This document shows positions 1 through 64,000 of a stretch of 64,000 nt of DNA, one piece after another. The notes under the pieces were generated by a model. It was not told where the DNA came from. It did not search any database and saw only the letters and a list, made by a program, of their open reading frames with translations. How positions within the stretch are numbered: position 1 is the first letter of the stretch; each line of letters opens with the position of its first letter. Both the position numbers and the translations under genes were made by a program. This DNA is from Geomonas silvestris (GTDB taxonomy: Bacteria; Desulfobacterota; Desulfuromonadia; Geobacterales; Geobacteraceae). The DNA lies in the NCBI RefSeq assembly GCF_014193515.1, contig NZ_BLXX01000012.1, positions 124,001-188,000 on the forward strand, in the 5' to 3' direction.

Positions 1-40
1 TTGCCGAAGGCCTTGGCGGACTCGATGTCGATCGGGAAGT

Positions 41-81
41 GCGAAAACGAAGACCCCGGAAGCAACGAAGCCGCCGGGGTC
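41..81 (-). terminator. Probable rho-independent terminator of the cupin gene
   Basis: An 8-bp perfect stem (GACCCCGG with CCGGGGTC) encloses a 14-nt loop. Read on the minus strand it is followed by the T-rich stretch TTCGTTTTC. It lies 45 bases past the stop codon of the minus-strand cupin gene. The T tract is interrupted, so strength is uncertain. Confidence 0.5.
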
Positions 82-126
82 CTGGTCAAAGGTGCTGCCT
101 GCCAGCGCAGCTGCAGGGCCCCTTGA

Positions 127-423
127 TCAGTTGGAGATTATGAAATCGTAGGTTCCGACACCCTGGGTCAGCAGGTACTCGGCAGGTTCCTGGTGCAGGT
201 TGAGAACACGGTGCACCACCGGCGTCTTGACCTCTGCCGTCTCGCCCGGCTGCAGCACCACGACATGGTAAGGGTCGCGCGTCTCGACCTGCAGCGCGCC
301 TTTCAGGCAGACGAAGAAGTCGTTCACCTGGCTGTGGTGATGCCACTCCGTCGCGGCTCCCGGCTCGAGTTCCATTACCCTGACACTGACATCAGACGAC
401 TTTACTATTTCACGTATAGCCAC
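127..423 (-). CDS. Small cupin-domain protein
   Basis: A single-domain cupin of about 98 residues. The first cupin motif is visible as WHHHSQVNDFFVCLKG (metal-binding His cluster) and the second as the PGETAEV...VVHRVLNL stretch. Such proteins bind a metal in a small beta barrel and act as isomerases, dioxygenases or sensors; the substrate here cannot be told. I choose the GTG start because GGAGG lies five bases upstream of it. An upstream ATG at 435 would put that same GGAGG inside the coding sequence, and the ATG at 513 adds a tail with no cupin similarity. It is transcribed alone, with a hairpin terminator just downstream. Confidence 0.75.
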   Translation of the reverse strand: MAIREIVKSSDVSVRVMELEPGAATEWHHHSQVNDFFVCLKGALQVETRDPYHVVVLQPGETAEVKTPVVHRVLNLHQEPAEYLLTQGVGTYDFIISN

Positions 424-435
424 AAACACCTCCAT

Positions 436-728
436 AGCACATGCTGCTCGATAAATGATGTACCTATGGTATCGCCATTTCGCTCTAGAACTTGAGTGAC
501 TGTAGGATACCATTCCAGCCCCACAGAAGTCAAAGCGCTGGCCACCGGCACAAAGACAGGCAAGTCACCAGACGATCACTCTTTCAGTACATCCTCCTTC
601 GTTTTGCCTTACCCGTAGTTGCCTTTCCTCGTTTCACCCCTCCGTGTACCTCAGTGGTAAGGATTTTAGCCTTACCGTTTTACCCGTTTTAGGTTTTTCT
701 CCGTGTTCTTGGTGGCTCCGTGGCGCAG
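436..728. other. Non-coding stretch upstream of the cupin gene
   Basis: About 290 bases without a convincing gene; overlapping short open frames on both strands have no recognisable protein character. The right end (696-727) carries the sequence CTCCGTG...GGCTCCGTGGC, a copy of a dispersed repeat that recurs at 40.2, 48.9, 54.1, 57.7 and 62.6-62.8 kb. Confidence 0.5.
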
Positions 729-762
729 AAAAGGACCTGCCCGAAGCCGGACAGGTCCTTTT
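729..762 (-). terminator. Rho-independent terminator, works in both directions
   Basis: An 11-bp perfect stem AAAAGGACCTG / CAGGTCCTTTT with a 12-base loop. The T run closes the stem on the minus strand just downstream of the glycine-zipper lipoprotein gene. The A/T-flanked stem would also work on the plus strand. Confidence 0.85.
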
Positions 763-781
763 GTTTATGCGGTCAACTACC

Positions 782-1027
782 CTACCTGCCGCGGTAATAG
801 CGCCGCCCCCCCTGGTCGGTGAGAATGAACCCGGTCAGGGCGCCGGCGGCACCGCCGACTGCCGCGCCGACGGCAGGACTGCCGCCGGATACGGCTCCCA
901 GAAACGCCCCGCCGGCGGCACCGATGGCGCCACCGCTCAAGGTCCCCTGCTGCTGCCGGGTCATCCCGACACACCCAAGGGTGAGCGCGAGCGTCAGCAT
1001 CATTGCGAGATATCTCAGAACTCTCAT
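782..1027 (-). CDS. Small glycine-zipper lipoprotein
   Basis: An 81-residue exported protein. The N-terminus has the form Met-Arg, hydrophobic core, LTLGC, a lipobox with the acylated Cys near residue 19. After it comes a glycine-zipper block (GGAIGAAGGAFLGAVSGG, then GAAVGGAAGALTGF) as in YMGG/OsmB-type outer-membrane lipoproteins. The start at 1027 is fixed by AAGGAGG five bases upstream; an in-frame start 30 bases earlier has no ribosome-binding site. It is the second gene of a pair with the exported protein at 1061-1522 (33-bp gap) and ends at a strong terminator. Envelope integrity or stress is a reasonable guess, not shown by the sequence. Confidence 0.8.
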   Translation of the reverse strand: MRVLRYLAMMLTLALTLGCVGMTRQQQGTLSGGAIGAAGGAFLGAVSGGSPAVGAAVGGAAGALTGFILTDQGGRRYYRGR

Positions 1028-1060
1028 ATCGGCCTCCTTACCCGGTCCCCGCTTCAAGAG

Positions 1061-1522
1061 CTAGGGCTCGGTCGAGCTGGCAAAGGGGCGGTCCGCTATG
1101 CCGGCTTTCAGGTTCGGCCGCACCAGCTGGGCCCAAATGACACCCAGCACCGGAAGATCGCCGTCCTCGGGGTGGTCGCGGTAGAAGCCGTCCACCTTCT
1201 GGATGATGGCGTCCATGGACACCCCCTTGAGGCCTTCGGCAAGTTTAGCGGTGAATCCCACCCGTTTGAGCTCGGGATGTTTCTGTATCACGTTCTCTTC
1301 AACAGTCACCACATGGCCGATGCCCCAGATAAAAGCTATCTTGGCATCGGGCTGCAGCATCTGCCATTGGGATCCAGTCAGAACCGGCATTTCCTGAAGG
1401 GTCTTACCCGTGTCCTCCCGGATCGGCAACTCGGCAGCAAAGACAGAACCCACACCCGCAAAGAGTGCTACCAGCGCCAGTGCGAGAACGTGGCGGGCCA
1501 GATGCTTTATCTCTGTCTTCAT
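1061..1522 (-). CDS. Exported protein of unknown function
   Basis: A 153-residue protein with a classic signal peptide: KTEIKHLAR followed by the hydrophobic stretch VLALALVALFAGVGSVFA and a likely cleavage after the AxA-like site near residue 29. The mature part is soluble, about 120 residues, and contains a repeated helix-like pattern (FIWGIGHVVTVEENVIQKHPEL). I do not recognise the family with certainty. AAGGAGG lies seven bases before the ATG. It heads a two-gene unit with the glycine-zipper lipoprotein downstream, so a periplasmic or envelope role is likely. Confidence 0.75.
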   Translation of the reverse strand: MKTEIKHLARHVLALALVALFAGVGSVFAAELPIREDTGKTLQEMPVLTGSQWQMLQPDAKIAFIWGIGHVVTVEENVIQKHPELKRVGFTAKLAEGLKGVSMDAIIQKVDGFYRDHPEDGDLPVLGVIWAQLVRPNLKAGIADRPFASSTEP

Positions 1523-1663
1523 GCCCTCACCTCCTTCATATCTTAATGATCCTCAGGCTGCCATTATAGCAAAGTGAGCAGCCAAAATGGAAATCTTGGG
1601 GTGTTGTGTCAGTGCGGCGCGCTGGCAGATTCAGGGAAGGACGGGAGACGGCAGGAAGTGCGG

Positions 1664-2521
1664 TTACCACCCCAGGGCGAGCTTGAGGCCGAGCACGCCG
1701 CCCAGGACGATGAACATCGGGCGCACGATGCGGTGCCCCTTCTTGCGGCCGATGCGCGAGCCGAGGTAGGCGCCCAGAACAGAGCCGAGGGTGGACGGGA
1801 TCATGAGCGAAGCGTTGCCGAGGCCTGCCGAGGTGTAGATGCAGACGGCGAAGCTGTTCCAGAAGAAGGCGAGGACGTAGTAGCAGCCAAGGGCGGTCGT
1901 GAGGGAGAGCCCGCGGGTCTTGGTGAGGAGCAGCGAGGTGAAGAGCCCGTTGCCCGAGCCGAAGAAGGCCTCGTAGACCCCGAGCGGCAGGGCGAGAAGC
2001 CCCGTCACCCCGCGGGAGAGCGTGGGGGGGCTCTCCTTTTGTCCGAGCGTCGGGTTGAACGCGACGAGGGCCGCGAGCCCCAGGATGATGCAGCCGATCA
2101 CCTGCTTGAGCCCCGAGGGGTTGGCGCCGCGCACGATGAGCGTACCGGCGTAGGCGCCGGCGAGGCCGCAGAGCACCATGAGGCGGATGAGGCGCCAGTC
2201 GACCGTGCGCCCTTTCAGGTAGTTGCGGGCGGCGATGAGCGTCCAGGCGGCGCCGTTTAACTGGTTCGAGGCGATGGCGACCGGCAGCGGGAACCCGAAG
2301 GCGAGCCAGACCGGGGTGGTGAGCATCGAGGCCCCCGCCCCGCTCATGGCGCTTAAAAGCGAGGCAAGGCAGGAGACGGCGAAGATGAGGGCGAAGTGGC
2401 TAAGCGAGCTGATAAGAGACCTTCTTTCCCAAGCGGTTTGAGCCGCAGACTCACGTCGAGCAAACCGCAGCGAGTGCGAACGCGCGACCAGAGCATACCC
2501 CTTAAAAGGTCTACCCCTCAA
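1664..2521 (-). CDS. TauE/SafE-family membrane permease (sulfite exporter type)
   Basis: A multi-spanning membrane protein of up to 285 residues with the TauE/SafE layout: two related halves, each with a Gly-rich first helix (SAMSGAGASMLTTPVW near residue 58; VYEAFFGSGNGLFTSLLL near residue 187). The family exports or imports sulfur-containing anions such as sulfite, sulfoacetate or taurine-derived compounds; the substrate is not predictable here. The start is uncertain. The first 35 residues are rich in Arg and look unlike the family, and the conserved part begins near ISSLSHFALIF, but no ATG, GTG or TTG lies there. I keep the upstream ATG at 2521. It is a single gene, with no strong partner next to it. 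Confidence 0.8.
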   Translation of the reverse strand: MRGRPFKGYALVARSHSLRFARRESAAQTAWERRSLISSLSHFALIFAVSCLASLLSAMSGAGASMLTTPVWLAFGFPLPVAIASNQLNGAAWTLIAARNYLKGRTVDWRLIRLMVLCGLAGAYAGTLIVRGANPSGLKQVIGCIILGLAALVAFNPTLGQKESPPTLSRGVTGLLALPLGVYEAFFGSGNGLFTSLLLTKTRGLSLTTALGCYYVLAFFWNSFAVCIYTSAGLGNASLMIPSTLGSVLGAYLGSRIGRKKGHRIVRPMFIVLGGVLGLKLALGW

Positions 2522-2631
2522 GCTTTTGTTTTGCAGTCTCCGGGCGGGCAGATCTGTTATCGAGGTTCACCCTCAAGCCTTTGACTCTGCCTTTCTCCGC
2601 GCCCTCCGTCTCTATCTGGCAAGGTACGTTT

Positions 2632-5600
2632 TCAGCCTTTCCTTTCCGCAAGCAGCTCCGCGATCAACCCGCGGCAGCGGTTGAAGTCGATCGGCTTCGA
2701 CAGGTAGCTGTCCATCCCCGCCTCCAGGCAGCGCCGCTCGTCCTCCTTCAGGGTGTGCGCCGTCATGGCGATGATCGGGACGTGCCCGCCGCGCTCCGCC
2801 TCCTCCCGGCGGATGGCCGCCGTCGCCTCGAAGCCGTCTACTCCCGGCATCTGCACATCCATGAGGACCAGGTCGAAGCCCCCCTGCCGCCACAGATCGA
2901 GCGCCTGCCGCCCGTTGCCGGCGAGCTCCGACTGGTAGCCCGACATGCGCAAAAGCTTCTGCAGCATGGCGCAGATGACCGGGTCGTCCTCGACCACCAG
3001 GAGCCGCGCCTGCGCCGCCTTGTCGTCCCGCGGCAGGCCGGCCGGCACCGGCTCTTCGGCACGTGCGCGGGGAGCCGGCGCCGCAGCCGCGACCGCAAAC
3101 GGGATGCTGAAGAAGAAGGTGCTCCCCTCCCCCGGCCGGCTCTCGCAGCCGATCGTCCCCCCCATGCGGGTGACAATCTCCTTGCTGATGGCAAGCCCGA
3201 GCCCCGTGCCTCCGTAGCGGCGGGCGTGCGAGTCGTCCAGCTGGCTGAACTCGATGAAGAGCAGGTCCCGCTTGTCCTCGGGGATCCCGATGCCGGTGTC
3301 CGTCACGCTGAAAAGGATCTCGCGGCGGCCGTCGTCGAGCCGCGCGCCGCAGCGCACCCCGAGGACCACGCTCCCCTTTTCGGTGAACTTGAGCGCGTTC
3401 CCCGCCAGGTTGGTCAGCACCTGCCCCAACCGCACCTGGTCCCCCAGCACCGTCTCCGGCGGCTCCCCCGCGATCTCCAGGCGCAGCTCGAGCCCCTTGC
3501 CGCGCGCCACCGGCATGAGCAGGTGGTGGGTGTGCTCCAGGCAGCTGCGCACCGAGAACGGTTTGCGGTCGATGGAGAGCTTCCCGCTCTCTATCTTGGT
3601 GAGATCCAGGATGTCGTTCAGGATGTGCAACAAGGAGCGCGCCGAGCCCTGGGCCATGGCAAGGTGCTCGCGCTGCTCCTCTTCCAGCTCGCCCAAAAGG
3701 ACCAGGTCGAGCATCCCCAAAACGCCGGTCATCGGGGTCCTCAGCTCGTGGCTCATGTTGGCCAGAAACCGGCTCTTCGCCCGGGTGGCCCCCTCGGCGG
3801 CCAGCTTCGCCTCGCGCAAAAGCTCCTCCCGCTCGCGCTGCTCCGTTATGTCCGTGTTGCTGCCGAACCAGCGGGTCACCCTCCCCTCCGAGTCGCGCAC
3901 CGGGATGACCCGGGTCAGGAAGGGGCGGAAGACGCCGTCGGCCCCGCGCAGCGGGAAGACCATGTCGAACGGCTCGCCGGTCGCGATCGACTCCCGCCAG
4001 CGCTCCATGACCTCGGGGAGCGCCTGCGGGTCGTGTACCGACTGCCACCCCCACCCCTCCATCTGCTCGGGGGTGGTGCCGGTGTACTCGTACCAGCGCT
4101 TGTTGTACCAGAAGATCCAGCCGTCGCCGTTGGCCATCCAGCAAAGCTGCGGGATCGCGCCGGCCAGGGTGCGGAACTGCTCCTCGCTCTGCTTCAGGGC
4201 GGCCTCGCCGTTCTTGCGCTCGGTGATGTCGTGCATCATGACCAGGATCGCGGGCTCCCCGTGGTCCTCGATGCGCACCGCCGCCACCTCCACCTGGCGC
4301 TCCTCGCCGGAGAGCCGCCTGATCCGGTTCTCGTTGGGCTCGATGCTCCCCTCGCGCAAGAGCCGCTCGATGCGCTCCTGCATCACCGGGTGCCCGTCGG
4401 GGTGCACGAACTCGAGGGGGGAGCGCCCCAGCACCTGGTCCGCGCTGGCGGCGCCGAAGAGCGCGACCGCCGCGGGATTGGCGTACTCGATGCTCCCCTT
4501 GCGGTTGATGAAGATGGCAACCTGCACCGACTCCACCACCTTGCGGTAGCGGGCCTCGCTCTCTTCGCACTCCCTTTGCACCCGCATCTGGTTGGAGATG
4601 TCCTCGGCGAAGATCACGATGCCGCCGATGCTCCCCCGGGCGTCGTACCAGGGACGGATCTCCCAGCGGATCCACTGGGTGCTCCCGTCGGCGCGCAGGA
4701 AGGGATCCCCCTCCGAGGAGAGCACCTCGCCCGCGAGCCCGCGGCGGTGCGCCTCGCGCCAGGCCTCGGGGATCTCGGGGATAACCTCGTAGTGGCTGCG
4801 CCCGGCAAGCCCCCTCTCCTCCAAGCCGTAGTCGCTCAACCAGCGCCGGCTTGCGCTCAGGTAGCGCATCTCGTTGTCGAACATGGCGAGCGCCGCCGGC
4901 GCATGCTCGATGAAGAGCCTGAGCTTCTCCTCCTGTTCCCTCAGCGCGCACTCCATCTGTTTTCGCTGGGTGATGTCGATGAGCGCCACCACGACGCCGT
5001 CCACCTCCCCCTGCGGGGTCAGGTAGGGGAAGAGGCGCTTTAAAAAGGTCCGCCCGCTGTCAAGCGTAGCCACCTCGCGCTCGGCGAAGGGCTCCCCCGC
5101 GAGGACCCGGCCGGCGTCCTGGGCCAGGGTGGGCCAGTCGATCCGGCCGGCGAAGTGCCGGAAGGGGCGCCCGATGTCGGCGGGGATCAGGTTGAAGAGC
5201 TGGGCGGCGGCCGGGGTGAACCCCTTGAGCACCAGCGAGGGGTCGAGGAAGATGGTCGCGACCCCCGAGCTCGCCAGGAGGTTCGCCATGTCCGTGTTGG
5301 CCTGGTTGAGCTCCTCCACCTTCACCTGCAGCTCGGCGTTCAGGGTCGCCAGCTCTTCGTTCAAGGCCTGCAGCTCCTCCTTCGAGGTCTCCAGCTCCTC
5401 GTTGGTCGATTGCAGCTCTTCGTTGGCGGACTGGTACTCCTCGTTGATCGACATGAGCTCTTCGCTCGTGGCGAGGAACCCCTCGTGGGAGCTTTGCAGC
5501 TGCTCCGAGGTCGCCTGCAGCTGCTCGTGGGTCACCCTGAGCTGCTCCTCGAGCTGGCGCACCAGGGGGTTGCCGCCCGGGTCGCCGTCCCACTCGGTGA

Positions 5601-7542
5601 CGCTCTCGGCGGCGCTCGTAACCAGGGGGGGGGCGGGCTCGAAGAGGACCAGCACGAGCTGCGCCGCGGCGGAGCCCCCCTCGACCGGGCGCACCCGCAG
5701 GTTTATCGCCGCGTCCGGATCCCCGCCGGCCTTGATCCCCTTGAAGACCACCTCCTGCTGTTCGGCGCAGGCCTTGTAGATGGCGGCGCGCAGCGAAGGG
5801 CGCAGTTCCTCGCGGGCCAGGCGCAAAAGGTCGCGGCTCAGCTCCCCCTCCCGGATCTCGAGGAAGGGCCCGGTGCGCGGGAAGACGTGCACCACCTCGT
5901 AGCGCTCGTTGACCACCACCCCGGGCGGGGTGTAGAGGTCGAGGAGCGCCTTCTGGGCGAGCTGCACCGGCGAGGCCTCCTCCGCCTGCGCCGCGGCGAG
6001 GTTCGGGCTGCCCCCCGGCGCCATGAGCGGAGCCATGCGCGGGAAGTGCGCGATGCGCGCCCCCCCCTCGCGGCGCTCGTAGATCTTCCAGCTCTTGTGC
6101 ACCGTGGCAAAGAGGTCCCCCGTCCCGGCCACCGACTCGGCGAGCCCCAAGAAGAGAAACCCGCCCGGCTTCAGGGCCTGGTGGAACAGGGAGATCAGGC
6201 GCCGTTGCATCTCCGGGATGATGTAGATGAGGAAGTTGCGGCACACCAGGAGGTCGAGCCTCGAGAAGGGGGGATCCTTGATGAGGCTGTGGTGGGCGAA
6301 GATCACCATCTCGCGCAGCGACTTGTTCACCTGCCAGCGCCCCTCGCACGGGGTGAAGAACCGGCGCAGACGCGCCTCCCCCAGGCTGGCGACGGCGGCC
6401 TGGTCGTAGAGGCCGGCGCGGGCCTGCGCGATGGCCACGTCGTCCAGGTCGCTCGCGAAGATCTGCACCCGCGCGTTTTGCCCCTCCTCCTCCAGGTACT
6501 CCCGGACCAGCATCGCCATCGAGTAGGCCTCCTCGCCGGTCGCGCAGCAGGCGTGCCAGATGCGCACCGGTTCGTCGGGGGCACGCCCGGCAAAGAGCCG
6601 GGGGAGGATCGTGCGGCGCAGGTACTCGAACGGTTCCGGGTCCCTGAAGAAACTGGTCACCCCGATGAGGATGTCGTTGCAAAGCGCCTGGGCCTCCTGG
6701 TCGCTCAGCTTCAGCACCTCGAGGTACCTCCCGATCCCGGCGGCGTCGCTTAGCATCATGCGCCGCTCGATGCGCCTTAAGACCGTGCTCGGTTTGTAGG
6801 AGCTGAAATCGTGTCCGGTCCGCGCCCGCACCAGGGCAAGCACCGCGGCCAGGTCCTGTTCGACCTCGGAGGTATGGCAGGCAGAGGAGGCAAGGGCGCA
6901 ATGGGAGCGGGCGAGTTCCGCGATCCGGGGGGCTATCTCCTCGACGGGGAGCACCCAGCTGGCGGCCCCGGCGGCGATGGCGGCAAGCGGCATCCCGGGG
7001 GTGTCGCAGCTGGTGGGGTCCTGTACCAGGACCGTTCCGCCCGCCTCCCTAGCCGCGCGGGCCCCCGTGGCGCCGTCGCTGCCGGCACCGGCGAGGATGA
7101 CCCCGATCGCCCCCTCCCCCACTTCGGCGGCCAGCGAGCCGAGCATGAGGTCGATGGGGTGCGGCACCCGGGTGGGGATGAGTTCGGTGGGGTGCAGACG
7201 GATGGCGCCCGACTCCAGGCGGAGTTCCCGGCCGGCCGGGAGCACCAGGATCCGGTCGGGGGCAAGCGGCATCCCTTCCGCGGCGGGAGCGACCGGCAAG
7301 GCGGTGTAGCGGGAGAGCATGGCGGCGAGGTCGCAGGGGTCTTCCGGCACCAGGTGCACGGCGACCAGGTAGCAGACACCGCAGTCGGTGGGGAGCGCGG
7401 TGATCACCTGTTCCAGCGCGGCGAGCCCGCCCGAAGCGGCGCCGATGCCGACCACGAGGCAGGGTTTCGGGCTCTCGGTGGTGCCGGGATTGTCGCCCTG
7501 GGGAGCCGTGGCGGTTCGTGAGGATTTGGAAGCAGGGGACAT
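2632..7542 (-). CDS. CheB-CheR-PAS4-histidine kinase-receiver hybrid signalling protein
   Basis: A 1636-residue cytoplasmic signalling protein without membrane segments. Domains in order: CheB-like methylesterase (about 29-205), CheR-like methyltransferase (about 215-490, with GVTSFFRDPEPFEYL, WHACCATGEEAYS and LDLLVCRNFLIYI), a heptad-rich coiled coil (about 661-747, repeats of EELQS/NEEL), four PAS domains (about 750-861, 866-984, 990-1109, 1115-1234), HisKA with the phospho-accepting His1265 in SHELRTPM, a HATPase domain with the N box GNALKFTEKG, and a C-terminal receiver with Asp1562 in LMDVQMPG and the conserved Lys of LSKPI. Oddity: the CheB nucleophile motif, usually G-A-S-x-G-G, reads GAASGG (Ala36-Ser37), while the His (AVHLVPED) and Asp (AGSDGATG) remain. 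It probably couples methylation-like sensing to phosphorelay. GAGGT precedes the ATG by eight bases. It appears monocistronic. Confidence 0.93.
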   Translation of the reverse strand: MSPASKSSRTATAPQGDNPGTTESPKPCLVVGIGAASGGLAALEQVITALPTDCGVCYLVAVHLVPEDPCDLAAMLSRYTALPVAPAAEGMPLAPDRILVLPAGRELRLESGAIRLHPTELIPTRVPHPIDLMLGSLAAEVGEGAIGVILAGAGSDGATGARAAREAGGTVLVQDPTSCDTPGMPLAAIAAGAASWVLPVEEIAPRIAELARSHCALASSACHTSEVEQDLAAVLALVRARTGHDFSSYKPSTVLRRIERRMMLSDAAGIGRYLEVLKLSDQEAQALCNDILIGVTSFFRDPEPFEYLRRTILPRLFAGRAPDEPVRIWHACCATGEEAYSMAMLVREYLEEEGQNARVQIFASDLDDVAIAQARAGLYDQAAVASLGEARLRRFFTPCEGRWQVNKSLREMVIFAHHSLIKDPPFSRLDLLVCRNFLIYIIPEMQRRLISLFHQALKPGGFLFLGLAESVAGTGDLFATVHKSWKIYERREGGARIAHFPRMAPLMAPGGSPNLAAAQAEEASPVQLAQKALLDLYTPPGVVVNERYEVVHVFPRTGPFLEIREGELSRDLLRLAREELRPSLRAAIYKACAEQQEVVFKGIKAGGDPDAAINLRVRPVEGGSAAAQLVLVLFEPAPPLVTSAAESVTEWDGDPGGNPLVRQLEEQLRVTHEQLQATSEQLQSSHEGFLATSEELMSINEEYQSANEELQSTNEELETSKEELQALNEELATLNAELQVKVEELNQANTDMANLLASSGVATIFLDPSLVLKGFTPAAAQLFNLIPADIGRPFRHFAGRIDWPTLAQDAGRVLAGEPFAEREVATLDSGRTFLKRLFPYLTPQGEVDGVVVALIDITQRKQMECALREQEEKLRLFIEHAPAALAMFDNEMRYLSASRRWLSDYGLEERGLAGRSHYEVIPEIPEAWREAHRRGLAGEVLSSEGDPFLRADGSTQWIRWEIRPWYDARGSIGGIVIFAEDISNQMRVQRECEESEARYRKVVESVQVAIFINRKGSIEYANPAAVALFGAASADQVLGRSPLEFVHPDGHPVMQERIERLLREGSIEPNENRIRRLSGEERQVEVAAVRIEDHGEPAILVMMHDITERKNGEAALKQSEEQFRTLAGAIPQLCWMANGDGWIFWYNKRWYEYTGTTPEQMEGWGWQSVHDPQALPEVMERWRESIATGEPFDMVFPLRGADGVFRPFLTRVIPVRDSEGRVTRWFGSNTDITEQREREELLREAKLAAEGATRAKSRFLANMSHELRTPMTGVLGMLDLVLLGELEEEQREHLAMAQGSARSLLHILNDILDLTKIESGKLSIDRKPFSVRSCLEHTHHLLMPVARGKGLELRLEIAGEPPETVLGDQVRLGQVLTNLAGNALKFTEKGSVVLGVRCGARLDDGRREILFSVTDTGIGIPEDKRDLLFIEFSQLDDSHARRYGGTGLGLAISKEIVTRMGGTIGCESRPGEGSTFFFSIPFAVAAAAPAPRARAEEPVPAGLPRDDKAAQARLLVVEDDPVICAMLQKLLRMSGYQSELAGNGRQALDLWRQGGFDLVLMDVQMPGVDGFEATAAIRREEAERGGHVPIIAMTAHTLKEDERRCLEAGMDSYLSKPIDFNRCRGLIAELLAERKG

Positions 7543-7758
7543 GGCGGGTAACCTCGCGATCGGGATCTCGGAACAGGTACGCCCGGCTGGAGCCTGAGCG
7601 ACCCTTGCGGCAGGGCGGCTTCAAGATGTGCACACCTTTACCACATTACAGAGATATAACCAACGGGAAATGAACAGGTTTTGTAAGGTGACGGGAAATA
7701 CTGGATAGGGGCAGGAATTTACCTACAAGCATCATGGAGATCCGGGAGGGGGAGGAGC

Positions 7759-8226
7759 TCAAAGTCTCTGGCGGACGCAGTATGGAGGATTCGATTCTGA
7801 AACAGAGTGGGGAAAAGGAGGGAAGAGCCAGTTTTCTACGGCGAGATTTGAGACTCTTTTAAACTCACGGATGTTATCGGTTACGAGGGTAAGTTCCAAG
7901 GAACGGGCGTGAGCCGCGATCAGAAGGTCATTCGGCCCGAACATCACCCCCCTGTGCTCCAAGTCGTTTCTGATTTCAGCATAGTGCCGATCAGCATCGA
8001 TATCAAGCGGTAGAACCTCCAGGTTATCGAGAATCTGCTCGACCTTCGCCGTCAAGGCAGGTGCCCCCTTTTTCAGAGCACCGAAACGCATTTCAGCGGC
8101 AACTACAATGCTAGTGCAGATGACCCGTTCGCCGACAGCAGCGATCCGGCGCATTACCTCGCCCTGCGGGTTCTTTATGAGGTCAGAGAGAATATTGGTA
8201 TCGAGTAAGTACACAAACGGATTCAT
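7759..8226 (-). CDS. vapC: PIN-domain ribonuclease toxin, VapC type
   Basis: A 155-residue PIN-domain protein. The acidic metal-binding residues are visible: Asp in YLLDTNILSDL, Glu in VVAAEMRFG, Asp in GPNDLLIAAHA and Asp in LVTDNIREF. VapC toxins cleave tRNA or rRNA and are neutralised by the partner encoded just upstream. The ATG at 8226 shares its A with the TGA of the antitoxin gene (TGATG), the usual translational coupling in vapBC operons. The tail after AVENWLF is somewhat longer than usual. The family call is firm; the RNA target is unknown. Confidence 0.92.
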   Translation of the reverse strand: MNPFVYLLDTNILSDLIKNPQGEVMRRIAAVGERVICTSIVVAAEMRFGALKKGAPALTAKVEQILDNLEVLPLDIDADRHYAEIRNDLEHRGVMFGPNDLLIAAHARSLELTLVTDNIREFKRVSNLAVENWLFPPFPHSVSESNPPYCVRQRL

Positions 8227-8471
8227 CACAGGTCCACATCTTCGAGCGGCAACAACCCTTCGTTATGGTCCGCCAACCCTTCCTCTGTTGGCTGCCACGT
8301 CGAGATAAGAGCAAGGAGAGATTTCGTTTTGGCGGGCTCGATAATCAACCGATCCCCCTCCTTACGAATCACCGCTTCGTCGCCAGGAAGCTCAAATTCT
8401 CTAGGAATCCGCAAAGCCTGATTTTTCCCATTTTTAAAAAGCCGTACGTGGCGTTCCACGACAGGATTCAT
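8226..8471 (-). CDS. vapB: VapB-type AbrB-fold antitoxin
   Basis: An 81-residue protein with an N-terminal swapped-hairpin (AbrB/MazE-like) DNA-binding domain: HVRLFKNGKNQALRIPREFELPG is split by the typical G-N-Q-A-L-R-I-P core. The C-terminal part (roughly 50-81) would wrap the VapC toxin. The start at 8471 is preceded by GGAGG with a five-base spacer; an in-frame ATG further upstream lacks this. It is co-transcribed with and overlaps vapC. By analogy with the family, the complex should repress its own promoter upstream of 8471. Confidence 0.9.
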   Translation of the reverse strand: MNPVVERHVRLFKNGKNQALRIPREFELPGDEAVIRKEGDRLIIEPAKTKSLLALISTWQPTEEGLADHNEGLLPLEDVDL

Positions 8472-8833
8472 ACGTGCCTCCATATCCATCATATGCCTAG
8501 GCATAGGTCTAGCACAGTATCACTTTTGTGTCCACTGGTCTCACCTTATCGCTCAAGGGTGACAAGTGCGTTTCAGAGGTTCCGTGCTCGTCACGAAGGA
8601 CACTTTCTCCTTGCACCCAGAAGGTCGTAAGGTTGCATGAGCGCTTCCGTGTTTATGGTTACGCAAGAGTCTAACCTAGCCACCCCTTTTACCTTTTTAA
8701 TTTACACACTGTAAATATTAAATTATAGTCACACGCAAAAAGCGCCGACAAGGTAATGACAGTCCTAAGGCGGGGAGAGCAGTAGGCTCCGCGGCTCACC
8801 CAGGTGTAGGCGAAAAAAACGGGAACAACACGA
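8472..8833. other. Intergenic region, no gene found
   Basis: About 360 bases between the divergent vapBC operon and the DUF2007 gene. The left part should hold the vapB promoter. The stretch 8690-8735 is AT-rich. I see no convincing coding frame, hairpin terminator or RNA gene here. Confidence 0.4.
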
Positions 8834-9160
8834 ATGATAAACGTTTACTCTCCCAAAGATGAGCTCGAGCTTTCATTGATCCGGGGCATTCTGGAGGCCG
8901 AAGGGATCCGCTACTGCGTCTTCAACGACCACTTCGGATCGATGCGCGTGGGTCCCCAGATAGACTTGCTCAATAAGAAAACCATCATGGTGGCACCCGA
9001 AGACCTCGAGAGAACCAGGCACATCATCTCCGACATCGTGGCGCGTTCTGCCCCGGCCGCGGACGACTCCGAGCGCTACTCACTGGGCCAGAAAATCAGG
9101 ATGGTTGTTCAGACGTTGTTCTTCGGCTGGTTCATACCGGAGAGGAAACATCGCAAGTAG
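8834..9160 (+). CDS. DUF2007-family putative signal-transducing protein
   Basis: A 108-residue protein starting INVYSPKDELELSLIRGILEAEGI, the hallmark of DUF2007 (a small ferredoxin-like fold: a beta strand followed by a helix that scans 'position on chain'). The second strand is GPQIDLLNKKTIMVAPEDLERT. The biochemical role of the family is unknown; many members are PII-like signal proteins by fold. The C-terminal 30 residues are amphipathic/basic. It is followed 58 bp downstream by a lipoprotein gene on the same strand and may be co-transcribed. Confidence 0.75.
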   Translation: MINVYSPKDELELSLIRGILEAEGIRYCVFNDHFGSMRVGPQIDLLNKKTIMVAPEDLERTRHIISDIVARSAPAADDSERYSLGQKIRMVVQTLFFGWFIPERKHRK

Positions 9161-9218
9161 GCCCCCTAAAGAGGTGCACCGACCTGCCGACCAAGGCTAC
9201 CGCAAGGAAAGGTGAAAA

Positions 9219-9644
9219 ATGACCCAAAGATTTAAGGCTGTTATGTGGATGGTGGGACTGCTGGCCTTTTTCGCTGTCGTGGGATGTGCAAGCCGGCCAG
9301 TGCAGGTAAGCTCGGTGAACAAGATACTGACCAGCGCGGAAAGCCTGAAATACGGCAAGAAATCCCCGGCCGACAACTTCAAGCTGCAAGACGAGATCGT
9401 TTTTTACGTCTATGTAAAGTGGGAAGACCCTGCGCAGAAGTACGGCAGCCATCCGGTTGTCTGGAACTGGTACTTGGACGGCAAGCTGGTCTCCCGCGGC
9501 AGCAAAGACGTCAACTTCGACAAGACTCCAAAGGAGTTGTGGACCCATAGAAGCGCCTCCGCCCTGGGCGTGGGGCACTTTAGGGTTGAGACGCTGGTCG
9601 ATGGGAAAGAGGTGGGATCAACCGAGTTCGAAATCACGGAGTGA
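9219..9644 (+). CDS. Lipoprotein of unknown function
   Basis: A 141-residue lipoprotein: basic start MTQRFKAVMW, hydrophobic core, then the lipobox VVGCA with Cys23 as the acylation site. The mature part looks beta-rich (DEIVFYVYVKWED, VWNWYLDGKLV, GHFRVETLVDGKEVGSTEFEI), as in Ig-like or transthyretin-like folds. I do not recognise a named family. AAGGAAAGG precedes the ATG. It sits between a DUF2007 gene and a DUF1801 gene in a same-strand run. Confidence 0.75.
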   Translation: MTQRFKAVMWMVGLLAFFAVVGCASRPVQVSSVNKILTSAESLKYGKKSPADNFKLQDEIVFYVYVKWEDPAQKYGSHPVVWNWYLDGKLVSRGSKDVNFDKTPKELWTHRSASALGVGHFRVETLVDGKEVGSTEFEITE

Positions 9645-9650
9645 CCGGAC

Positions 9651-10022
9651 GTGCCTGCGCGGCCCGAGACACCAATCGACACCTACTTAAGCGGGATTAA
9701 GCCGGAGCAGCGGGGGGTTCTCGAAGCCCTGCGCGAGCGGATCCGCGCCCTCGTTCCGGGGGCCGAAGAGACCCTAAGCTACGGCATCCCCGCGTTCCGC
9801 GTCGAGGGGAAGATCGTTATCGGCTTCAAGGCGAACCGGAGCGACTATGCGATCTACCCGTTCAGCGGCGGGGCGGCGGAGCGCTTCCCCGGGGAACTCA
9901 GTGGGCGCACCGTGACGTCGGGCTCCATCCACTTCACCCCCGAAAGCCCCATCCCGGACGACCTGCTGCGGCGCATCATCGAGTGGCGGGTGCAGGCCAA
10001 CCGCGAGCGCGCCGGCCGCTGA
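9651..10022 (+). CDS. DUF1801 / YdhG-like protein
   Basis: A 123-residue protein of the DUF1801 family (iron-chaperone/frataxin-like fold). Typical elements are PIDTYLSGIKPEQR, ALVPGAEETLSYGIPAFRVEGKIVIGFKA, YAIYPFSG and the C-terminal helix with IPDDLLRRIIEWRV. It starts with GTG, seven bases after the lipoprotein stop, so it is probably translationally linked. Members have been tied to iron delivery in Bacillus (YdhG), but the activity of this one is unproven. Confidence 0.8.
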   Translation: MPARPETPIDTYLSGIKPEQRGVLEALRERIRALVPGAEETLSYGIPAFRVEGKIVIGFKANRSDYAIYPFSGGAAERFPGELSGRTVTSGSIHFTPESPIPDDLLRRIIEWRVQANRERAGR

Positions 10023-10039
10023 ACCTTACAGGAGAACAG

Positions 10040-11257
10040 ATGCCCCACTTCACCCTGGTCTGTCCCGTCTGCAATTTCTCCAAAGAACTCGATACCAACT
10101 CCTTGCCGCCCCAAGGAACCAAGGTCACCTGCCCCGCCTGCCGATCGGTCTTCCCGCTGCAGACGGAAGAGCCCCCTGCCGACCCGGCCACTGCAGCGGC
10201 TCCCCCCGCGGCGGATGGCGAAGCAGCCGCGCCGGCCGCGCCGCGGAAGCCCATCCCCGAGAAGCCGCGCACCCTCACCTTCAGCTTCACCGGCAACGCG
10301 CGGGAGTACTTCGGCATCTGGATCGTCAACACCCTGCTGCGCATCGTTACCCTCGGGCTGTATTCCCCCTGGGCCAAGGTCCGCAAGCGCCGCTACTTCT
10401 ACGGCAACTCGCTGCTCGACGGGGCCCCCTTCGACTTCCTCGCCGACCCGTGGGCCATCCTCAGGGGGTGGTTGATCGCCGGCCTGTTTTTCGGCGCCTA
10501 CTCCTTCGCCTCCCGGGCCAACGTCATCGCCGCACTGGCGTTCATGCTCCTCTTCTTCGCCATCTTCCCCTGGGTCGTGGTCCGCTCCCGCATCTTCAAC
10601 CTGAGGAATTCCACCCACCGCAATATCCGCTTCGGGTTCGATCCGGATTACCGCGAGGCCTACCGGGTCTTTCTCTGGTGGCAGCTCCTGGTGCCGTTCA
10701 CCGGCGGGGTTCTCATGCCCTACGTCATCTACCGCCAGAAACGCTTCCTGGTGGAAAACAGCCGCTACGGCACCACCCCCTTCCGCTTCCACGCCGCGGC
10801 CGGAGAGTACTTCCGGATATTCCTCCCCCTCCTCGTCCTGATCCCGCTCGGCATCGGCACCGGCGTCGCGGTTGCGCTCCTGTTCAAGGGGGACAAGTTC
10901 GCCGCGGCGGTCCCCGTGCTGATTTTCGCCCTCATCTACCCGATAACCGCACTCTACGTGCAGACTGCCTTCACCAACCTCACCTGGAACTCGACCAGTC
11001 TCGGCAAGCACCGCTTCAGGTGCAGCCTCAGGGTGCGCGACCTCGCCTGGATCTACCTCACCAACGCCGCCGCCGTCCTTTTAAGCCTGGGGCTCCTGGC
11101 CCCCTGGGCCGCGGTCCGCACCCTGCGCTACCGCCTCGGGCACCTCACGGCATCCGGCGTCGGCGGTTTCGACGCCATCATCGCGGCTTCCCAACAGCAG
11201 ATCGACGCCACGGCGGAGGAGCTGGGCGACCTGCTCGGCTTCGATCTCGGCATATGA
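10040..11257 (+). CDS. DUF898 (YjgN-like) membrane protein with N-terminal zinc ribbon
   Basis: A 405-residue protein. The N-terminus has a zinc-ribbon of the prokaryotic MJ0042 type (CPVCNF ... CPACRSVFPL, two CxxC pairs at about 7-10 and 33-36), then an Ala/Pro-rich linker (about 45-70). The DUF898 membrane domain follows with at least six segments and the signatures LGLYSPWAKVRKRRYFYGNS and LRYRLGHLTASG. AGGAG lies five bases before the ATG. Its stop overlaps the start of the M48 protease gene (ATGA), a pairing often seen for YjgN proteins, suggesting that the protease acts on or with this membrane protein. Confidence 0.85.
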   Translation: MPHFTLVCPVCNFSKELDTNSLPPQGTKVTCPACRSVFPLQTEEPPADPATAAAPPAADGEAAAPAAPRKPIPEKPRTLTFSFTGNAREYFGIWIVNTLLRIVTLGLYSPWAKVRKRRYFYGNSLLDGAPFDFLADPWAILRGWLIAGLFFGAYSFASRANVIAALAFMLLFFAIFPWVVVRSRIFNLRNSTHRNIRFGFDPDYREAYRVFLWWQLLVPFTGGVLMPYVIYRQKRFLVENSRYGTTPFRFHAAAGEYFRIFLPLLVLIPLGIGTGVAVALLFKGDKFAAAVPVLIFALIYPITALYVQTAFTNLTWNSTSLGKHRFRCSLRVRDLAWIYLTNAAAVLLSLGLLAPWAAVRTLRYRLGHLTASGVGGFDAIIAASQQQIDATAEELGDLLGFDLGI

Positions 11258-12285
11258 TCGATTCCTGCCCCGCAACCTGGTACGACGGCCGCACCTCCCG
11301 GGGGCGCGAGGTGACGGTGCGCCTTACCGGCGAGACGCTGGTCGTAAGCGGAGAACAGCTGAGCGCGAGCTATCCCCTGGCCGAGGTCCGCATCGACCCG
11401 CCCCTGGGGAGGACCCTGCGCGCCCTGCACTTTCCCGACGGAGCGTCCGCCGAGACCGGCGCTGCCGACTTCCTGGATGAGCTGCAGCGCAGGCAGGGGA
11501 AGCCCCCGCTGTGGCGCCAGCTGCACCGCTGGGAGATGAGCCCGCGCCGGGCGCTCGTCGCCCTGGCTGCCACCGCTCTCATCATCTTCTGCTTCGTCAG
11601 GTTCGCGGTACCGATTCTGGCGCAAAAGGTCGCCTTTGCCCTTCCCGCCGCGACCGAGGCGCTCATCGGGCGGCAGACCCTGCAGATCCTGGACAGATCC
11701 GTCATGCAGCCAAGCAAGCTCAGCCGGCAGCGCAAGCAGGAGCTGACCGCCCTCTTCCGCGCCGTGACCGCGAGCCACCCGGAGCGGCAGGGGTGGCGCC
11801 TGGAGTTCAGGGACTCGAAGGGGCTCGGCGCCAACGCCTTCGCCCTCCCCTCCGGGATCGTCATCGTTACCGACGCCATGGCGGAGCTTGCCGAAAAAGA
11901 CGAGGAGATGGCCGGCGTGCTGGCGCACGAGGCCGGGCACCTGGCCCGCCGGCACGCGCTGCGTCACGTGCTGCAGAACTCCGCCACCGTGCTCATCGTA
12001 GCCTGCCTCACCGGGGACATCGTCTCGGCGAGCTCGTTTGCCGCGACCCTGCCGACCGCGCTCATCGACGCCAAGTACTCGCGCGACTTCGAGCGCGAGG
12101 CCGACGCCGCAGCCGTCGGCTACCTGAAGCAGCAGAGGATTCCGGTGCGGCGCTACGCCGAGACCCTCGCGCGCCTCGATGCGGAGCACCACAAAGAGCG
12201 GGATGCCGCCCCGCGCCTGGGAGAGATGTTCGACAACCACCCGATGATGCTGGAGAGGGTGAAAGACGTGCTGGCCGCCGAATGA
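11254..12285 (+). CDS. M48-family membrane metalloprotease
   Basis: A 343-residue protease. It opens with a small domain (about 1-75), followed by one or two membrane segments (ALVALAATALIIFCFVRF at about 98-115). The catalytic zinc site is HEAGH in VLAHEAGHLARRH (about residues 225-237), with the third ligand Glu in FEREADAAAV. Family M48 enzymes (HtpX, BepA, Oma1-like) degrade membrane or envelope proteins. The ATG overlaps the DUF898 stop by four bases. The final HPMMLERVKDV is also typical. The substrate is unknown. Confidence 0.9.
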   Translation: MIDSCPATWYDGRTSRGREVTVRLTGETLVVSGEQLSASYPLAEVRIDPPLGRTLRALHFPDGASAETGAADFLDELQRRQGKPPLWRQLHRWEMSPRRALVALAATALIIFCFVRFAVPILAQKVAFALPAATEALIGRQTLQILDRSVMQPSKLSRQRKQELTALFRAVTASHPERQGWRLEFRDSKGLGANAFALPSGIVIVTDAMAELAEKDEEMAGVLAHEAGHLARRHALRHVLQNSATVLIVACLTGDIVSASSFAATLPTALIDAKYSRDFEREADAAAVGYLKQQRIPVRRYAETLARLDAEHHKERDAAPRLGEMFDNHPMMLERVKDVLAAE

Positions 12286-12314
12286 GCGCGCGGCGCGGCA
12301 CAGGGGAGATTGCC

Positions 12315-13358
12315 ATGAAGAGTTTGTTACGCACGGGTATGCTGTTTTTTGTGGTCTGGCTGGCGCTGTCGGGGGTTTCCTTCGCCAAGCAGGTATACCT
12401 GAGCGACGGCAGCGTACTTGAGTGCGAATCGTTCTGGCGGCGCCAGGGGCAGATCGTCGTGAAGGTGAACCGCGACGTGATGCTGGAGTTCGCCCCGTCA
12501 GAGGTCAACCTCCGCAAGACCTTTCCGCACAAGGCGAAGGCTAAGGGGATGAAACCCAAACGCCCGGTGGTGCAGAAGACCGCCACCGCTGAGTCGGCTG
12601 CGTCCCCCGCACCCGGGAACGTCGTGCCGGCAGCGGCACGGCGCGAGGATGCCCAGCCGGCAGCTCCGGCCGAGCCGAAGCACCCCGCGGCAGCCCCGCC
12701 GGCCGCCGTGCAACCAGCCGCGCCTGCGGCCGCCCCACCCGTTGCGGCGGTGCAGAAAGAGGTAGTCCCCGAGCCGGCAGCGGCCGCGCCGGAACAGGGT
12801 CCCCTCAGTAAGGCCGAGTTCGAGCGGCGCGCCAAAGAGAACGCCGAGCGTTTGGCGGAGGCGATCAAGAAAAAGAATCCCGAGCTGATCAAGAAAGCCA
12901 TGGGGGCCCAAAAGGAGCTGGTGCAACAGCAGAGGCAGGCCAATGCTGGCGGACCGGGGGCAGCTGCTCCCAAACCGGCGCCGCCGAACTACACCTACCT
13001 GTTCCTGCTGCTTTTCTGCGGCCTGTTGACCTTGGTCTCCATGTGGGTGGTCTTCGGCAAGGCCGGCGAGGCCGGGTGGAAGGTCCTGGTTCCCCTTTAC
13101 AACATCTACCTTTTGATGCGGATATCCGGCAAGCCCGGCTGGTGGTTCATCCTGCTGCTGATCCCCGTGATCGGTCTGGCCATCAACCTGCTGGCGATGC
13201 TGTCCTTGGCGGAGAAGTTCGGCAGGAGTCCCGCGTTCGGGGTGGGGCTCTTGCTGCTCCCCATGCTCTTTTTCCCCCTGCTGGCCTTTGGCGATTCCCA
13301 GTACCAGGACGCCGTCCCGGCACCCGAGATGAACTTCAGCTTCGCGGAAGAACCGTAG
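12315..13358 (+). CDS. DUF5684 membrane protein with signal peptide and Pro/Ala linker
   Basis: A 347-residue envelope protein: signal peptide (about 1-24), a short beta domain (YLSDGSVLECESFWRRQGQIVVKV), a long Ala/Pro/Glu-rich linker (about 90-170), a charged helix (LSKAEFERRAKENAERLAEAI is part of it), then a C-terminal DUF5684 membrane domain with three helices and WKVLVPLYNIYLLMRISGKP. The ATG at 12315 has GGGGAG upstream; an earlier in-frame ATG lies before the signal peptide and is unlikely. It follows the M48 gene by 29 bp and is probably the third gene of the same operon. Function is unknown. Confidence 0.8.
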   Translation: MKSLLRTGMLFFVVWLALSGVSFAKQVYLSDGSVLECESFWRRQGQIVVKVNRDVMLEFAPSEVNLRKTFPHKAKAKGMKPKRPVVQKTATAESAASPAPGNVVPAAARREDAQPAAPAEPKHPAAAPPAAVQPAAPAAAPPVAAVQKEVVPEPAAAAPEQGPLSKAEFERRAKENAERLAEAIKKKNPELIKKAMGAQKELVQQQRQANAGGPGAAAPKPAPPNYTYLFLLLFCGLLTLVSMWVVFGKAGEAGWKVLVPLYNIYLLMRISGKPGWWFILLLIPVIGLAINLLAMLSLAEKFGRSPAFGVGLLLLPMLFFPLLAFGDSQYQDAVPAPEMNFSFAEEP

Positions 13359-13392
13359 CAGGTCTGTCCCTTGGCCGGATCCTCCGGCCGAG

Positions 13393-13530
13393 GTTCATCC
13401 GGTGAAGTCCGGGAACCGCATCCCCCCTCCCTTGACGGGAGGGGGCCGGGGGGGTGGGTGAAGCTGCCATCTGCGCTGACGTGGCACCTTCCCCCTCACC
13501 CTGACCCTCTCCCGCAAGGGGAGAGGGGAC
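13393..13530. repeat. Two dispersed palindromic repeats (CCCTCNC/GGGAG family)
   Basis: Copy one (13393-13468) runs from GTTCATCCGG through CCCTCCCTTGACGGGAGGG to GGGTGGGTGAAGCTG. Copy two (13490-13530) has CCCTCACCCTGACCCTCTCCC then GCAAGGGGAGAGGGG. A close relative of copy one is at 32671-32745. Each contains a GC-rich hairpin. They resemble REP-type intergenic elements. Confidence 0.75.
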
Positions 13531-13593
13531 CTCGTTGGAGCCGGAAATTCCAGGAAGCATCAAGAAGGTTGCTACCACCTCCCGCCGGCGCCC

Positions 13594-13770
13594 TGTTCCC
13601 CCCTTTGGGAAAGGTGTATAGACCGGAGACATGGGTGACACTTTTTACGTTGGCATGCCATCGACAATCCGAGGACTTCAGTGGGACGGGAACTCCGGGA
13701 ACCGCAGACGTAGTTGCTATCAACCACCGCTGCCAGCCCAACGTCCCCCCTTCGCAAAGGGAGGAACGTG
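13594..13770. repeat. Two copies of the CCCCCCTT-N-AAAGGGGGG dispersed palindrome
   Basis: The copies are at about 13594-13617 (TTCCCCCCTTTGGGAAAGG) and 13742-13770 (TCCCCCCTTCGCAAAGGGAG, then GAACGTG). The same element occurs at 30.3, 31.6, 51.3, 53.9, 54.0 and 57.5 kb. The whole gap 13359-13878 holds only such repeats; no gene is supported. Confidence 0.75.
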
Positions 13771-13878
13771 ATGAAGCGGCATGCGTGACAACATGCCTGG
13801 CAGCTAAGGCAACTTTTTCTCGGAAGAACCTACAGCCGATCCGTCTTCTAACCGCGGCGCCCAAGGGAGGTAGGTGAC

Positions 13879-14151
13879 ATGTGCAGGAACATCAAGACGC
13901 TTTTCAACTTCGACCCGCCCGCGACGGAGGAGGAGATCCGTGCGGCGGCACTGCAGTACGTGCGGAAGATCAGCGGGTTCAGCGCACCTTCAGCTGCCAA
14001 CCAGGCCGAGTTCGACCGCGCAATCGAAGAGGTTCACCAGGCGTCCTCGCGCCTGCTCCGCTCCCTGGTGACCAGCGCCCCTCCCAAGGACCGAGAAACC
14101 GAGGCCGCCAAGGCGCACGCTCGGGCAGAGCGCCGCTTCCCCGCCAAATGA
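13879..14151 (+). CDS. DUF2277-family protein
   Basis: A 90-residue all-helical protein that matches the DUF2277 family along its full length: it starts CRNIKTLFNFDPPATEEEI, has AALQYVRKISGFSAPSAANQ in the middle and ends with a basic EAAKAHARAERRF tail. GGGAGGTAGGTGAC precedes the ATG. The molecular function of the family is unknown. It stands alone, with repeats upstream and the mobile region downstream. Confidence 0.85.
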   Translation: MCRNIKTLFNFDPPATEEEIRAAALQYVRKISGFSAPSAANQAEFDRAIEEVHQASSRLLRSLVTSAPPKDRETEAAKAHARAERRFPAK

Positions 14152-14261
14152 TCTAGAGCAGCGACCTGAAATAGCCATGCCCTCAATAGCTTCGCAAGCC
14201 ACCCCGCCGGGGGAGGCGTTAACCGGTGCCACCGACAGGTGCACCATAGGAGGTGTGGACC

Positions 14262-14387
14262 ATGGGAAAACGGTCTGAAGCAACAGATGATGCGCGGCGC
14301 CATAATCCAGCCATCGGAAACGACATAACAGGCCCTAGTAAAGCCTTTGATACCTTCAAAAATATCTTGATTACAGAGCTACACTAA
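14262..14387 (+). CDS. Possible 41-residue protein or truncated gene start
   Basis: A short frame (begins MGKRSEATDDARRHNPAIG, ends ILITELH) with a textbook AGGAGGTG six bases before the ATG. The 100-base leader 14158-14261 is rich in self-complementary GC segments (CACCCCGCCGGGGGAGGCG; GGTGCCACCGACAGGTGCACC). The protein is not recognised. It ends 15 bases before the transposase gene at 14402-16009, so it may be a host gene clipped by the insertion. Confidence 0.35.
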   Translation: MGKRSEATDDARRHNPAIGNDITGPSKAFDTFKNILITELH

Positions 14388-14401
14388 GAGGTGTATGGCC
14401 T

Positions 14402-16009
14402 TCACATCTTCTTATAAAGCCCGCCGGCTAACTTTTCCAAATTGAACTTCTCCCTATCCCAGATCTTGTTTCCAGCTCTTTTAGGATTCTCCTGGTAGTA
14501 CCGATTCCGCTCCTCGAAATGCCTAGCCATAGCATCCTGCATCTCTCTAGCCGAGGCATAATTACTGTTGCAGATTACAGCCCGCTTCATGCCACAGAAA
14601 ACAGCTTCGATGACGTTCAAAAACTGCGAATTCGCAGGCAAAGGGACAATTTCAATAGTAGGGCTAGCCTGCTGATTATTATGGTTAGAAATCCAGGATC
14701 TTACCATTCTGGAGGAGTGCATTCCAAGGGCATCCCATGTCAGATAGATCTTAGAGCACATGCTATAATCCGCCGCGAGCTTTTCCAACAAAGAGACTAG
14801 TGCTTCGCTGCCTTTATTATCTGTGAATAGCCAGGTAATCTGGTTCGACAACGCTTCGAGAGCTGCAACAAATTGCACCTTTCCCCTAGATGTCTGATGT
14901 TCTGGGATTATGTCCGTTTCGTTTGGAGGGGTTAACTTCCTTCCGCCATACTTCTTCACCCTATAAGGCCCCACCTCATCTACAAAAAAAAACCGCTCCC
15001 CCGGCGAGAGTCCGTTTAATGTGTGGAGGACACGCTCCACTTTCGATTTATATCCTGGATCTGGGCTTGTTAACACCTTTCTGGCATGCTGCCAACTATA
15101 GCCTGTATGCTTGATTGTGGCCTGGACGATACCTTTTGAGATACCATCCCCATACTCACTCTTATAGGCCTCCGCGATCGTACCGTAGGTCCAACTGCTT
15201 CTATTAATTCCGTAAACAGATGGCATCTTGTGGAGAATGTCTATGACTCTCGTACTTCTCACCTCTCTGGCATCTATTCGAGCTTGGCTGAAGGGCTTAG
15301 TCAGGATGAAATCAAGGCGCTTAGCGTTGAAGTCTCGGTGCCATCTATAGATGGTTCGCTCAGCGGCGTTTGTCTCCAGGCCAACATCAAGCATGGTCCG
15401 GCCAGCGTCCATCATTAATATTGCAGTTGCTTTGGCACTATGTTTTTTATGATTTCTAGACCTATAAAGTTCCAGGCGATATTTTTCCTCTTTACTCAGG
15501 GGTGGAGTAAATTTGAGAGAACCTTTCTCCTCAGATAAGTCACAGAGCCTTTTGAATGCGTGAGCAAAAGAGGCTTTCACATCGGGTGCTATCAGTGGAC
15601 TTGCCGCGATTACCTTACCCAGCTCCCCCAAAGATGCTGAAGATCTTCCCGCAACTATATCAAGGGTAACGGATATTGTGTATTTATGACGTTTTTGTGC
15701 TTTCTGAGGCACCGAACTGGTGCCTTGACTCCTCTGGCCATACTTTGGAACCAACCCCTCAATTCCTCTCTCTTTGTATGCCCGTAGCCAATTGTAAAAA
15801 GTCCTCTGTGGAACGTTCTTTATGGCGCAGTATTTTTTAGTCGCCTTATGGACAGCGAAGTGACTTCCCTCGAGGTTAGCTTCGTGCTTGAGAAATATAT
15901 CCAAGTATTCTTTAAGGAGTAGAAAATGAGTCTCCGCACGTATCCTTTGAAAGTCTGGAAGATTTCTTATCTCCTCCATTTCAACGCAGTACCTGATTCT
16001 AGGATCCAT
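14402..16009 (-). mobile_element. IS630-superfamily DDE transposase gene (535 residues)
   Basis: The protein has an N-terminal helix-turn-helix (about 60-100, VPQRTFYNWLRAYKERGIEG), a second HTH (about 205-235, ERTIYRWHRDF) and an RNase H-like DDE catalytic domain. The catalytic residues are Asp344 (FFFVDEVGPYR), Asp426 (YLTWDALGMHS) and Glu468 (NVIEAVFCGMKR); the last spacing, 41 residues, is longer than the 34 usual for IS630. It transposes DNA by a cut-and-paste mechanism, with TA targets in this family. I could not find clear terminal inverted repeats. The ATG directly follows the T tract of the hairpin at 16011-16039, and no ribosome-binding site is visible. It looks intact. Confidence 0.85.
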
Positions 16010-16010
16010 A

Positions 16011-16039
16011 AAAAAAGCCTCCCTTGAATTAGCGGAGGC
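16011..16039 (-). terminator. Terminator at the end of the tape-measure transcript
   Basis: On the minus strand, GCCTCCGC, loop, GGGAGGC and then a run of seven T. It lies about 40 bases past the stop of the tape-measure gene. The T run continues directly into the ATG of the IS630 transposase gene at 16009. Confidence 0.8.
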
Positions 16040-16079
16040 ATTATAACGGCTTAGAGTGAATTTACAAAGGTCATTGTTC

Positions 16080-17882
16080 TCATGGCACCGTTGTCATTGC
16101 AGAGAAGAAGTCTCCGCGAGGGATCATGGTGATGCGCGTGTTTATGCTACTGGTGCGGCTATTTACTCTCCCTGCCGAATCAATCTGTAGATCGATGTGG
16201 ATGTCGTTTTTCTCCTCCTTTTTCCATGGGGCACGAAAAGACCAATTGTCGGGGTGCTGGTCTGCGTTGAACTCCCCGCTTCCGCCCGAAAGCTTATCTA
16301 GATATGAGCCGGTGTAATAAGCCGGAATGGTTGCCAGAGAGTAGATCCCCATCTTGTTGAGCCAAGGTAAGATCCTACCGGCCGTCTTTACGGTCTCCGC
16401 ATTTGCTGCGGGTCCAGGACCTGAAACGCCTAGATCGGAAAAGCTACCCGGCCAGTTGGTGACAAAAACGGGAGTTACCCCCGTAGCAGCCTCTACGGCC
16501 TTACCTTCCGCAAGCCCCACTCCGAGCGAAGCGAAAGAGGTTCCTCTCAGTCCCTTGAACACCTTACTGCCGAACTTTCCCGCCTTTACCAGGTTATATA
16601 GTCCGTATCCGCCTAGCACTCCGGAGATGCCGGCAAGACCATAAGAGGTGGTCTTGGCCAAGCTAGGGTGAGCCTCGTTGATCTCCCCGATCTTTGCGAC
16701 GATTTCGTTCAGGTCCTTCAGCACTTCCGTCATAGGTGCGAGCATCGGGTCGAAGATGGTAGCCAGCGTGGTTTTGGAGGTACCCCCCAGGGCGGTGACC
16801 GTAGCCGAGAAGCCCTTGAGCCGCTCAGTCATCTTGTCTTCGGCGCTAGCAACCTCGAGGACCTTACCCTTGACAAATTCCCAGGAACCAGTGCCCGTCG
16901 GCATGAGGTTGAGAGCAGCTAGACCACCCTGCTCACCAAAAATCTTTTGAAGAAGAGTCAACCTCATTTTCCTGTTGTAGCTACCAAGTGACGAACGGAG
17001 GCTTTTAATTATTTCATGAGTCGGTAAAAGCTCCCCCGACTTGTCCCAAAATTCTAACGGCGCCTTCCCTTTGCGCGCCAAATCACGATTCATAGCGGCC
17101 ATATAGCGTTTAGAAATACGGGTTGCACCGGTAAGTCTCTCATAGAAATCCTTGAGACCGACACCTGCATGAGAACCGAGCTGCCCCTGCTCGCCTAAAA
17201 CTGCAAGACCCGTCAGCATGTCCTTCCATGGTACCCCATAAGCATTGGTATAAGGCGCAGCATAGGGAAGCGCTGCTTCAAGCTGTGGCATCTTCATACG
17301 CCCGCTCATAACATGTTTCTGAATCTCGTCGGATAGCTCGCCGTAATCTTTTCCCTTAAGGTGATAGGGAACTCCGACGCCAAGCATGATGCCCGCTGTA
17401 GTTTCGGGAGCTGTCTTGGTGATGGTTGCAAGCACCATTGCGGCGCGCGCTGCGCCCTTACCTATTACGTCTTGGAACTCGACCCCCGAAGTCATCAATT
17501 CTCTTTGAGTATTCACTACGTCAACGGCAGAGAACGGAGTGATTTTTTGCAAGTCGACCGCGGTGGAGCGCACCTGCTGCAATTCCCTCCCAAGGGTGTT
17601 GGCGTCTTTGCCTGAGCGCAAAAGGCTCATTCGGACATCGATCATCGATTCCTGAAGGTCTGCGGCGGCCCCCACTCCCGGCTTCATCTTGTTGACGGTG
17701 TAGTTAGCGATGGCGAGGGCCTTAAGGCCCCGAGTAGCATGGCGCTCCATTAGCTCAAAGTTCCTAGCGGCTTCCTTGCCGGCAACTCCAAGTTGTTGAA
17801 TATTAGCTTTGGCACGCGAGGCAACCCCGGAGAGGAGATCTACCATAGTAAGCTGCATTGCTAAACGGAAAGTATCACCCAT
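16080..17882 (-). CDS. Phage tail tape-measure protein
   Basis: A 600-residue tape-measure protein of the TP901/PhageMin_Tail type. The conserved core spans about 70-330 (ITPFSAVDVVNTQRELMTSGV; LTGLAVLGEQGQLGSHAG is the typical Gly/Ala-rich turn; FGEQGGLAALNLM). Hydrophobic segments lie at about 410-450 and a polar C-terminus with beta character (NDIHIDLQIDSAGRV) closes the protein. In a phage this protein sets tail length and helps DNA entry. Here no tube, sheath, baseplate or head genes accompany it, which is unusual. AGAGGTGCAATA precedes the ATG. A terminator follows. Confidence 0.85.
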   Translation of the reverse strand: MGDTFRLAMQLTMVDLLSGVASRAKANIQQLGVAGKEAARNFELMERHATRGLKALAIANYTVNKMKPGVGAAADLQESMIDVRMSLLRSGKDANTLGRELQQVRSTAVDLQKITPFSAVDVVNTQRELMTSGVEFQDVIGKGAARAAMVLATITKTAPETTAGIMLGVGVPYHLKGKDYGELSDEIQKHVMSGRMKMPQLEAALPYAAPYTNAYGVPWKDMLTGLAVLGEQGQLGSHAGVGLKDFYERLTGATRISKRYMAAMNRDLARKGKAPLEFWDKSGELLPTHEIIKSLRSSLGSYNRKMRLTLLQKIFGEQGGLAALNLMPTGTGSWEFVKGKVLEVASAEDKMTERLKGFSATVTALGGTSKTTLATIFDPMLAPMTEVLKDLNEIVAKIGEINEAHPSLAKTTSYGLAGISGVLGGYGLYNLVKAGKFGSKVFKGLRGTSFASLGVGLAEGKAVEAATGVTPVFVTNWPGSFSDLGVSGPGPAANAETVKTAGRILPWLNKMGIYSLATIPAYYTGSYLDKLSGGSGEFNADQHPDNWSFRAPWKKEEKNDIHIDLQIDSAGRVNSRTSSINTRITMIPRGDFFSAMTTVP

Positions 17883-17892
17883 TATTGCACCT

Positions 17893-18279
17893 CTAAAAGT
17901 TTTCGGCCTTTTGACTCAGTGTTATTGACTGCGCCAGTTCAGATATAGGTTTTATGTAATCATCAGGAGTTATGATCCAGTGAAATTCGCACAGGATATC
18001 GTTATCTTGGGTGTAAAACCAGACATTAAAAAAGCTAAGGTCTTCAGTCGAATTGGCGTTCCACCCATAGATCCTAACAAAATTCCCATTGGCGACCGAG
18101 ATCTCAGCTAGGGAAACCAGATAGTCCAATACAGTGATTCCCGGATAGTAAGTTGACGCTTGCTGTACCTTTCTGATTGCTCTTCGCAATTCCGGTCTCG
18201 ACTCGGTTTTACCGGAAGGGTCATCTGCAAGACCATAATCTGCGGAAGTCTCGAAAAAATGCGTGCTTTTTTGCCCCAT
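17893..18279 (-). CDS. Unrecognised 128-residue protein of the Mu-like element
   Basis: The protein is soluble, with mixed helix and strand. Its first third is polar (ADDPSGKTESRPELRRAIRKVQQAS); the rest has aromatic-rich strands (NFVRIYGWNANSTEDLSFFNVWF, broken by polar turns). GGGAGAAAACT precedes the ATG. It ends 10 bases before the tape-measure start, so the two are co-transcribed. In tailed phages this position is normally held by a tail-assembly chaperone, but no similarity or frameshift site is visible, so that role is only positional. Confidence 0.6.
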   Translation of the reverse strand: MGQKSTHFFETSADYGLADDPSGKTESRPELRRAIRKVQQASTYYPGITVLDYLVSLAEISVANGNFVRIYGWNANSTEDLSFFNVWFYTQDNDILCEFHWIITPDDYIKPISELAQSITLSQKAENF

Positions 18280-18459
18280 AGTTTTCTCCCGTCATAATTG
18301 CAAGAGGGGGGCAGCGCGTAGCTGGGGACCTCTCGACACAATCCCAGGTGGATCATTGACCCGAACCGGTCACCACGAGCCCCTCCGAAGGAGAAGAAGG
18401 GCTGATTCATCGCCTATGACCCACCTACCTCGGCAATGAACCTGAAGCAGCTTGAACCG

Positions 18460-19467
18460 TTAGAGGTTCAAGCCAAGATCCTTTATGCGCTGTTCGATAT
18501 CAGCCAGAGCGGCCAAGGGGTTAAAGGAGGTTCTGGAAATCATCAGGCCCGTGCCTCTACCACTCTCCTGTCCAGCAAAAGCCTTTAAATCAAAGACGGG
18601 GACTTCGGGGCATCTCGGATAGAAGCCCAGCACCTTCTGACCCGGCGCAAGTTTGTTTATGAGGGCGTCCAGTCCCAGGAGCCTCATGTAACCTTCCTTG
18701 AGTTCCTGGCCAGCTTTGACGAATTCGGCGCCGGCGCTTTCCGCCTCGGCTTTGAGGAAGTGGAGCAGGAGAGCCTGTCCGGTCTGTTTCAGGTCGGTAA
18801 GCGTGGCTTTTTCGCTCTCTAGCTTAAGGCTGAGGCCTTTGATGCACTGGTCAGCGTCAGCAACCCTTTTGCTGCACAAGCTCCTGTCCATCTCCTGGAG
18901 CTGGATCTCTCTTTCGACCTCACCCAGCTGCTCCGCAACATCGATCCCCATGGCAGCGTCCGCAAGCAGACTTTCGCGGCGCTGGGAAATCTCCTCCAGG
19001 TTGGGGCCGGAATTCTGCGATATCATCTGGCTCTGCTCCTGAATGGCCTTTTCGAGTGCATTGACCCTGATTGTGGAGGAAGCGACCATCATCTGATGGT
19101 CTTTTACTTCTGCAAGACTTGCTGAGAAGGTAAAGGCGTTGAGTCTGGTCTGAAGGTCGGAAAGCTCTGCACGTAGACGGCCCTCCAACTCTGCGGCCGA
19201 CATCGCTGCCGCAGAGGACTCCTGAAGATTTTCCTTCAAAGCCTTGAGATCCTCACCGTCCCTCCCCGTGATGTCCTGCTCTATGCCGCCCCTACGATGA
19301 ATGAAGCTCTCCAGCCGAGTGCGAGCATCAGCCGCCTTGATCTTCAGGGCCTGCACGTCCCCCACCTGGTTGAGCTCCTGGGTTATTGCTGCGATCCGTT
19401 GTCTCATCGCCTGTTCGCTAGCAATCCTCTCCAAGGCCGATCCTTGCTCTTTTTCCGATTTCTTCAT
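18460..19467 (-). CDS. Long coiled-coil protein of the Mu-like element
   Basis: A 335-residue protein, almost entirely heptad-patterned helix from about 10 to 235 (many Glu/Lys/Leu/Gln; for example LNQVGDVQALKIKAADAR and ALEKAIQEQSQMISQNS), then a compact C-terminal part with VLGFYPRCPEVPVFDLKAF. There is no signal peptide or membrane segment. AAGGAG lies five bases before the ATG. Not recognised; its position between an I-protein-like fragment and the tail genes fits a structural or scaffold role, which is inference only. 18280-18459, between it and the next gene, shows nothing convincing. Confidence 0.65.
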   Translation of the reverse strand: MKKSEKEQGSALERIASEQAMRQRIAAITQELNQVGDVQALKIKAADARTRLESFIHRRGGIEQDITGRDGEDLKALKENLQESSAAAMSAAELEGRLRAELSDLQTRLNAFTFSASLAEVKDHQMMVASSTIRVNALEKAIQEQSQMISQNSGPNLEEISQRRESLLADAAMGIDVAEQLGEVEREIQLQEMDRSLCSKRVADADQCIKGLSLKLESEKATLTDLKQTGQALLLHFLKAEAESAGAEFVKAGQELKEGYMRLLGLDALINKLAPGQKVLGFYPRCPEVPVFDLKAFAGQESGRGTGLMISRTSFNPLAALADIEQRIKDLGLNL

Positions 19468-19514
19468 TTTGTCTCCTTTGTTTGATGAGCCCTTTGGCTA
19501 AACCTTCAGCGATT

Positions 19515-19841
19515 TTACAGTCGCCCCGAGGGGAGCGGCAGCGCCTCCATGAATACCTTTTCCGTGATGCCGAGGTCCTTGCACACTCCCTTTTGATGAG
19601 GCAGCAGTGTTTCGATCATGGCGGCTGCAACGGGATCGCTCTGCGCCTCAGAGGACATTGCCTGCATGAATTCCAGTTCGGTGAGGCCAAGGATCTCACA
19701 CACTTGCCTTTGGACTTCGGTAAAAGAATCTTGACCCTCCGCATTCCGGGCTACCTTGACACCGCCTGTCCGTGCGTCCTCCATTCGCTCCAGAGTTACT
19801 CCTAAATTTTGCATAACTACAACTTCCACTGATGTGAGCAT
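19515..19841 (-). CDS. Small phage protein resembling the C-terminal part of Mu-like I (protease/scaffold) proteins
   Basis: 108 residues. Two related helical motifs, RQVCEILGLTELEFMQA and KGVCKDLGITEKVFMEAL, resemble the repeated element at the C-terminus of Mu-like prophage I proteins, which act as capsid protease and scaffold. The protease part is missing, so this is a fragment or a free-standing version. GGAGGTGG six bases before the ATG argues that it is translated as it stands. It lies downstream of the Mor-like activator, where Mu late genes begin. Confidence 0.55.
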   Translation of the reverse strand: MLTSVEVVVMQNLGVTLERMEDARTGGVKVARNAEGQDSFTEVQRQVCEILGLTELEFMQAMSSEAQSDPVAAAMIETLLPHQKGVCKDLGITEKVFMEALPLPSGRL

Positions 19842-19865
19842 TAATTTCCACCTCCATCTAGCTAT

Positions 19866-20618
19866 TTATGTCTTTAATGTTTGTGTTACTCGCCTCTTAG
19901 CTTCTTCCCTCCGCTGCTCCCTTACTTTCTTAAGGATGTCGTAAATTTGCCTCGGTGTGATGTTATGCTTTGCTGCCAGTTCCCTATGAGATGCACCATT
20001 CTTGAACGATGTGTAAATTTCTGCATTTCTCTCTAATATTGTGTTACCTATCATCGTAGGAATGTAAATATTAGAAATGCCCGCCCAACAATGGGCCAAG
20101 TGCTTGTATATTTTAGTTCCGATGACCATAGCCAGTTGCTGATGCACCCCGTAACGGCAAAGACCTTCTATGACCTCGGTTTCTATGTCTTCAAGAAATT
20201 CTTGGCCAAAGGCCCGATGTTTTTCGTTTCCTGAAGGTGAGTTGGTAGTAGAGCTTACTCTCCTCTGAGAATCCAATCGAATCTGCTCTCTGGTTTTATG
20301 AAGGATTTTACCTATATCCAATACGGACAGGCCATGTTTACATGCAAGGTTTTGGCAACTCCTCCCGTTTTTATACTCTGCGTAAATGTCTATATTTCTC
20401 AGATTATTTTTTTTGCTCAGTTTTTTAGGGATGTAAATAGCCATGCCACCCCATTGGTGCATCAAATGTTCCGAGACTCCTTCTACTATAGCTATCGCTG
20501 ATTCCTTCTTAATACCTTCAAGACAGAGTAGTCGCGCAATTTGAAATTTCAGATCCGTCAAGAACGCTTCCCCGACAGCTCCTTGCTTAGCACGTCCGTT
20601 AAACCTTTCAGTTGCCAT
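19866..20618 (-). CDS. Mor/C-type transcription activator with two fused Mor domains
   Basis: A 250-residue protein made of two copies of a Mor-like domain. The first copy (about 20-120) ends with NIDIYAEYKNGRSCQNLACK, HGLSVLDIGKILHKTREQ. The second (about 140-245) ends with NAEIYTSFKNGASHRELAAK, HNITPRQIYDILKKVREQ. In Mu, Mor is a dimer of about 129 residues that recruits RNA polymerase to the middle promoter. Here dimerisation seems to have been hard-wired into one chain. Both DNA-binding helix-turn-helix units look intact. GAGGGAATA precedes the ATG. It would activate the genes downstream (19841 to 16080). Confidence 0.8.
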   Translation of the reverse strand: MATERFNGRAKQGAVGEAFLTDLKFQIARLLCLEGIKKESAIAIVEGVSEHLMHQWGGMAIYIPKKLSKKNNLRNIDIYAEYKNGRSCQNLACKHGLSVLDIGKILHKTREQIRLDSQRRVSSTTNSPSGNEKHRAFGQEFLEDIETEVIEGLCRYGVHQQLAMVIGTKIYKHLAHCWAGISNIYIPTMIGNTILERNAEIYTSFKNGASHRELAAKHNITPRQIYDILKKVREQRREEAKRRVTQTLKT

Positions 20619-20678
20619 TATTCCCTCGCTTTTTGCCCAATCTGACGATCCCCGCCGATGTAGTCCTACGATCCTGCT

Positions 20679-21269
20679 CTACTTATTTATTCGGTTCCAT
20701 GAGTACCCCGGCGAGGTGCGCCAACTGCAAGAAAAACAGCGATATACCTCCTCGTCCCTCTGATCAAACTGACGCTCCGGCGCGTGGATCATATACCCTC
20801 CGCATTTTCGGCAACGTCCGATGTAAACGGCGACTTTTCTTGGTTTATGGGCATTTAAGCACTTGGTAAAGCTTTGCGAAAGAGGGGCAGATATAGGCTG
20901 AGACTCCTGAAATTCAGGAAACAGAACTGACAGCAGGTCGTCAAGTTCGTCTTCATCAATGAGGCTGTCACCTAGGTCGTCACTATGATAACCAGCTTGC
21001 GTTTGCGAGTAATTGCTATCCTCGTGTTGGAGTTGGTCCAAAGCAAAGATCTCTTCCAGGGTCTGTTGTAAGGAACGAGTAAGAGCAACCTCTATTGGCT
21101 GTGCCTGATCATGCAGGCCGTTACAACCTTTGCAGCGCAGATCACCAGTGCTGGACTCGGAACGCAGGCGATTGACCTCGCAGTTTTTGGCTGTGATCCA
21201 CAAGCACAAGCGGTTGCAGTAGGATGTGTTCAGCCTGATCCATTCATCGGCATTGAGGGCCATGTGCAT
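20679..21269 (-). CDS. Zinc-finger-like protein of the Mu-like element, function unknown
   Basis: A 196-residue protein with two Cys clusters. The N-terminal one is CNRLCLWITAKNC ... CKGC (about 18-49), the C-terminal one is CRKCGGYM ... CFSC (about 153-181), a likely zinc ribbon. The middle is acidic (DDLGDSLIDEDELDDLLSVL). Not recognised. GGAG lies eight bases before the ATG, and only two bases separate it from the preceding gene, so the pair is translationally coupled. A DNA- or RNA-binding regulator is plausible. Confidence 0.6.
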   Translation of the reverse strand: MHMALNADEWIRLNTSYCNRLCLWITAKNCEVNRLRSESSTGDLRCKGCNGLHDQAQPIEVALTRSLQQTLEEIFALDQLQHEDSNYSQTQAGYHSDDLGDSLIDEDELDDLLSVLFPEFQESQPISAPLSQSFTKCLNAHKPRKVAVYIGRCRKCGGYMIHAPERQFDQRDEEVYRCFSCSWRTSPGYSWNRINK

Positions 21270-21271
21270 CT

Positions 21272-21595
21272 TTAGTGCTCCAAGAGACGTTTGATGCGTT
21301 CGTCAAGTAGGTCGATTTCTTCGCTCTGCTGCTCAACGGTTTGAACCAGCCTGTCATACGACTCCTTCTCCATGACGACAAGACCGGCCTGCTCAAAGCA
21401 ATTCAGGACCTTGGAAAGCTTTATAGCTGGTATGGTTCCTTCGTGCCTCCCATCAGCCGGTAGCTGGCCACAGTATTTGCGGTCAAAGTTCATGACTGAA
21501 GTAAGGAGCGGCTTCAACTCCGGGCTGTCCACTATGTTTGTTTGCAATAACCCCATAATCTCAGCCGCTATTTCATTCCATTGCTTCGCTGCCAT
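21272..21595 (-). CDS. Unrecognised 107-residue protein of the Mu-like element
   Basis: Helical throughout: MAAKQWNEIAAEIMGLLQ at the start and a C-terminal coiled coil (SYDRLVQTVEQQSEEIDLLD). It precedes the zinc-finger-like gene by two bases. No known motif is seen. The 180 bases upstream (21596-21777) carry no supported gene. Confidence 0.55.
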   Translation of the reverse strand: MAAKQWNEIAAEIMGLLQTNIVDSPELKPLLTSVMNFDRKYCGQLPADGRHEGTIPAIKLSKVLNCFEQAGLVVMEKESYDRLVQTVEQQSEEIDLLDERIKRLLEH

Positions 21596-21777
21596 GCTGC
21601 CCCCCCTTCAAAACGCCCGCGCATCAGCCGGGCTGATAGATGCGGTTAGGGCCGGTAGCCACAACCGTATTAAAACAGCCTTTAAAATCCCGTCATTTCG
21701 TATTTACCGTCACTCCCCACACCTACCCTGGCCTTGGCTCACAAATGCTTTGTAAAGGTGAAACTTGGTCATTACTT

Positions 21778-22008
21778 CTACCCGGGCAGGGTATTTAAAT
21801 AGACCTCAACCTTTTCCAGGTGCTGAGGGATGGCGGCGAGCTGTTTATTTGCAAGTTCCATGAGTCCCCACCAGTCAACGTCTACTGCATACGATGACTT
21901 GTCAGCTTGAATCTCGGCTGCAAGTTCCATGACCTGGAACAGTGCCTTGATATTACTGAGTTCTCGCTGGCCGATACTCAGTTCTTTTTCTGCTTCTACC
22001 TTTCTCAT
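21778..22008 (-). CDS. Unrecognised 76-residue helical protein of the Mu-like element
   Basis: A small helical protein (KELSIGQRELSNIKALFQVM; WWGLMELANKQLAAIPQHLE). Its ATG shares one base with the TAA stop of the upstream gene, so it is translationally coupled. No family was recognised. Confidence 0.55.
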   Translation of the reverse strand: MRKVEAEKELSIGQRELSNIKALFQVMELAAEIQADKSSYAVDVDWWGLMELANKQLAAIPQHLEKVEVYLNTLPG

Positions 22009-22397
22009 TACTCCCCCTCAGATTTCAGACAAGACTCGCAATGTCTTTTGAAGTAGCTACGCAAGGTGTTTTCCGATGGAACTCGTTTGGCCCCAAACTC
22101 TTCTATCAATTTTTCATGTATTTCTTTGATAGTCAGGAGCTGACCCAAGTCATTGATAAAAGCCCTTAGCTTCAGGTCTCTATCAATTTTCAGCATTCGA
22201 CCACCCTTGCGCGGCAGGAAATTGATATTGCCTGAGTGGATTGCCCCTTGAAACTCAGTTGCAGAACGCTGGGATACAAGATCCAAGGCCGCGCAAAGAA
22301 TTCGAATCCCATCAGCTGCGGTTAAGCCGATCAGGCCACTTACTATTGTCCCCGCATGGGCTTGTATTTCCGTACTGGACAACTTCTTGTTTCGCAT
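22008..22397 (-). CDS. HTH-like protein next to the transposition ATPase
   Basis: 129 residues. The C-terminal half reads as a helix-turn-helix or small winged domain (LTIKEIHEKLIEEFG, then VPSENTLRSYFKRH), with basic residues. The N-terminal half is hydrophobic helix (VSGLIGLTAADGIRILCAAL). It lies 10 bases downstream of the MuB-like gene in the early operon. A DNA-binding accessory role is inferred; no named family is recognised. Confidence 0.55.
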   Translation of the reverse strand: MRNKKLSSTEIQAHAGTIVSGLIGLTAADGIRILCAALDLVSQRSATEFQGAIHSGNINFLPRKGGRMLKIDRDLKLRAFINDLGQLLTIKEIHEKLIEEFGAKRVPSENTLRSYFKRHCESCLKSEGE

Positions 22398-22407
22398 GTT
22401 TTGCCCC

Positions 22408-23259
22408 TTAAATCGCTTCGATAATCTCGGCTGTAACCCGCGGCTCGCCCATCTCTTGGGCTAGGTTCAACGCCCTTGCCGTATAATTATTGACGTGCAG
22501 CGGGTAGGCGTGGGAGACCTTTGTCTTTCCGTCGCGTGCCGTGCTTGTGAGCCTCCGGTCCAGAGCCTTGAACGCTTCTTCATCGAAGATATCCTCTATC
22601 CTTACCCCCACACGCTTGAACTTTGTGGCGAGATAGTCCCGCAGATTCCCGTTGAGGCTTCCCATCTCCACGACTTGGACACGGCGAATCACTTCGCGCA
22701 TGTTGACATGTCGCGCTTCATCAAACTTCTCCTTCAACTCAGGCTGACCAATCAGGATAATCCCAAGCAGTTTCTTGTAGCCATCCTCGAGCTCATAAAA
22801 TCGCTTAAGGTGTTTCAGTGTCGGGATGGTTAAGTCGTGGGCTTCCTCCAGGATCAAGCAAGAGCGGTAGTTGTTTTTCGTCCGGTCCAGCAGCAGCCTT
22901 TGCACCTGTCTGGATTTATCTTCCGGACTCCCTTTAGGTTGTTCGGAAGAGATATCCCTTATGATGGCTTGGCAAAGAGAGGCGACACTTACCTTAGACT
23001 TGTCGATCATCTGGGGATAGATAACCAGGGTGGTGCCGTCCCGCTTAAGCTGCTCTATCACCTTCCGCCTCATGACGCTTTTCCCGCTACCAACCTCCCC
23101 GACAACGGCCAGGAACCCGCTGTGATTGGCGGCGTCCAGCATAGCCGCCTGGACGTAGCGCGCTTCGTCGCTCATGTAGACATCAGCATCCTTTTGAATA
23201 TCGTCGATGAATGGATCGCGGAACAGCTTGAACTGTTTCTTAGCATCTGTTGAAATCAT
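22408..23259 (-). CDS. ExeA/MuB-like AAA+ ATPase (transposition helper)
   Basis: A 283-residue AAA+ ATPase of the ExeA/GspA-like type found beside Mu-like transposases. It opens with FKLFRDPFIDDIQKDADVYM, followed by Walker A GEVGSGKS (about 56-63), Walker B CLILEEAHD (about 134-142), sensor-1-like ILIGQPEL and an arginine-rich NMREVIRRVQVVEM. The family selects target DNA and delivers it to the transposase, using ATP-controlled filaments or rings. Unlike phage Mu B it has no N-terminal HTH domain. GGAGGTAGAG precedes the ATG. It lies 44 bases downstream of the transposase gene in the same transcript. Confidence 0.85.
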   Translation of the reverse strand: MISTDAKKQFKLFRDPFIDDIQKDADVYMSDEARYVQAAMLDAANHSGFLAVVGEVGSGKSVMRRKVIEQLKRDGTTLVIYPQMIDKSKVSVASLCQAIIRDISSEQPKGSPEDKSRQVQRLLLDRTKNNYRSCLILEEAHDLTIPTLKHLKRFYELEDGYKKLLGIILIGQPELKEKFDEARHVNMREVIRRVQVVEMGSLNGNLRDYLATKFKRVGVRIEDIFDEEAFKALDRRLTSTARDGKTKVSHAYPLHVNNYTARALNLAQEMGEPRVTAEIIEAI

Positions 23260-23302
23260 CTCTACCTCCCCACTTAGTGAAATATTTTCCCAAAATCGTG
23301 AC

Positions 23303-24988
23303 TTACCGTGATTGGGCTGCTGTTACTGGCGTCCGCCACTCTTTTCCCGCTGAGAGGAGCGCCACCACCTCATCTGCACGCGCCGCTTCGATGGTCGCTC
23401 CGAATTCCGCACGCAGAGACTGGTTTAGGTCCCTCGTCACTTGCACGTCGGCAGCACGAAGACGTTTAAATAACTCCATAATTGGCAGTTGCTGCGGCAC
23501 TATGGCGCGATCCAGTTCTATCGGTTGCCCTTTTCTGGGGAAGATGGCAAGGTTGTCCACCTTGTCAGCAAACCCCTCGAAGGCATTCAGCCCATAGAAA
23601 GGGGTCTCCTTTTTCCGATCCGGGTCCGTATTGCCGTAGGCCAACGAGTCCATTCGTTTATTTGCCTTCTGGGTTGCCGTTTCCGGCTGTGCTTTATATT
23701 CCTGCCCGATAATGGCCGCATTCACGGAAAATCCACCCAGCTCTGCCGGCAATTTTTCTATAGCCCGTGCCTCGAAACGGCTGTTTTCATAAGCCAATGT
23801 CACTATCCCTTCACGCCATTTAAAGAGATTTTTGATAACCATCACCTTGGCACCATTGGGTATCCCAAAGCTCCGAAGGTTAAACTCTTTATTCTGGAAG
23901 GATATCCGGCCATTTGAAACGGTCCGCTCTTCTTCGGGCTTATTGAGGAGGTCCCGCAATTCCTCACGCGAAGGGAGTTCGCGGAGTTGCTCATTTTGGA
24001 TGCTCAGCCACATCGAGAGCCGAGTGAACCCATGACGGCTGTGTTTTTTAGTTGCGTTGTACCAGAGACAGAATCCGAAGGCCTTGCGGTTGAGATCCTC
24101 CAAGGAACTTGATGGATCGATCCTCAGCCTTGTTTCGAACCACTCCTCCCAGATGTTGTGCGTTACCTCTACCGATCCTTGCCGACGCGAGTTCCCGGTC
24201 TTCCCCGGCAGGATCAGCACGTTGATACCTTCCCAAAAGGGGAGCCCTAGTGCCTTGGCCTTGGCTCGGCAGCCGCCATCCATCAGCATCATTATCGGTA
24301 CCCCCCGGAAAGGGAAACGCCCATCAATCTTCACTTCCCACGCTGAGCAGACGAAATCGAACAGGTTCTCGGCTGTTTCTCCATCTGCCAGGTAGTATTT
24401 GACAAAGAAGAATCCAGAGAAATGGTCGGTGATAACGTATCGCTGCAACGGCGTCTTGATTTTCTTGAAGTTTTCAAGTTTATTTTTATAAAATTCATCT
24501 TCTCGCATTATTGAAATGCCATTGTCTGATAAGTAGTACTGAATACAGGTCGAAACGTCAGCGCTATGAACATGGTTCGGATACAAGCTTCTCATCTCGG
24601 TGTGCGGTGTGGCGCTGTTCTGGCAATTCGTACTCATCTGTTTTTCCCGTAGGTTCCTTTGAACCGTGCCCAGTGAAACCGCTCCTCGATTGATAAAGCC
24701 ATTGTCAATTGCGAATTCCAGCGCGTTCTCCACCGGGGAGATAACCCCCTTGTTCTCTCGCCTGGTTTGTCGGAGGAATGATCCCACCACTTCAAGCTGA
24801 TCATCAGCCAGTATCCGCTTGCCTTTGTCTGCTCGCACCTTGCGGCCGCTAGTGAACCCAAATTCGCGTGCTATCCGCATTGTATGCCCGTAAGAAAGGC
24901 CCCTTGGAAGTCGGAATTTGTCGACGATTTCCCGACGCTCTCCCGGTTTTGCTTCCTGTAATTCAAAAACCATGTCCCTTTGCCACAT
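23303..24988 (-). CDS. Mu-type DDE transposase (integrase core)
   Basis: A 561-residue transposase. An N-terminal DNA-binding part (about 20-120, GLSYGHTMRIAREFGFTSGR) is followed by an rve/RNase H core with Asp144 (HSADVSTC), Asp237 (MMLMDGG) and Glu274 (GSVEVTHNIWEEW), then a beta-barrel-like segment (about 390-430) and a charged tail, the same order as in MuA. It should carry out replicative transposition with the ExeA/MuB-like ATPase encoded downstream. I start at the ATG with GAGGGcaaa just upstream; a TTG 36 bases earlier is possible. It is somewhat shorter than MuA (663). Confidence 0.87.
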   Translation of the reverse strand: MWQRDMVFELQEAKPGERREIVDKFRLPRGLSYGHTMRIAREFGFTSGRKVRADKGKRILADDQLEVVGSFLRQTRRENKGVISPVENALEFAIDNGFINRGAVSLGTVQRNLREKQMSTNCQNSATPHTEMRSLYPNHVHSADVSTCIQYYLSDNGISIMREDEFYKNKLENFKKIKTPLQRYVITDHFSGFFFVKYYLADGETAENLFDFVCSAWEVKIDGRFPFRGVPIMMLMDGGCRAKAKALGLPFWEGINVLILPGKTGNSRRQGSVEVTHNIWEEWFETRLRIDPSSSLEDLNRKAFGFCLWYNATKKHSRHGFTRLSMWLSIQNEQLRELPSREELRDLLNKPEEERTVSNGRISFQNKEFNLRSFGIPNGAKVMVIKNLFKWREGIVTLAYENSRFEARAIEKLPAELGGFSVNAAIIGQEYKAQPETATQKANKRMDSLAYGNTDPDRKKETPFYGLNAFEGFADKVDNLAIFPRKGQPIELDRAIVPQQLPIMELFKRLRAADVQVTRDLNQSLRAEFGATIEAARADEVVALLSAGKEWRTPVTAAQSR

Positions 24989-25054
24989 TTTGCCCTCACT
25001 AACGGAGAATTCACTGCTTCTCAACCCTCAATTAGGAGGGATGCTCGAAGTCGC

Positions 25055-25975
25055 TTACACCTTTTGCGCTTCCTCCCACCTTTCATACTCCTCCAACAGC
25101 TCAGGATTTATGACCGGATCGCCTATCTCTGTTACCACGGTGTCGTAGAGTGCGAGCGTCTGCATTTTCAAATTGTGCACTGTAGAAATTACGGCAGCGC
25201 GCATGCGCGGTGTAAGGTCTACAGGTAACTCATTATGCAGTTCGTTCGGTTCCAGCGCGATCAGCGCCCCCTGGATCAGCACTCGGTATGCCTCGACCCG
25301 CTTTATGAAATTGTCCTCGTCAGGGGTGAGCCCCTTGGAGACCGCTTGAGTCTCAATCTTGATTTCCAGTGCGGCTATTTCCCTTTCCTGGTCACATATC
25401 TTTTTCTGCTTAATCTCCAGGAGCCTATTGGCGGCCGCTTTCGATTTTGCCGCCTCATCCTTGGCCTGCTTGTTTTCGACCACCACTTGTTCAATGAGGT
25501 CTTTGATCTCCTCACGGGAGGCTGATTCTAGGTTGATCACTTTGCCTTCCTTAATTTCCAGACGCTTTTCTTCGGGAAGCGATGCGTACCCGAGGAGATC
25601 CCGGCGGGTGAAGCCGAGAAGTGCAAGAAGTTGCACTTCATCGGGCTCCAGATTTCGAGCAATCTTCAGATCATTGAAGCCCGTCCGGCGCTTGATGCCC
25701 TGCTGCTCAAAATAGTCATCAATGCTCTTAACCCCAGGGATTTTCAGGTAGTTCTTGCTATCTATCAATTGCGCGAGCTGTTTCATTTCCATGAATTCAG
25801 CGAGCAACTGCATTGATCTGAAAGCTTGTATGCGGCCCACTTTTAGTGCACACTCGTGCACTCCTTGAAGGCTCTCTTTCATCTTTTCCATCTCTTGGTC
25901 CGCATCTGCCCGAGCCACACTATAAATTTCATCGACGGCCTGAACTTCCGCCGGCGCTCCCAGTTTCCGCGTCAT
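25055..25975 (-). CDS. Accessory protein of the Mu-like element with coiled coil
   Basis: 306 residues. The N-terminal half is helical, with SIDDYFEQQGIKRRTGFNDLK (read in two parts) and LLALLGFTRRDLLGYASLPEE. The middle, about 165-210, is a coiled coil (QVVVENKQAKDEAAKSKAAA). The C-terminal part is helical. It looks like a DNA-associated accessory protein similar to those preceding transposase genes in Mu-like elements, but I cannot name it. GAGGAG precedes the ATG, whose A is the last base of the upstream stop. Confidence 0.55.
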   Translation of the reverse strand: MTRKLGAPAEVQAVDEIYSVARADADQEMEKMKESLQGVHECALKVGRIQAFRSMQLLAEFMEMKQLAQLIDSKNYLKIPGVKSIDDYFEQQGIKRRTGFNDLKIARNLEPDEVQLLALLGFTRRDLLGYASLPEEKRLEIKEGKVINLESASREEIKDLIEQVVVENKQAKDEAAKSKAAANRLLEIKQKKICDQEREIAALEIKIETQAVSKGLTPDEDNFIKRVEAYRVLIQGALIALEPNELHNELPVDLTPRMRAAVISTVHNLKMQTLALYDTVVTEIGDPVINPELLEEYERWEEAQKV

Positions 25976-26280
25976 TAGTTACTCCTCGTGATGGATATAG
26001 ACTCCAAATCCTGTCGTTTCCTGGCTATCTCACCTTCCAGGTTGCTCTTCACCCTCGCCCAGAAGATGGCCAGTTTCATCCCTAGCCGGTAGGCTCCGCC
26101 AACCTGCTGAACAAAGCCTGCTTCTTCCAAGGTAACCAGGTGGCACATGACAGTACCCAAAGCGATATCTACGGCCCTCCCGATCTCCGGCCCCGTGGCC
26201 AGTTCCTTCTGGGTGGCGAGGAACTCCAGGATTTGAATTGCCTTTGACACTGCTTCAATGCGCCTATACGTCGTTTTCAT
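25975..26280 (-). CDS. IclR-like winged-helix DNA-binding protein
   Basis: A 101-residue protein that is essentially an IclR-type N-terminal winged helix: AVSKAIQILEFLATQKE, ATGPEIGRAVDIALGTVMCH (recognition helix region), LEEAGFVQQVGGAYRLGMKL (wing). The ligand-binding domain of IclR proteins is absent. It probably regulates the element or helps its transposition. GGGGGAC precedes the ATG, and it overlaps the following gene by one base. Confidence 0.75.
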   Translation of the reverse strand: MKTTYRRIEAVSKAIQILEFLATQKELATGPEIGRAVDIALGTVMCHLVTLEEAGFVQQVGGAYRLGMKLAIFWARVKSNLEGEIARKRQDLESISITRSN

Positions 26281-26292
26281 CTATTGTCCCCC

Positions 26293-26526
26293 TTAGGTTC
26301 TCAACCGCTCGCACATCCGGTCATAGCGCTCACCCGCTTGGTCACAGAGCTGGGCGAGTTCAGCCAAGGTCACATCTCCAATGACTTTGCCCATCTCAGC
26401 TACCTCTTGTGCCAACATGTAGAAGGCTGGGCCATTCCATCCTAAGGCGTTCGCGCAGGGCTGTAAGGCTTCGATGATCTCAGACTCCAGCGCCTCAATG
26501 TCCACTCCAGCTTTTTTACCGTCCAT
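26293..26526 (-). CDS. Unrecognised 77-residue protein of the Mu-like element
   Basis: Small, acidic, helical protein (VDIEALESEIIEALQPCANA; VTLAELAQLCDQAGERYDRM). I start at the ATG that has GAGGAAA six bases upstream; a GTG 15 bases earlier overlaps that site. It is followed 12 bases downstream by the winged-helix gene in the same early operon. No family assigned. Confidence 0.55.
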   Translation of the reverse strand: MDGKKAGVDIEALESEIIEALQPCANALGWNGPAFYMLAQEVAEMGKVIGDVTLAELAQLCDQAGERYDRMCERLRT

Positions 26527-26602
26527 TGTCACTTTCCTCACCTAGGTTCACTTGTCGTAGCTTACTTATGCGGGCCAGCAATAGCAGCTCCGAGAAACTG
26601 AC

Positions 26603-27040
26603 CTATTTCAGCCCGCGTTTCTGTCTGATGCAAAGAATCTTCGTTTGGATTATCCGTTCCTGTTCTTGGAGCCGAGCCAGTTCGATCAGATCCCGATCTT
26701 CAGGGTTGAGAATGTCGCTGCCCAACGGTTCTAGGAGGTAGCGGAACGGCTCGAAGGTTCCTGTTACGAGGCAAAACGCTGCCAGCGTTTCGGCCTTGAT
26801 GCAGTAGTCAGGGTTTGAGCTCGTGTACTTGTCCAGCATTTCCTTGCTGATGGTTGACCGGGTCAGCCGGCTTATCTCGCTGGAGATCCTGTAGCGATCC
26901 AGGCCGCTTTCGCTGATTGCCCGCGACAAGCATTGGCGGAGCCCTAAGCCAATATCCAATGCCCCTTCCGCCATACCGGTATCAAATAGCCCTTGCTGAC
27001 CTGACAGCCCCTTATCCTTTCCTGTAATTCTTTTGGACAT
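26603..27040 (-). CDS. Probable early regulatory protein of the Mu-like element
   Basis: 145 residues. The centre reads LRQCLSRAISESGLDRYRIS, followed by SEISRLTRSTISKEMLDKYT, an HTH-like arrangement in which a scanning helix is paired with SKEMLDKYTSS. The pattern is common in small proteins just downstream of the ner position in Mu-like prophages. The N-terminus (SKRITGKDKGLSGQQGLFD) is disordered and basic. AAGGAG precedes the ATG by six bases. The function is inferred from position. Confidence 0.55.
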   Translation of the reverse strand: MSKRITGKDKGLSGQQGLFDTGMAEGALDIGLGLRQCLSRAISESGLDRYRISSEISRLTRSTISKEMLDKYTSSNPDYCIKAETLAAFCLVTGTFEPFRYLLEPLGSDILNPEDRDLIELARLQEQERIIQTKILCIRQKRGLK

Positions 27041-27095
27041 TTACGGCTCCTTTTTCGGCTGTTACAATCAAACAAAATTTGATAAAGTACGAACC

Positions 27096-27323
27096 TCAGG
27101 CCGCCTTACGTTTGCGAGTATCAGGCTTGTTAGGCCAGAGTTCCTCTATGGAGACGCCCAGTGCCCTAGCAACAAAGATTCGAAGACGCGGAGACTTTCC
27201 GCGGCCAGCTATTACATGGTTGATAGCGCTTCGATCTACCCCTGCCATCCGAGCGATATCGGACTGGGATACATCTGCATCTACCAGCAACTTCTTTATT
27301 TTTTTGGTCGTCTTCGTCAACAT
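27096..27323 (-). CDS. Cro/Ner-like HTH regulator
   Basis: A 75-residue XRE-type helix-turn-helix protein: VSQSDIARMAGVDRSAINHV forms the DNA-reading unit, followed by GRGKSPRLRIFVARALGVSI, EELWPN and a basic tail. It is the first gene of the leftward (early) transcript and is divergent from the repressor, the place of ner in Mu or cro in lambda. It should repress the repressor gene or the early promoter. A good promoter (TTGACA, 17 bp, TATTTT) places the likely transcription start at or within a few bases of the ATG, so the message may be leaderless. Confidence 0.8.
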   Translation of the reverse strand: MLTKTTKKIKKLLVDADVSQSDIARMAGVDRSAINHVIAGRGKSPRLRIFVARALGVSIEELWPNKPDTRKRKAA

Positions 27324-27358
27324 GTTGACAAAATATCGGCATACGGATGTTTTGTCAA
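27316..27358. promoter_or_regulatory. Divergent operator/promoter region of the Mu-like element
   Basis: Two overlapping inverted repeats are visible: a perfect 14-bp palindrome GTCAACATGTTGAC (27316-27329), which contains the start codon of the Cro/Ner-like gene, and a 9-bp inverted repeat TTGACAAAA / TTTTGTCAA (27325-27333 and 27350-27358). On the minus strand, the second arm gives the -35 box TTGACA (27358-27353) and, after 17 bp, the -10 box TATTTT (27335-27330). Repressor and Cro-like protein probably both bind here. Confidence 0.7.
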
Positions 27359-27388
27359 GATTATTATCGTTATGGGGATATTTAATTT

Positions 27389-28219
27389 ATGATTGGAAGC
27401 CGAATCGCAGATTACAGAAGAGGGTTAAAGTTCAAAGTCGCTGAATTTGCGCGAATTATCGGGATATCGCAAGGGTCTTTGTCGGATATTGAAAACAACA
27501 AGACCAAGCCATCAGCCGATACCATCGAGGCTATTGTTCGGAATACGGATATAAATCCTGGGTGGCTATTGACCGGAGTAGGGCCAAAGAGGACGGGCGA
27601 TTATAGGACAGGGGATGGCAGACCTTTCTCTTCTTCCAAAGACACGGATCAAGGGGAAATAGATCATGATGTAATGTGGAATGTCGTCAATGTGATACAG
27701 CGGATATTAGCAGGGCTGGGGATTGACTCGAAGGTCTTCTCTCAAGATAAACGTATAATTATTCAAAACCTTCTTTACGCTGACTCAAAGCAAAAATCAG
27801 GGCAAGTTGACGAAGTATATGCTGCCCTTTTAGGGCGGCTCACGCTTTGCGAAGTATGTGAAATAAAGAATTTAAAGTTAAGATGGCAAGAAAAATGGAG
27901 AGTCTGGCCAGGAGTCGGCCAGGATCTAGACGACGTTATCATTTCGGTAGAGGCCCCTCCAGGCCTAAAATGCCCTATGGAAGGGAAGCCAAGAGAATAT
28001 ATTACCGATAGGTTTCCGGTAACGGTCTACTGCACCGACTACTATCGTAGACTGATCGACGATGGTTCATTGATTCTGGTTGAAGGAGAACCAGGGGGCA
28101 ACCCGGCCCCAAAAACGCCTGTAAAACAGGGTGCTCAGGTGACACAGACGGTTAGCGGTACAGGTCATAGTGTGGCTGGTCGTGATATCGTTGGGGGAAG
28201 CGGGAGGACGAAGAAGTAG
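27389..28219 (+). CDS. Repressor of the Mu-like element (XRE HTH)
   Basis: A 276-residue protein with an N-terminal XRE helix-turn-helix (about 1-65: FKVAEFARIIGISQGSLSDI, ENNKTKPSADTIEAIVRNTD). The middle part (about 95-245) matches no family I know. It is not a LexA/S24 peptidase, because no Ser-Lys dyad motif is visible, so classical RecA-driven self-cleavage is not expected. The tail ends QTVSGTGHSVAGRDIVGG, and nearly the same segment opens the next protein. It is divergent from the Cro/Ner-like gene across a palindromic operator. The Shine-Dalgarno is weak (GGGGA about 12 bases upstream). Confidence 0.8.
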   Translation: MIGSRIADYRRGLKFKVAEFARIIGISQGSLSDIENNKTKPSADTIEAIVRNTDINPGWLLTGVGPKRTGDYRTGDGRPFSSSKDTDQGEIDHDVMWNVVNVIQRILAGLGIDSKVFSQDKRIIIQNLLYADSKQKSGQVDEVYAALLGRLTLCEVCEIKNLKLRWQEKWRVWPGVGQDLDDVIISVEAPPGLKCPMEGKPREYITDRFPVTVYCTDYYRRLIDDGSLILVEGEPGGNPAPKTPVKQGAQVTQTVSGTGHSVAGRDIVGGSGRTKK

Positions 28220-28675
28220 ATGACCGATTTAAATGGTAGCCATAACAGCGTTAACCAGGCTGTTTCAGGTGAGAATAACCAAGTTGCGGGCCGAGATATC
28301 ATTATTCATATCAAGGACGATCAAGGCGAAAAGCCATTTCCGTATAACCCTAACTTAATCGCCTGCCCAGCATGCGAAAAGCAAGGTATATATCGCGGCG
28401 CAGACACATGTCCTCGCTGCCAGTACAGCTTCTCAAAAGAACGATTGAGAGTTCTAGCTGAGCAGCGGCAAAGGCGCGAGCAGGGCCTTCAACTGCTAGT
28501 GCTCTTGGGGGCTGGGGTGCTTGCTGGTGCGACTCTCATCTCCCAGGTATTCCATTGTGGTGTCCTAAAGAGCCTTGGCGGCGGAGTTATCATTGTTATG
28601 GTGATTGATTGGGGAGGTCTTTTCCTGTGGGTGAGTGTCGTAGCTGCATTGAAGAGGCGACAGGGTAAGATTTAG
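28220..28675 (+). CDS. Membrane protein with AGRDI tail and zinc ribbon, partner of the repressor
   Basis: 151 residues. The N-terminus carries SVNQAVSGENNQVAGRDIII, almost the same as the repressor C-terminus. A zinc ribbon follows (CPACEKQGIYRG ... CPRC, about 51-69), then a basic helix (KERLRVLAEQRQRREQ), and two membrane segments (LLVLLGAGVLAGATLI and GGVIIVMVIDWGGLFLWVSV). The ATG follows the repressor TAG with no gap, so the two are translated together. It may tether or sense for the repressor. No named family was recognised for the whole protein. Confidence 0.7.
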   Translation: MTDLNGSHNSVNQAVSGENNQVAGRDIIIHIKDDQGEKPFPYNPNLIACPACEKQGIYRGADTCPRCQYSFSKERLRVLAEQRQRREQGLQLLVLLGAGVLAGATLISQVFHCGVLKSLGGGVIIVMVIDWGGLFLWVSVVAALKRRQGKI

Positions 28676-29083
28676 GCTCGGATCGGCCCGGGTACGGCAA
28701 TAATTCAATCTTTCAAGTTTCATTTGAAAACCACCTTTTTTACAAGCGATCACCAAGTTATCTACAACCACCTACAAGACCACTTATAGCATTTCTCACT
28801 ACTTACTTTATGTCATCGTCCGTCAAACAGAGTTGGTTGATGCGTGACTCTTCAGTCAGGCCAAGGAGATATTTTGAAGAAACTGTTGTTGGTTGCGCTG
28901 CTGGCGCTGAGCTAAAATCAGCAATCTTCCACTAAACTAGCTGGCGGCTCTCCAGCTCTGCCGACTGATCAGTCGCAAACAGACCCCCCTCCCCTCCTTT
29001 CCGGTTCCTGGTGACAGCGGACTGCGGCCGTCCTATAATGGCGGCCGCAGCACCCGACTTCACCCGCCCACCGGAGGCACTTC
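28676..29083. other. Left-end region of the Mu-like element and host junction
   Basis: About 400 bases, AT-rich to about 28830, that should contain the left end of the element, since in the Mu gene order the repressor lies next to that end. Repeated motifs ACAAG and CCACC occur (28733-28790), possible transposase-binding sites. I could not fix the exact end or a target duplication. Host-like, GC-rich sequence resumes by about 28940. Confidence 0.45.
28874..28915 (+). pseudogene. Remnant: signal-peptide start of a lost exported protein
   Basis: AAGGAG, five bases, then a TTG-initiated frame encoding MKKLLLVALLALS and a stop. This is a typical secretion signal core with a proper ribosome-binding site but no protein behind it, as left by a deletion or insertion at the element border. 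It could be chance. Confidence 0.35.
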
Positions 29084-30214
29084 ATGAAACACGGGCTTAC
29101 TGAAGCAGAAGCCAGGGAGCGGCGCCGGCTGGCGCGCCAGGTCTCCTCCTCGCTGCTCGGCCCCATCGCCGGCAAGATGCCCTACTCCAGCATCGAATCG
29201 CTGGAAAAACTCTCCTACCGCCCCGAACTGGCGCGGCACATCCTCGACATCCTCCCCATGCTGCCGGCGGACCTGGTGCGCCACCAGGTTGAGCGCAGCT
29301 ATCCCCCCTTCATCCGCACGGAAGCGGTCTTCGAGCGGCGCAACCTGTACCTCCTCAAGGACGTGGTGGTGTCGCCCCAGTCGGGGATGGTCTGGCTGGA
29401 GAACAAGATCGTCGAGGAGAGCGTGGGGTCCTTGCGCCGGATCATGGACTGGGGGGAGCTGCTCCACGAGCCCCTGCTGCCGGTAACCGAGCTGCCCCTT
29501 GAGGACCCGGTGCTGGTCTGCCACCCGGCAAGCTACTTCCACTGGCTCATGGAGGTGCTCCCCAGCGTCCTGTTGGCCCTGGCGAGCTTCCCGGCGCTGA
29601 AGATCCTCACCCCCGAGCAGTGCCCGGGCTACCTCGTGCAGGGGCTTGCGGCAATCCTCGGCCCGGAGGTCCTGGAGCGCGTGGTCACCGCCCCCGGCCC
29701 GGTCCGGGTGGAGCGGCTCATCCTGCCGCAGTACCCGGCACGGTCCGAGTTCGTCCACCCGCAGGTACTTAAGTTGCTGCGCGGCGAGGTCCCGGCGAAA
29801 CTTCTCGGGGAAGGCGCGCGCCCGGCGGGAGGCGATTCCGGGGAGGTCTTCTACGTCTCGCGGCGCAAGGGGAAAAAGCGCCGCTTGGCGGGAGAGGATC
29901 TCCTGGAGGAGCGGCTCAACGCGCGGGGGGTCAGCGTACTGCACTGCGAGGAGATGACCTTGAAGGAGCAGGTGCGCACCTTCCAGGGGGCGAGGATGGT
30001 TATCGGCACCCACGGGGCCGGCCTGAGCAACCTCATCTGGTGCGAGTCCCCCTGCCGGGTGGTGGAGATCTTTCCCCGCAACTACATCCTCGACTGCTTC
30101 GCCTGGCTCAGCTTCAGCATGGGGTTCGACTACCGTCACATCATCTGCCAAAACGGCCACGAGCTGGACCAAGCAGCCGTCGCGTCAACCCTCGATTTCT
30201 TGGGCTACCCCTAG
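29084..30214 (+). CDS. Glycosyltransferase family 61 protein
   Basis: A 376-residue GT61 (DUF563) glycosyltransferase. The family signatures are YFHWLMEVLPSVLLALASF (about 161-179) and the C-terminal MVIGTHGAGLSNLIWCESP, followed by RVVEIFPRNY. Bacterial members transfer sugars to exopolysaccharide or lipopolysaccharide; donor and acceptor are unknown here. A basic Arg/Lys patch (SRRKGKKRRLAGEDLLEERL) precedes the nucleotide-binding half. GGAGG sits eight bases before the ATG. It appears to be a single gene with repeats downstream. Confidence 0.85.
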   Translation: MKHGLTEAEARERRRLARQVSSSLLGPIAGKMPYSSIESLEKLSYRPELARHILDILPMLPADLVRHQVERSYPPFIRTEAVFERRNLYLLKDVVVSPQSGMVWLENKIVEESVGSLRRIMDWGELLHEPLLPVTELPLEDPVLVCHPASYFHWLMEVLPSVLLALASFPALKILTPEQCPGYLVQGLAAILGPEVLERVVTAPGPVRVERLILPQYPARSEFVHPQVLKLLRGEVPAKLLGEGARPAGGDSGEVFYVSRRKGKKRRLAGEDLLEERLNARGVSVLHCEEMTLKEQVRTFQGARMVIGTHGAGLSNLIWCESPCRVVEIFPRNYILDCFAWLSFSMGFDYRHIICQNGHELDQAAVASTLDFLGYP

Positions 30215-30290
30215 GGCAGACGCCAGAGCAAGCGCGACATTCCGGGAGGTGTTGCAAAAGGTTGCCAACCCGCATTCAGCCGGCCCCGCG

Positions 30291-30330
30291 TCTCCCCCTT
30301 TGGAAACGGGGGACAGGGGGATTCGCTTTA
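30291..30330. repeat. Dispersed palindrome, CCCCCTTTGGAAACGGGGG copy
   Basis: TCTCCCCCTTTGGAAACGGG followed by GGACAGGGGGATTCGCTTTA. This is the same family as at 13.6, 31.6, 51.3, 53.9, 54.0 and 57.5 kb. Confidence 0.75.
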
Positions 30331-30382
30331 GCCGTTGCCTTAAGGTTCACCCTCCCGCCCATGAGGAGCAACCGTCGTCAGA

Positions 30383-30430
30383 AACACGAAAAGGACTCAC
30401 AGCACCGTTGCCGTGAGTCCTTTTCGTGTT
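30383..30430 (-). terminator. Strong bidirectional terminator
   Basis: A perfect 18-bp stem (AACACGAAAAGGACTCAC with its complement) and a 12-base loop, with a T-rich arm on either strand. It lies 40 bases downstream of the minus-strand gene at 30471-30896, and also downstream of the GT61 gene on the plus strand. Confidence 0.85.
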
Positions 30431-30470
30431 ATACCGGCCGTTTTCGTTGTACCGGTTCATCGTCCGCCGT

Positions 30471-30896
30471 TCAACCGTCCTGGGGTCGTTCTGCCTGCGT
30501 GGCGTTGTGAGCTTCAATTTCTGCCTTGTTCCTGGGGTGGGTCCTTCTTTCCTTGGCGGTGTCGAACCCCGAGACCAGCAGGATGTCCGGATTGGTGACC
30601 GCTACCATTTCCAGAAGAGAGGCGATCTGGTCCAGGTAGAGGATCAGTTGCGCCTGGAGCAACTCGCGCTCCGCGATCACGATCCTGCTGCCGTGCATCG
30701 ACTCGTGGAAAACGTAGTCGTGCTTGTCGGCCGCCGCAAAGAACGCGATGATGAGCGCCAGGTTTGCGCCCCACACCGAGTCGGGGACCCTGTTTTTGTC
30801 GGACAAGGCGGTCCTCACCCTGCTGACAAACTGGTGGAACTTGGTCGGCGGTAAATGTCGAAAGGTTCGCATTATTCGGTAGAGTTGATTCGCCAC
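30471..30896 (-). CDS. Helical protein of unknown function
   Basis: 141 residues, alpha-helical, without signal peptide or membrane segments. It starts at a GTG with AAGGAGG just upstream. Regions of note are TFRHLPPTKFHQFVSRVRTA, LALIIAFFAAADKHDYVFHE and an amphipathic helix (ERELLQAQLILYLDQIASLL). The C-terminal 30 residues are charged and probably disordered. I do not recognise the family. It is a single gene ending at a strong terminator. Confidence 0.65.
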   Translation of the reverse strand: MANQLYRIMRTFRHLPPTKFHQFVSRVRTALSDKNRVPDSVWGANLALIIAFFAAADKHDYVFHESMHGSRIVIAERELLQAQLILYLDQIASLLEMVAVTNPDILLVSGFDTAKERRTHPRNKAEIEAHNATQAERPQDG

Positions 30897-31136
30897 GGTA
30901 CCTCCTTCTTCGCTTGGTGATAGCTTAGATTAGTTATTTTTAATTCACTTCAAGGATACAGGCTTATGCGTGCAGTGCAAGCGTCTGCTCGTTTTTTTTT
31001 GAAGGCACGATCTTTACCCTCTGGGAAAGTGGGTCTATGATCCCTCCTCAGACAACTCCCCATGCCGTTGCCACGGAACAGCACTTCAGATTAATTTCGG
31101 GTACATAGCAACTCGATAATCCCTACATCGCGCTCA

Positions 31137-31538
31137 ACACCATGTGAACCGCGAGTTACGCCGTGTGAACCGCGAGTTACACCGTATGAACCGCGAGTTA
31201 CGCCGTATGAACCGCGGTCTACACCGTGTGAACCGCGAGTTACACCGTGTGAACCGCGAGTTACACCGTGTGAACCGCGAGTTACACCGTGTGAACCGCG
31301 AGTTACACCGTGTGAACCGCGGTCTACACCGTGTGAACCGCGAGTTACGCCGTGTGAACCGCGGTCTACGCCGTGTGAACCGCGGTCTACACCGTGTGAA
31401 CCGCGAGTTACACCGTGTGAGCCGCGAGTTACGCCGTGTGAACCGCGAGTTACGCCGTGTGAACCGCGAGTTACGCCGTGTGAACCGCGAGTTACGCCGT
31501 GTGAGCCGCGAGTTACGCCGTGTGAACCGCAATCAAGA
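31137..31538. repeat. 21-bp tandem array, 19 copies
   Basis: Nineteen units of 21 bp with exact period; the GAACCGC (or GAGCCGC) core recurs at 31145, 31166, 31187 and every 21 bases to 31523. The unit is itself a near-palindrome: GTGTGAACCGCGAGTTACAC, with arms GTGT/ACAC around CGCG. Variants alternate at three or four positions only (GAGTTA or GGTCTA; CGCC or CACC; GTG or ATG). Because 21 is divisible by three, open frames exist on both strands, but they run on into a dispersed repeat and I do not take them as proteins. Confidence 0.95.
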
Positions 31539-31609
31539 ATTACATTGTGTAACTGATCGATATTACAGGAGTGGGGAAGCGCGCTCTTTAGCCGGCAAAA
31601 GAACTCAAA

Positions 31610-31655
31610 CGTTCCCCACTTTGGAAAAGGGGGGACAGGGGGGATTCGCTTTTTG
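31610..31655. repeat. Dispersed palindrome, CCCCACTTTGGAAAAGGGGGG copy
   Basis: Runs from ACGTTCCCCACTTTGG through AAAAGGGGGGACAGG to GGGGATTCGCTTTTTGG. It is the same family as at 53.86 and 57.51 kb, in inverted orientation. Confidence 0.75.
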
Positions 31656-31757
31656 GCCCCGCAAGAACTTCAAAAGCAGGCAACCAGCCCGCAGCCCGCT
31701 AGGTATCACCCCGCCCTTCCCTTCCCCGGTGCTGATACAGACCGCCCGGAGTGGTTA

Positions 31758-31788
31758 CAAAAAAGCCTCCATTACGGAGGCTTTTTTC
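31758..31788. terminator. Bidirectional hairpin terminator without an obvious gene
   Basis: AAAAAAGCCTCC, loop ATTAC, GGAGGCTTTTTT: a symmetric stem ending in T runs on both strands. It lies between the tandem array and a lipoprotein gene, with no gene ending next to it on either strand. The rest of 31790-32040 shows no gene. Confidence 0.75.
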
Positions 31789-32040
31789 GTATCTGCAGGT
31801 GTTGAGAGTTCTGCTGGAATTTGAGGTGCGCCAGAAAAGCCCTTACTGCGAGTGATTCACTCTGGAGACGAACCGGATCTGAGATACCTAAGGGGTCAGC
31901 CGTCGTTCTGTTCCGAACAGGTTACACAAGTTACCCGTGCCCCCGTCCTCCCTGGCGAGCAACTGGCCGATGGTGCGCGGAGCTGCCTGTGCCGTTGCAA
32001 TGAGTGCAACCCAAAAGCCGATGCAAGATGCGAGGCAAAA

Positions 32041-32331
32041 TCAAAATTCTTTTGGTATCGTTCCGGTCAATATATAGGCTGAGCAACTCACACCCTTAAA
32101 AAACGGGAAAAGCAGGATTTCCCCCGTAATGCCTGCGGCATCTGCTTTGTAAGGTATTTCCTTGATTTCCCAGTTTCGTTTTGCAGCTTCGAGCCGGAGT
32201 TTCTCCAGACATCCCTGATGGGTGTAGGCGCTAACAGTGACGATGGCTGGACGGTCTGCTGCCGCCGGCACAATGCTGTGATTCGCACTGCACCCGGACA
32301 ATAAAATTACCAACAGAGCTAGCTTTTTCAT
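32041..32331 (-). CDS. Small lipoprotein of unknown function
   Basis: A 96-residue lipoprotein: MKKLALLVILLSGCSAN has a signal peptide with lipobox LSGC, acylated Cys near residue 14. The mature domain is about 80 residues and contains an alpha-beta pattern (IVTVSAYTHQGCLEKLRLEA, ILLFPFFKGVSCSAYILTG) with two further Cys. I start at the ATG before KKLALL, preceded by GGGGGGG; an upstream in-frame ATG precedes the signal. Not recognised. Confidence 0.7.
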   Translation of the reverse strand: MKKLALLVILLSGCSANHSIVPAAADRPAIVTVSAYTHQGCLEKLRLEAAKRNWEIKEIPYKADAAGITGEILLFPFFKGVSCSAYILTGTIPKEF

Positions 32332-32491
32332 GTCCCCCCCCTTGGTTCCAACCTTCAAGACGTTCACCCCACCTTGGAGCTTTGGTTCTTGGGGCTTTTT
32401 TGCGCTGCGGCTGTCGGTCGCTACAGTAATGGTAGGCTGAAGTTCGGCTCTTGCAAGGGCGGTACTAAGGAACGTATCTCTAGCCTATAGG

Positions 32492-32614
32492 CGTCCCATT
32501 GCACCCCACAAGCTCGAGGCCCAGTGGGATCGGGGCGACAGCGTCTCCACCGAGGAGCTGCGGGTGGCGCTGCGCCGCTACCGGACCTTCTTCAACCGGC
32601 TTTTGTCCATCTGA
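32492..32614 (+). pseudogene. Orphan C-terminal gene fragment
   Basis: A GC3-rich frame that ends in TGA and reads like the end of a real protein (HKLEAQWDRGDSVSTEELRV, ALRRYRTFFNRLLSI) but has no start or ribosome-binding site. It is followed at once by a good hairpin terminator, as a true gene end would be. The 5' part is lost. Family unknown. Confidence 0.45.
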
Positions 32615-32643
32615 AAAAACAGCACTCATATACTTAATAAGGA

Positions 32644-32667
32644 AAGCCTCCGCTAGGAGGCTTTTTT
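32644..32667 (+). terminator. Hairpin terminator after the orphan fragment
   Basis: GCCTCC, GCTA, GGAGGC, then six T. The same GCCTCC/GGAGGC stem occurs in the terminators at 16.0 and 31.8 kb. Confidence 0.8.
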
Positions 32668-32670
32668 GTG

Positions 32671-32745
32671 GTTCATCCGGGAATTTGGGGAACCAAATCC
32701 CCCTCACCATTGACGGGAGAGGGCAAGGGGTGGGTGAAGCTGAAG
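32671..32745. repeat. Dispersed repeat, relative of 13393-13468
   Basis: GTTCATCCGGGAATTTGGGG ... CCCCTCACCATTGACGGGAG ... GGGTGGGTGAAGCTG. It has the same order of blocks as the copy at 13.4 kb. Confidence 0.75.
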
Positions 32746-32786
32746 AAGGGCGAAGCTGCCACGCCACCAAAACTGCCGGTTCATCG

Positions 32787-35774
32787 TCAATCGTTCATCG
32801 TCAAGGGGTTCCCTGTCGCAGCTCCCTCACCTGCGGTTGCCTCACCCGCAGTTGCCTCGGCGGGCTCCGGGTCCGGTTCGTAGCCGAGATAGATCAGTTC
32901 GTGCAGCTGTTCCGAGTTTGCATAGCTCCGGTCCTCCCGCAGGTCCGGGATATCCTCCCACTGGTACACGGTGTCGAGTTCGCCAGTCAGGTCCCGCAGG
33001 ATCAGTTCGCTGCTGTCGTGACGGTATTCGTACAGGTACCAGTTGTTCGCCGGCTTGAGTCCGAGGATGCGGTTAACACCGAAAGGCCTGGTGATACGGT
33101 TGGTGCGGTAGTTGTAAAGCGCCAGCCGTTCTTTCAGCATCAACAACACGGTGTCGGTGCTGGGAGAAAAGCCCAGCCTCAAATGGGACTTCCGGAAGAA
33201 AAAACAGGCCCCCGACAGGGGAAACTCCTGGTAGTTGTCGAACTTGAAGTCGACCCGCTTGAGCATCACCGAGTAGAAGTAGTACATCCGACGGTTGGCC
33301 GGGTCTACGCCCCAGATCTCCGGGGTCATCTCGACCGACCCCTCGCTGGAGAGATTTTTGTTTATGACGTGGGTCTCGTCGGTCACGCCGGCGACGAAGC
33401 TGTCGGGGGCGCAGGTAAGCCGGCGGCTATCGATGAACGGCTGGTTGTTGAGCTGCAGCCCTTCGGGGATCGGATTTTTGCTGCCGATCCTGCGTTTCAC
33501 CAGCCGCCCCGGACTGACATGGTCCTCGTGGGCAAGGCTCAGGTAGTAGTCGGTGTCCCTTTCGCTCGACAGGTACACGCGCACCACCCGGGTGCTTTTG
33601 TCCAGCCCCAGATTCTTCCGGAGGTTGAGCAGCGCGGTGAAGCTCCCCTGCCCCGGATGGAGGTCGGCGCGCAGCATGTAGCGCACATCGGGCCCATAGA
33701 CGAAGAGAAAGGTGTCCCGATAGGGAAGGTCGTCGCAGGCAACGAGGTACGGAAACATCGGCGAGTAGAACCTCGTCGCGGTCCCTTGCTGAAGGTTTGC
33801 CACAACGATGTGTCCCTTACGGTCGTTCAGCAGGACGTGCCGGTCGGTCGCATAGTACCAGAGGGGCTGGGCCTTGGTATCCAGGCCCTGGATGTCGTCC
33901 AGGGGGAGCTGATCGGAATAGGTCAGGGTGACCGGTTCCGCCTGGATCCGGAAGCGCTCCCTCACCTTCGCCTCTGCCCTCTCCAGCAGAGCCGGCGTAT
34001 GGATCTTCCTGCGCAGCATCTCGGCCTTGGGTCCATTCCCCGCAATAAGCGCCGCCTTGTAGGCCCGCACCAACTCCTCCTCGGCGCGCTCGGGGGGCAA
34101 GCCGGCCTCGCACTCATCCACACTCAGGGTAAGCTCGCTTCGTTCCTGGTCCGGCAGGATCGCGAGCCTTTTGCGGGCCGAAGCGAGCAGGCGTCTGGCC
34201 GTAGAGCTGCCGCACTCCTTGGAGCGGGCCTGCTGCAGGAGCCCGTCGATCTCCCGGCGCGCCCTTTCCTGCTCCGCGCCCAGGAGCATGAGGTAGTCCT
34301 CGGAGAATTCCGGGTACCCGTGGAAGTAGTGCCGCACCCCCTCGAGCAGCTGGAAACATGCTTCCCGATTGCCCCGCTCCAGCGCCGATTTGGCCTTCAC
34401 GAAGTCGAGCCAGGCCTCCCGTGCCGCGCGCTCGGGGAGCCTGAAGAGCCGCTGGTTGTGCGACAGGACCGAGAACAGGCGCGAGACGGTGCAGGCCTTT
34501 TTCAGCCATTGGGGGTCCTCCTGCCGCGAGAACCAGAGCAGCACGTCGAAGCACTCTCCCCAGCACGCCCCCGCGGCCAGCGTCTCGAGACTTTTAAGCT
34601 CTGAGGCGAGCTGCTCCTTTTTACGCCGCGCCTTCTCGTGGGCGACCAGCTCCCTGATCGTTTCGCGTTTCTCCGTGTCCCGTTCCTGGAGCCTGGCCAA
34701 CAGGTCCAGCCTGGCCTCGCAGCTTTCGGTCGCCCGAAATTCCTGCCACAACATGGAAAGCTCGTCTCTCTCCTTGCTGGCGGTGTGCGCTTCCAGGATC
34801 TCCCGGGCGGCCGCGAGTCCCGGGTATACCTGCAGCGCCTGGCGCGCCCGAAGCGCCGCCGCGGCGAGGTCTCCCCGCTCCACCGCGGCAAGCGCCTCGT
34901 TAAAAAGCGGTTCGGCTTCCCGCTCGAGCGAGCCCTCCACAGCCTTGCGCAACTCGGCCAAGCCTCCCAGGAACCCTTCCCGCTCCTCGGCCATCCTGAT
35001 CAACTGCAACGCGAACGAGTCGTTACCGTCCCGGTGCGAGAGGCTTGCCCAGGCCAGGAGCGCTTCCTTCCCCAGGTCGGCCGGCAGCAGTGCGTCGAAG
35101 ATCATCCCCGCCTCCGCCAGGTTTTCGTTGCGGTAGTAGGCAAGAGCCAGCAGCTCGCGGATACTTCTTTCCTTGAGAAACTTCCTGGGCTGGGCGAGCA
35201 GCATCTCCACGGCACTCGAATAGGCTCCCAGCTCGTCGAGCAGGAGGCGGGCCGCTTTCGCCAGCGTCTCCAGATCGGCGCCGCTCTCCAGCCGCAGTTC
35301 CGCCAGCACCTTTTCCGCCTCCGGATAGTCGTACTCTTCCAGCAGGAGTTGGCCCCGCTTCAAGAGATCCGCGGCCGAGCCGGCGGGCTCAGCTTGCTTT
35401 TTGGCCTTCTCCTTATGCGGTTTGCTTTTTGGGAGCGGTGGTTCAGGCGGTGAGCCGGCAGACTGAAGCGCCTTCACCGAGAGCACAGAGAGATGTGTGT
35501 GGCAGGCGTCGATAGAGGGGAGAGAGGAGTGCTTGATCAGGACGATCTCGTCCGTGTAGGGATGGGGCGCCAGGTAAAAAGCGCCGCCGTAGTTTTCCAG
35601 AAGCAGGTTTTGCAGCCGGTTCTTGATCAGGTAGCCGCGTTCGCGGTCCGCCTCAGACAGCTGCCTCGCGGTCGGATTGATCCTCTTGATGAGGGAGATA
35701 ATCTCTTCCGACGCCGGAACCTGATTGGAAACCATCAGAGCTTCGGCGGACTGGACCACACGTTCCCATACCAT
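32787..35774 (-). CDS. Large TPR-like and propeller-like protein, function unknown
   Basis: 995 residues, cytoplasmic (no signal, no membrane segment). A small N-terminal domain (about 1-100) is followed by a Pro/Lys linker (about 108-130) and a long helical-repeat region (about 130-630) with TPR-like pairs (LLKRGQLLLEEYDYPEAEKV; FNEALAAVERGDLAAAALRA). The C-terminal third (about 640-960) is rich in beta strands, aromatic residues and turns (YYATDRHVLLNDRKGHIVVA; FLFVYGPDVRYML) and looks like a beta propeller. The last 25 residues are low complexity (EATAGEATAGEG). GGAGGTCGCCC precedes the ATG. Not recognised as a named family; a scaffold role is the best guess. Confidence 0.7.
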   Translation of the reverse strand: MVWERVVQSAEALMVSNQVPASEEIISLIKRINPTARQLSEADRERGYLIKNRLQNLLLENYGGAFYLAPHPYTDEIVLIKHSSLPSIDACHTHLSVLSVKALQSAGSPPEPPLPKSKPHKEKAKKQAEPAGSAADLLKRGQLLLEEYDYPEAEKVLAELRLESGADLETLAKAARLLLDELGAYSSAVEMLLAQPRKFLKERSIRELLALAYYRNENLAEAGMIFDALLPADLGKEALLAWASLSHRDGNDSFALQLIRMAEEREGFLGGLAELRKAVEGSLEREAEPLFNEALAAVERGDLAAAALRARQALQVYPGLAAAREILEAHTASKERDELSMLWQEFRATESCEARLDLLARLQERDTEKRETIRELVAHEKARRKKEQLASELKSLETLAAGACWGECFDVLLWFSRQEDPQWLKKACTVSRLFSVLSHNQRLFRLPERAAREAWLDFVKAKSALERGNREACFQLLEGVRHYFHGYPEFSEDYLMLLGAEQERARREIDGLLQQARSKECGSSTARRLLASARKRLAILPDQERSELTLSVDECEAGLPPERAEEELVRAYKAALIAGNGPKAEMLRRKIHTPALLERAEAKVRERFRIQAEPVTLTYSDQLPLDDIQGLDTKAQPLWYYATDRHVLLNDRKGHIVVANLQQGTATRFYSPMFPYLVACDDLPYRDTFLFVYGPDVRYMLRADLHPGQGSFTALLNLRKNLGLDKSTRVVRVYLSSERDTDYYLSLAHEDHVSPGRLVKRRIGSKNPIPEGLQLNNQPFIDSRRLTCAPDSFVAGVTDETHVINKNLSSEGSVEMTPEIWGVDPANRRMYYFYSVMLKRVDFKFDNYQEFPLSGACFFFRKSHLRLGFSPSTDTVLLMLKERLALYNYRTNRITRPFGVNRILGLKPANNWYLYEYRHDSSELILRDLTGELDTVYQWEDIPDLREDRSYANSEQLHELIYLGYEPDPEPAEATAGEATAGEGAATGNPLTMND

Positions 35775-35859
35775 GGGCGACCTCCGTTTATATTAGAGTT
35801 CGCCAATTCTACCGAGTCTTGCCCCGTGCGCAAGGGATGAACAGGGAATGCGGAGTCCC

Positions 35860-36006
35860 TTATTTTATCTGCTCCAGCTGCTTCAGCCTTTCAACGTTTG
35901 CCTTGCCGCTCGCGTCCCCCGTGGTCACGGCCTTTTCGTACCACCTGCGAGCCTGAGTCAAGTCCGGTTTCTCACCGAAGACCCAGTTGCTCCTACCCTT
36001 GGCAAT
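35860..36006 (-). pseudogene. C-terminal fragment of a Sel1/TPR-repeat protein
   Basis: A 3' remnant with the Sel1-repeat signature LTQARRWYEKAVTTGDASGK, then ANVERLKQLEQ and a stop. The 5' part is missing; upstream sequence on this strand is unrelated. Whole Sel1 proteins carry several such 36-residue repeats and act in protein interaction. Confidence 0.55.
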
Positions 36007-36075
36007 TAGAAATGGCTGTGAAAATCTGGCCTGAGGGTGCAAAATAAGCAGATGGAATGGCAGAGGAGATGCGCC

Positions 36076-36759
36076 ATGAAAATTCTCATAGTTCTAACTT
36101 CCCATGACCAGCTCGGAAACACCGGGGAAAAAACCGGGTTCTGGCTGGAAGAGTTTGCCGCTCCCTATTATGTTTTCAAAGATGCCGGAGCGACGATCAC
36201 GCTGGCTTCTCCCAAGGGAGGTCAGCCACCCCTCGATCCCAAAAGCGACGAGCCTGCAAACCAGACCGATCTCACCAGGCGCTTCAGCGACGACCGCGCG
36301 GCGATAACTGCGCTCGCCAACACCAAGAAGCTCTCCGAGGTTTCGGCGCAGGAGTTCGACGCCATCTTTTACCCCGGTGGGCACGGTCCGATGTGGGATC
36401 TGCCGGATAACGCCACCTCTATCGCGCTCATCGAGGACTTCGCGAAAGCCGGCAAGCCGGTCGGTGCCGTCTGTCACGCGCCGGTCGCGCTTCTCAACGT
36501 CCGCGGCAAAGACGGGCAATACCTCATCAAGGGCAAAAAAGTAACCGCCTTCACCAATGAGGAAGAAGCGGCCGTCGGACTGACCAAGGTCGTGCCGTTC
36601 CTGCTGGAGGATGGCCTCAAAGAACGCGGTGCGGTCTTCAGCAGGGCCGCCAACTGGGCACCGTACGTCCAGGTAGACGGTAAACTGGTGACCGGCCAGA
36701 ACCCGGCATCTTCGGGGCCGGCGGCGAAGGAGTTACTGAAGCTGCTCCGTAACGCCTGA
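36076..36759 (+). CDS. DJ-1/PfpI-family protein (type 1 glutamine amidotransferase-like)
   Basis: A 227-residue protein of the DJ-1/PfpI superfamily, Hsp31-like branch. The nucleophile elbow is GAVCHAPVALL with the catalytic Cys near residue 137; the preceding AIFYPGGHGPMWDLPDN provides the oxyanion and His-linked region. Members are glyoxalases or deglycases, or chaperones acting on methylglyoxal damage. GAGGAG sits seven bases before the ATG; an earlier in-frame ATG is not preferred. It lies 84 bases upstream of an exported alpha/beta hydrolase and both may respond to electrophile stress. Confidence 0.88.
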   Translation: MKILIVLTSHDQLGNTGEKTGFWLEEFAAPYYVFKDAGATITLASPKGGQPPLDPKSDEPANQTDLTRRFSDDRAAITALANTKKLSEVSAQEFDAIFYPGGHGPMWDLPDNATSIALIEDFAKAGKPVGAVCHAPVALLNVRGKDGQYLIKGKKVTAFTNEEEAAVGLTKVVPFLLEDGLKERGAVFSRAANWAPYVQVDGKLVTGQNPASSGPAAKELLKLLRNA

Positions 36760-36843
36760 GCGACCACCTGACCGGGCAAGTCGGTCAGCCTGGCGTTGGA
36801 CAGGAAGAATGACGATTGGTCTTTCAACAATGGGAGGGAGGAC

Positions 36844-37755
36844 ATGCTCAGATCTCTGCTAGGAGCGTTAGTCATACTGGCCTTGGCATTTCCGGCGGCA
36901 GCACAGGTTAAGCCGTATCCACCCTCGTTCCGAACGCAGGAGATCCAGACCGATGGCGCGACGCTGCACGTGCGCGTCGGCGGCAAAGGTCCAGCCGTGG
37001 TCCTTATACACGGGTTCGGCGATACGGGCGACATGTGGGCATTGCTTGCAGCCGACCTCGCACGTGATCACACGGTTGTCGTGCCCGATCTGCGCGGCTT
37101 GGGGCTCTCGTCGCAGCCAGCCGGCGGCTATGACAAGCGGACGCAGGCCGCCGATATCCGCTCTGTGCTGACCACACTCGGACTCGACCGAGCAGCGATT
37201 GTCGGTCACGACATCGGCACAATGGTCGCCTACGCCTATGCGGTACGCTACCCTGAAAAAACCGAGAAGCTCGTAGTTATGGACGCACCGGTCCCCGGTA
37301 TTCCGCCTTGGGACTCCATCGTGCGTCTGCCGGCTCTGTGGCATTTCGATTTCGGTGGCCCGGACGCGGAGCGGCTCGTAGCTGGGCGCGAGCGCATCTA
37401 TCTCGACCGCTTCTGGAACGAATTCGCAGGCGATCGCACGAAAATAGACGAAGCCACCCGGGCACATTACGCGAAGCTCTATGCGCGTGCTGGTGTCATG
37501 CACGCAGCCTTCGCCCAGTTCAACACGATTCGCCAGGATGCTGAGGACAACAAGGCCGCGCTGAAAACGAAGCTCACCATGCCCGTGTTGGCCATTGGCG
37601 GCGAAAAGTCGTTCGGCGCGAATGAAGCGGTAGTGATGCGCAACGCTGCCACGGATGTGACCGAAGTTGTCGTCAATAATGCCGGGCATTGGTTGATGGA
37701 GGAAGCGCCATCGGCCACGATCACAGCCGTTCGAGATTTTCTGTCGAGGCCCTGA
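36844..37755 (+). CDS. Exported alpha/beta hydrolase, epoxide-hydrolase/dehalogenase type
   Basis: 303 residues. A signal peptide (about 1-21: LRSLLGALVILALAFPAAAQ) is followed by an alpha/beta-hydrolase fold. The oxyanion motif is HGFGDTGDMW, and the nucleophile elbow is IVGHDIGTMVAYAYA, with Asp instead of Ser, as in epoxide hydrolases and haloalkane dehalogenases. The catalytic His is in NNAGHWLMEEAP. It should act in the periplasm on epoxides or halides; the substrate is unknown. GGGAGGGAGG precedes the ATG. It has lower GC3 than nearby genes and a downstream repeat cluster, so transfer is possible. Confidence 0.87.
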   Translation: MLRSLLGALVILALAFPAAAQVKPYPPSFRTQEIQTDGATLHVRVGGKGPAVVLIHGFGDTGDMWALLAADLARDHTVVVPDLRGLGLSSQPAGGYDKRTQAADIRSVLTTLGLDRAAIVGHDIGTMVAYAYAVRYPEKTEKLVVMDAPVPGIPPWDSIVRLPALWHFDFGGPDAERLVAGRERIYLDRFWNEFAGDRTKIDEATRAHYAKLYARAGVMHAAFAQFNTIRQDAEDNKAALKTKLTMPVLAIGGEKSFGANEAVVMRNAATDVTEVVVNNAGHWLMEEAPSATITAVRDFLSRP

Positions 37756-37811
37756 GCGCCGAGAAGGGAAGGAAAAGCGGGGAGGTATCAGGTCTAAATG
37801 TGGTTCTTCAA

Positions 37812-37934
37812 GGGGACGCGCCTGAATCCTGTAAAGGTCAAACGAGTAGAGCCTGGTATTCGACATTTGAGAATTACAGGATTACAGGGGCGTCCCCCTC
37901 AGAGGCCTTACAGGATTACAGGGGCGTCCCCCTC
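37812..37934. repeat. Cluster of the TTACAGGGGCGTCCC dispersed repeat (three copies)
   Basis: One inverted, degenerate copy (37812-37836, GGGGACGCGCCTGAATCCTG) and two direct copies in tandem (37873-37897 and 37908-37934, each with ATTACAGGATTACAGGGGCG then TCCCCCTC). Further copies: 38357, 40466, 40542, 41553 (partial), 46696, 46765, 46810. Confidence 0.85.
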
Positions 37935-37962
37935 AGAGGCCTTCTACATCAACACTCCAATC

Positions 37963-38304
37963 TCACGAATCTGGATCAAACCCGAATACTCGAAGCTCCT
38001 GATCGCAGCGACACGCTTTCGCGATACGTGCGGCCCATGCGATGGCCTCCTTACTTGAGGGGAGCTCAAGCACCGTAAATCCGCCATTAAGCGGAGGCGC
38101 CCACGGGTAACCTCCCTCAGTGACTAAGCCATTGGCCGAGACAAGGACGGGCGGTACTGTTTCATCAATACCGCCGCCGAAGACATAGATGCCTGCCTCC
38201 TTAGCCTCGCGCATCACCGCGTGAGCGTCTCGCCCCACCGCATCTAACTCGCTGTTGGCTACCTTCATTGCGGCACTAGGAAATGAAATGAGATACTTTG
38301 CCAT
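37963..38304 (-). CDS. YCII-related (YciI-like) protein
   Basis: A 113-residue protein of the YCII family: a ferredoxin-like dimeric fold with the strand KYLISFPSAAM at the start, GGGIDETVPPVLVSANGLVT in the middle, and PLNGGFTVLELPSSKEAIAW with AARIAKAC at the end. YCII proteins often carry a His-Asp pair and resemble dehydrochlorinases; function is unknown. The start is the ATG with AGAAG shortly upstream. The gene is boxed by copies of the GGGACGCCCC repeat that face each other (37873-37934 and 38357-38385). Confidence 0.85.
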   Translation of the reverse strand: MAKYLISFPSAAMKVANSELDAVGRDAHAVMREAKEAGIYVFGGGIDETVPPVLVSANGLVTEGGYPWAPPLNGGFTVLELPSSKEAIAWAARIAKACRCDQELRVFGFDPDS

Positions 38305-38356
38305 GATCTTCTTTCTCCAAATGCCATCGTCCAATCGGCACTCACACGGGGACCGT

Positions 38357-38385
38357 CAGAGGGACGCCCCTGTAATCCTGTAATT
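38357..38385. repeat. GGGACGCCCCTGTAATCCTG repeat, inverted copy
   Basis: CAGAGGGACGCCCCTGTAAT then CCTGTAATT. It is the mirror of the copies at 37873-37934 and closes the other side of the YCII gene. Confidence 0.85.
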
Positions 38386-38571
38386 CAAGAAAAAACCGTT
38401 CTTGTAACAGCTGTCTTCTAAACGCCCCGGCCCATTATAGCATGACAGCGGCACCTACTCGCTTCTCTCTAATCCCACCGCCTTAATGCGCACGGGGTGC
38501 GATAATTCGCGGGAAAAGAAACGCTATGTTGATGGATAGCAATCATGCGGTGGACCAGGCGGCGTCTGTTC

Positions 38572-38985
38572 CTAGGCTTCCTCAAACGAGGCTTGACGGG
38601 GTGCGTCAATTTCATCGGCGCTCTCAAGGTGATGATACTTGGCAAGGTAGTGCCCGTACTCGGACTGCTGGTTGCGCCGGGCGGCCCAGACGAGAAGCGC
38701 ATCCAGGGCGGGACAAAGCTCCCTCCCCTCTTCCGTCAGCGCGTAATCCACTTTTGGGGGAACCTGGGGATAGGCGGTTCTCTTTACGATGCCGTCGGTC
38801 TCAAGTGCCCGCAACTGCTGGATGAGCATCTTCTGGGTAATCCCGGGAATGCTGCGCTCGAGTTCGGAAAAGCGCATGGTGCTGTTTGCGAAGAGATTCA
38901 TGATGATAAGCAACTTCCATCTCCCTTCCAAAACCTTGAGGGCGTCCTGAATTCCGACGGCTGCAGAAGATGCCGTAATACTCAT
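38572..38985 (-). CDS. HxlR-family transcriptional regulator
   Basis: A 137-residue winged-helix protein of the HxlR type: ALKVLEGRWKLLIIMNLFAN, FSELERSIPGITQKMLIQQL (recognition helix), ALETDGIVKRTAYPQVPPKV and YALTEEGRELCPALDAL (wing and dimer helix). No Cys sensor is obvious. The ATG at 38985 has AAAGGA upstream; an earlier in-frame start is not preferred. It is divergent from the SDR-DUF1330 pair 112 bases away and probably controls that promoter, as HxlR regulators of aldehyde or quinone stress often do. Confidence 0.88.
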   Translation of the reverse strand: MSITASSAAVGIQDALKVLEGRWKLLIIMNLFANSTMRFSELERSIPGITQKMLIQQLRALETDGIVKRTAYPQVPPKVDYALTEEGRELCPALDALLVWAARRNQQSEYGHYLAKYHHLESADEIDAPRQASFEEA

Positions 38986-39096
38986 AACTATCCTTTCAGT
39001 AGGTACCTTACTTTTTTGTGAGTACTTGACTAAACACCACCATAATCCGAAACTCGGCACAGGTCAATCACAGGAAGTTCATTGAAGGAGAGAGTC

Positions 39097-39867
39097 ATGA
39101 CACGAGAGTTCGAAGGACAAAAAGCGCTGGTGACCGGAGGTACCAAGGGGATGGGGCGGGCAATCGCCCTGCGTCTCGCCGAAGGCGGGGCCGACGTCAT
39201 GGTGGCGGCCCGGGAGATCCCGGAAGATTTCCCGCTGCCGGGTATCGCGGCCGACCTGAGCAGCGCCACGGGGAGCGAGGCGGTCGTTCGCCAGGTACGG
39301 GAGGCGTTTGGCAGCCTGGACATCCTGATCAACAACGTAGGTGGGTCTAAGTCGCCCGCCGGCGGGTACCTCATGCACACCGACGAGGAGTGGCACAAGA
39401 TGTTCGAACTGAACCTGTTCGGAGCGGTGCGCCTGGACCGCGGCTTTCTTCCGGACATGGTGTCGCGGGGGAAAGGGGTCATCATCCACATCTCGTCGAT
39501 CCAGAGCCACAAGCCGATCTACGACTCCACCCTCGCCTATGCGGCAGCCAAGGCAGCATTGAACAACTACAGCAAGGCACTGTCTCTCGAGGTGGGGCGC
39601 CATGGGGTGCGCGTGAACGCGATATCTCCGGGATTCATCGAGACAGAGGCGGCTGCCTCTTACGTGAGCCAGATCGCAGAGTCCCGGGGGATCACGCAGG
39701 ACGCGGCACGGCAGGAGATCATCGACTACATAGGCGGAATCCCGCTGGGCCGGACCGGTCGCCCCGAAGAGGTAGCCGAGCTGGCGGCGTTTCTCGCTTC
39801 CGACCGGGCCGCCTGGATAACCGGTGTCGAGTACCGTATCGATGGCGGGACCATCCAGACCCTCTAG
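39097..39867 (+). CDS. Short-chain dehydrogenase/reductase
   Basis: A 256-residue classical SDR: NAD(P)-binding TGGTKGMGRAIA (about 14-25), NNVGG at the fourth strand (usual form NNAG), catalytic Ser in IIHISSIQS, and the YxxxK pair in YAAAKAALNNYSKALS, followed by NAISPGFIETEA. It reduces or oxidises an alcohol or keto group; the substrate is not predictable. AAGGAGAGAGTC precedes the ATG. It is followed by a DUF1330 gene nine bases downstream and is divergent from an HxlR regulator. Confidence 0.9.
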   Translation: MTREFEGQKALVTGGTKGMGRAIALRLAEGGADVMVAAREIPEDFPLPGIAADLSSATGSEAVVRQVREAFGSLDILINNVGGSKSPAGGYLMHTDEEWHKMFELNLFGAVRLDRGFLPDMVSRGKGVIIHISSIQSHKPIYDSTLAYAAAKAALNNYSKALSLEVGRHGVRVNAISPGFIETEAAASYVSQIAESRGITQDAARQEIIDYIGGIPLGRTGRPEEVAELAAFLASDRAAWITGVEYRIDGGTIQTL

Positions 39868-39876
39868 GAGAAACCG

Positions 39877-40164
39877 ATGGCGACCTACATGGTGTTTGTC
39901 AGGGAAAGAGTCAAGGAAGCAGCGGAAATCGAAGAGTACAACAAGCTGGCAGCAGGTTCGTTGGCGGGAAGATCGGTTAGAGGCCTGGCGCTTTATGGTG
40001 CCGTGCAAACCCTGGAAGGACCGGAGGCGCAAGGAGTGGTGCTGCTGGAGTTTGCTGACCGTGAGCAGGCCCTTGAGTGGTACAACGGCGAGGCGTACCG
40101 CACGGCGCGTGCGCACCGGTTTCTGGGCGCGGACTACCGCGTCATCATGTTCGAAGGGGTGTAG
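39877..40164 (+). CDS. DUF1330-family protein
   Basis: A 95-residue dimeric alpha/beta-barrel-type protein: ATYMVFVRERVKEAAEIEEY at the start, then GALYGAVQTLEGPEAQGVVL-like strands and FADREQALEWYNGEAYRTAR, closing with YRVIMFEG. DUF1330 proteins resemble ABM/YCII folds; function unknown. GGAG lies about seven bases before the ATG and the gene follows the SDR by nine bases, so they form one operon. Confidence 0.88.
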   Translation: MATYMVFVRERVKEAAEIEEYNKLAAGSLAGRSVRGLALYGAVQTLEGPEAQGVVLLEFADREQALEWYNGEAYRTARAHRFLGADYRVIMFEGV

Positions 40165-40181
40165 TTTCGGAACCGTTCTCA

Positions 40182-40333
40182 CCACAGAGGACACGGAGGG
40201 ACACAGAGGAAAAACAACGGCGGGGAAAATCCTGAAAACGGGTTCGACCTGCTTCGCCCAGGCGGTTAAGGCCGGACGGCTTCCCCACGGGTTTCAGGTT
40301 TTCCTCAGTGTTCCTCTGTGCGCCTTTTGTGGT
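40182..40333. repeat. Inverted-repeat element of the CCACNGAGG...CCGTGG family
   Basis: Left end CCACAGAGGACACGGAGGGA, right end TTCCTCTGTGCGCCTTTTGTGG shortened (40299-40333). The ends are imperfect inverted repeats of about 32 bases around an 85-base core. Related single ends occur at 696-727, 48939-48970, 54149-54177, 57711-57754 and three times in 62631-62816. Confidence 0.75.
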
Positions 40334-40360
40334 TAAGTACACTGAGGATTCCTAGTTCGC

Positions 40361-40455
40361 GGACGGTTCCTCAAAGCTGATCCGACCGATCTTGCCTGTC
40401 CGCGACTGACGCAGGAACGCTTCGGAAGCCCGATTCAGATCTATCTCTCCACCTG
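40361..40455 (-). pseudogene. Duplicated 3' fragment of the ylqF GTPase gene (copy A)
   Basis: 95 bases that match 47948-48042, inside the 3' part of ylqF/rbgA, with eight mismatches by eye. It lies in the same orientation as ylqF and stops short of its stop codon. A GGGACGCCCC repeat begins 11 bases further on. Confidence 0.85.
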
Positions 40456-40465
40456 GGAGGGACCC

Positions 40466-40559
40466 AGAGGGACGCCCCTGTAATCCTGTATTTCTCACAG
40501 AAGAAGACACCCGTCGTCAAAACCACTCACAATAATTTCAGTATTACAGGGACGTCCCA
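40466..40559. repeat. Inverted pair of the GGGACGCCCCTGTAAT repeat
   Basis: CAGAGGGACGCCCCTGTAAT (40466-) and, 50 bases on, ATTACAGGGACGTCCC (40543-40558) in inverted order, forming a stem-loop-like unit directly after ylqF fragment A. Confidence 0.85.
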
Positions 40560-40585
40560 CTTTCAGTCCCGTCCCCTCATCCCTC

Positions 40586-41530
40586 CTACCCTTGAATGAT
40601 CTGGTCTAGAATCTGCCCCTCGATATCCGTATTTATCTGCATCCAAAGTGGAAGATGGTCGGAGAGCTGATAGGTGAACTTAAGTTTCGCCATCCCGGGG
40701 AACAGAGGCTCGATGTCTCCGCAATAGAAATCGAGCACGCCTCCGTTATTGGTGAAGTTTTCGGGATAGATGGGGAAGTGGAGGATCTGGTCGTAGCGTT
40801 TCTTGCGGGCGAGGTCCGAACCGAATTCGAGGGACTGGAGTGCCTTGGGGATCTGCAATCCCTTGCTGGTGATCGCCTTGAAGAGGTCGTCGTCCCGGCT
40901 TGCAATGTTGAAGTCACCCATGACGATCAGGTCTTTGTCCTCGAGCGTCGTTTCCTTGCGTTTTTCGTCCAGCCAGTCTGCGAGCATCTGGAGTTCGCCT
41001 TGCCGTGCCTTCTCGTCGTCACCCCAGCGGATGTGTGCGCTGAGCACCACGAAATCGAACTTGCCGGCGCGGAACGAGGCAAGGTAGGGGCTGCGCCACC
41101 AGGAGATCTGGGAGTGATATTCCTGCCCCTCCTTGGTCCGTGGTGGGTTTGCCTCTGCGGCCATTCCGGTGAAAACTACCGCCCGCTTGTCGTAGATAAA
41201 GGCTATGCGTTCATGGTTTCCGCCATCATCCGGAATCATGTCGGAGTACACGACTTTCCAGTACGGACCAAGTATCTGGAGTACCCGTCCCAGGTCGGAA
41301 AGGTTGTCCCGAAGTTCTACCACTCCGATCAGGTCAAACTGCCCCAGTATCTCGGCCAGGTAATGGACCGCCGCCTCGCTTCTCGGTTTCTTCCCGAACT
41401 CACGGATGTTCCAGGTGGCGATGTTGAGCGTCTCGTCGAGCTTGGAGGAGGGGATTCCGGCCTTTTTAATGCGGCTTTGCAGTTCAACCAAACCCGAAGC
41501 AATCTCTTTTGATATCTTGCCGTGGTCCAT
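40586..41530 (-). CDS. Endonuclease/exonuclease/phosphatase-family protein
   Basis: A 314-residue protein of the EEP superfamily (DNase I/exonuclease III fold). Visible motifs: ATWNIREFG (about 38-46), GVVELRDNLSDLGRVLQIL (metal-binding Glu), VLSAHIRWG, VMGDFNIAS (Asp-Asn pair) and the final SDHLPLWM with the catalytic Asp-His. It cleaves phosphodiester bonds, in DNA or in another phosphate ester; the substrate is unknown. There is no signal peptide. It may be a nuclease for repair or defence, but no partner gene supports either. Confidence 0.87.
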   Translation of the reverse strand: MDHGKISKEIASGLVELQSRIKKAGIPSSKLDETLNIATWNIREFGKKPRSEAAVHYLAEILGQFDLIGVVELRDNLSDLGRVLQILGPYWKVVYSDMIPDDGGNHERIAFIYDKRAVVFTGMAAEANPPRTKEGQEYHSQISWWRSPYLASFRAGKFDFVVLSAHIRWGDDEKARQGELQMLADWLDEKRKETTLEDKDLIVMGDFNIASRDDDLFKAITSKGLQIPKALQSLEFGSDLARKKRYDQILHFPIYPENFTNNGGVLDFYCGDIEPLFPGMAKLKFTYQLSDHLPLWMQINTDIEGQILDQIIQG

Positions 41531-41845
41531 GTCTCCCTCCTTTTTGGTAAGACAATTAGGGGCGTCCCTCGTTGCTCTCTGTTATCGTCTATACCATAGA
41601 TGCCGTTTGGGAACAAAAAATATTCTCATAAAACGATGCAAACACTAATCGAAAAATAGGCATGCGCGGGCGATCTCGTATTGGCAGCCCTCCCAGGTAT
41701 CACGCTACCCTCACGTTACTGGGATGACCAACGTCGTTGCGGCTTTTGGGGTTGATAATTTTCCTGATGGTTGGCAGCCTGGTCAGTCTGTTTCGGGGCG
41801 GGCTGGTGCTCAGCGTTCAGAAGGAACAGGAATTGGAGTCAGACC
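41531..41845. other. Intergenic stretch with a partial repeat
   Basis: About 315 bases upstream of the endonuclease-like gene. A partial copy of the dispersed repeat (ATTAGGGGCGTCCCTC, 41554-41569) is present. No gene or RNA is recognised; the endonuclease promoter should lie in the left part. Confidence 0.4.
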
Positions 41846-42085
41846 ATGAATACCATGACTATCAACGGGTATGAGGCGGTAATTACTTACGACCTTAAAT
41901 CAACATGTTTTGCGGAGAGTTTATCGGGATCAATGGGAGGCAGGTTCTTACGCCACTACTGTCGACGATCTTCGTAAAGAGGGTGAAGCATCTCTCAAAG
42001 CTTTTTTGGAAATGTGCGTGGAATATGGGGTTGAGCTGCGCAAACAGTTTTCGGGGAAGTTTAACCTGCGTGTCCCGCCCGCTGC
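41846..42085 (+). pseudogene. hicB: Broken hicB antitoxin gene, N-terminal part
   Basis: The three reading frames together spell a HicB antitoxin: MNTMTINGYEAVITYD (frame one), NMFCGEFIGINGR (frame two), then SYATTVDDLRKEGEASLKAF, LEMCVEYGVELRKQFSGKFN and LRVPP (frame three). Two frameshifts lie near 41900 and 41940. The C-terminal DNA-binding helix bundle is missing after LRVPP. There is no hicA toxin gene beside it. A separate HicB-like C-terminus is found at 47680-47767. Confidence 0.8.
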
Positions 42086-42491
42086 TGACGAGGGTGATTT
42101 GCATGATTTCTCTCCTTGGGTAGCTGGCAGCATGTACGGCAACCCGCCGACCTCACTACTCTGGATCGAACCCGAATACCATCATAGGGTAAAATATGCG
42201 GATCTGCGCAGAAAAATCGGTGAATATCGTCGCCGGCTCGCTGACCGCGATTGTTCTCAGCCAGGGAATGTACTGTTTTCTCCAATTTGCGGTAATATCA
42301 AAAAAGAGAGTTTGTCTTTGTTTCCAATTTCTCTGTTGCCACGGACCAACAAATAAGTTAAATATAACGCTCCTGTTGTGCGGCAGTCACAAGGCACATG
42401 GCCATACTACAAAGCTGTCGCAGCTTAGTGAAGACGCGGCCTGGATCAGACTTCCGAAACGAAAGAGCACCTCAACCCGCAGGGGGCAGAC

Positions 42492-43961
42492 ATGACACAA
42501 CTTCAGAGCACACATTTGGTGCCGACCGGCATTCCAGGTCTCGACGAGACCCTTCGGGGAGGGTTGCGGGCGGGCAAGATGTACCTGGTCTCCGGCGCTC
42601 CCGGTACGGGCAAAACCACCTTCTCCTTGCAGTTCATCGCCGGCGGCATCGGCAGGGGGGAACGGTGCCTCTACATCGCCGTCACCGGCGGAGACAGTGA
42701 TCTCGCCGACATGGCGGAAGCCTCCGGCATCGTCCTCGACCCCGCGCTCTTCACCGCGTATGCCGTCGAGATCTCGGACGAGGTGATGGAGGGGCCGGAG
42801 CAGAGGGTCTTCCACTCTGCCGAGATGGAGCCCTCGGGAGCGATGAAGGACCTCCTCGCCGAGGTCCGGCGGGTGAAACCCCAGCGCCTGGTCATCGACT
42901 CCCTCTCGGACCTGCGGCTGCTCTCCGAGGACCTGGTAAGCTTTCGCCGCTTCATCCTCGCCATCCGCCGGGAGTTCGGCAATGACGAATGCACGGTGCT
43001 CCTTACCAACAACATAGGGCAAAGCGAGCTCGACACCCACATGGAGACCATCTGCCACGGGGTGATACGTCTGGAGCAGACTGCCGTCGGCTACGGTCCG
43101 GTACGCCGCAGACTGCTGGTCCTGAAAATGAGGGGGAGAAGCTATCGGAGCGGTTGGCACGACTTCACCATCGCCAGCGACGGCATCAGGATCTTCCCCA
43201 CCCTGACCGTCGACCCGCTGCGCTCGCAGAAGTCCCAAAGATCGGTGATCACCACGGGGAACGCACAGCTGGACCTGCTTTTCGGGGGGGGGATCGACCG
43301 CGGTACTACGACGGCGATCGTGGGCGCCTCCGGCACCGGGAAGACGACCATGGCCAACCTCTGCCTCTATGCCGGGGCAAAAAGGGGCGAGTCAGCGGTG
43401 GTGTACCTCTTCGAGGAGACGGAGGATTCCTTCAAGGAGAGGGCCGCGGGACTGGGGATGCCGGTAGACGACTTCGTCGATCAGGGGCTTATCACGCTGC
43501 ACCAGATCGATGTGGCGGAGTTCTCCTCGGGAGAGTTCTGCGGCATGCTGCTCAAGGAGGTCGAGGAGCTTGGTGCCACCACCATCGTCCTGGACACCCT
43601 GAGCGGCTACGTCCAGGCCATGGCGGACGAGAGGTCCGTCTATACCCAGCTGCACCAGCTTTTGATGTACCTGGCGCACAAAAAGGTCACCACGTTCCTC
43701 ATCATGGAACAGCACGGCGTCTTCGGCAGCGAACGGGGCGAGATCGGCAACATGAGTTACCTTGCCGACTCCATCCTCCTCTTGCGCTACTTCGAGCACA
43801 AGGGGGAGATCAGAAGGGCCATATCCGTGTTGAAACGGCGCAGGGGGCCGCACGAGCTCACCATCAGGGAATTCTCCCTGTCCAGCAAAGGGATCAACAT
43901 CGACAAGCCGCTGACCAAGATGCAAGGGGTCCTGACGGGAGTACCGACGCTTGAAAACTAG
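42492..43961 (+). CDS. KaiC-like double-domain RecA-fold ATPase
   Basis: A 489-residue protein with two KaiC/RecA domains. Walker A motifs are GAPGTGKT (35-42) and GASGTGKT (about 278-285); Walker B motifs are QRLVIDSLSDL and TIVLDTLSGY. The second domain keeps the catalytic Glu308-Glu309 (YLFEETED), but the first has VTGGDSDL where the EE pair belongs, so the first may bind but not hydrolyse ATP. It is not a cyanobacterial clock KaiC; such proteins act as signalling ATPases next to histidine kinases. The stop overlaps the TTG start of the kinase gene that follows. Confidence 0.88.
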   Translation: MTQLQSTHLVPTGIPGLDETLRGGLRAGKMYLVSGAPGTGKTTFSLQFIAGGIGRGERCLYIAVTGGDSDLADMAEASGIVLDPALFTAYAVEISDEVMEGPEQRVFHSAEMEPSGAMKDLLAEVRRVKPQRLVIDSLSDLRLLSEDLVSFRRFILAIRREFGNDECTVLLTNNIGQSELDTHMETICHGVIRLEQTAVGYGPVRRRLLVLKMRGRSYRSGWHDFTIASDGIRIFPTLTVDPLRSQKSQRSVITTGNAQLDLLFGGGIDRGTTTAIVGASGTGKTTMANLCLYAGAKRGESAVVYLFEETEDSFKERAAGLGMPVDDFVDQGLITLHQIDVAEFSSGEFCGMLLKEVEELGATTIVLDTLSGYVQAMADERSVYTQLHQLLMYLAHKKVTTFLIMEQHGVFGSERGEIGNMSYLADSILLLRYFEHKGEIRRAISVLKRRRGPHELTIREFSLSSKGINIDKPLTKMQGVLTGVPTLEN

Positions 43962-45930
43962 CACCGGAGAAGACCACGGCGCCGACGAAAGGGTGATCGT
44001 ACTCCTGCAGCAAAGGCGCGACGCCGCCTCCATCCCCAGGGTCCTTGGGGAGGTGGGCGTGCAAGCGCTCTTGTGCGCCACGCCGGAAGAAGTTTGCGCC
44101 GAGGTGGCAAAGGGAGTCGGAGCTCTCATCATCGGAGATGACCTGATTTCCTCCTCTTCGCTTGCCTGCCTGCGGGATACCCTGGCCCACCAGCCCTCCT
44201 GGTCGGAGCTCCCCATCATGGTGCTGTTGCGCAACGGCCCGGGCAGCAGCCGCGTGCAGAACACCCTGCTGCTGCCCGGTGACGTGACCCTGATCGAGCG
44301 CCCGGTGCGGGTAAACACCCTGGTGGCGCATGTTCAGGCCGCGTTGCGCGGCAGACGCCGGCAGTACCAGGTGCGAGATCAGATGCTGGAACTGGAGCGT
44401 TCCGAGAGGCGCTACCGCACCCTCTTCAGTTCCATCGACGAGGCTTTCTGCATCGTCCAGATGATTTTCGACGAGAACGGCAAGGCGCTCGACTACCGGT
44501 TCCTCGAGACCAACCCGGCTTTCGACAAGCACACGGGACTCTCAAAGGCCCAAGGAAAGACCATGCGCCAACTCGCCCCGGAGCACGAGGAGTTCTGGTT
44601 CGAGGCCTACGGCGCGGTCGCCCGGACCGGCGATCCGGTACGCTTCCACAACCAGGCGCGAGAGCTGGGGCGCTGGTTCGACGTCTACGCCTTTCGCTAT
44701 GGGGAACCGCAAGAGTGCCAGGTGGCCATTCTCTTCACCGACATCACCGAACGAAGGGAGGCGGAAGAGGCGCTGCGCCGCTCGGAAAAAAAGTTCGCGA
44801 CCATCTTCCATAGTGCCCCCGCGCTGGTCGCCATAACCACGCTGAAAGAAGGACGCATCGTCGATATCAACGACACCGCGCTCGGATTTTTGGGGTATCG
44901 GCGCGAGGAGGTGATCGGCCGGACGACGCACCAGATAGGCCTTTGGGAAAGTGCGCAGGATCGGGAGCGGATGATACAGGCCATCGAGGAGCTGGGACGG
45001 ATCCACGACCTGGAGGTCAGCTTCGGAGGAACGACGGGGGAAAGCTACACCGGCCTGTTTTCGGGCGAGTTCATCGAGATCGACCAGGACAGGTACCTGC
45101 TGTGCATGGTCAAGGACATAACCGAGCGCAAGCGCTCCGAACTGGAGATCGAGCGGCTCAACGCCGACCTGGCGGCGCAGGTTGCGGAGCTGAAGGATGC
45201 GAACCTCGAGCTGGAGGCCTTCAACCGGATGGTGTCCCATGACCTGAGGCAGCCGCTTAATACCATGGGGCTTTCCATCCAGGCGGTCGAGATCATGTGC
45301 GGCGACAGGATAGACAAGGAGTGCCAGAGGTACATCCAGTCCATCTTCAAGAAGATCCTGGAAATGAACCATCTCATCGACACCCTTCTTAGGTTCTCCG
45401 GATCGACACGGGCCGAACTGCGGCGCAGACCGGTTGACGTCAGCGAGATGGCAAGGGGCGTCGCGAAGGAGATGCGAGAAAGCGGGCCAGAGGCACGCCC
45501 TGCCAGGTTCGACATCGCGGAAGGGCTGACGGCAAACGCGGATAAAAGCCTGCTGAGAACCGTTTTGCAAAACCTCATCGGCAATGCCTGGAAATACACG
45601 AGCATGCGCGACGAGGCGGTCATCGAGGTCGGCGCGACCGAGTTGGAGGGAGGGCCGGCATTCTACGTACGGGACAATGGAAAGGGTTTCAACATGGCGG
45701 ATGCCAAGGAGATATTCGCTCCCTTCAAGCGGCTTTCCGGGGCCGATGGCTTCAAGGGGTTCGGGGTCGGCCTGGCCACGGTCGAACGGATCATCCGGCG
45801 CCACGGGGGGCGGGTATGGGCGGAAGCCGAACCGGAGAAGGGGGCAACCTTCTACTTCACCTTGCCGGCGCAGGGTCGTGACGAGGTGCCAAGGGCCGGA
45901 GAGGAGCGGAAGGGGTTGGCTGAGTCATAA
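43951..45930 (+). CDS. PAS-domain histidine kinase paired with the KaiC-like protein
   Basis: 659 residues, soluble. An N-terminal receiver-like domain (about 14-135) has ALIIGDDLI in the phosphoacceptor strand and LIERPVR at the Lys/Pro corner, where Lys is replaced by Arg, so it may be a pseudo-receiver. Two PAS domains follow (about 150-275 and 285-395, each ending with DITER), then a coiled coil, HisKA with His430 (VSHDLRQPLNTM), and HATPase (LIGNAWKYT; VRDNGKGF; FGVGLATVERI). The TTG start lies inside the end of the kaiC-like gene (11-base overlap) with GGGAG upstream. There is no output domain, so a separate regulator is needed. Confidence 0.88.
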   Translation: MKTSTGEDHGADERVIVLLQQRRDAASIPRVLGEVGVQALLCATPEEVCAEVAKGVGALIIGDDLISSSSLACLRDTLAHQPSWSELPIMVLLRNGPGSSRVQNTLLLPGDVTLIERPVRVNTLVAHVQAALRGRRRQYQVRDQMLELERSERRYRTLFSSIDEAFCIVQMIFDENGKALDYRFLETNPAFDKHTGLSKAQGKTMRQLAPEHEEFWFEAYGAVARTGDPVRFHNQARELGRWFDVYAFRYGEPQECQVAILFTDITERREAEEALRRSEKKFATIFHSAPALVAITTLKEGRIVDINDTALGFLGYRREEVIGRTTHQIGLWESAQDRERMIQAIEELGRIHDLEVSFGGTTGESYTGLFSGEFIEIDQDRYLLCMVKDITERKRSELEIERLNADLAAQVAELKDANLELEAFNRMVSHDLRQPLNTMGLSIQAVEIMCGDRIDKECQRYIQSIFKKILEMNHLIDTLLRFSGSTRAELRRRPVDVSEMARGVAKEMRESGPEARPARFDIAEGLTANADKSLLRTVLQNLIGNAWKYTSMRDEAVIEVGATELEGGPAFYVRDNGKGFNMADAKEIFAPFKRLSGADGFKGFGVGLATVERIIRRHGGRVWAEAEPEKGATFYFTLPAQGRDEVPRAGEERKGLAES

Positions 45931-45942
45931 CGGAGCAAGGCC

Positions 45943-46536
45943 ATGGGTACGATCGCATCGACTGACACCAAAACCGTCGACGGAGCGACGGTGGTTATCA
46001 CCCACCGGTTGCGCGCCGGCAAACGGGGCGAGTATGAGCGCTGGCTCAACGAGATCGCGCCACGTTGCCAGACTGCGCCGGGCCACCTGGACTGGAACAT
46101 CGTTCGGCCCATTCCCGGTCTTACCGACACCTATACGGTAATCATCCGGTTCGATACCGAGGCGAACCTGCGCACGTGGATGGAATCCCCGACCCGTGCC
46201 CGCCTGATCGAGAAGGTCCGCCCCCTGTTAGCGACCGACGACGATTTCTTCATCAGCAGCGGGTTGGATTTCTGGTTTACTCCCGCGGGGGCGAAGGCCA
46301 AGATCCCCGTGCGTTGGAAGCAGTACCTGGTCACCTGGTCGGCGATCTACCCGCTGGCGCTCCTGATTCCCGTGGCTGTCAGCCCGCTGCTGCACCGCCT
46401 CGGGGTCGCAGACAACCGTTTCCTGGCGACCTTCGCGGTGACCGGCGTCGTCGTCTTCCTGATGGTGTACCTGGTCATGCCCCGCTACACGAGGCTCGTC
46501 CAGCGCTGGCTCTTTTCCAGGCCGGATGCCTCGTGA
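45943..46536 (+). CDS. ABM (antibiotic-biosynthesis-monooxygenase-type) membrane protein
   Basis: A 197-residue protein with an N-terminal ABM-fold domain (about 12-115: VVITHRLRAGKRGEYERWLN, GHLDWNIVRPIPGLTDTYTV and FDTEANLRTWMESPTR) and two C-terminal membrane segments (WSAIYPLALLIPVAVSPLL and FLATFAVTGVVVFLMVYLV). This two-part layout is common in a family often annotated as antibiotic biosynthesis monooxygenase, whose activity is unproven. It starts 12 bases after the kinase stop, with GGAG upstream, and probably ends the kaiC-kinase operon. Confidence 0.85.
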   Translation: MGTIASTDTKTVDGATVVITHRLRAGKRGEYERWLNEIAPRCQTAPGHLDWNIVRPIPGLTDTYTVIIRFDTEANLRTWMESPTRARLIEKVRPLLATDDDFFISSGLDFWFTPAGAKAKIPVRWKQYLVTWSAIYPLALLIPVAVSPLLHRLGVADNRFLATFAVTGVVVFLMVYLVMPRYTRLVQRWLFSRPDAS

Positions 46537-46629
46537 CGCCCCGTGCCTAACAGTGTCACCCTGCTCCCCCCGTAACGAAGGCTCCCAGTGCCCCGCTAGG
46601 CTGGCGGCCTCATCGAGTCGGATCCTGCT

Positions 46630-46689
46630 TCAAGGGACGGTTCCTCGAAGCTGATCCGACCGATCTTGCCGGCCCGCAACTCGCGCAGG
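46630..46689 (-). pseudogene. Duplicated 3' fragment of the ylqF GTPase gene (copy B)
   Basis: 60 bases that match 47943-48001 in ylqF perfectly apart from one extra G. The orientation is the same as ylqF, about 1.3 kb away. The fragment is joined at once to GCCATCAGAGGGACGCCCCT, the dispersed repeat. Confidence 0.9.
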
Positions 46690-46695
46690 GGCCAT

Positions 46696-46835
46696 CAGAG
46701 GGACGCCCCTGTAATGCTGTATTTCTTCAGGATGGAGAAAACTGTCGGCAAGCCACCTAGGACAATTACAGGATTACAGGGGCGTCCCTCTTGTGTTTCC
46801 CCTAGGACAATTACAGGATTACAAGGGCGTCCCTC
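46696..46835. repeat. GGGACGCCCC repeat cluster with a 45-bp tandem duplication
   Basis: An inverted copy (46696-46722) faces two direct copies (46765-46790 and 46810-46835). The direct copies belong to a 45-bp tandem duplication that starts CCTAGGACAATTACAGGATT and includes TCCCTCTTGTGTTTC. Confidence 0.85.
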
Positions 46836-46839
46836 TTGT

Positions 46840-47298
46840 GTTTCGCTCTTTTGTTTCCAAATGCAGCTGAAAGGCAGCCGGAGAAGCGTATCGTCGTATC
46901 TGGTGGGGCGCCCCCCTGTGTTTCCCCTGTGGGCGAGGTGATGGTAGCCCGTGAATCCTACGCCATGGCACAATTTGCGCCAGAACGCCCATAAAACAGA
47001 TCATTGCGCCGCCCACCATATATACCGGATCCTTCGCCTACAACAGTTTCTGTAACGGTCCCAGCCCATTGCCCAGCCGACCTGGATCTAAAATCAACAT
47101 TAAATACAGCAGGTTAGAATTGTCGACGCTTCGCACTCCGGGTCGGCTCGTATAATGCAACCATGTAGGCTAACAGCTAACACTGAACATTCTTACATTC
47201 AGGCTATTAATTCAATGTATTAACATAAAATATTAGTCAATATAAGCATGGCCAATATGTTTATGGAACATACTTAGCTGCAAAGGTGGTGGGTTTAT
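46840..47298. other. Gene-poor, partly AT-rich stretch
   Basis: 46840-47090 has host-like composition but no credible gene. From about 47090 the sequence becomes AT-rich, unlike its surroundings, with a perfect -10 hexamer TATAAT at 47151-47156 without a clear -35 box. This may be acquired DNA. Confidence 0.4.
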
Positions 47299-47364
47299 AT
47301 GGTATATTCAGCAATAGTACTCGGTTTAGTAATGGTGACGTTCTGGTATTTTTACGTAGAATAA
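47299..47364 (+). CDS. Tiny hydrophobic membrane peptide (21 residues)
   Basis: An ATG frame of 21 codons with AAGGTGGTGGG upstream. The product is one membrane helix: MVYSAIVLGLVMV then TFWYFYVE, with a C-terminal charge. It is too short for family assignment. A second, similar tiny ORF lies 47 bases downstream, which makes chance less likely. Confidence 0.4.
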   Translation: MVYSAIVLGLVMVTFWYFYVE

Positions 47365-47411
47365 AGCATTTTGCTTTATGCTTTACTTACTAACTTTCAT
47401 AGGTGAATATC

Positions 47412-47480
47412 ATGTTCATGATAGAAATAGCACTTGTTTGTGCGCTGTTTTATATCGGTTTGCATGTTTTGGATAGCTGA
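47412..47480 (+). CDS. Tiny hydrophobic membrane peptide (22 residues)
   Basis: ATG frame of 22 codons with AGGTG six bases upstream. The product MFMIEIALVCALFYIG then LHVLDS is one membrane helix. It is the second of two tandem tiny ORFs in an AT-rich island. Possible roles are accessory subunits of a membrane complex or type I toxin-like peptides; neither is shown. Confidence 0.4.
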   Translation: MFMIEIALVCALFYIGLHVLDS

Positions 47481-47679
47481 GCCCTTGTCTATGCTGGCGT
47501 GGAAAGGCGCATTTCACAGAATTTACTTACATGGCAAGGCCTTAGCAAAGAAGAGTTGCACTGCAGCTCGGCAAAGAGACAATATCAAGATGATGTTGGA
47601 ACCGGATTTGGGATATTTTCGAAGGCTTCGGCCTTTGCTTCGTCGGCAAAAGCGTGGTAGGTGGGGTCTTTCAGGGGCG

Positions 47680-47767
47680 GTTAGCAGCCCAAGCTGCAGC
47701 TCACGGCAAGGGCATCAATTCCTGGATCGCAGAACTACTCTCGGAAACAACCGCACAGGTACGTTGA
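47680..47767 (+). pseudogene. hicB: HicB-like C-terminal fragment
   Basis: The frame RLAAQAAAHGKGINSWIAEL, LSETTAQVR, stop matches the C-terminal ribbon-helix-helix of HicB antitoxins (LA..AA..GKS.N.W....L). No start or N-terminal domain precedes it in frame. The matching N-terminus, with LRVPP as its last residues, is at 41846-42085. Either the two are halves of one disrupted gene or they are two separate remnants. Confidence 0.65.
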
Positions 47768-47923
47768 TGGGGCATCCGAGGGTGCAGATTGTTTCCTTGC
47801 CCAAAGCAGCATTCGGGACATAACCGCCCCTGCGGGGGAGGAGAAGGGAGGCATTTTAGCCTTGTAGAGTAACGAGTACCCGACGTAATGACATCTCCCC
47901 CTGCCCCCTCCTCCAGGTGGCCG

Positions 47924-48769
47924 TTATGAGTCCACTTCCTGACTCAAGGACGGTTCCTCGAAGCTGATCCGACCGATCTTGCCGGCCCGCAACTCGCGCA
48001 GGAACGCCTCGGAAGCCCGATTCAGATCTATCTCTCCGCCTGCGATCAAGCAGCCCAGGCTGCGGCCGATTTCCTCGATCAGGGCCGAGGGGGACTCGGA
48101 CAGTTCCGCCACTTTGTAACGGCTCTTGAGCAATTCGGGATAGCGCCGCATCAGGTACTCGGCGGCGAACAGGCCAACCGTGTGATAATCCAGGGCATTG
48201 GCACCGATGGCCCCACTGGCGGCGAGCCGGTACGCTCCTTCCTGGTCGTCCATCTCGGGCCAGAGCACACCCGGGGTGTCGGACAGCACAATGCCGTCGA
48301 GTTCGATCCGCTGGTTCACGGTGGTAATGGCCGGCTTGTCCCCGACCTTCGCCAGGCTCCTGCCGGCCATGGTGTTGATCAAGGTGGATTTCCCCACGTT
48401 GGGAATGCCGACCACCATGACGCGTGTCGGAAAGCCGAGCCTGCCGTTTCTCGGCGACAGCTCCTTGCAGAGCTTGATCAGCTTTTTGACCTCGAGCTGC
48501 TTTTTGGCCGAGATCGCCACGGCGCTCACGCCGGTCTCGCTTTTAAACTGCTTGAGCCAGGCAGCGGTGACCGCCGGATCGGCCAAGTCCGGTTTATTGA
48601 GGACTTTGACCCACGGCTTGGTGCGACGCAGCGCCTGCAGCTGGTGATTGGAACTCGACGAGGGGAGGCGTGCGTCGAGGACCTCGATCACGACGTCAAC
48701 CTTTTTGATCAGGTCCGCGATCGATTCCAGCGCCTTGCCCATATGTCCGGGATACCATCGGATCGTCAT
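47924..48769 (-). CDS. ylqF: Ribosome-biogenesis GTPase YlqF/RbgA
   Basis: A 281-residue circularly permuted GTPase. It opens with IRWYPGHMGKALESIADLIK (typical PGHM motif); the G motifs come in the order G4 (NKPDLAD), G5 (ISAKK), G1 (GIPNVGKSTLIN), G2 (T in PAITTVNQ) and G3 (DTPGVLWP), which is the hallmark of the YlqF/YawG family. RbgA matures the 50S subunit at a late step. The C-terminal helical domain (about 190-281) binds rRNA. Two debris copies of its 3' end lie at 40.36 and 46.63 kb. It is divergent from the amidohydrolase gene. Confidence 0.93.
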   Translation of the reverse strand: MTIRWYPGHMGKALESIADLIKKVDVVIEVLDARLPSSSSNHQLQALRRTKPWVKVLNKPDLADPAVTAAWLKQFKSETGVSAVAISAKKQLEVKKLIKLCKELSPRNGRLGFPTRVMVVGIPNVGKSTLINTMAGRSLAKVGDKPAITTVNQRIELDGIVLSDTPGVLWPEMDDQEGAYRLAASGAIGANALDYHTVGLFAAEYLMRRYPELLKSRYKVAELSESPSALIEEIGRSLGCLIAGGEIDLNRASEAFLRELRAGKIGRISFEEPSLSQEVDS

Positions 48770-49071
48770 ATGTGTCAGCTATCCTTTCGGTGCATTTTGT
48801 GAAGTAGTGCTTTTTTCGAATGGATGCTTTATAGCACACCTATCCCCGCAAATGGCAATTATCTGATGCTGCCCCGAACCTCCTCTGGCCGCAGGAGGCC
48901 GGACAGCTGGAAGGGGATAAGATTAAGTGCCTCTTGCCTTTCCTCTGTGTCCCTCCGTGTCCCCTGTGGGTAATGCTTTTGACTTTATCAATGGTCATTG
49001 TCAAACTCTTCGGCTATGCTACAGTGGCACCGACGAAGCCTTCTCACCGACTAACCAAGGGAGCGCCTGCC
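48770..49071. other. Intergenic region between ylqF and the amidohydrolase gene
   Basis: About 300 bases that should hold two divergent promoters. It includes TTTCCTCTGTGTCCCTCCGT then GTCCCCTGTGG (48939-48970), a single copy of the dispersed CCACNGAGG-type repeat. No gene or RNA is recognised. Confidence 0.5.
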
Positions 49072-50331
49072 ATGCAGATCTACACCGCATCCTATCTGCT
49101 GCCGATAGCCTCGCCACCCATAGCCGGCGGCGGTATCGCCGTGGAGAACGGCCGCATCGTCGCGGCCGGTCCGGTGGCCGAACTCCCCTCCCCCAGCGGA
49201 GCCAAGCTCGTCGATCTCCCCGGCTGCGCCATCATGCCGGGGCTCGTTAACGCGCACACCCACCTGGAGCTCACCCACTTTCCGGCCTGGAAGGTGCGCA
49301 AGGACCTCGACTACCTCCCGAAGACCTACGTCGAGTGGATCCGCCAGGTGGTGAAGATCCGGCGCGTGCTCACCCCGGAAGAACTGGAGCAGTCGGTGCG
49401 CGAGGGGTTGCGCCTGTGCATCGAGTCCGGCACCACCGCCATCGGCGAGATCCTCAGCGACTTCTCGCTCGCCCACCTCTACGAGGCCTCGCCGCTTACC
49501 GGCCGGCTCTTCCTGGAAGGGCTCGGGCAGGATCCGGTGCAGGGCGAGGCGCTCTTGAAGCGGCTCATGGCAAGCCTGCAGGCGCTCAAGGGGAACTTCC
49601 TCCCCGGCATCTCGCCGCACACGCCGCACACGGTCTCCCAGGAGCTCATGCTCGAGTTGAACCGGCTCGCGCAGTGGCTCGACATACCGAAGGCGATCCA
49701 TCTCTCCGAGTCCAAGGAAGAGGTCTCCTTCATGTTCGACAGCACCGGCCCCATCGCCGAGGTGATGTACCCGATGGCCCACTGGGACGAGTACCTCCCG
49801 GCGCCTCGCAAGGCTACCTCGACGAGCTACCTGGAAGAGCTCCGGGTGCTCGACCAGAAGACCCTGGCCATCCACGCCGTGCAGGTCACCCCGGCCGATG
49901 TCGCCGTATTGAAGGAGCGCGGCGTCACCGTGGTGCTCTGTCCGCGCAGCAACGACCGGCTCAACGTGGGGAAGGCCCCGTACCATCTGTTGAAGAGCGC
50001 CGGCCTGTCGCTCGCCCTGGGGACCGACTCCCTGGCGAGCAACGACTCGCTTTCGCTGTGGGACGAGATCCACTTCTTAAGGGAGAGCGACCCCGACGCC
50101 TTCACTCCGGCGGAACTAATCGCCATGGCGACGCGGGGGAGCGCACGGGCGCTCGGGCTCGAGGGGGAGTTGGGAACCCTGGAGGCCGGCAAGCGGGGCG
50201 ACTTCCTGATCTTCTCCGGGCTCGAGCAGGCGGGATCCGACATCTCCGCGGCACTCCTGGAGCACGGGCGTCTCGAGCAGGTCTACCTGGCCGGGCGCTC
50301 CACGCCGCGTCCGCGTACCCCGCCTTTTTAG
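49072..50331 (+). CDS. Amidohydrolase/nucleoside-deaminase-like metal-dependent hydrolase
   Basis: A 419-residue amidohydrolase of the TRZ/ATZ (chlorohydrolase) group. Motifs: the metal site NAHTHLELTH (about 61-70), a His in AIHLSESKEE (about 211), HAVQV (about 267) and the Asp in LGTDSLASNDSLSLWDEI (about 318). The closing GTLEAGKRGDFLIF is standard for the composite domain. In Geobacter-like bacteria such enzymes include the aminodeoxyfutalosine deaminase of menaquinone synthesis; this is a candidate but not certain. The start is the ATG before QIYTASYLL; a GGGAG lies about 11 bases upstream. smpB follows 41 bases downstream. Confidence 0.85.
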   Translation: MQIYTASYLLPIASPPIAGGGIAVENGRIVAAGPVAELPSPSGAKLVDLPGCAIMPGLVNAHTHLELTHFPAWKVRKDLDYLPKTYVEWIRQVVKIRRVLTPEELEQSVREGLRLCIESGTTAIGEILSDFSLAHLYEASPLTGRLFLEGLGQDPVQGEALLKRLMASLQALKGNFLPGISPHTPHTVSQELMLELNRLAQWLDIPKAIHLSESKEEVSFMFDSTGPIAEVMYPMAHWDEYLPAPRKATSTSYLEELRVLDQKTLAIHAVQVTPADVAVLKERGVTVVLCPRSNDRLNVGKAPYHLLKSAGLSLALGTDSLASNDSLSLWDEIHFLRESDPDAFTPAELIAMATRGSARALGLEGELGTLEAGKRGDFLIFSGLEQAGSDISAALLEHGRLEQVYLAGRSTPRPRTPPF

Positions 50332-50372
50332 CCCTGTTCATTTCAAGGCTATTCTGGTAGTATCAGTTGACT

Positions 50373-50846
50373 ATGGGCGAGAAGCTGATTTGCAACAACA
50401 AGAAGGCCTTCCACGACTACTTCATCGAAGAGCGTTACGAGGCCGGCATGGTGCTGCAGGGGACCGAGGTAAAGTCCCTGCGCGGCGGCAAGGCGAATTT
50501 GAACGATTCCTTTGCCATCGTGAAGAACGGCGAGGCCTACCTGCACAACCTGCACATCAGCCCCTACGACTTCGGCAACCGTCAGAACCACGATCCTGAC
50601 CGGATGCGGAAGCTTTTGCTGCACAAGAAAGAGATCCTGAAGCTCTTCTCCAAGATACGGGAGCAGGGATACACGCTGATCCCCTTGAGGATCTATTTCA
50701 AGGAAGGCAAGGTAAAAGCAGAGCTTGGGTTAGCCAAGGGGAAGAAGAACTACGACAAGCGCGAGACCCTGAAGCAGAACGACATGAAGCGCGACGTCCA
50801 GGTGGCTCTTAAAGAGCGCGGGCGTCAGAACAGGGATAGAGATTAA
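50373..50846 (+). CDS. smpB: SsrA-binding protein SmpB
   Basis: 157 residues, full length for SmpB. Signatures: [40 protein letters not shown] (tmRNA-binding barrel), [20 protein letters not shown] and the Lys/Arg-rich C-terminal tail ([20 protein letters not shown]) that mimics the anticodon side of tRNA in the decoding centre. SmpB carries tmRNA to stalled ribosomes. Its gene lies 10 bases upstream of the tmRNA gene, as often found. The Shine-Dalgarno sequence is weak. Confidence 0.96.
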
Positions 50847-50855
50847 CAGTTTATT

Positions 50856-51206
50856 GGGGGTGTAAAGGTTTCGACGGGGGTAAGAAGCAAAGGTTGCATG
50901 CCGAGGTCCGGTTGGCTCGTTAAACAAACCGGGGCGATTTAGACGCCGATAACTACGAATACGCCTTAGCAGCTTAATAACCTGCTAACGTTCTACCTCG
51001 CTTCTCCCACGGGTGGGGATAGAACGTCATTTAGTGGGATAGTTCTTGAGAGTGCCTGCGGCTCAAGGGCGAAATCTAGCGGGACCGTCTCTCTTGAATC
51101 CCGGCCTGTGGAGTCCTGAGAGGTTAAATTAAATACAGGTATAAGCATGTAGACGCCTTTCGTGTACGACTTTCGGACGTGGGTTCGACTCCCACCACCT
51201 CCACCA
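50856..51206 (+). ncRNA. ssrA: Transfer-messenger RNA (tmRNA)
   Basis: 351 bases. The 5' end GGGGGTG pairs with CACCTCC at the 3' end, giving a seven-pair acceptor stem with a G-U at pair three, the alanine identity. GGTTCGACTCC of the T arm is present and CCA is encoded. The tag reading frame (50945-50977, GCC to TAA) encodes ADNYEYALAA, a typical degradation tag ending in ALAA. tmRNA rescues stalled ribosomes with SmpB, whose gene lies just upstream. Confidence 0.97.
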
Positions 51207-51212
51207 AACCCC

Positions 51213-51252
51213 AAACAGAAAAGCCCGGGCATTTGCCCGGGCTTTTCTGTTT
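51213..51252 (+). terminator. tmRNA terminator
   Basis: A perfect 18-bp stem (AAACAGAAAAGCCCGGGC with its complement), a four-base loop ATTT and a T-rich exit, seven bases after the CCA end of tmRNA. Confidence 0.92.
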
Positions 51253-51282
51253 CTGTAGTTGTCGCTTAACTGCCAAACAAAG

Positions 51283-51323
51283 GCAAATCCCCCCTGTCCC
51301 CCCTTCGCAAAGGGGGGAACGTG
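51283..51323. repeat. Dispersed palindrome, CCCCCCTTCGCAAAGGGGGG copy
   Basis: GCAAATCCCCCCTGTCCCCC, CTTCGCAAAGGGGGGAACG. It is the same family as at 13.7, 30.3, 31.6, 53.9, 54.0 and 57.5 kb; the 54.0 kb copy is the closest. Confidence 0.8.
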
Positions 51324-51402
51324 AGGCCAACGGCAGGTGTTGGTTGTCATCCGTTACCAACGCTTCCCCGGACTTCCCGGACGAGCCTTTTACTGGACTT
51401 GG

Positions 51403-51807
51403 TTAGTTCTTCCAGTGCACGCTCTTCAGTTTGCCCTGGCCGGCCTCTTCCTTCCTGGTCGGCAGCATGCGGTTCTTCTCGTCCACGAAGACGAGCTTGG
51501 GCTCGTGAACCTGGGCCTCGGCCTCGGACATGTTCACGAAGCTCGCGATGATGACCAGGTCCTGGGGGGCCACCAGGCGCGCCGCGGCGCCGTTGAGGCA
51601 GATGACGCCGGAACCGCGCTCGCCTTCGATGGCGTAGGTCTCGAGCCGGCTGCCGTTGTTCACGTCCCAGACGCAGACCGCCTCGTAGGGTATGATGTCG
51701 GCGGCCTCCATCAGATCGAGGTCGATGGTGATGCTCCCCTCGTAGTGCAGGTCGGCCCCGGTGATCGTCGCGCGGTGAATCTTGCTCTTCAGCATCTTTC
51801 TATCCAT
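51403..51807 (-). CDS. panD: Aspartate 1-decarboxylase
   Basis: 134 residues. PanD makes beta-alanine from aspartate for pantothenate and coenzyme A. The self-processing site is YEGSIT, with cleavage between Gly24 and Ser25, which becomes the pyruvoyl cofactor. [40 protein letters not shown] and DLVIIASF are conserved throughout the family. GGAGG lies nine bases before the ATG. It is the last gene of panB-panC-panD and starts three bases after panC ends. Confidence 0.95.
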
Positions 51808-51810
51808 CTT

Positions 51811-52650
51811 CTATTCCTCCCCAAGAATGCAGTTGTCGATGAGTCGTACTGTGCCGACCCGCACCGCCAGTGCGAGCAGCGTCCTTTTATCTGCGGTGTG
51901 CAAGGGAGCCAGGGTATCCGGATCCCGAAATTCCAGGTAATCGAGCTCTGCCGCCCTCTCCTTCTCGATAGGCTCGAGGGCGACCTTGCGCAGCTGGGCG
52001 ACGGAGGTCTCCCCGGCGGCAAAGGCGGCCCGGGCTGCCTTGAGGGAGCGCGACAGGCAGAGCGCCGTCTCGCGCTCGGTCTCGCTCAGGCGCGCGTTGC
52101 GGGAACTCAAGGCCAGGCCGTCGGCCTCGCGCACGATGGGCATCCCGACGATCTCCAGGTCCATGTTGAAGTCCTGCACCATGCGCCGGATCACGGCGAG
52201 CTGCTGGAAATCCTTCTTCCCGAAGATGGCGACCTTGGGTACCACGATGTTGAAGAGTTTGGCGACTACGGTGGTGACGCCGCGGAAATGCCCGGGACGG
52301 CTCGCGCCGCAGAGCTCTTTGGTGATCTCCTCGACGTTCAGGTAGCTCTGGTAGCCGGCCGGGTACATGTCGGCTGCGGTCGGTGCGAAGATGACGCCGA
52401 CCCCGGCGGCCTCGGCCACGCGCTTGTCGCGCTCCAGGTCGCGGGGGTAGCTGTCCAGGTCCTCGTTGACGCCGAACTGGGTCGGGTTCACGAAAATGCT
52501 CGCCACGACGATGGGCGCGCGTTTCTTCGCCTCGCGCATCAAGGAGGCGTGCCCCTCGTGCAGGTACCCCATGGTGGGGACCAGGGCGATCTCGCCGCGG
52601 TGCTCCCGGGCGAACTCTTGCATCTTAGCTACGGTATCTATCAGGATCAT
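51811..52650 (-). CDS. panC: Pantothenate synthetase (pantoate-beta-alanine ligase)
   Basis: 279 residues. PanC joins pantoate to beta-alanine with ATP. Signatures: [20 protein letters not shown] (HxGH ATP site), [40 protein letters not shown] and the KMSKS-like [10 protein letters not shown]. The length is normal for the family. The ATG overlaps the panB stop by four bases (ATGA), so the two are translationally coupled. Confidence 0.95.
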
Positions 52651-53450
52651 GAGAACGAGTGTTTCTCCTCGGGGAAAGTACCTGCTTTGACCTCGGCGAT
52701 GTAGCTTGCCACCGCCTCGGAGATGACCGGGCCCAGGTCGGCGTAGCGCTTGACGAACTTGGGGGAGTACTTGCTGCACAGCCCCAGGATGTCGTGCAGC
52801 ACGAGCACCTGGCCGTCGCAGTGCGGGCCGGCCCCGATGCCGATGGTCGGGATGCTGAGCTCGGCACTGATGCGCTGGGCGAGCTTCATGGGAATCCCCT
52901 CGAGCACCACGGAGAACGCGCCGGCCTTCTCGACGGCGAGGGCGTCCTGGAAGATCCGGTCGGCCTGCTCCTCGCCCTTCCCCTGCACCTTGAAGCCACC
53001 CATGCGGTGCAAGGACTGCGGGGTGAGACCTATGTGGGCCATGACCGGGATGTCCATGTCGCAGATGGCGGAGATGGTGTCGGCCACGTGCGCGCCCCCT
53101 TCGAGCTTCACCGCGGCGGCGCCGCCGTCCTTGACCAGGCGGCCGGCGTTTAAGCGCGCGCTGGCCAGGTCGATCTGGTAGGAGAGGTAGGGGAGATCGG
53201 CGACCACGAATGCCTTGGGGCGCGCCCGCATCACGGCGCGGGTGTGGTAGATCATCTCGTCCATGGTGACCGGCAGGGTGTTGTCGTAACCGGCAACCAC
53301 GACGCCGACCGAATCCCCCACGAGGATCATGTCGATGCCGCAGCCGTCCATGATGAGGGCGGTCGGGTAGTCGTAACAGGTGAGGACGCCGATCCGTTCC
53401 CCGGCGGCCTTCATCTTTTGGAAATCGAGAACGGTCTTCTGCTTCTGCAT
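52647..53450 (-). CDS. panB: 3-methyl-2-oxobutanoate hydroxymethyltransferase
   Basis: 267 residues. PanB makes ketopantoate from ketoisovalerate and methylene-tetrahydrofolate, the first step of pantothenate synthesis. Motifs: [40 protein letters not shown] (metal-binding Asp), [24 protein letters not shown], catalytic Glu in LEGIP, and [18 protein letters not shown]. It is first in panB-panC-panD. The operon promoter should lie above 53450. Confidence 0.95.
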
Positions 53451-53860
53451 GGTTAGCTGCTCCAGCTTGCGTGATGTAGGGGGGAGCGCCTTGGCCCTCC
53501 TCGCCCTCCTCCAGGCCTGCGAAGTGGTTACTGCGAGGCCGGAGTGCCCTCAACGGGGCTTTCGGTATACAACAAAAAAAAACGCCTTCACGAGGAAGAC
53601 GTCATTGACTGAGGGCGAGCGCGCACCTGCGGTGCACACACACTAATCATCAGCTATCGCTTCCCGTACCGGTTCGTCGCGAATCCAGGCGGTATGTCGT
53701 GATATTGTCGTGTTTCTTTTGCGGCTCCACTTAAGGTATAGCGGGCCAAAACACGGTTAGAAAGCTACCACAAAATTTGGGGACAAGTCCACTATTTTTT
53801 AAAACGACTGCGCTGGGTCGGTTCCCAACTGCTCCAGGCTTGCTGGGGGCGATTCTTCAC
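53451..53860. other. Upstream region of panBCD, no gene seen
   Basis: About 400 bases with no credible gene. The panBCD promoter must be here; 53570-53580 has a run of A. No riboswitch-like structure was recognised. Confidence 0.45.
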
Positions 53861-54035
53861 AAAAAGCGAATCCCCCCTGGCCCCCCTTTTCCAAAGTGGG
53901 AAACGTGTGGGCGCTTTTGTGGGCTAAAGAGAATGCCTCCCCGGAAGGTACTTAAGCGGTTTTGTTGGCTAAAGATCGCTTCCTCGACAAAAGCAAATCC
54001 CCCCTGCCCCCCCCTTCGCAAAGGGGGGAACGCGG
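53861..54035. repeat. Two copies of the CCCCCCTT/AAAGGGGGG dispersed palindrome
   Basis: Copy one (53861-53910): AAAAGCGAATCCCCCCTGGC then CCCCCTTTTCCAAAGTGGG. Copy two (53990-54035): AAGCAAATCCCCCCTGCCCC then CCCCTTCGCAAAGGGGGG. Both are oriented like the 51.3 and 57.5 kb copies. Confidence 0.8.
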
Positions 54036-54044
54036 AGTCTCCTG

Positions 54045-54144
54045 CTGTGCTTCGTGGAACAGTCCACCTCGTTTGGCTGTGCTTCGTGGAACAGTGCTCG
54101 TCGGGTTTGGCTGTGCTTCGTCGGACGGTCCACCTCGGGTTTGG
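54045..54144. repeat. Short tandem repeat, three units of 32-34 bp
   Basis: Units begin with CTGTGCTTCGT at 54045, 54077 and 54111 and end with TTTGG; the second and third share CTCGGGTTTGG-like ends. A fourth, partial unit at 54145 merges into a CCGTG...GGCTCCGTGGC dispersed repeat (54149-54177). All of 53861-54250 is repeat material. Confidence 0.75.
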
Positions 54145-54300
54145 CTGTTCTCCGTGCCCTCCGCGGCTCCGTGGCGAAATCGGTTCGTTTTGTTCCAGGG
54201 GGAACCAAGGCGAGTCACTTGGCGGAGCCAGTCCCCAAAGAAAGACCCCCTTCCGCATGCTGCGAAAGGGGGACGCTTGCTGCCGGTATCTCTTCTTGCG

Positions 54301-56292
54301 CTATTCGGCGCTCGCCCTGATGCACTCCAGTTCGTGCACTACCAGGCCGCTCTCCTCCTGGCGCTTCTCCATGCCGTCGAAGATGGCATCGGCCATCTTG
54401 GTGACGGACTCGACGGCGGCCCGAATGTCGGCTCCATCGACGGTCTGCCGGCCGGCGGCATCGGCCATGGCGTGACTCATCCCCTTCACGTCCTCGAGGG
54501 AGCGCGCCACGCTCTTGGTCGCCATCGCCTGCTCCTTGGACGACTTGAAGATCTGCATGGTCATGGAGCTTACGTTCTCGATCGACTGGCTCACCGACTG
54601 CACGGCCCGCGACTGCTCCTCTGAGGCGAGCTTGATCTGCCGGGTCATCTCCAACGCCTCCTGGGCGCTCTCGAGGATGCTCTCCAAAGAGGCGCTGGTC
54701 AGCGTGCCGAGCTTCACCCCTTTGCGCACCAGCTCCTTGGTCGCCATGATGTTGTCGGCGGCGATGCGCGACTCGGTCATGATCTCGTCGATGATCCCGG
54801 TGATCTCGCCGGTGGAGAGCCCGGTCTGCAGGGAGAGGTTGCGGATCTCGTCGGCCACGACGCCGAAGCTCTTGCCGTACTCGCCGGCCTGGGCCGCGAT
54901 GATGGAGGCGTTTAGGGCCAACAGGTTGGTGCGCTTGGTGATGTCGTTGATGACGGAGACGAACCCCTCGATGCGGCCGCTGTTGGCTCCCAGGCGCTTG
55001 ATCCCCTCGAAGGAGAGCTCGACGGAGCGCTGGATGTCGTCCAGGGACTGCTCGGTCTCGCGCACCACCTCGCGGCTCTGCTCGGCGTGCTCCTTCACCT
55101 TGGTGGAGAGCCCGTGAGAGAGCGAGGTGTTGCGCTCCACCTGCCTGAGCGTCGAGGCGATCTCCTCCATGGCGGAGACCGACTTGTACACCGAGTCGGA
55201 AAGCGCATCCATGTTGCCGGTGATCTGGTCGGTGGCGATGGAGATCTGCCCGGCCGCGACCGAGGCGCAATCGACGGACTCCATGACGCCGTGGGCGGTG
55301 GCGTCGATCTTCTGGGAGCCGTTGGCAAGCGAATCGGCGGCGCTCTTCAGGCGGAAGAGGTTGCGGGAGTAGGCCTCGCGGTTCTTCAAAAGCTCGGTGA
55401 AGGTCTTGCCGAGCTCGAGGGTGAGCTGGTCGATGGAGGCCAGGAGGCTTATGCGCAAGAACGCCGCGGCCGCCTGGTCGGCGAAGAGGCGGATGGTGTC
55501 GACGTCGGTATCGTTGAGGGAGCGGTGGCTCTTCTTGTTGTCGAGGCCGAAGACCCCGATGGTCTCACCCTTGAGGACGATGGGGCAGAGGATGAAGCAG
55601 GAGGAGCGCAACGGCTCGATCATGTCGAAGGGGGCCTGCAACAGGTAATCGGCGGGATACTGGCTGACGTCCTCGATGAAGTGGACCTGCTGGTCGCGGA
55701 AGCACTTGTAGACCACGCCGGAACGGGCGTCCAGCGGGATGGTGACCTCGGGGCCCACGGCGGTGTCGTTGCCGGCGGAGGCCGCGAAGTAGAGCTCGCT
55801 CCGCTCCGCGTCGGCCATGAGGACGTTCACCCGCTCGTAGCCCAGGACCTCGTGCAGCCCCTCGACGCACAGGGCGAGCACGTCGTCCTTGCGGATGCTC
55901 TTCTGGATCTTGGAGCCGATCTTGTGGAAGTTCTTGATGTTGTTGTCGAGCACCTTGTAGCGGTTCTCGAAGAGCTTTTTCTGGGCGTTCACCTCGTGCA
56001 CCAGGGAATCGAGCTCCTGCCCCCTTTTGTGCAGCTCGTCGGCGGCGCCGCCGATGAAGTAGCCCAGGATGGCCAGGACGCAGGCCGTGCCGAAGCCCAT
56101 GTAGGCGTAGAGCGCCATACCCTGGGCAGTTTGGATCATTTCGGTGAAGATCTGGGAAACCAGCGGGAGGGAAGGGTCGGCGAAGAGGGCCAGGCGCAGC
56201 ACGTTCCAACCGACGGGAGCCAGGGTGCCGAGGAAGAAACCGATGAGCGCGTAGAGCTGGCTCCGGTTGGCCCCGACCAATGGATTTCTCAT
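54301..56292 (-). CDS. Methyl-accepting chemotaxis protein with cytoplasmic GAF domain
   Basis: A 663-residue chemoreceptor. Two membrane helices (about 11-32 and 58-80) enclose a very short periplasmic loop, so the sensing domain is the GAF domain (about 120-280: [40 protein letters not shown]). The signalling domain runs from about 340 to 640, with the conserved hairpin tip [20 protein letters not shown] followed by [12 protein letters not shown]. It passes a signal to CheA/CheW. There is no HAMP domain; a coiled coil links the membrane and GAF parts. It could instead sense intracellular small molecules or redox state. No che genes are near. Confidence 0.92.
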
Positions 56293-56391
56293 AACAGTGC
56301 CACCTCGTTCACCCCGAAGATGCGGCCCGGAAAGGCCGACAGGGGAATTTTGTGCAGTCTAAGGCAGCGGCTGGTCGAAGTCAACTTATCT

Positions 56392-57480
56392 TTAACGTCC
56401 AAGCATTATGCCGAGTTCCTCGGCGTGGCGCACCAGGGCCCCTTCCGGGTCGATGAGTTTTAACTGGCGCACCGCGTCCTCGATGGGGGCGGAGCAGATC
56501 TGGCGCCCCTTGAGGCAGACCATCTGCCCGAAGCTTTCCGCCTCGATGAGCTCGACGGCCTGGACCCCGAAGCGCGAGGAGAGGCAGCGGTCGAAGGTGG
56601 AGGGCGAGCCGCCGCGCTGCAGGTGCCCGAGCACGGTGACCCGGACGTCCATCTCGAGGACCCCGCCCAGCTCGCGGGAGATCTTCTCCCCTACCCCGCC
56701 CAACCGCTCGACCACCTGTTTCCCGCCGGCCGCTTCCTTCACCACGCGGCTCCCCCCTTTGGGGTAGGCCCCCTCGGCGGCCACGATGACGCTGAAGCGC
56801 CCGCCGCGCCTGCCGCGCTCCACGATCGCCTGGGCCACCCGCTCGATATCGTAGGGGATCTCGGGGATGAGGATGACGTCTGCGCCGCCGGCGATCCCCG
56901 ACTCGAGCGCGATCCACCCGGCGTAGCGCCCCATCACCTCGAGCACCATGACGCGGTGGTGGCTTTCGGCCGTCGAGTGCAGCTTGTCGAGGGCGTCGGT
57001 CGCGGTCTCCAGCGCAGTGTTGTAGCCGAAGGTGACGTCGGTTTCCAAGAGGTCGTTGTCGATGGTCTTCGGGACCCCGACGATGGGGACCCCGCGCTTC
57101 ATGAGCTCGAGCGCGATCTTCAGGGTGCCGTCCCCCCCGACCACGACCAGGGCGGAGATCCCCAGGATCTCGATGCGCGAGACCACCTCGTCCGAGACGT
57201 CCACCAGCTCGACCTTACCCTCCCTCATGATGGGAAAGGAGAAGGGGTTGCCGCGGTTGGTGGTCCCGAGGATGGTGCCGCCGCGCGGCAGGATCCCGCG
57301 GACGTCTTCGAGGTTGAGCAGGCGGCACTTCTCCTGGTGCAGGAAGCCGTCGAAGCCGTCCTCGATGCCGATCACTTCCCAGCCCCGGCGCACCGCGGAG
57401 CGGACCACGCCGCGGATGACGCCGTTTAGTCCGGGGCAGTCGCCGCCGCCGGTGAGGATGCCGATTCTTTTAGCGCACAT
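56392..57480 (-). CDS. pfkA: 6-phosphofructokinase
   Basis: 362 residues. It phosphorylates fructose 6-phosphate in glycolysis. Motifs: GILTGGGDCPGLNGVIRGVV, VVVGGDGTLKIA (phosphoryl-donor site), VPKTIDNDL (catalytic Asp pair), VMGRYAGWIALESG, LIPEIPYD and LGHLQRGGSPSTFDR. The mix GGDGT-L-K with PKTIDND places it in the group III (mixed-substrate) clade; retention of Gly in GGDGT favours ATP over pyrophosphate as donor, but this needs an assay. AAGGAG sits four bases before the ATG at 57480; an upstream in-frame start is less likely. Single gene. Confidence 0.92.
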   Translation of the reverse strand: MCAKRIGILTGGGDCPGLNGVIRGVVRSAVRRGWEVIGIEDGFDGFLHQEKCRLLNLEDVRGILPRGGTILGTTNRGNPFSFPIMREGKVELVDVSDEVVSRIEILGISALVVVGGDGTLKIALELMKRGVPIVGVPKTIDNDLLETDVTFGYNTALETATDALDKLHSTAESHHRVMVLEVMGRYAGWIALESGIAGGADVILIPEIPYDIERVAQAIVERGRRGGRFSVIVAAEGAYPKGGSRVVKEAAGGKQVVERLGGVGEKISRELGGVLEMDVRVTVLGHLQRGGSPSTFDRCLSSRFGVQAVELIEAESFGQMVCLKGRQICSAPIEDAVRQLKLIDPEGALVRHAEELGIMLGR

Positions 57481-57510
57481 AATTCTCCTTGATGCATGGG
57501 GGCTCACTCA

Positions 57511-57555
57511 GAAGCGAATCCCCCTGCCCCCCCTTTTCCAAAGTGGGGAACGCTG
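57511..57555. repeat. Dispersed palindrome, CCCCCCTTTTCCAAAGTGGGG copy
   Basis: GAAGCGAATCCCCCTGCCCC, CCCTTTTCCAAAGTGGGG, AACGC. It is the closest partner of 53861-53910. Confidence 0.8.
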
Positions 57556-57710
57556 GTTCTGCCGCGCTGCTTTGTGGAAAGGAGCACTGAGCTTCGCGAA
57601 ATATGCGGAAGAGTGATCCCCCACTTCAGAGCCAAACCTGCCCCCCTACCCTTGGTGTCCGAAAACGTGCACCAGGCTACCTGCTTTTTCAGATTCAGCC
57701 TTCGTGGGTT

Positions 57711-57754
57711 TCCCCTGTGTTCCTCTCGCCGCTCCCTCTGTGATCCTCTGTGTT
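57711..57754. repeat. CCTCTGTG-type dispersed repeat
   Basis: TTTCCCCTGTGTTCCTCTCG then CCGCTCCCTCTGTGATCCTC and TGTG. It is related to the repeats at 40.2, 48.9 and 62.6-62.8 kb. Confidence 0.6.
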
Positions 57755-57779
57755 AAAGCCGTTGTTTGTTGCCATGGCT

Positions 57780-58448
57780 TCAGCTCTTTCCGCCATGCTC
57801 GGCAACAACCTCCAGTGCTTCCACGATGGCGGAGGGCTCCAGGCGGTTTCTCGGGTCGCTGTCGGCGTAGGAGAGCAGGATGCGCCGGTCGCGACCGATA
57901 AGGAAGGTCCCCGGGATGGGAAGCTCCCAGGAATCGTCGCCGTTGTAGGCGGGAAGATCGGTGCCGAGCGAGGTGTAGATGGGGCGGAGCGCCTCGGGTA
58001 CCTGGTACACCAGGCCGAACTGCCGGGCCACCTGGTTCCCCTGGTCGCTCAACACCTCGTACATCAGGAAGTTCTTCAACAAGGTCGCCTGGGACTTGTC
58101 GGGACTCTGCGGCGAGATCGCGATGAGCGAGCCGCCCAGCCTCATGATCTCGGGGAGGATCTTCTGGTAGGCACGCAGCTGCAGGCTGCAGTAGGGACAC
58201 CAGATACCGCGGTAGAAGGTGACCAAAACCGGACCGCGCGCCAGGGCATGTTCCAGGTTGGTCGGCCTTCCCACCGCGTTGGGAAGGGTGAAGTCGGGGG
58301 CCTGGCCGCCCGCCTTCAGGACCCGCTCGGCAATGCCGGAAAGGGCGAGCTGTCGGGCGGCCTCCTCAAGTTGCTGCGACTGCTCGGGAGGTAGCGGCGG
58401 CAAAGACCGCTCGAGTTCCTCGATCTGCGTTCTGAGTTCCGGTTCCAT
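57780..58448 (-). CDS. Peroxiredoxin-like (AhpC/TSA) protein
   Basis: A 222-residue thioredoxin-fold protein. The active site is FYRGIWCPYCSLQLRAYQKI: a CPYC pair instead of the T/PxxxxC of typical peroxiredoxins, as in the group annotated as peroxiredoxin-like or redoxin-domain proteins. It is likely to reduce peroxides or act as a disulfide reductase. The first 45 residues form a helix (IEELERSLPPLPPEQSQQLE). The gene is divergent from the hemerythrin cluster; the nearer of the two CRP/FNR-type sites is 124 bases upstream of its start, so co-regulation is possible. Confidence 0.87.
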   Translation of the reverse strand: MEPELRTQIEELERSLPPLPPEQSQQLEEAARQLALSGIAERVLKAGGQAPDFTLPNAVGRPTNLEHALARGPVLVTFYRGIWCPYCSLQLRAYQKILPEIMRLGGSLIAISPQSPDKSQATLLKNFLMYEVLSDQGNQVARQFGLVYQVPEALRPIYTSLGTDLPAYNGDDSWELPIPGTFLIGRDRRILLSYADSDPRNRLEPSAIVEALEVVAEHGGKS

Positions 58449-58565
58449 CTTCCTCCCCCCTTTCAGAGCATTTTTTACGCCACCAGTTTACGCAATTCAG
58501 GGAAAAGGTCAATCAATCTCCACACTTTTATGGTTTTTCACCGTTTTGGGCCAATGATGCATCTT

Positions 58566-58579
58566 TTGACGCAGGTCAT
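58566..58579 (+). promoter_or_regulatory. CRP/FNR-type activator site 1
   Basis: TTGACGCAGGTCAT, a near-palindrome TTGAC-N4-GTCA. This resembles sites reported for HcpR, the CRP/FNR-family regulator of nitrosative stress in deltaproteobacteria. Its centre lies 103 bases upstream of the centre of site 2. Confidence 0.6.
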
Positions 58580-58668
58580 AATCATTTTCCCGTACAGGCT
58601 CTATGCTCACCTCATCGAAGCAGTGAAAAACAGCAGGGCACTTCAGGTAGTTGAACAATCGAAGATTT

Positions 58669-58716
58669 TTGACCCAGGTCATAAACAAATAGAGCCAGAC
58701 GCGCTATCGTAGGATC
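58669..58716 (+). promoter_or_regulatory. CRP/FNR-type site 2 and class II promoter
   Basis: TTGACCCAGGTCAT (58669-58682, centre 58675.5) is followed by a -10-like TATCGT (58704-58709). If transcription starts at 58717, the site is centred at -41.5, the position of a class II activator. No -35 box is needed in that arrangement. It drives the three-gene cluster beginning at 58744. Confidence 0.7.
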
Positions 58717-58743
58717 ATCGAAGAACGACGGAGGAGACACAAG

Positions 58744-58962
58744 ATGGAATTCAAAAACGGGTTGGGCGAAACGGCAATACAGGACGTGATGGCGAAGTAT
58801 CCGCAGATCGGTGAGATCCTGAACCGCTACGAGATCGGCTGCGTTACCTGCAAGGTCGGCATCTGCCTCTTGAAGGACGTCGTCTCGATCCACGGTCTCT
58901 CCCCCGAACAGGAAAAAGCAATCGAGCAGGAAATCAACCAGTACCTGGACAGCATAAACTAA
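58744..58962 (+). CDS. DUF1858/ScdA-N-like small protein
   Basis: 72 residues. The sequence TAIQDVMAKYPQIGEILNRY, EIGCVTCKVGICLLKDVVSI has the DUF1858/ScdA N-terminal pattern with an essential Cys pair, here C-x2-C followed by another Cys. ScdA/YtfE-type proteins repair nitrosatively damaged iron-sulfur clusters using this domain plus hemerythrin. Here the hemerythrin domain is a separate protein two genes downstream. GGAGA lies about nine bases before the ATG. First gene of the cluster, behind two CRP/FNR-type sites. Confidence 0.8.
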   Translation: MEFKNGLGETAIQDVMAKYPQIGEILNRYEIGCVTCKVGICLLKDVVSIHGLSPEQEKAIEQEINQYLDSIN

Positions 58963-59021
58963 ACGAAACGCTTTCAAATCACTTGCAAAACCAACACAAT
59001 AAACGAACAAGGAGATTCATC

Positions 59022-59480
59022 ATGGCACATTCGGCATGCGGTTGCCCCGGTAGCGCAGCAAGGATCATCGAGAGAAACGAAACGGCACAGGCCCCCTCCA
59101 CCGAGAAGGCAGCAAGCGAACTGCGTCAGTGGCCGGTGCAGCTGCACCTGGTTCCCCCCACCGCCCCCTGGTTCCAGGACAGCGACATCCTGATCGCCGC
59201 CGACTGCGTGGCCTTCGCGCTGGGGAGCTTCCACAGCGACCTCTTGAAAGGGAAGGCAGTCGCCATCGCCTGCCCGAAACTGGACGACACCGCCCCGTAC
59301 GTCGAGAAGCTCGCCACCATCTTCCGGGTCAACAACGTGAAGAGCGTCACCGTGGCGATCATGGAAGTCCCCTGCTGCCGCGGCCTGGACATGATGGTGC
59401 GTCAGGCTCTGCAGCTCTCCGGCAAGGAGATCGCGCTGGAGACCGCGGTAATCGGGATCAACGGGGAAAGAAGGAGCTAG
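59022..59480 (+). CDS. Cysteine-containing iron-sulfur-type protein of the hemerythrin cluster
   Basis: 152 residues. The N-terminus has CGCPGSAARI, and later VAIACPKLDD and MEVPCCRGLDMMVRQAL, so five or six conserved-looking Cys could bind an iron-sulfur cluster. The segment DSDILIAADCVAFALGSFHS resembles the 4Fe-4S/CoB-CoM-like ferredoxin proteins often encoded beside hcp and hemerythrin genes. AAGGAG precedes the ATG by seven bases. It is the second gene of the cluster; a redox partner of the other two is likely. Confidence 0.75.
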   Translation: MAHSACGCPGSAARIIERNETAQAPSTEKAASELRQWPVQLHLVPPTAPWFQDSDILIAADCVAFALGSFHSDLLKGKAVAIACPKLDDTAPYVEKLATIFRVNNVKSVTVAIMEVPCCRGLDMMVRQALQLSGKEIALETAVIGINGERRS

Positions 59481-59484
59481 GGAC

Positions 59485-60033
59485 ATGAAACGGGACATCA
59501 CCCAGAGGCTGAAAGACGAGCACCAGTTGATCCTCAGGATGCTGGCGCTCTTGGAAAAGAATGCGCGGCTCACCGAGGCAGGTAGCTTCATGGACTACCA
59601 GTTTTACCTGGACGGGGTGGATTTCATCAGAAATTACGCGGACCGTTTCCACCATGCCAAGGAGGAAGATGTCCTGTTCGAGGCTCTGGTAGCCAACGGG
59701 ATGCCGCGGGCCAACAGCCCGGTAGCCGCGATGCTGATGGAGCACGACCTGGGGCGCTCCTACGTGAAAGCGATGGAAGAGGCGGCAGGAAAGGCGCTCA
59801 AGGGCGAGCCGGACCAAAACGACGCCATCGTCGCCAACGCCCGGGGGTACCTGGAGCTTCTGCGGGAGCACATCTCCAAGGAGGACGAGATCCTCTACCC
59901 GCTGGCGGAGAGGGTCCTGCCGGAGTCGGTGAGGGACGGCATCGCGGAAGCCTACGAGCGCGCCGAAGCCGCTGCGCAGAAGGGACTCGAGGAGCACTAC
60001 CGCGCCGTGGTGGAGAAGTACGAGAAGGGGTAA
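59485..60033 (+). CDS. Hemerythrin-domain protein
   Basis: A 182-residue four-helix hemerythrin (HHE cation-binding) protein. Ligand-type His and Glu are visible in LKDEHQLILRML, RFHHAKEEDVLFEAL, LMEHDLGRSYVKAM and LREHISKEDEILYPLAERVL, as in the HHE family that binds a diiron site. It may bind O2 or NO, or take part in iron-sulfur repair together with the DUF1858 protein. The gene starts five bases after the iron-sulfur-type gene. The C-terminal helix (about 150-182) is charged. A terminator follows at 60.18 kb. Confidence 0.9.
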   Translation: MKRDITQRLKDEHQLILRMLALLEKNARLTEAGSFMDYQFYLDGVDFIRNYADRFHHAKEEDVLFEALVANGMPRANSPVAAMLMEHDLGRSYVKAMEEAAGKALKGEPDQNDAIVANARGYLELLREHISKEDEILYPLAERVLPESVRDGIAEAYERAEAAAQKGLEEHYRAVVEKYEKG

Positions 60034-60172
60034 CAAGCTAAAACAACGTCAAAACCTTTAGACGCGGATTGAGCGGAATGTGCGACGGATGTCTACGGAT
60101 GAGGTAATTGGCCTAAACCTGAGGTGTACTTCAAGAACAAAGGCTGCTGCGTGGCCGGATAACAGAGCTGAA

Positions 60173-60213
60173 ACAAAAAAGACCCTGGGTTTATCCCCCA
60201 AGGTCTTTTTTTG
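60173..60213. terminator. Bidirectional terminator between the hemerythrin cluster and hom
   Basis: ACAAAAAAGACC, CTGGGTTTATCCCCCA, AGGTCTTTTTTTGT: a symmetric stem ending in T runs on both strands. It serves the plus-strand cluster, ending at 60033, and the minus-strand hom operon, ending at 60268. Confidence 0.85.
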
Positions 60214-60267
60214 TTCTTCCGTTATATCCGCTAGTTTCCGCGCAATCCGTGTGCTGATTTTTCGGTT

Positions 60268-61575
<1,308 letters not shown>

Positions 61576-61687
61576 ATTCCCTCGCAATCTGATATCAGGG
61601 GTGCTGCAGGGCAGCCGCGCGCCGGCAGGCCGGAAGCTGCCGCCAACTGGGCGGCGTGCGCGGCTGCGGTCCGGAAACCTCCGGCGG

Positions 61688-62125
61688 CTACTCCTTGTCG
61701 GTCACGCCGGCGGCGATCTCGTCCAGGATGCCGTTCACGAAGGCAGCGGAGTCCTCGGCGCCGAACTTCTTGGCCACCTCGATCGCCTCGTTCATGGTGA
61801 CGTTCTTCGGGATGTCGGAACGGAACAGGAGTTCGTACACCGCAAGGCGCAGGATGTTCAGGTCGACGCGTGCCATGCGCGACATGCTCCAGTGCTTGGA
61901 CTTGGCGGCGATCTGCTCGTCGATGGCGGTGATGTTGGCGACCACGCCGCTCACCAGTTCCGAGGCGAAGGCGAACGCCTTGGAGTGGACCTCCAGGGTC
62001 GGTTCCTCACCTTCCGCGAAGCTCTCGATGATCCTCTTCAGGGTAGCGTTGGCATCCTGCGGGACCAGGTCTTTCGAGTAAAGCGCCTGCAGCGCCAGTT
62101 CCCGACCTTCTCTACGTGCACTCAA
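61688..62125 (-). CDS. nusB: Transcription antitermination factor NusB
   Basis: 145 residues, normal for NusB. With S10 it binds boxA RNA in rRNA antitermination. Signatures: [40 protein letters not shown] and the closing [20 protein letters not shown]. The preferred start is the TTG at 62125, ten bases after AAGGAG; another TTG nine bases upstream is too close to that site. One base separates it from the ribH stop, so translation is coupled. Confidence 0.94.
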
Positions 62126-62126
62126 C

Positions 62127-62594
<468 letters not shown>

Positions 62595-62822
62595 TGGTAA
62601 CTCCAGTAGTTAAAAATGAAAAACCGGGATAGCCACGGAAACACCGAGCACAGGGAGAAAAGCAAAAACAGGGGGTAAAACCTGAAGGCCTTTCCGCAAT
62701 CCTTCGACGTTCTCCGAGCCCCCGTGCTTCCGTGGGCTTTGAGGTTCTAAAGGCTTTAGAGTGCAGGATTGTCGCCTTTGACGTTCTCCGTGCTCTCCGT
62801 GCCTCCGTGGCAAAAATTGCTG
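62595..62822. repeat. Repeats between ribBA and ribH
   Basis: Three ends of the dispersed CCACGGA...GAGAA family: 62631-62662 (AGCCACGGAAACACCGAGCA then CAGGGAGAAAA), 62709-62737 (GTTCTCCGAGCCCCCGTGCT then TCCGTGGGC) and 62781-62816 (GTTCTCCGTGCTCTCCGTGC then CTCCGTGGC). The first is inverted relative to the other two. The 228-bp gap in an otherwise tight riboflavin cluster is entirely made by this insertion. Confidence 0.75.
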
Positions 62823-64000
62823 CTAGATGTTTTCCAAAAGGTGGCCGAGCTTTTCGCGCTTGGTCTTCAGGTACTTGGCGTTGCTCTTGGACGGCGCGAT
62901 CTCGATGGGCACCCGCTCGACGATGTTGATCCCGTACCCCTGCAGGCCAACGAGCTTCTTCGGGTTGTTGGTCATCAGGCGGATCTTCTTCACACCCAGG
63001 TTCACCAGGATCTGGGCGCCGATGCCGTAGTCCCTCAGGTCTGCCTTGAAGCCCAGGGCCAGGTTCGCCTCGACGGTGTCTTTACCCTGGTCCTGCAGCG
63101 CGTAGGCCTTGAGCTTATTGGTGAGCCCGATGCCGCGCCCTTCCTGGCGCATGTAGAGGATGACCCCCGCCCCTTTCTTCTCGATTTGCTCCATGGCGGC
63201 GTGCAGCTGGTCGGCGCAGTCGCAGCGCACGCTCCCGAAGACGTCGCCGGTCAGGCACTCGGAGTGCACCCGGACCAGCACGGGCTCGTCGCCGCGGATG
63301 TCCCCCTTGACGAGCGCCAGGTGCTCCAGCTTGTCGATGTCGTTCTCGAAGGCGACGGCGCGGAAATCGCCGTAGGCGCTGGGGAGCGCGACCTCGACGG
63401 AGCGGCGCACCAGGGACTCGTGCTTCAGGCGGTAGGCGACCAGATCGGCGATGGTGCAGACCTTGATGCCGTGCTCCTTGGCGAACTTCTTAAGCTCCGG
63501 CATGCGGGCCATGGTGCCGTCTTCGTTCATGATCTCGCAGATGACGCCGGACGGCTCGAGACCCGCCAGGCGCGCCAGGTCGACGGAACCCTCGGTCTGG
63601 CCGGAACGCACCAGCACCCCGCCGTTTTTGGCGCGCAGCGGGAAGATGTGCCCCGGGCGGGCCAGGTCGGAGGCGGTGGCGTTGGGGGCCACTGCGGTAA
63701 GTATGGTATGGGCGCGGTCCGCCGCGGAGATACCGGTGGTGACGCCGCGCTTGGCCTCGATGGAGACGGTGAAGGCGGTGCCGAAGGAGGAGGTGTTGCT
63801 CTGCACCATGGGCGGCAGGTCGAGACGGTCGCAGCGCTCGGCGGTCATGGTGAGGCAGATCAGGCCACGGCCGAAGCGGGCCATGAAGTTGATGGCCTCC
63901 GGGGTGACGCACTGCGCGGCCATGGTGAGGTCACCCTCGTTCTCGCGGTCCTCGTCGTCCACCAGGATCACCATCCGGCCGGCCCTGATCTCCTCGATGG
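62823..64000 (-). CDS. ribBA: Bifunctional 3,4-dihydroxy-2-butanone-4-phosphate synthase/GTP cyclohydrolase II (5' end outside window)
   Basis: At least 392 residues; the gene enters from beyond the right edge. The N-terminal RibB domain shows [20 protein letters not shown] (acidic metal site), RGLICLTM and the H-T[15 protein letters not shown] segment. The C-terminal RibA domain has [20 protein letters not shown] with the three zinc-binding Cys, [11 protein letters not shown] and [14 protein letters not shown]. It starts riboflavin synthesis from ribulose 5-phosphate and GTP. ribH and nusB follow downstream. Any FMN riboswitch would lie upstream of 64000 and is not visible. Confidence 0.96.

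Follow-up and report, generated by a model that had tools for sequence, protein, structure and literature searches.

The window, a stretch of 64,000 nucleotides from Geomonas silvestris, contains a 14.5 kb Mu-like element from which nearly all virus-particle genes are gone, and which carries a second, unrelated transposase gene at its end. At the left side, an HTH repressor (27389–28219; PF12844, E 8e-14; C-terminal stretch matching phrog_208, E 1e-8) and zn151 (28220–28675; 44% identical in the G106 element) are encoded on the forward strand. All the genes that follow lie on the reverse strand, beginning with a Ner/Cro-like repressor (27096–27323; PF01381, E 1e-8; phrog_1468, E 4e-9), the phage transcriptional regulator g145 (26603–27040; phrog_2345, E 3e-24) and the accessory early genes g306, an IclR-type HTH gene and g82 (25055–26541). 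These are followed by a B3-type Mu transposase, TnpA (23303–25024; phrog_310, E 8e-56; the start is possibly an ATG 12 codons in), and a MuB-type transposition ATPase (22408–23259; phrog_296, E 6e-51; PF13401). Two small ORFs of 76 and 129 aa (21778–22397; phrog_16319, E 5e-5, for the latter) are succeeded by g107 (107 aa; 21272–21595) and a zinc-ribbon-like protein gene (196 aa; 20679–21269), both with tblastn matches in compact relatives, and by a tandem Mor-family activator of 250 aa (19866–20618; PF08765, E 7e-38, two matched stretches).

Downstream of Mor are genes for a 108-aa protein (19515–19841), a coiled-coil protein of 335 aa (18460–19467) with 27% identical stretches in the G072 and G106 elements, an orphan ORF of 128 aa without a significant family match (17893–18279) and a full-length tail tape measure protein of 600 aa (16080–17882; PF10145, E 7e-23; phrog_28, E 3e-29; relatives of equal length). 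The last gene, just inside the probable right end, encodes an intact DDE_3/IS630-type transposase of 535 aa (14402–16009; PF13358, E 5e-11; NF033545, E 4e-47; alignments A1 and A2). Comparison with a defence-system library gave weak matches for the coiled-coil protein, HTH-only matches for the repressor and no match for DDE_3.

In a scan of the 19 ORFs with Pfam and PHROGs, the tape measure was the sole virion family with a significant match, and no ORF significantly matched a terminase, portal, capsid, sheath or lysis family. The full virion and lysis gene set expected of a transposable phage of the Mu/B3 type was not found, a trait shared with satellites; repressor/Ner, TnpA, MuB and Mor are all present, in the Mu order expected of such a phage. 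All 19 reading frames are open, 16 have a Shine–Dalgarno match of at least four bases (compared with 30% of random sites), and the coding fraction is 92%. The G+C content is 45–54% within the element and mostly 55–70% outside. The original prediction of a reduced Mu-like element, ordered as repressor, Cro-Ner, accessory genes, transposase, MuB ATPase and Mor, and devoid of capsid, portal, terminase, sheath and lysis genes, is borne out by gene order (phrog_310, phrog_296 and PF08765 matches) and by the virion-gene scan, and its view that open frames with ribosome-binding sites do not reflect random decay is supported. It had counted only four genes after Mor, thereby omitting the DDE_3 gene, a fifth, which is common to all relatives. 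The 108-aa protein that it called an I-like fragment may correspond to the C-terminus of a Mu I protease, on a PF10123 match that falls below the cut-off (E 0.022). A terminator proposed after these genes was not upheld, since terminator-like sites in the element show no excess over shuffled sequences (16 compared with 15.8).

The best ends of the element, at 14288 and 28825 rather than the predicted 14402 and 28870, come from a TG/CA-constrained search and are provisional. They are bounded by a putative 6-bp target-site duplication, AACAGA (14282–14287 and 28826–28831). The putative right terminus (14288–14401, reverse strand) reads outward ..CGCGCATCA, resembling the ends ..CGCGCTACA and ..CGCGTTACA of relatives, and the putative left terminus (28676–28825) reads inward TGACGGACG..; a second left-end candidate at 28977 carries the same hexamer. 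An equal-length match bounded by TG/CA (6 bp in the window) also arises in 7.5% of 200 shuffles of the window end regions, and in 18.5, 74.5 and 4% of shuffles for G041, G127 and G075, respectively. Because shuffles match so often, the duplication in G127 rests on an interrupted gene and that in G106 on the assembly. Duplication length varies among elements (5, 6 or 7 bp, with 9 also permitted in G075), and the right end of the G106 element reads ..TTTA, not CA. The left and right termini resemble each other no better than 100 shuffles in the window, and just above shuffles in G075, G127 and G041. The window copy is single within its genome, and no clean empty site was found for it; a sister genome, G036, has both flanks with other genes between them.

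Residues 194–502 of the DDE_3 protein are classed by NCBIfam as an IS630 transposase, and D344-D426-E468, which we take from the IS630 pattern to be the catalytic residues, are intact in the window and invariant in all seven full-length copies. These copies are mutually 44–75% identical. Across the 21 pairs, pN is 0.138–0.38 and pS 0.755–0.891, indicating strong purifying selection on the gene. The terminal inverted repeats typical of IS630 were not found at the window copy: of the three repeat pairs of at least 12 bp in 14250–16120, none spans the gene. The structure model is poor (mean pLDDT 58, pTM 0.24), and a profile search of solved structures gave a single weak match, SopB (E 0.014). 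Kinship of the N-terminus to Mu transposase was considered from a phrog_310 match (E 3e-7) yet rejected, as profile comparison with a B3-type TnpA alignment gave a probability of 1.8%. DDE_3 was absent from the phage collection searched. Plasmid records matching it numbered 1458, none covering 80% of DDE_3 at any one place, and the 10 of these among the matches listed are all annotated as IS630.

A first contig scan with DDE_3 alone returned no relatives; with alignment A1 it yielded four DDE_3 loci. The DDE_3 clade comprises seven distinct full-length copies and three fragments, found in nine of 141 genomes of the order Geobacterales (six full-length copies and the fragments) and in one IMG/VR record, L078 (the seventh full-length copy). 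Weaker matches occur in 11 genomes beyond the clade, and catalytic-half relatives, 36–44% identical, in G328, G357 and G386, where no further genes of the element lie close by; four of the 45 genomes with a match in the wider search were inspected singly. One such element, in Geomonas propionica Red259 (L074), has a DDE_3 of 67% identity. Six of the seven full-length genes belong to compact elements that combine a repressor, a Mu-type TnpA–MuB pair and a tandem Mor with DDE_3 last in the operon, whereas the seventh, G075, is a 3.9 kb internal-deletion derivative in which the g148 frame runs into the C-terminus of the hub gene. The compact elements span 11–14.5 kb; the L078 record breaks off inside the repressor gene, at the left end. 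The elements were gathered by DDE_3, so that its presence in all seven is by construction. Its orientation, and where it stands with respect to the rest of the element genes, are also identical in all seven. Mor is tandem, with two stretches, in each of the six elements that have it (window, G072, G106, G041, L078 and G127), and tblastn (1e-3) matched the zinc-ribbon gene in six of the seven and g107 in five. The window element shows all the traits of the proposed family (DDE_3 last, a tandem Mor and the zinc-ribbon gene, with neither terminase nor portal recognised). No unassigned ORF in the seven elements exceeds 340 aa, which leaves none with the length of a terminase or portal gene.

Differing phage genes occupy the slot ahead of the last gene: the tape measure in the window, gpG and a GpP-like hub in L078, and part of an I protease in G106. 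The statement that the element keeps one tail gene therefore does not hold as worded, since the constant gene of the family is DDE_3, not the tape measure. Full-length relatives of the tape measure occur elsewhere in the order, five at 51–62% identity and one (G004) at 46%, and two contigs (G043:C15 and G066:C32) hold both such a relative and a Mu-type portal. On the contigs examined, the tape measure loci either carry a different type of transposase or are unmatched by the TnpA queries, and tblastn with DDE_3 and the zinc-ribbon gene gave no match.

The transposase arm, of which there are three types, is common to compact elements and head-gene phages. The window TnpA is 48–73% identical to TnpA at six phage-like loci, each with a terminase or portal, and matches at 25–30% in eight further genomes. 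One right arm recurs beside all three types. At eight phage-like loci with head genes, tblastn (1e-3) matched neither the zinc-ribbon gene nor g107 of this arm, and the DDE_3 clade is missing from the whole genomes concerned. The finding named originally as pointing to a simple decayed prophage was that of full-length relatives whose head and tail genes lie exactly in the corresponding gap, together with deletion scars in the window; no colinear complete phage was found. The recurrence of the compact gene set at other loci, which the original prediction had proposed to look for, is seen: six of the seven full-length loci, the window's among them, follow one plan. The element appears to represent a distinct lineage, not a rotting prophage.

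Relatives of this plan occupy unrelated places. The G127 element interrupts a serine-recombinase gene, its recombinase domains confirmed, with GGAGA on both sides; seven uninterrupted homologues match across the join, five of them without length difference, and DDE_3 lies between the two copies of the duplication. In G106, a metagenome-assembled genome, an identical 141-bp right end is present on two contigs with different flanks, which could be strain variation within the metagenome bin, and ends set by an assembly break show a 6-bp duplication, ACTTGA. Mobility of the relatives argues against a domesticated transposon, one of two suggestions made originally; the other was a satellite, and by sequence the two cannot be told apart.

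If these were ordinary decayed prophages, that is, independent Mu-like remnants immobile after losing their virion genes, the differing slot genes, the G127 TnpA split into two ORFs (360 and 416 aa), the deletion and gene fusion in G075 and the 22 codons of DDE_3 left in G114 would be readily understood. Simple decay of the family is nevertheless unlikely, given the same right arm beside three transposase types and unmatched at the phage-like loci, the interrupted recombinase, the two flanks of the G106 end and the selection on DDE_3; the open frames of the window, most with ribosome-binding sites, also speak against it. Still less credible is that DDE_3 is just an independent insertion sequence whose insertion fell close to the right end, possibly because of a hot spot there. 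The NCBIfam assignment and the catalytic-half relatives standing apart from element genes would suit such an origin, but it was rejected on the shared place and orientation at seven loci, the enclosure of DDE_3 by the G127 duplication and the absence of flanking repeats in the window. The divergence among DDE_3 copies implies an old association with the element.

Mobilization as a phage satellite, within the virions of a Mu-like helper that the kept tape measure, hub, gpG and protease part would help to divert, is a minority possibility that is compatible with the explanation preferred below. The elements have a typical satellite size and miss head genes, the order contains Mu-like phages that have either a related TnpA/MuB or a tape measure of this family, and the kept phage genes are full-length in the window and L078. 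Against this, no capsid-remodelling gene was recognised and the kept gene changes from element to element; a Mu-type portal, present in 21 of the 141 genomes, occurs in none of the nine carriers, which counts for little as 1.3 would be expected by chance.

Among known systems, B3 and Mu transposable phages share the order of repressor, Ner, TnpA, MuB, GemA (found in relatives) and Mor. The window TnpA is 31–34% identical over 84–89% of its length to those of B3, PM105 and Ps60, and 58 phage records match, all below 60%. Those phages are about 35–40 kb and carry the virion and lysis genes unrecognised here, whereas the tandem Mor and right-end DDE_3 belong to the compact elements. Laboratory mini-Mu, with Mu ends and transposition genes and no virion genes, is similar in that respect, but the Geomonas element is natural, retains a repressor and a Mor gene of its own and has an additional transposase. 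Satellites of phages (P4-like, PICI, PLE and PICMI) are likewise small, phage-derived and without structural genes, but use an integrase at attachment sites rather than a Mu-type transposase at unrelated sites; helper dependence here is putative. IS630/Tc1-mariner elements share the DDE_3 catalytic domain with D, D and E; the protein here, of 535 aa, has an additional N-terminal portion, and its gene lacks flanking inverted repeats in the window and lies downstream of Mu-type genes in the seven full-length loci examined. Tn7 offers an analogy, two different strand-cutting enzymes within one element, although there the second enzyme is TnsA, which does not belong to the DDE_3 proteins. Neither a description of such elements nor a natural mini-Mu was among the literature matches listed.

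The best explanation, to which we assign a probability of about 0.7, is that of a 'mini-Mu' occurring in nature: a transposable element of Mu/B3 type, compact and virion-less, whose lineage recurs in Geobacterales. When repression fails, TnpA and MuB would relocate the intact unit or make a copy of it, and Mor would then activate the downstream genes, with DDE_3 standing where a phage has its virion operon. Transfer from cell to cell would rely on something else, most simply occasional headful packaging of the element and neighbouring DNA by a Mu-like phage whose transposition system matches, or else riding on other mobile DNA. Laboratory mini-Mu is packed in this way, by the headful, together with adjoining DNA. 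DDE_3 may be kept for its use to the element, most probably in end handling or excision. A bolder and improbable extension is a system of two transposases: DDE_3, under the control of Mor, would be a late module replacing the virion genes and would cut second strands or excise copies after TnpA/MuB transposition. Phage-type replicative transposition would then lead to release of free element DNA, and the former phage would be an autonomous transposon, swapping Mu, B3 or Tni-like arms while keeping the DDE_3 arm.

The natural 'mini-Mu' would be a recurring counterpart of the laboratory construct: a phage lineage without particles, still mobile, with a second, unrelated transposase as its last gene. 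With the DDE_3 arm constant and the transposase arm swapped, the family shows exchange of transposition modules. If helper phages pack the elements by the headful, neighbouring chromosomal DNA would also be moved among metal-reducing bacteria. The family would provide a testable case of the transition from phage to transposon, or from phage to satellite.

The window element comprises 19 genes, of which those for the repressor and zn151 lie on the plus strand and the other 17 on the minus strand. It is 92% coding and has a lower G+C content than the surrounding DNA. When all 19 proteins were scanned with Pfam and PHROGs, the Mu-like gene plan of the original prediction was borne out: HTH repressor, Ner-like repressor, phage regulator (g145), IclR-type HTH protein, g306, B3-type transposase (TnpA), MuB ATPase, small genes, a zinc-ribbon-like protein, Mor (one 250-aa protein with two matched stretches), a weak I-like C-terminus, a coiled coil, an orphan and a tape measure. 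The predicted list ended there, but a further gene (14402–16009) encodes a 535-aa protein, DDE_3, residues 194–502 of which are an IS630 transposase according to NCBIfam (E 4e-47).

The C-terminal part of the repressor (27389–28219), about residues 184–249, matches phrog_208 and also, in phage-like contigs of G015, G043 and G066, short stretches that lie 1–3 kb upstream of the tape measure gene; the repressor of L078, an IMG/VR record, aligns with it over the full length (54%). The window repressor appears to carry a fused virion-region domain. Short NNxQIAGxN-like motifs were seen by eye in the repressor tail and in zn151, and again in a zn151-like protein and an adjoining 224-aa protein next to the repressor of G106 (L037:12081–13180).

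The anatomy is conserved, and compact elements of this plan recur at other Geobacterales loci, a comparison that had been proposed. The B3-type TnpA matched 17 of 141 genomes of the order. Nine loci besides that of the window were fetched (identity at least 31%), six of which (G053C35, G021C8, G053C31, G003C68, G087C17 and G061C112) are phage-like, each having a terminase or portal within the part that was fetched, which did not always extend to the ends of the locus. The loci of G072 and G106 are compact, their final gene being DDE_3 (50% identical), and that of G131, read over 8 kb, may be of either kind. A profile made from DDE_3 (A1) matched 20 of the 141 genomes, nine of them with a member of the clade of the window protein and the other 11 with weaker hits (E 8e-11 to 7e-4). 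In the clade, the gene is full-length in the window's genome (G000), G041, G072, G075, G106 and G127, is broken off at contig ends in G085 and G090, and survives in G114 as a solo remnant of its last 22 codons (L106:16016–16081), which suggests an old, lost copy. Among IMG/VR records, L073 is identical to the window and L078 is one further relative. In a phylum sample of 395 genomes, 45 matched DDE_3; beyond the window's genome just three exceeded 36% identity (36–44%, in the catalytic half), with no match to other element genes nearby. DDE_3 had no match in the phage collection, and the literature searched yielded, among the matches listed, no description of Mu-like elements that lack virion genes and carry a second transposase. 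Across seven DDE_3 genes (21 pairwise comparisons), pN was 0.138–0.38 and pS 0.755–0.891, the latter saturated, so that no pN/pS ratio is given; the putative catalytic D, D and E are the same in all seven.

ORFs of at least 240 aa were listed for all seven compact elements (window, G072, G106, G041, G127, L078 and G075). No unassigned ORF was as large as a terminase or portal usually is, which leaves no room for such head genes. Those above 340 aa were TnpA (or halves of it), MuB, DDE_3, the window tape measure, the L078 hub and an I/coiled-coil fusion in G106; small head or tail genes may have been missed in the relatives, because family scans there covered selected proteins only.

The phage genes kept in the slot between Mor and DDE_3 differ between elements: an orphan and the tape measure in the window, a gpG-like protein (PF05069) and a GpP-like hub (PF21683) in L078, and the N-terminal part of an I protease (PF10123) fused to a coiled coil in G106. 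As worded, the idea that the element keeps one tail gene is not supported: the slots of relatives hold other phage genes, and the constant gene is DDE_3 rather than the tape measure. Full-length relatives of the tape measure occur in G015, G066, G067, G043 and G135 (51–62% identical), with another in G004 (46%); a Mu portal lies on the same contigs as those of G043 and G066. The 3.9 kb G075 element (L101:10098–14033) has both probable ends and retains DDE_3, a repressor, Ner and a g148 frame that continues into the C-terminus of the hub. This deletion derivative is possibly a non-autonomous form.

Insertion as a unit is seen in relatives. The G127 element (11.2 kb) starts with TGTAGG, ends with ..GGTTACA and has GGAGA on both sides. 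Such a 5-bp match, looked for as a target duplication, is uninformative by itself (74.5% of shuffles give one), but here the element interrupts a gene, each flank holding one half of a serine-recombinase gene. The peptide obtained by joining the flanks had matches at E 1e-20 in 10 of the 141 genomes. Seven span the join, five without length difference (G004, G125, G027, G056 and G123) and two with one extra residue (G011 and G005); the rest are G127 itself, in two pieces, and G140 and G070, in part only. The G004 homologue contains Resolvase and Recombinase domains. In G106, the first 141 bp of the element contig recur unchanged at the ends of contigs C155 and C84, the flanks of which differ; the left side runs on into C130, and C84 and C130 carry ACTTGA directly at the ends, a 6-bp duplication. 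An identical end at two insertion sites points to recent movement, although G106 is a metagenome bin and two strains are another possible source of the double flank.

The right end ..CGCG(C/T)TACA is common to G075, G041, G090, L078 and G085. In the window, AACAGA at 14282–14287 and 28826–28831 delimits a candidate element at 14288–28825; these ends are preferred to an alternative left end at 28977, which the same hexamer also precedes. The 12.2 kb G041 element has a candidate 7-bp duplication (GTTACCT; 18.5% of shuffles do likewise) and G075 has CAGAGTT, or 9 bp if the start lies two bases on (a 7-bp match arises in 4% of shuffles). From the DDE_3 stop to the right end there are 114 bp in the window, 58 in G127, 94 in G075, 84 in L078 and 815 in G041, where the gap contains an opposite-strand ORF of 146 aa. 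Short dispersed repeats at 13600–13645 and 13743–13773 have many copies genus-wide (up to 36 matches per genome), and outside the element 31134–31532 is repetitive coding on both strands, with arrays such as NRELRRV/RRNSRFT, and looks like a minisatellite. In the sister genome G036 (L146, G036:C3:181000–186500), the same flanking genes enclose, in place of the element, other genes totalling about 2.1 kb that by eye look lipoprotein-like.

Window proteins were compared by tblastn at 1e-3 with the seven compact elements and eight phage-like loci. DDE_3 was found in 7/7 and 0/8, respectively, and TnpA and MuB in six of the eight phage-like loci (46–74%). The DDE_3 and TnpA results are partly by construction, since the compact set was picked by DDE_3 and six of the phage-like loci by TnpA. 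The zinc-ribbon protein was matched in 6/7 and 0/8, g107 in 5/7 and 0/8, and Mor in 4/7 and 1/8. Pfam, applied to compact elements only, gives two Mor matches in one protein in all six that have Mor. The seven whole genomes holding the phage-like loci contain no DDE_3 clade member. Cysteine-rich ORFs of G043 and G066 resemble, by eye, remote relatives of the zinc-ribbon protein, so the DDE_3 arm is distinct but not free of phage kin. The transposases of the compact elements are of three types: B3-type in the window, G072, L078 and (at 31%) G106; MuA-type with PF02914, partnered by Phage-MuB_C, in G041; and Mu-transpos_C with a TniB-like ATPase in G127, split into two ORFs and present also in phage G043 (37% and 31%). 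The closest DDE_3 to that of the window (67%) is in G041, paired with another transposase type. Thus the DDE_3 arm stays while the transposase arm is exchanged, and the two arms have different histories.

By analogy with Mu, TnpA and MuB would move the element, and Mor would activate the genes after it, those of the slot and DDE_3. A first guess is that DDE_3 acts in end handling or excision. A Mu-type portal is encoded in 21 of the 141 genomes and in none of the nine carriers, a weak contrast with about 1.3 expected. The element is unable to build a particle, and its spread would therefore need a helper or other vehicle.
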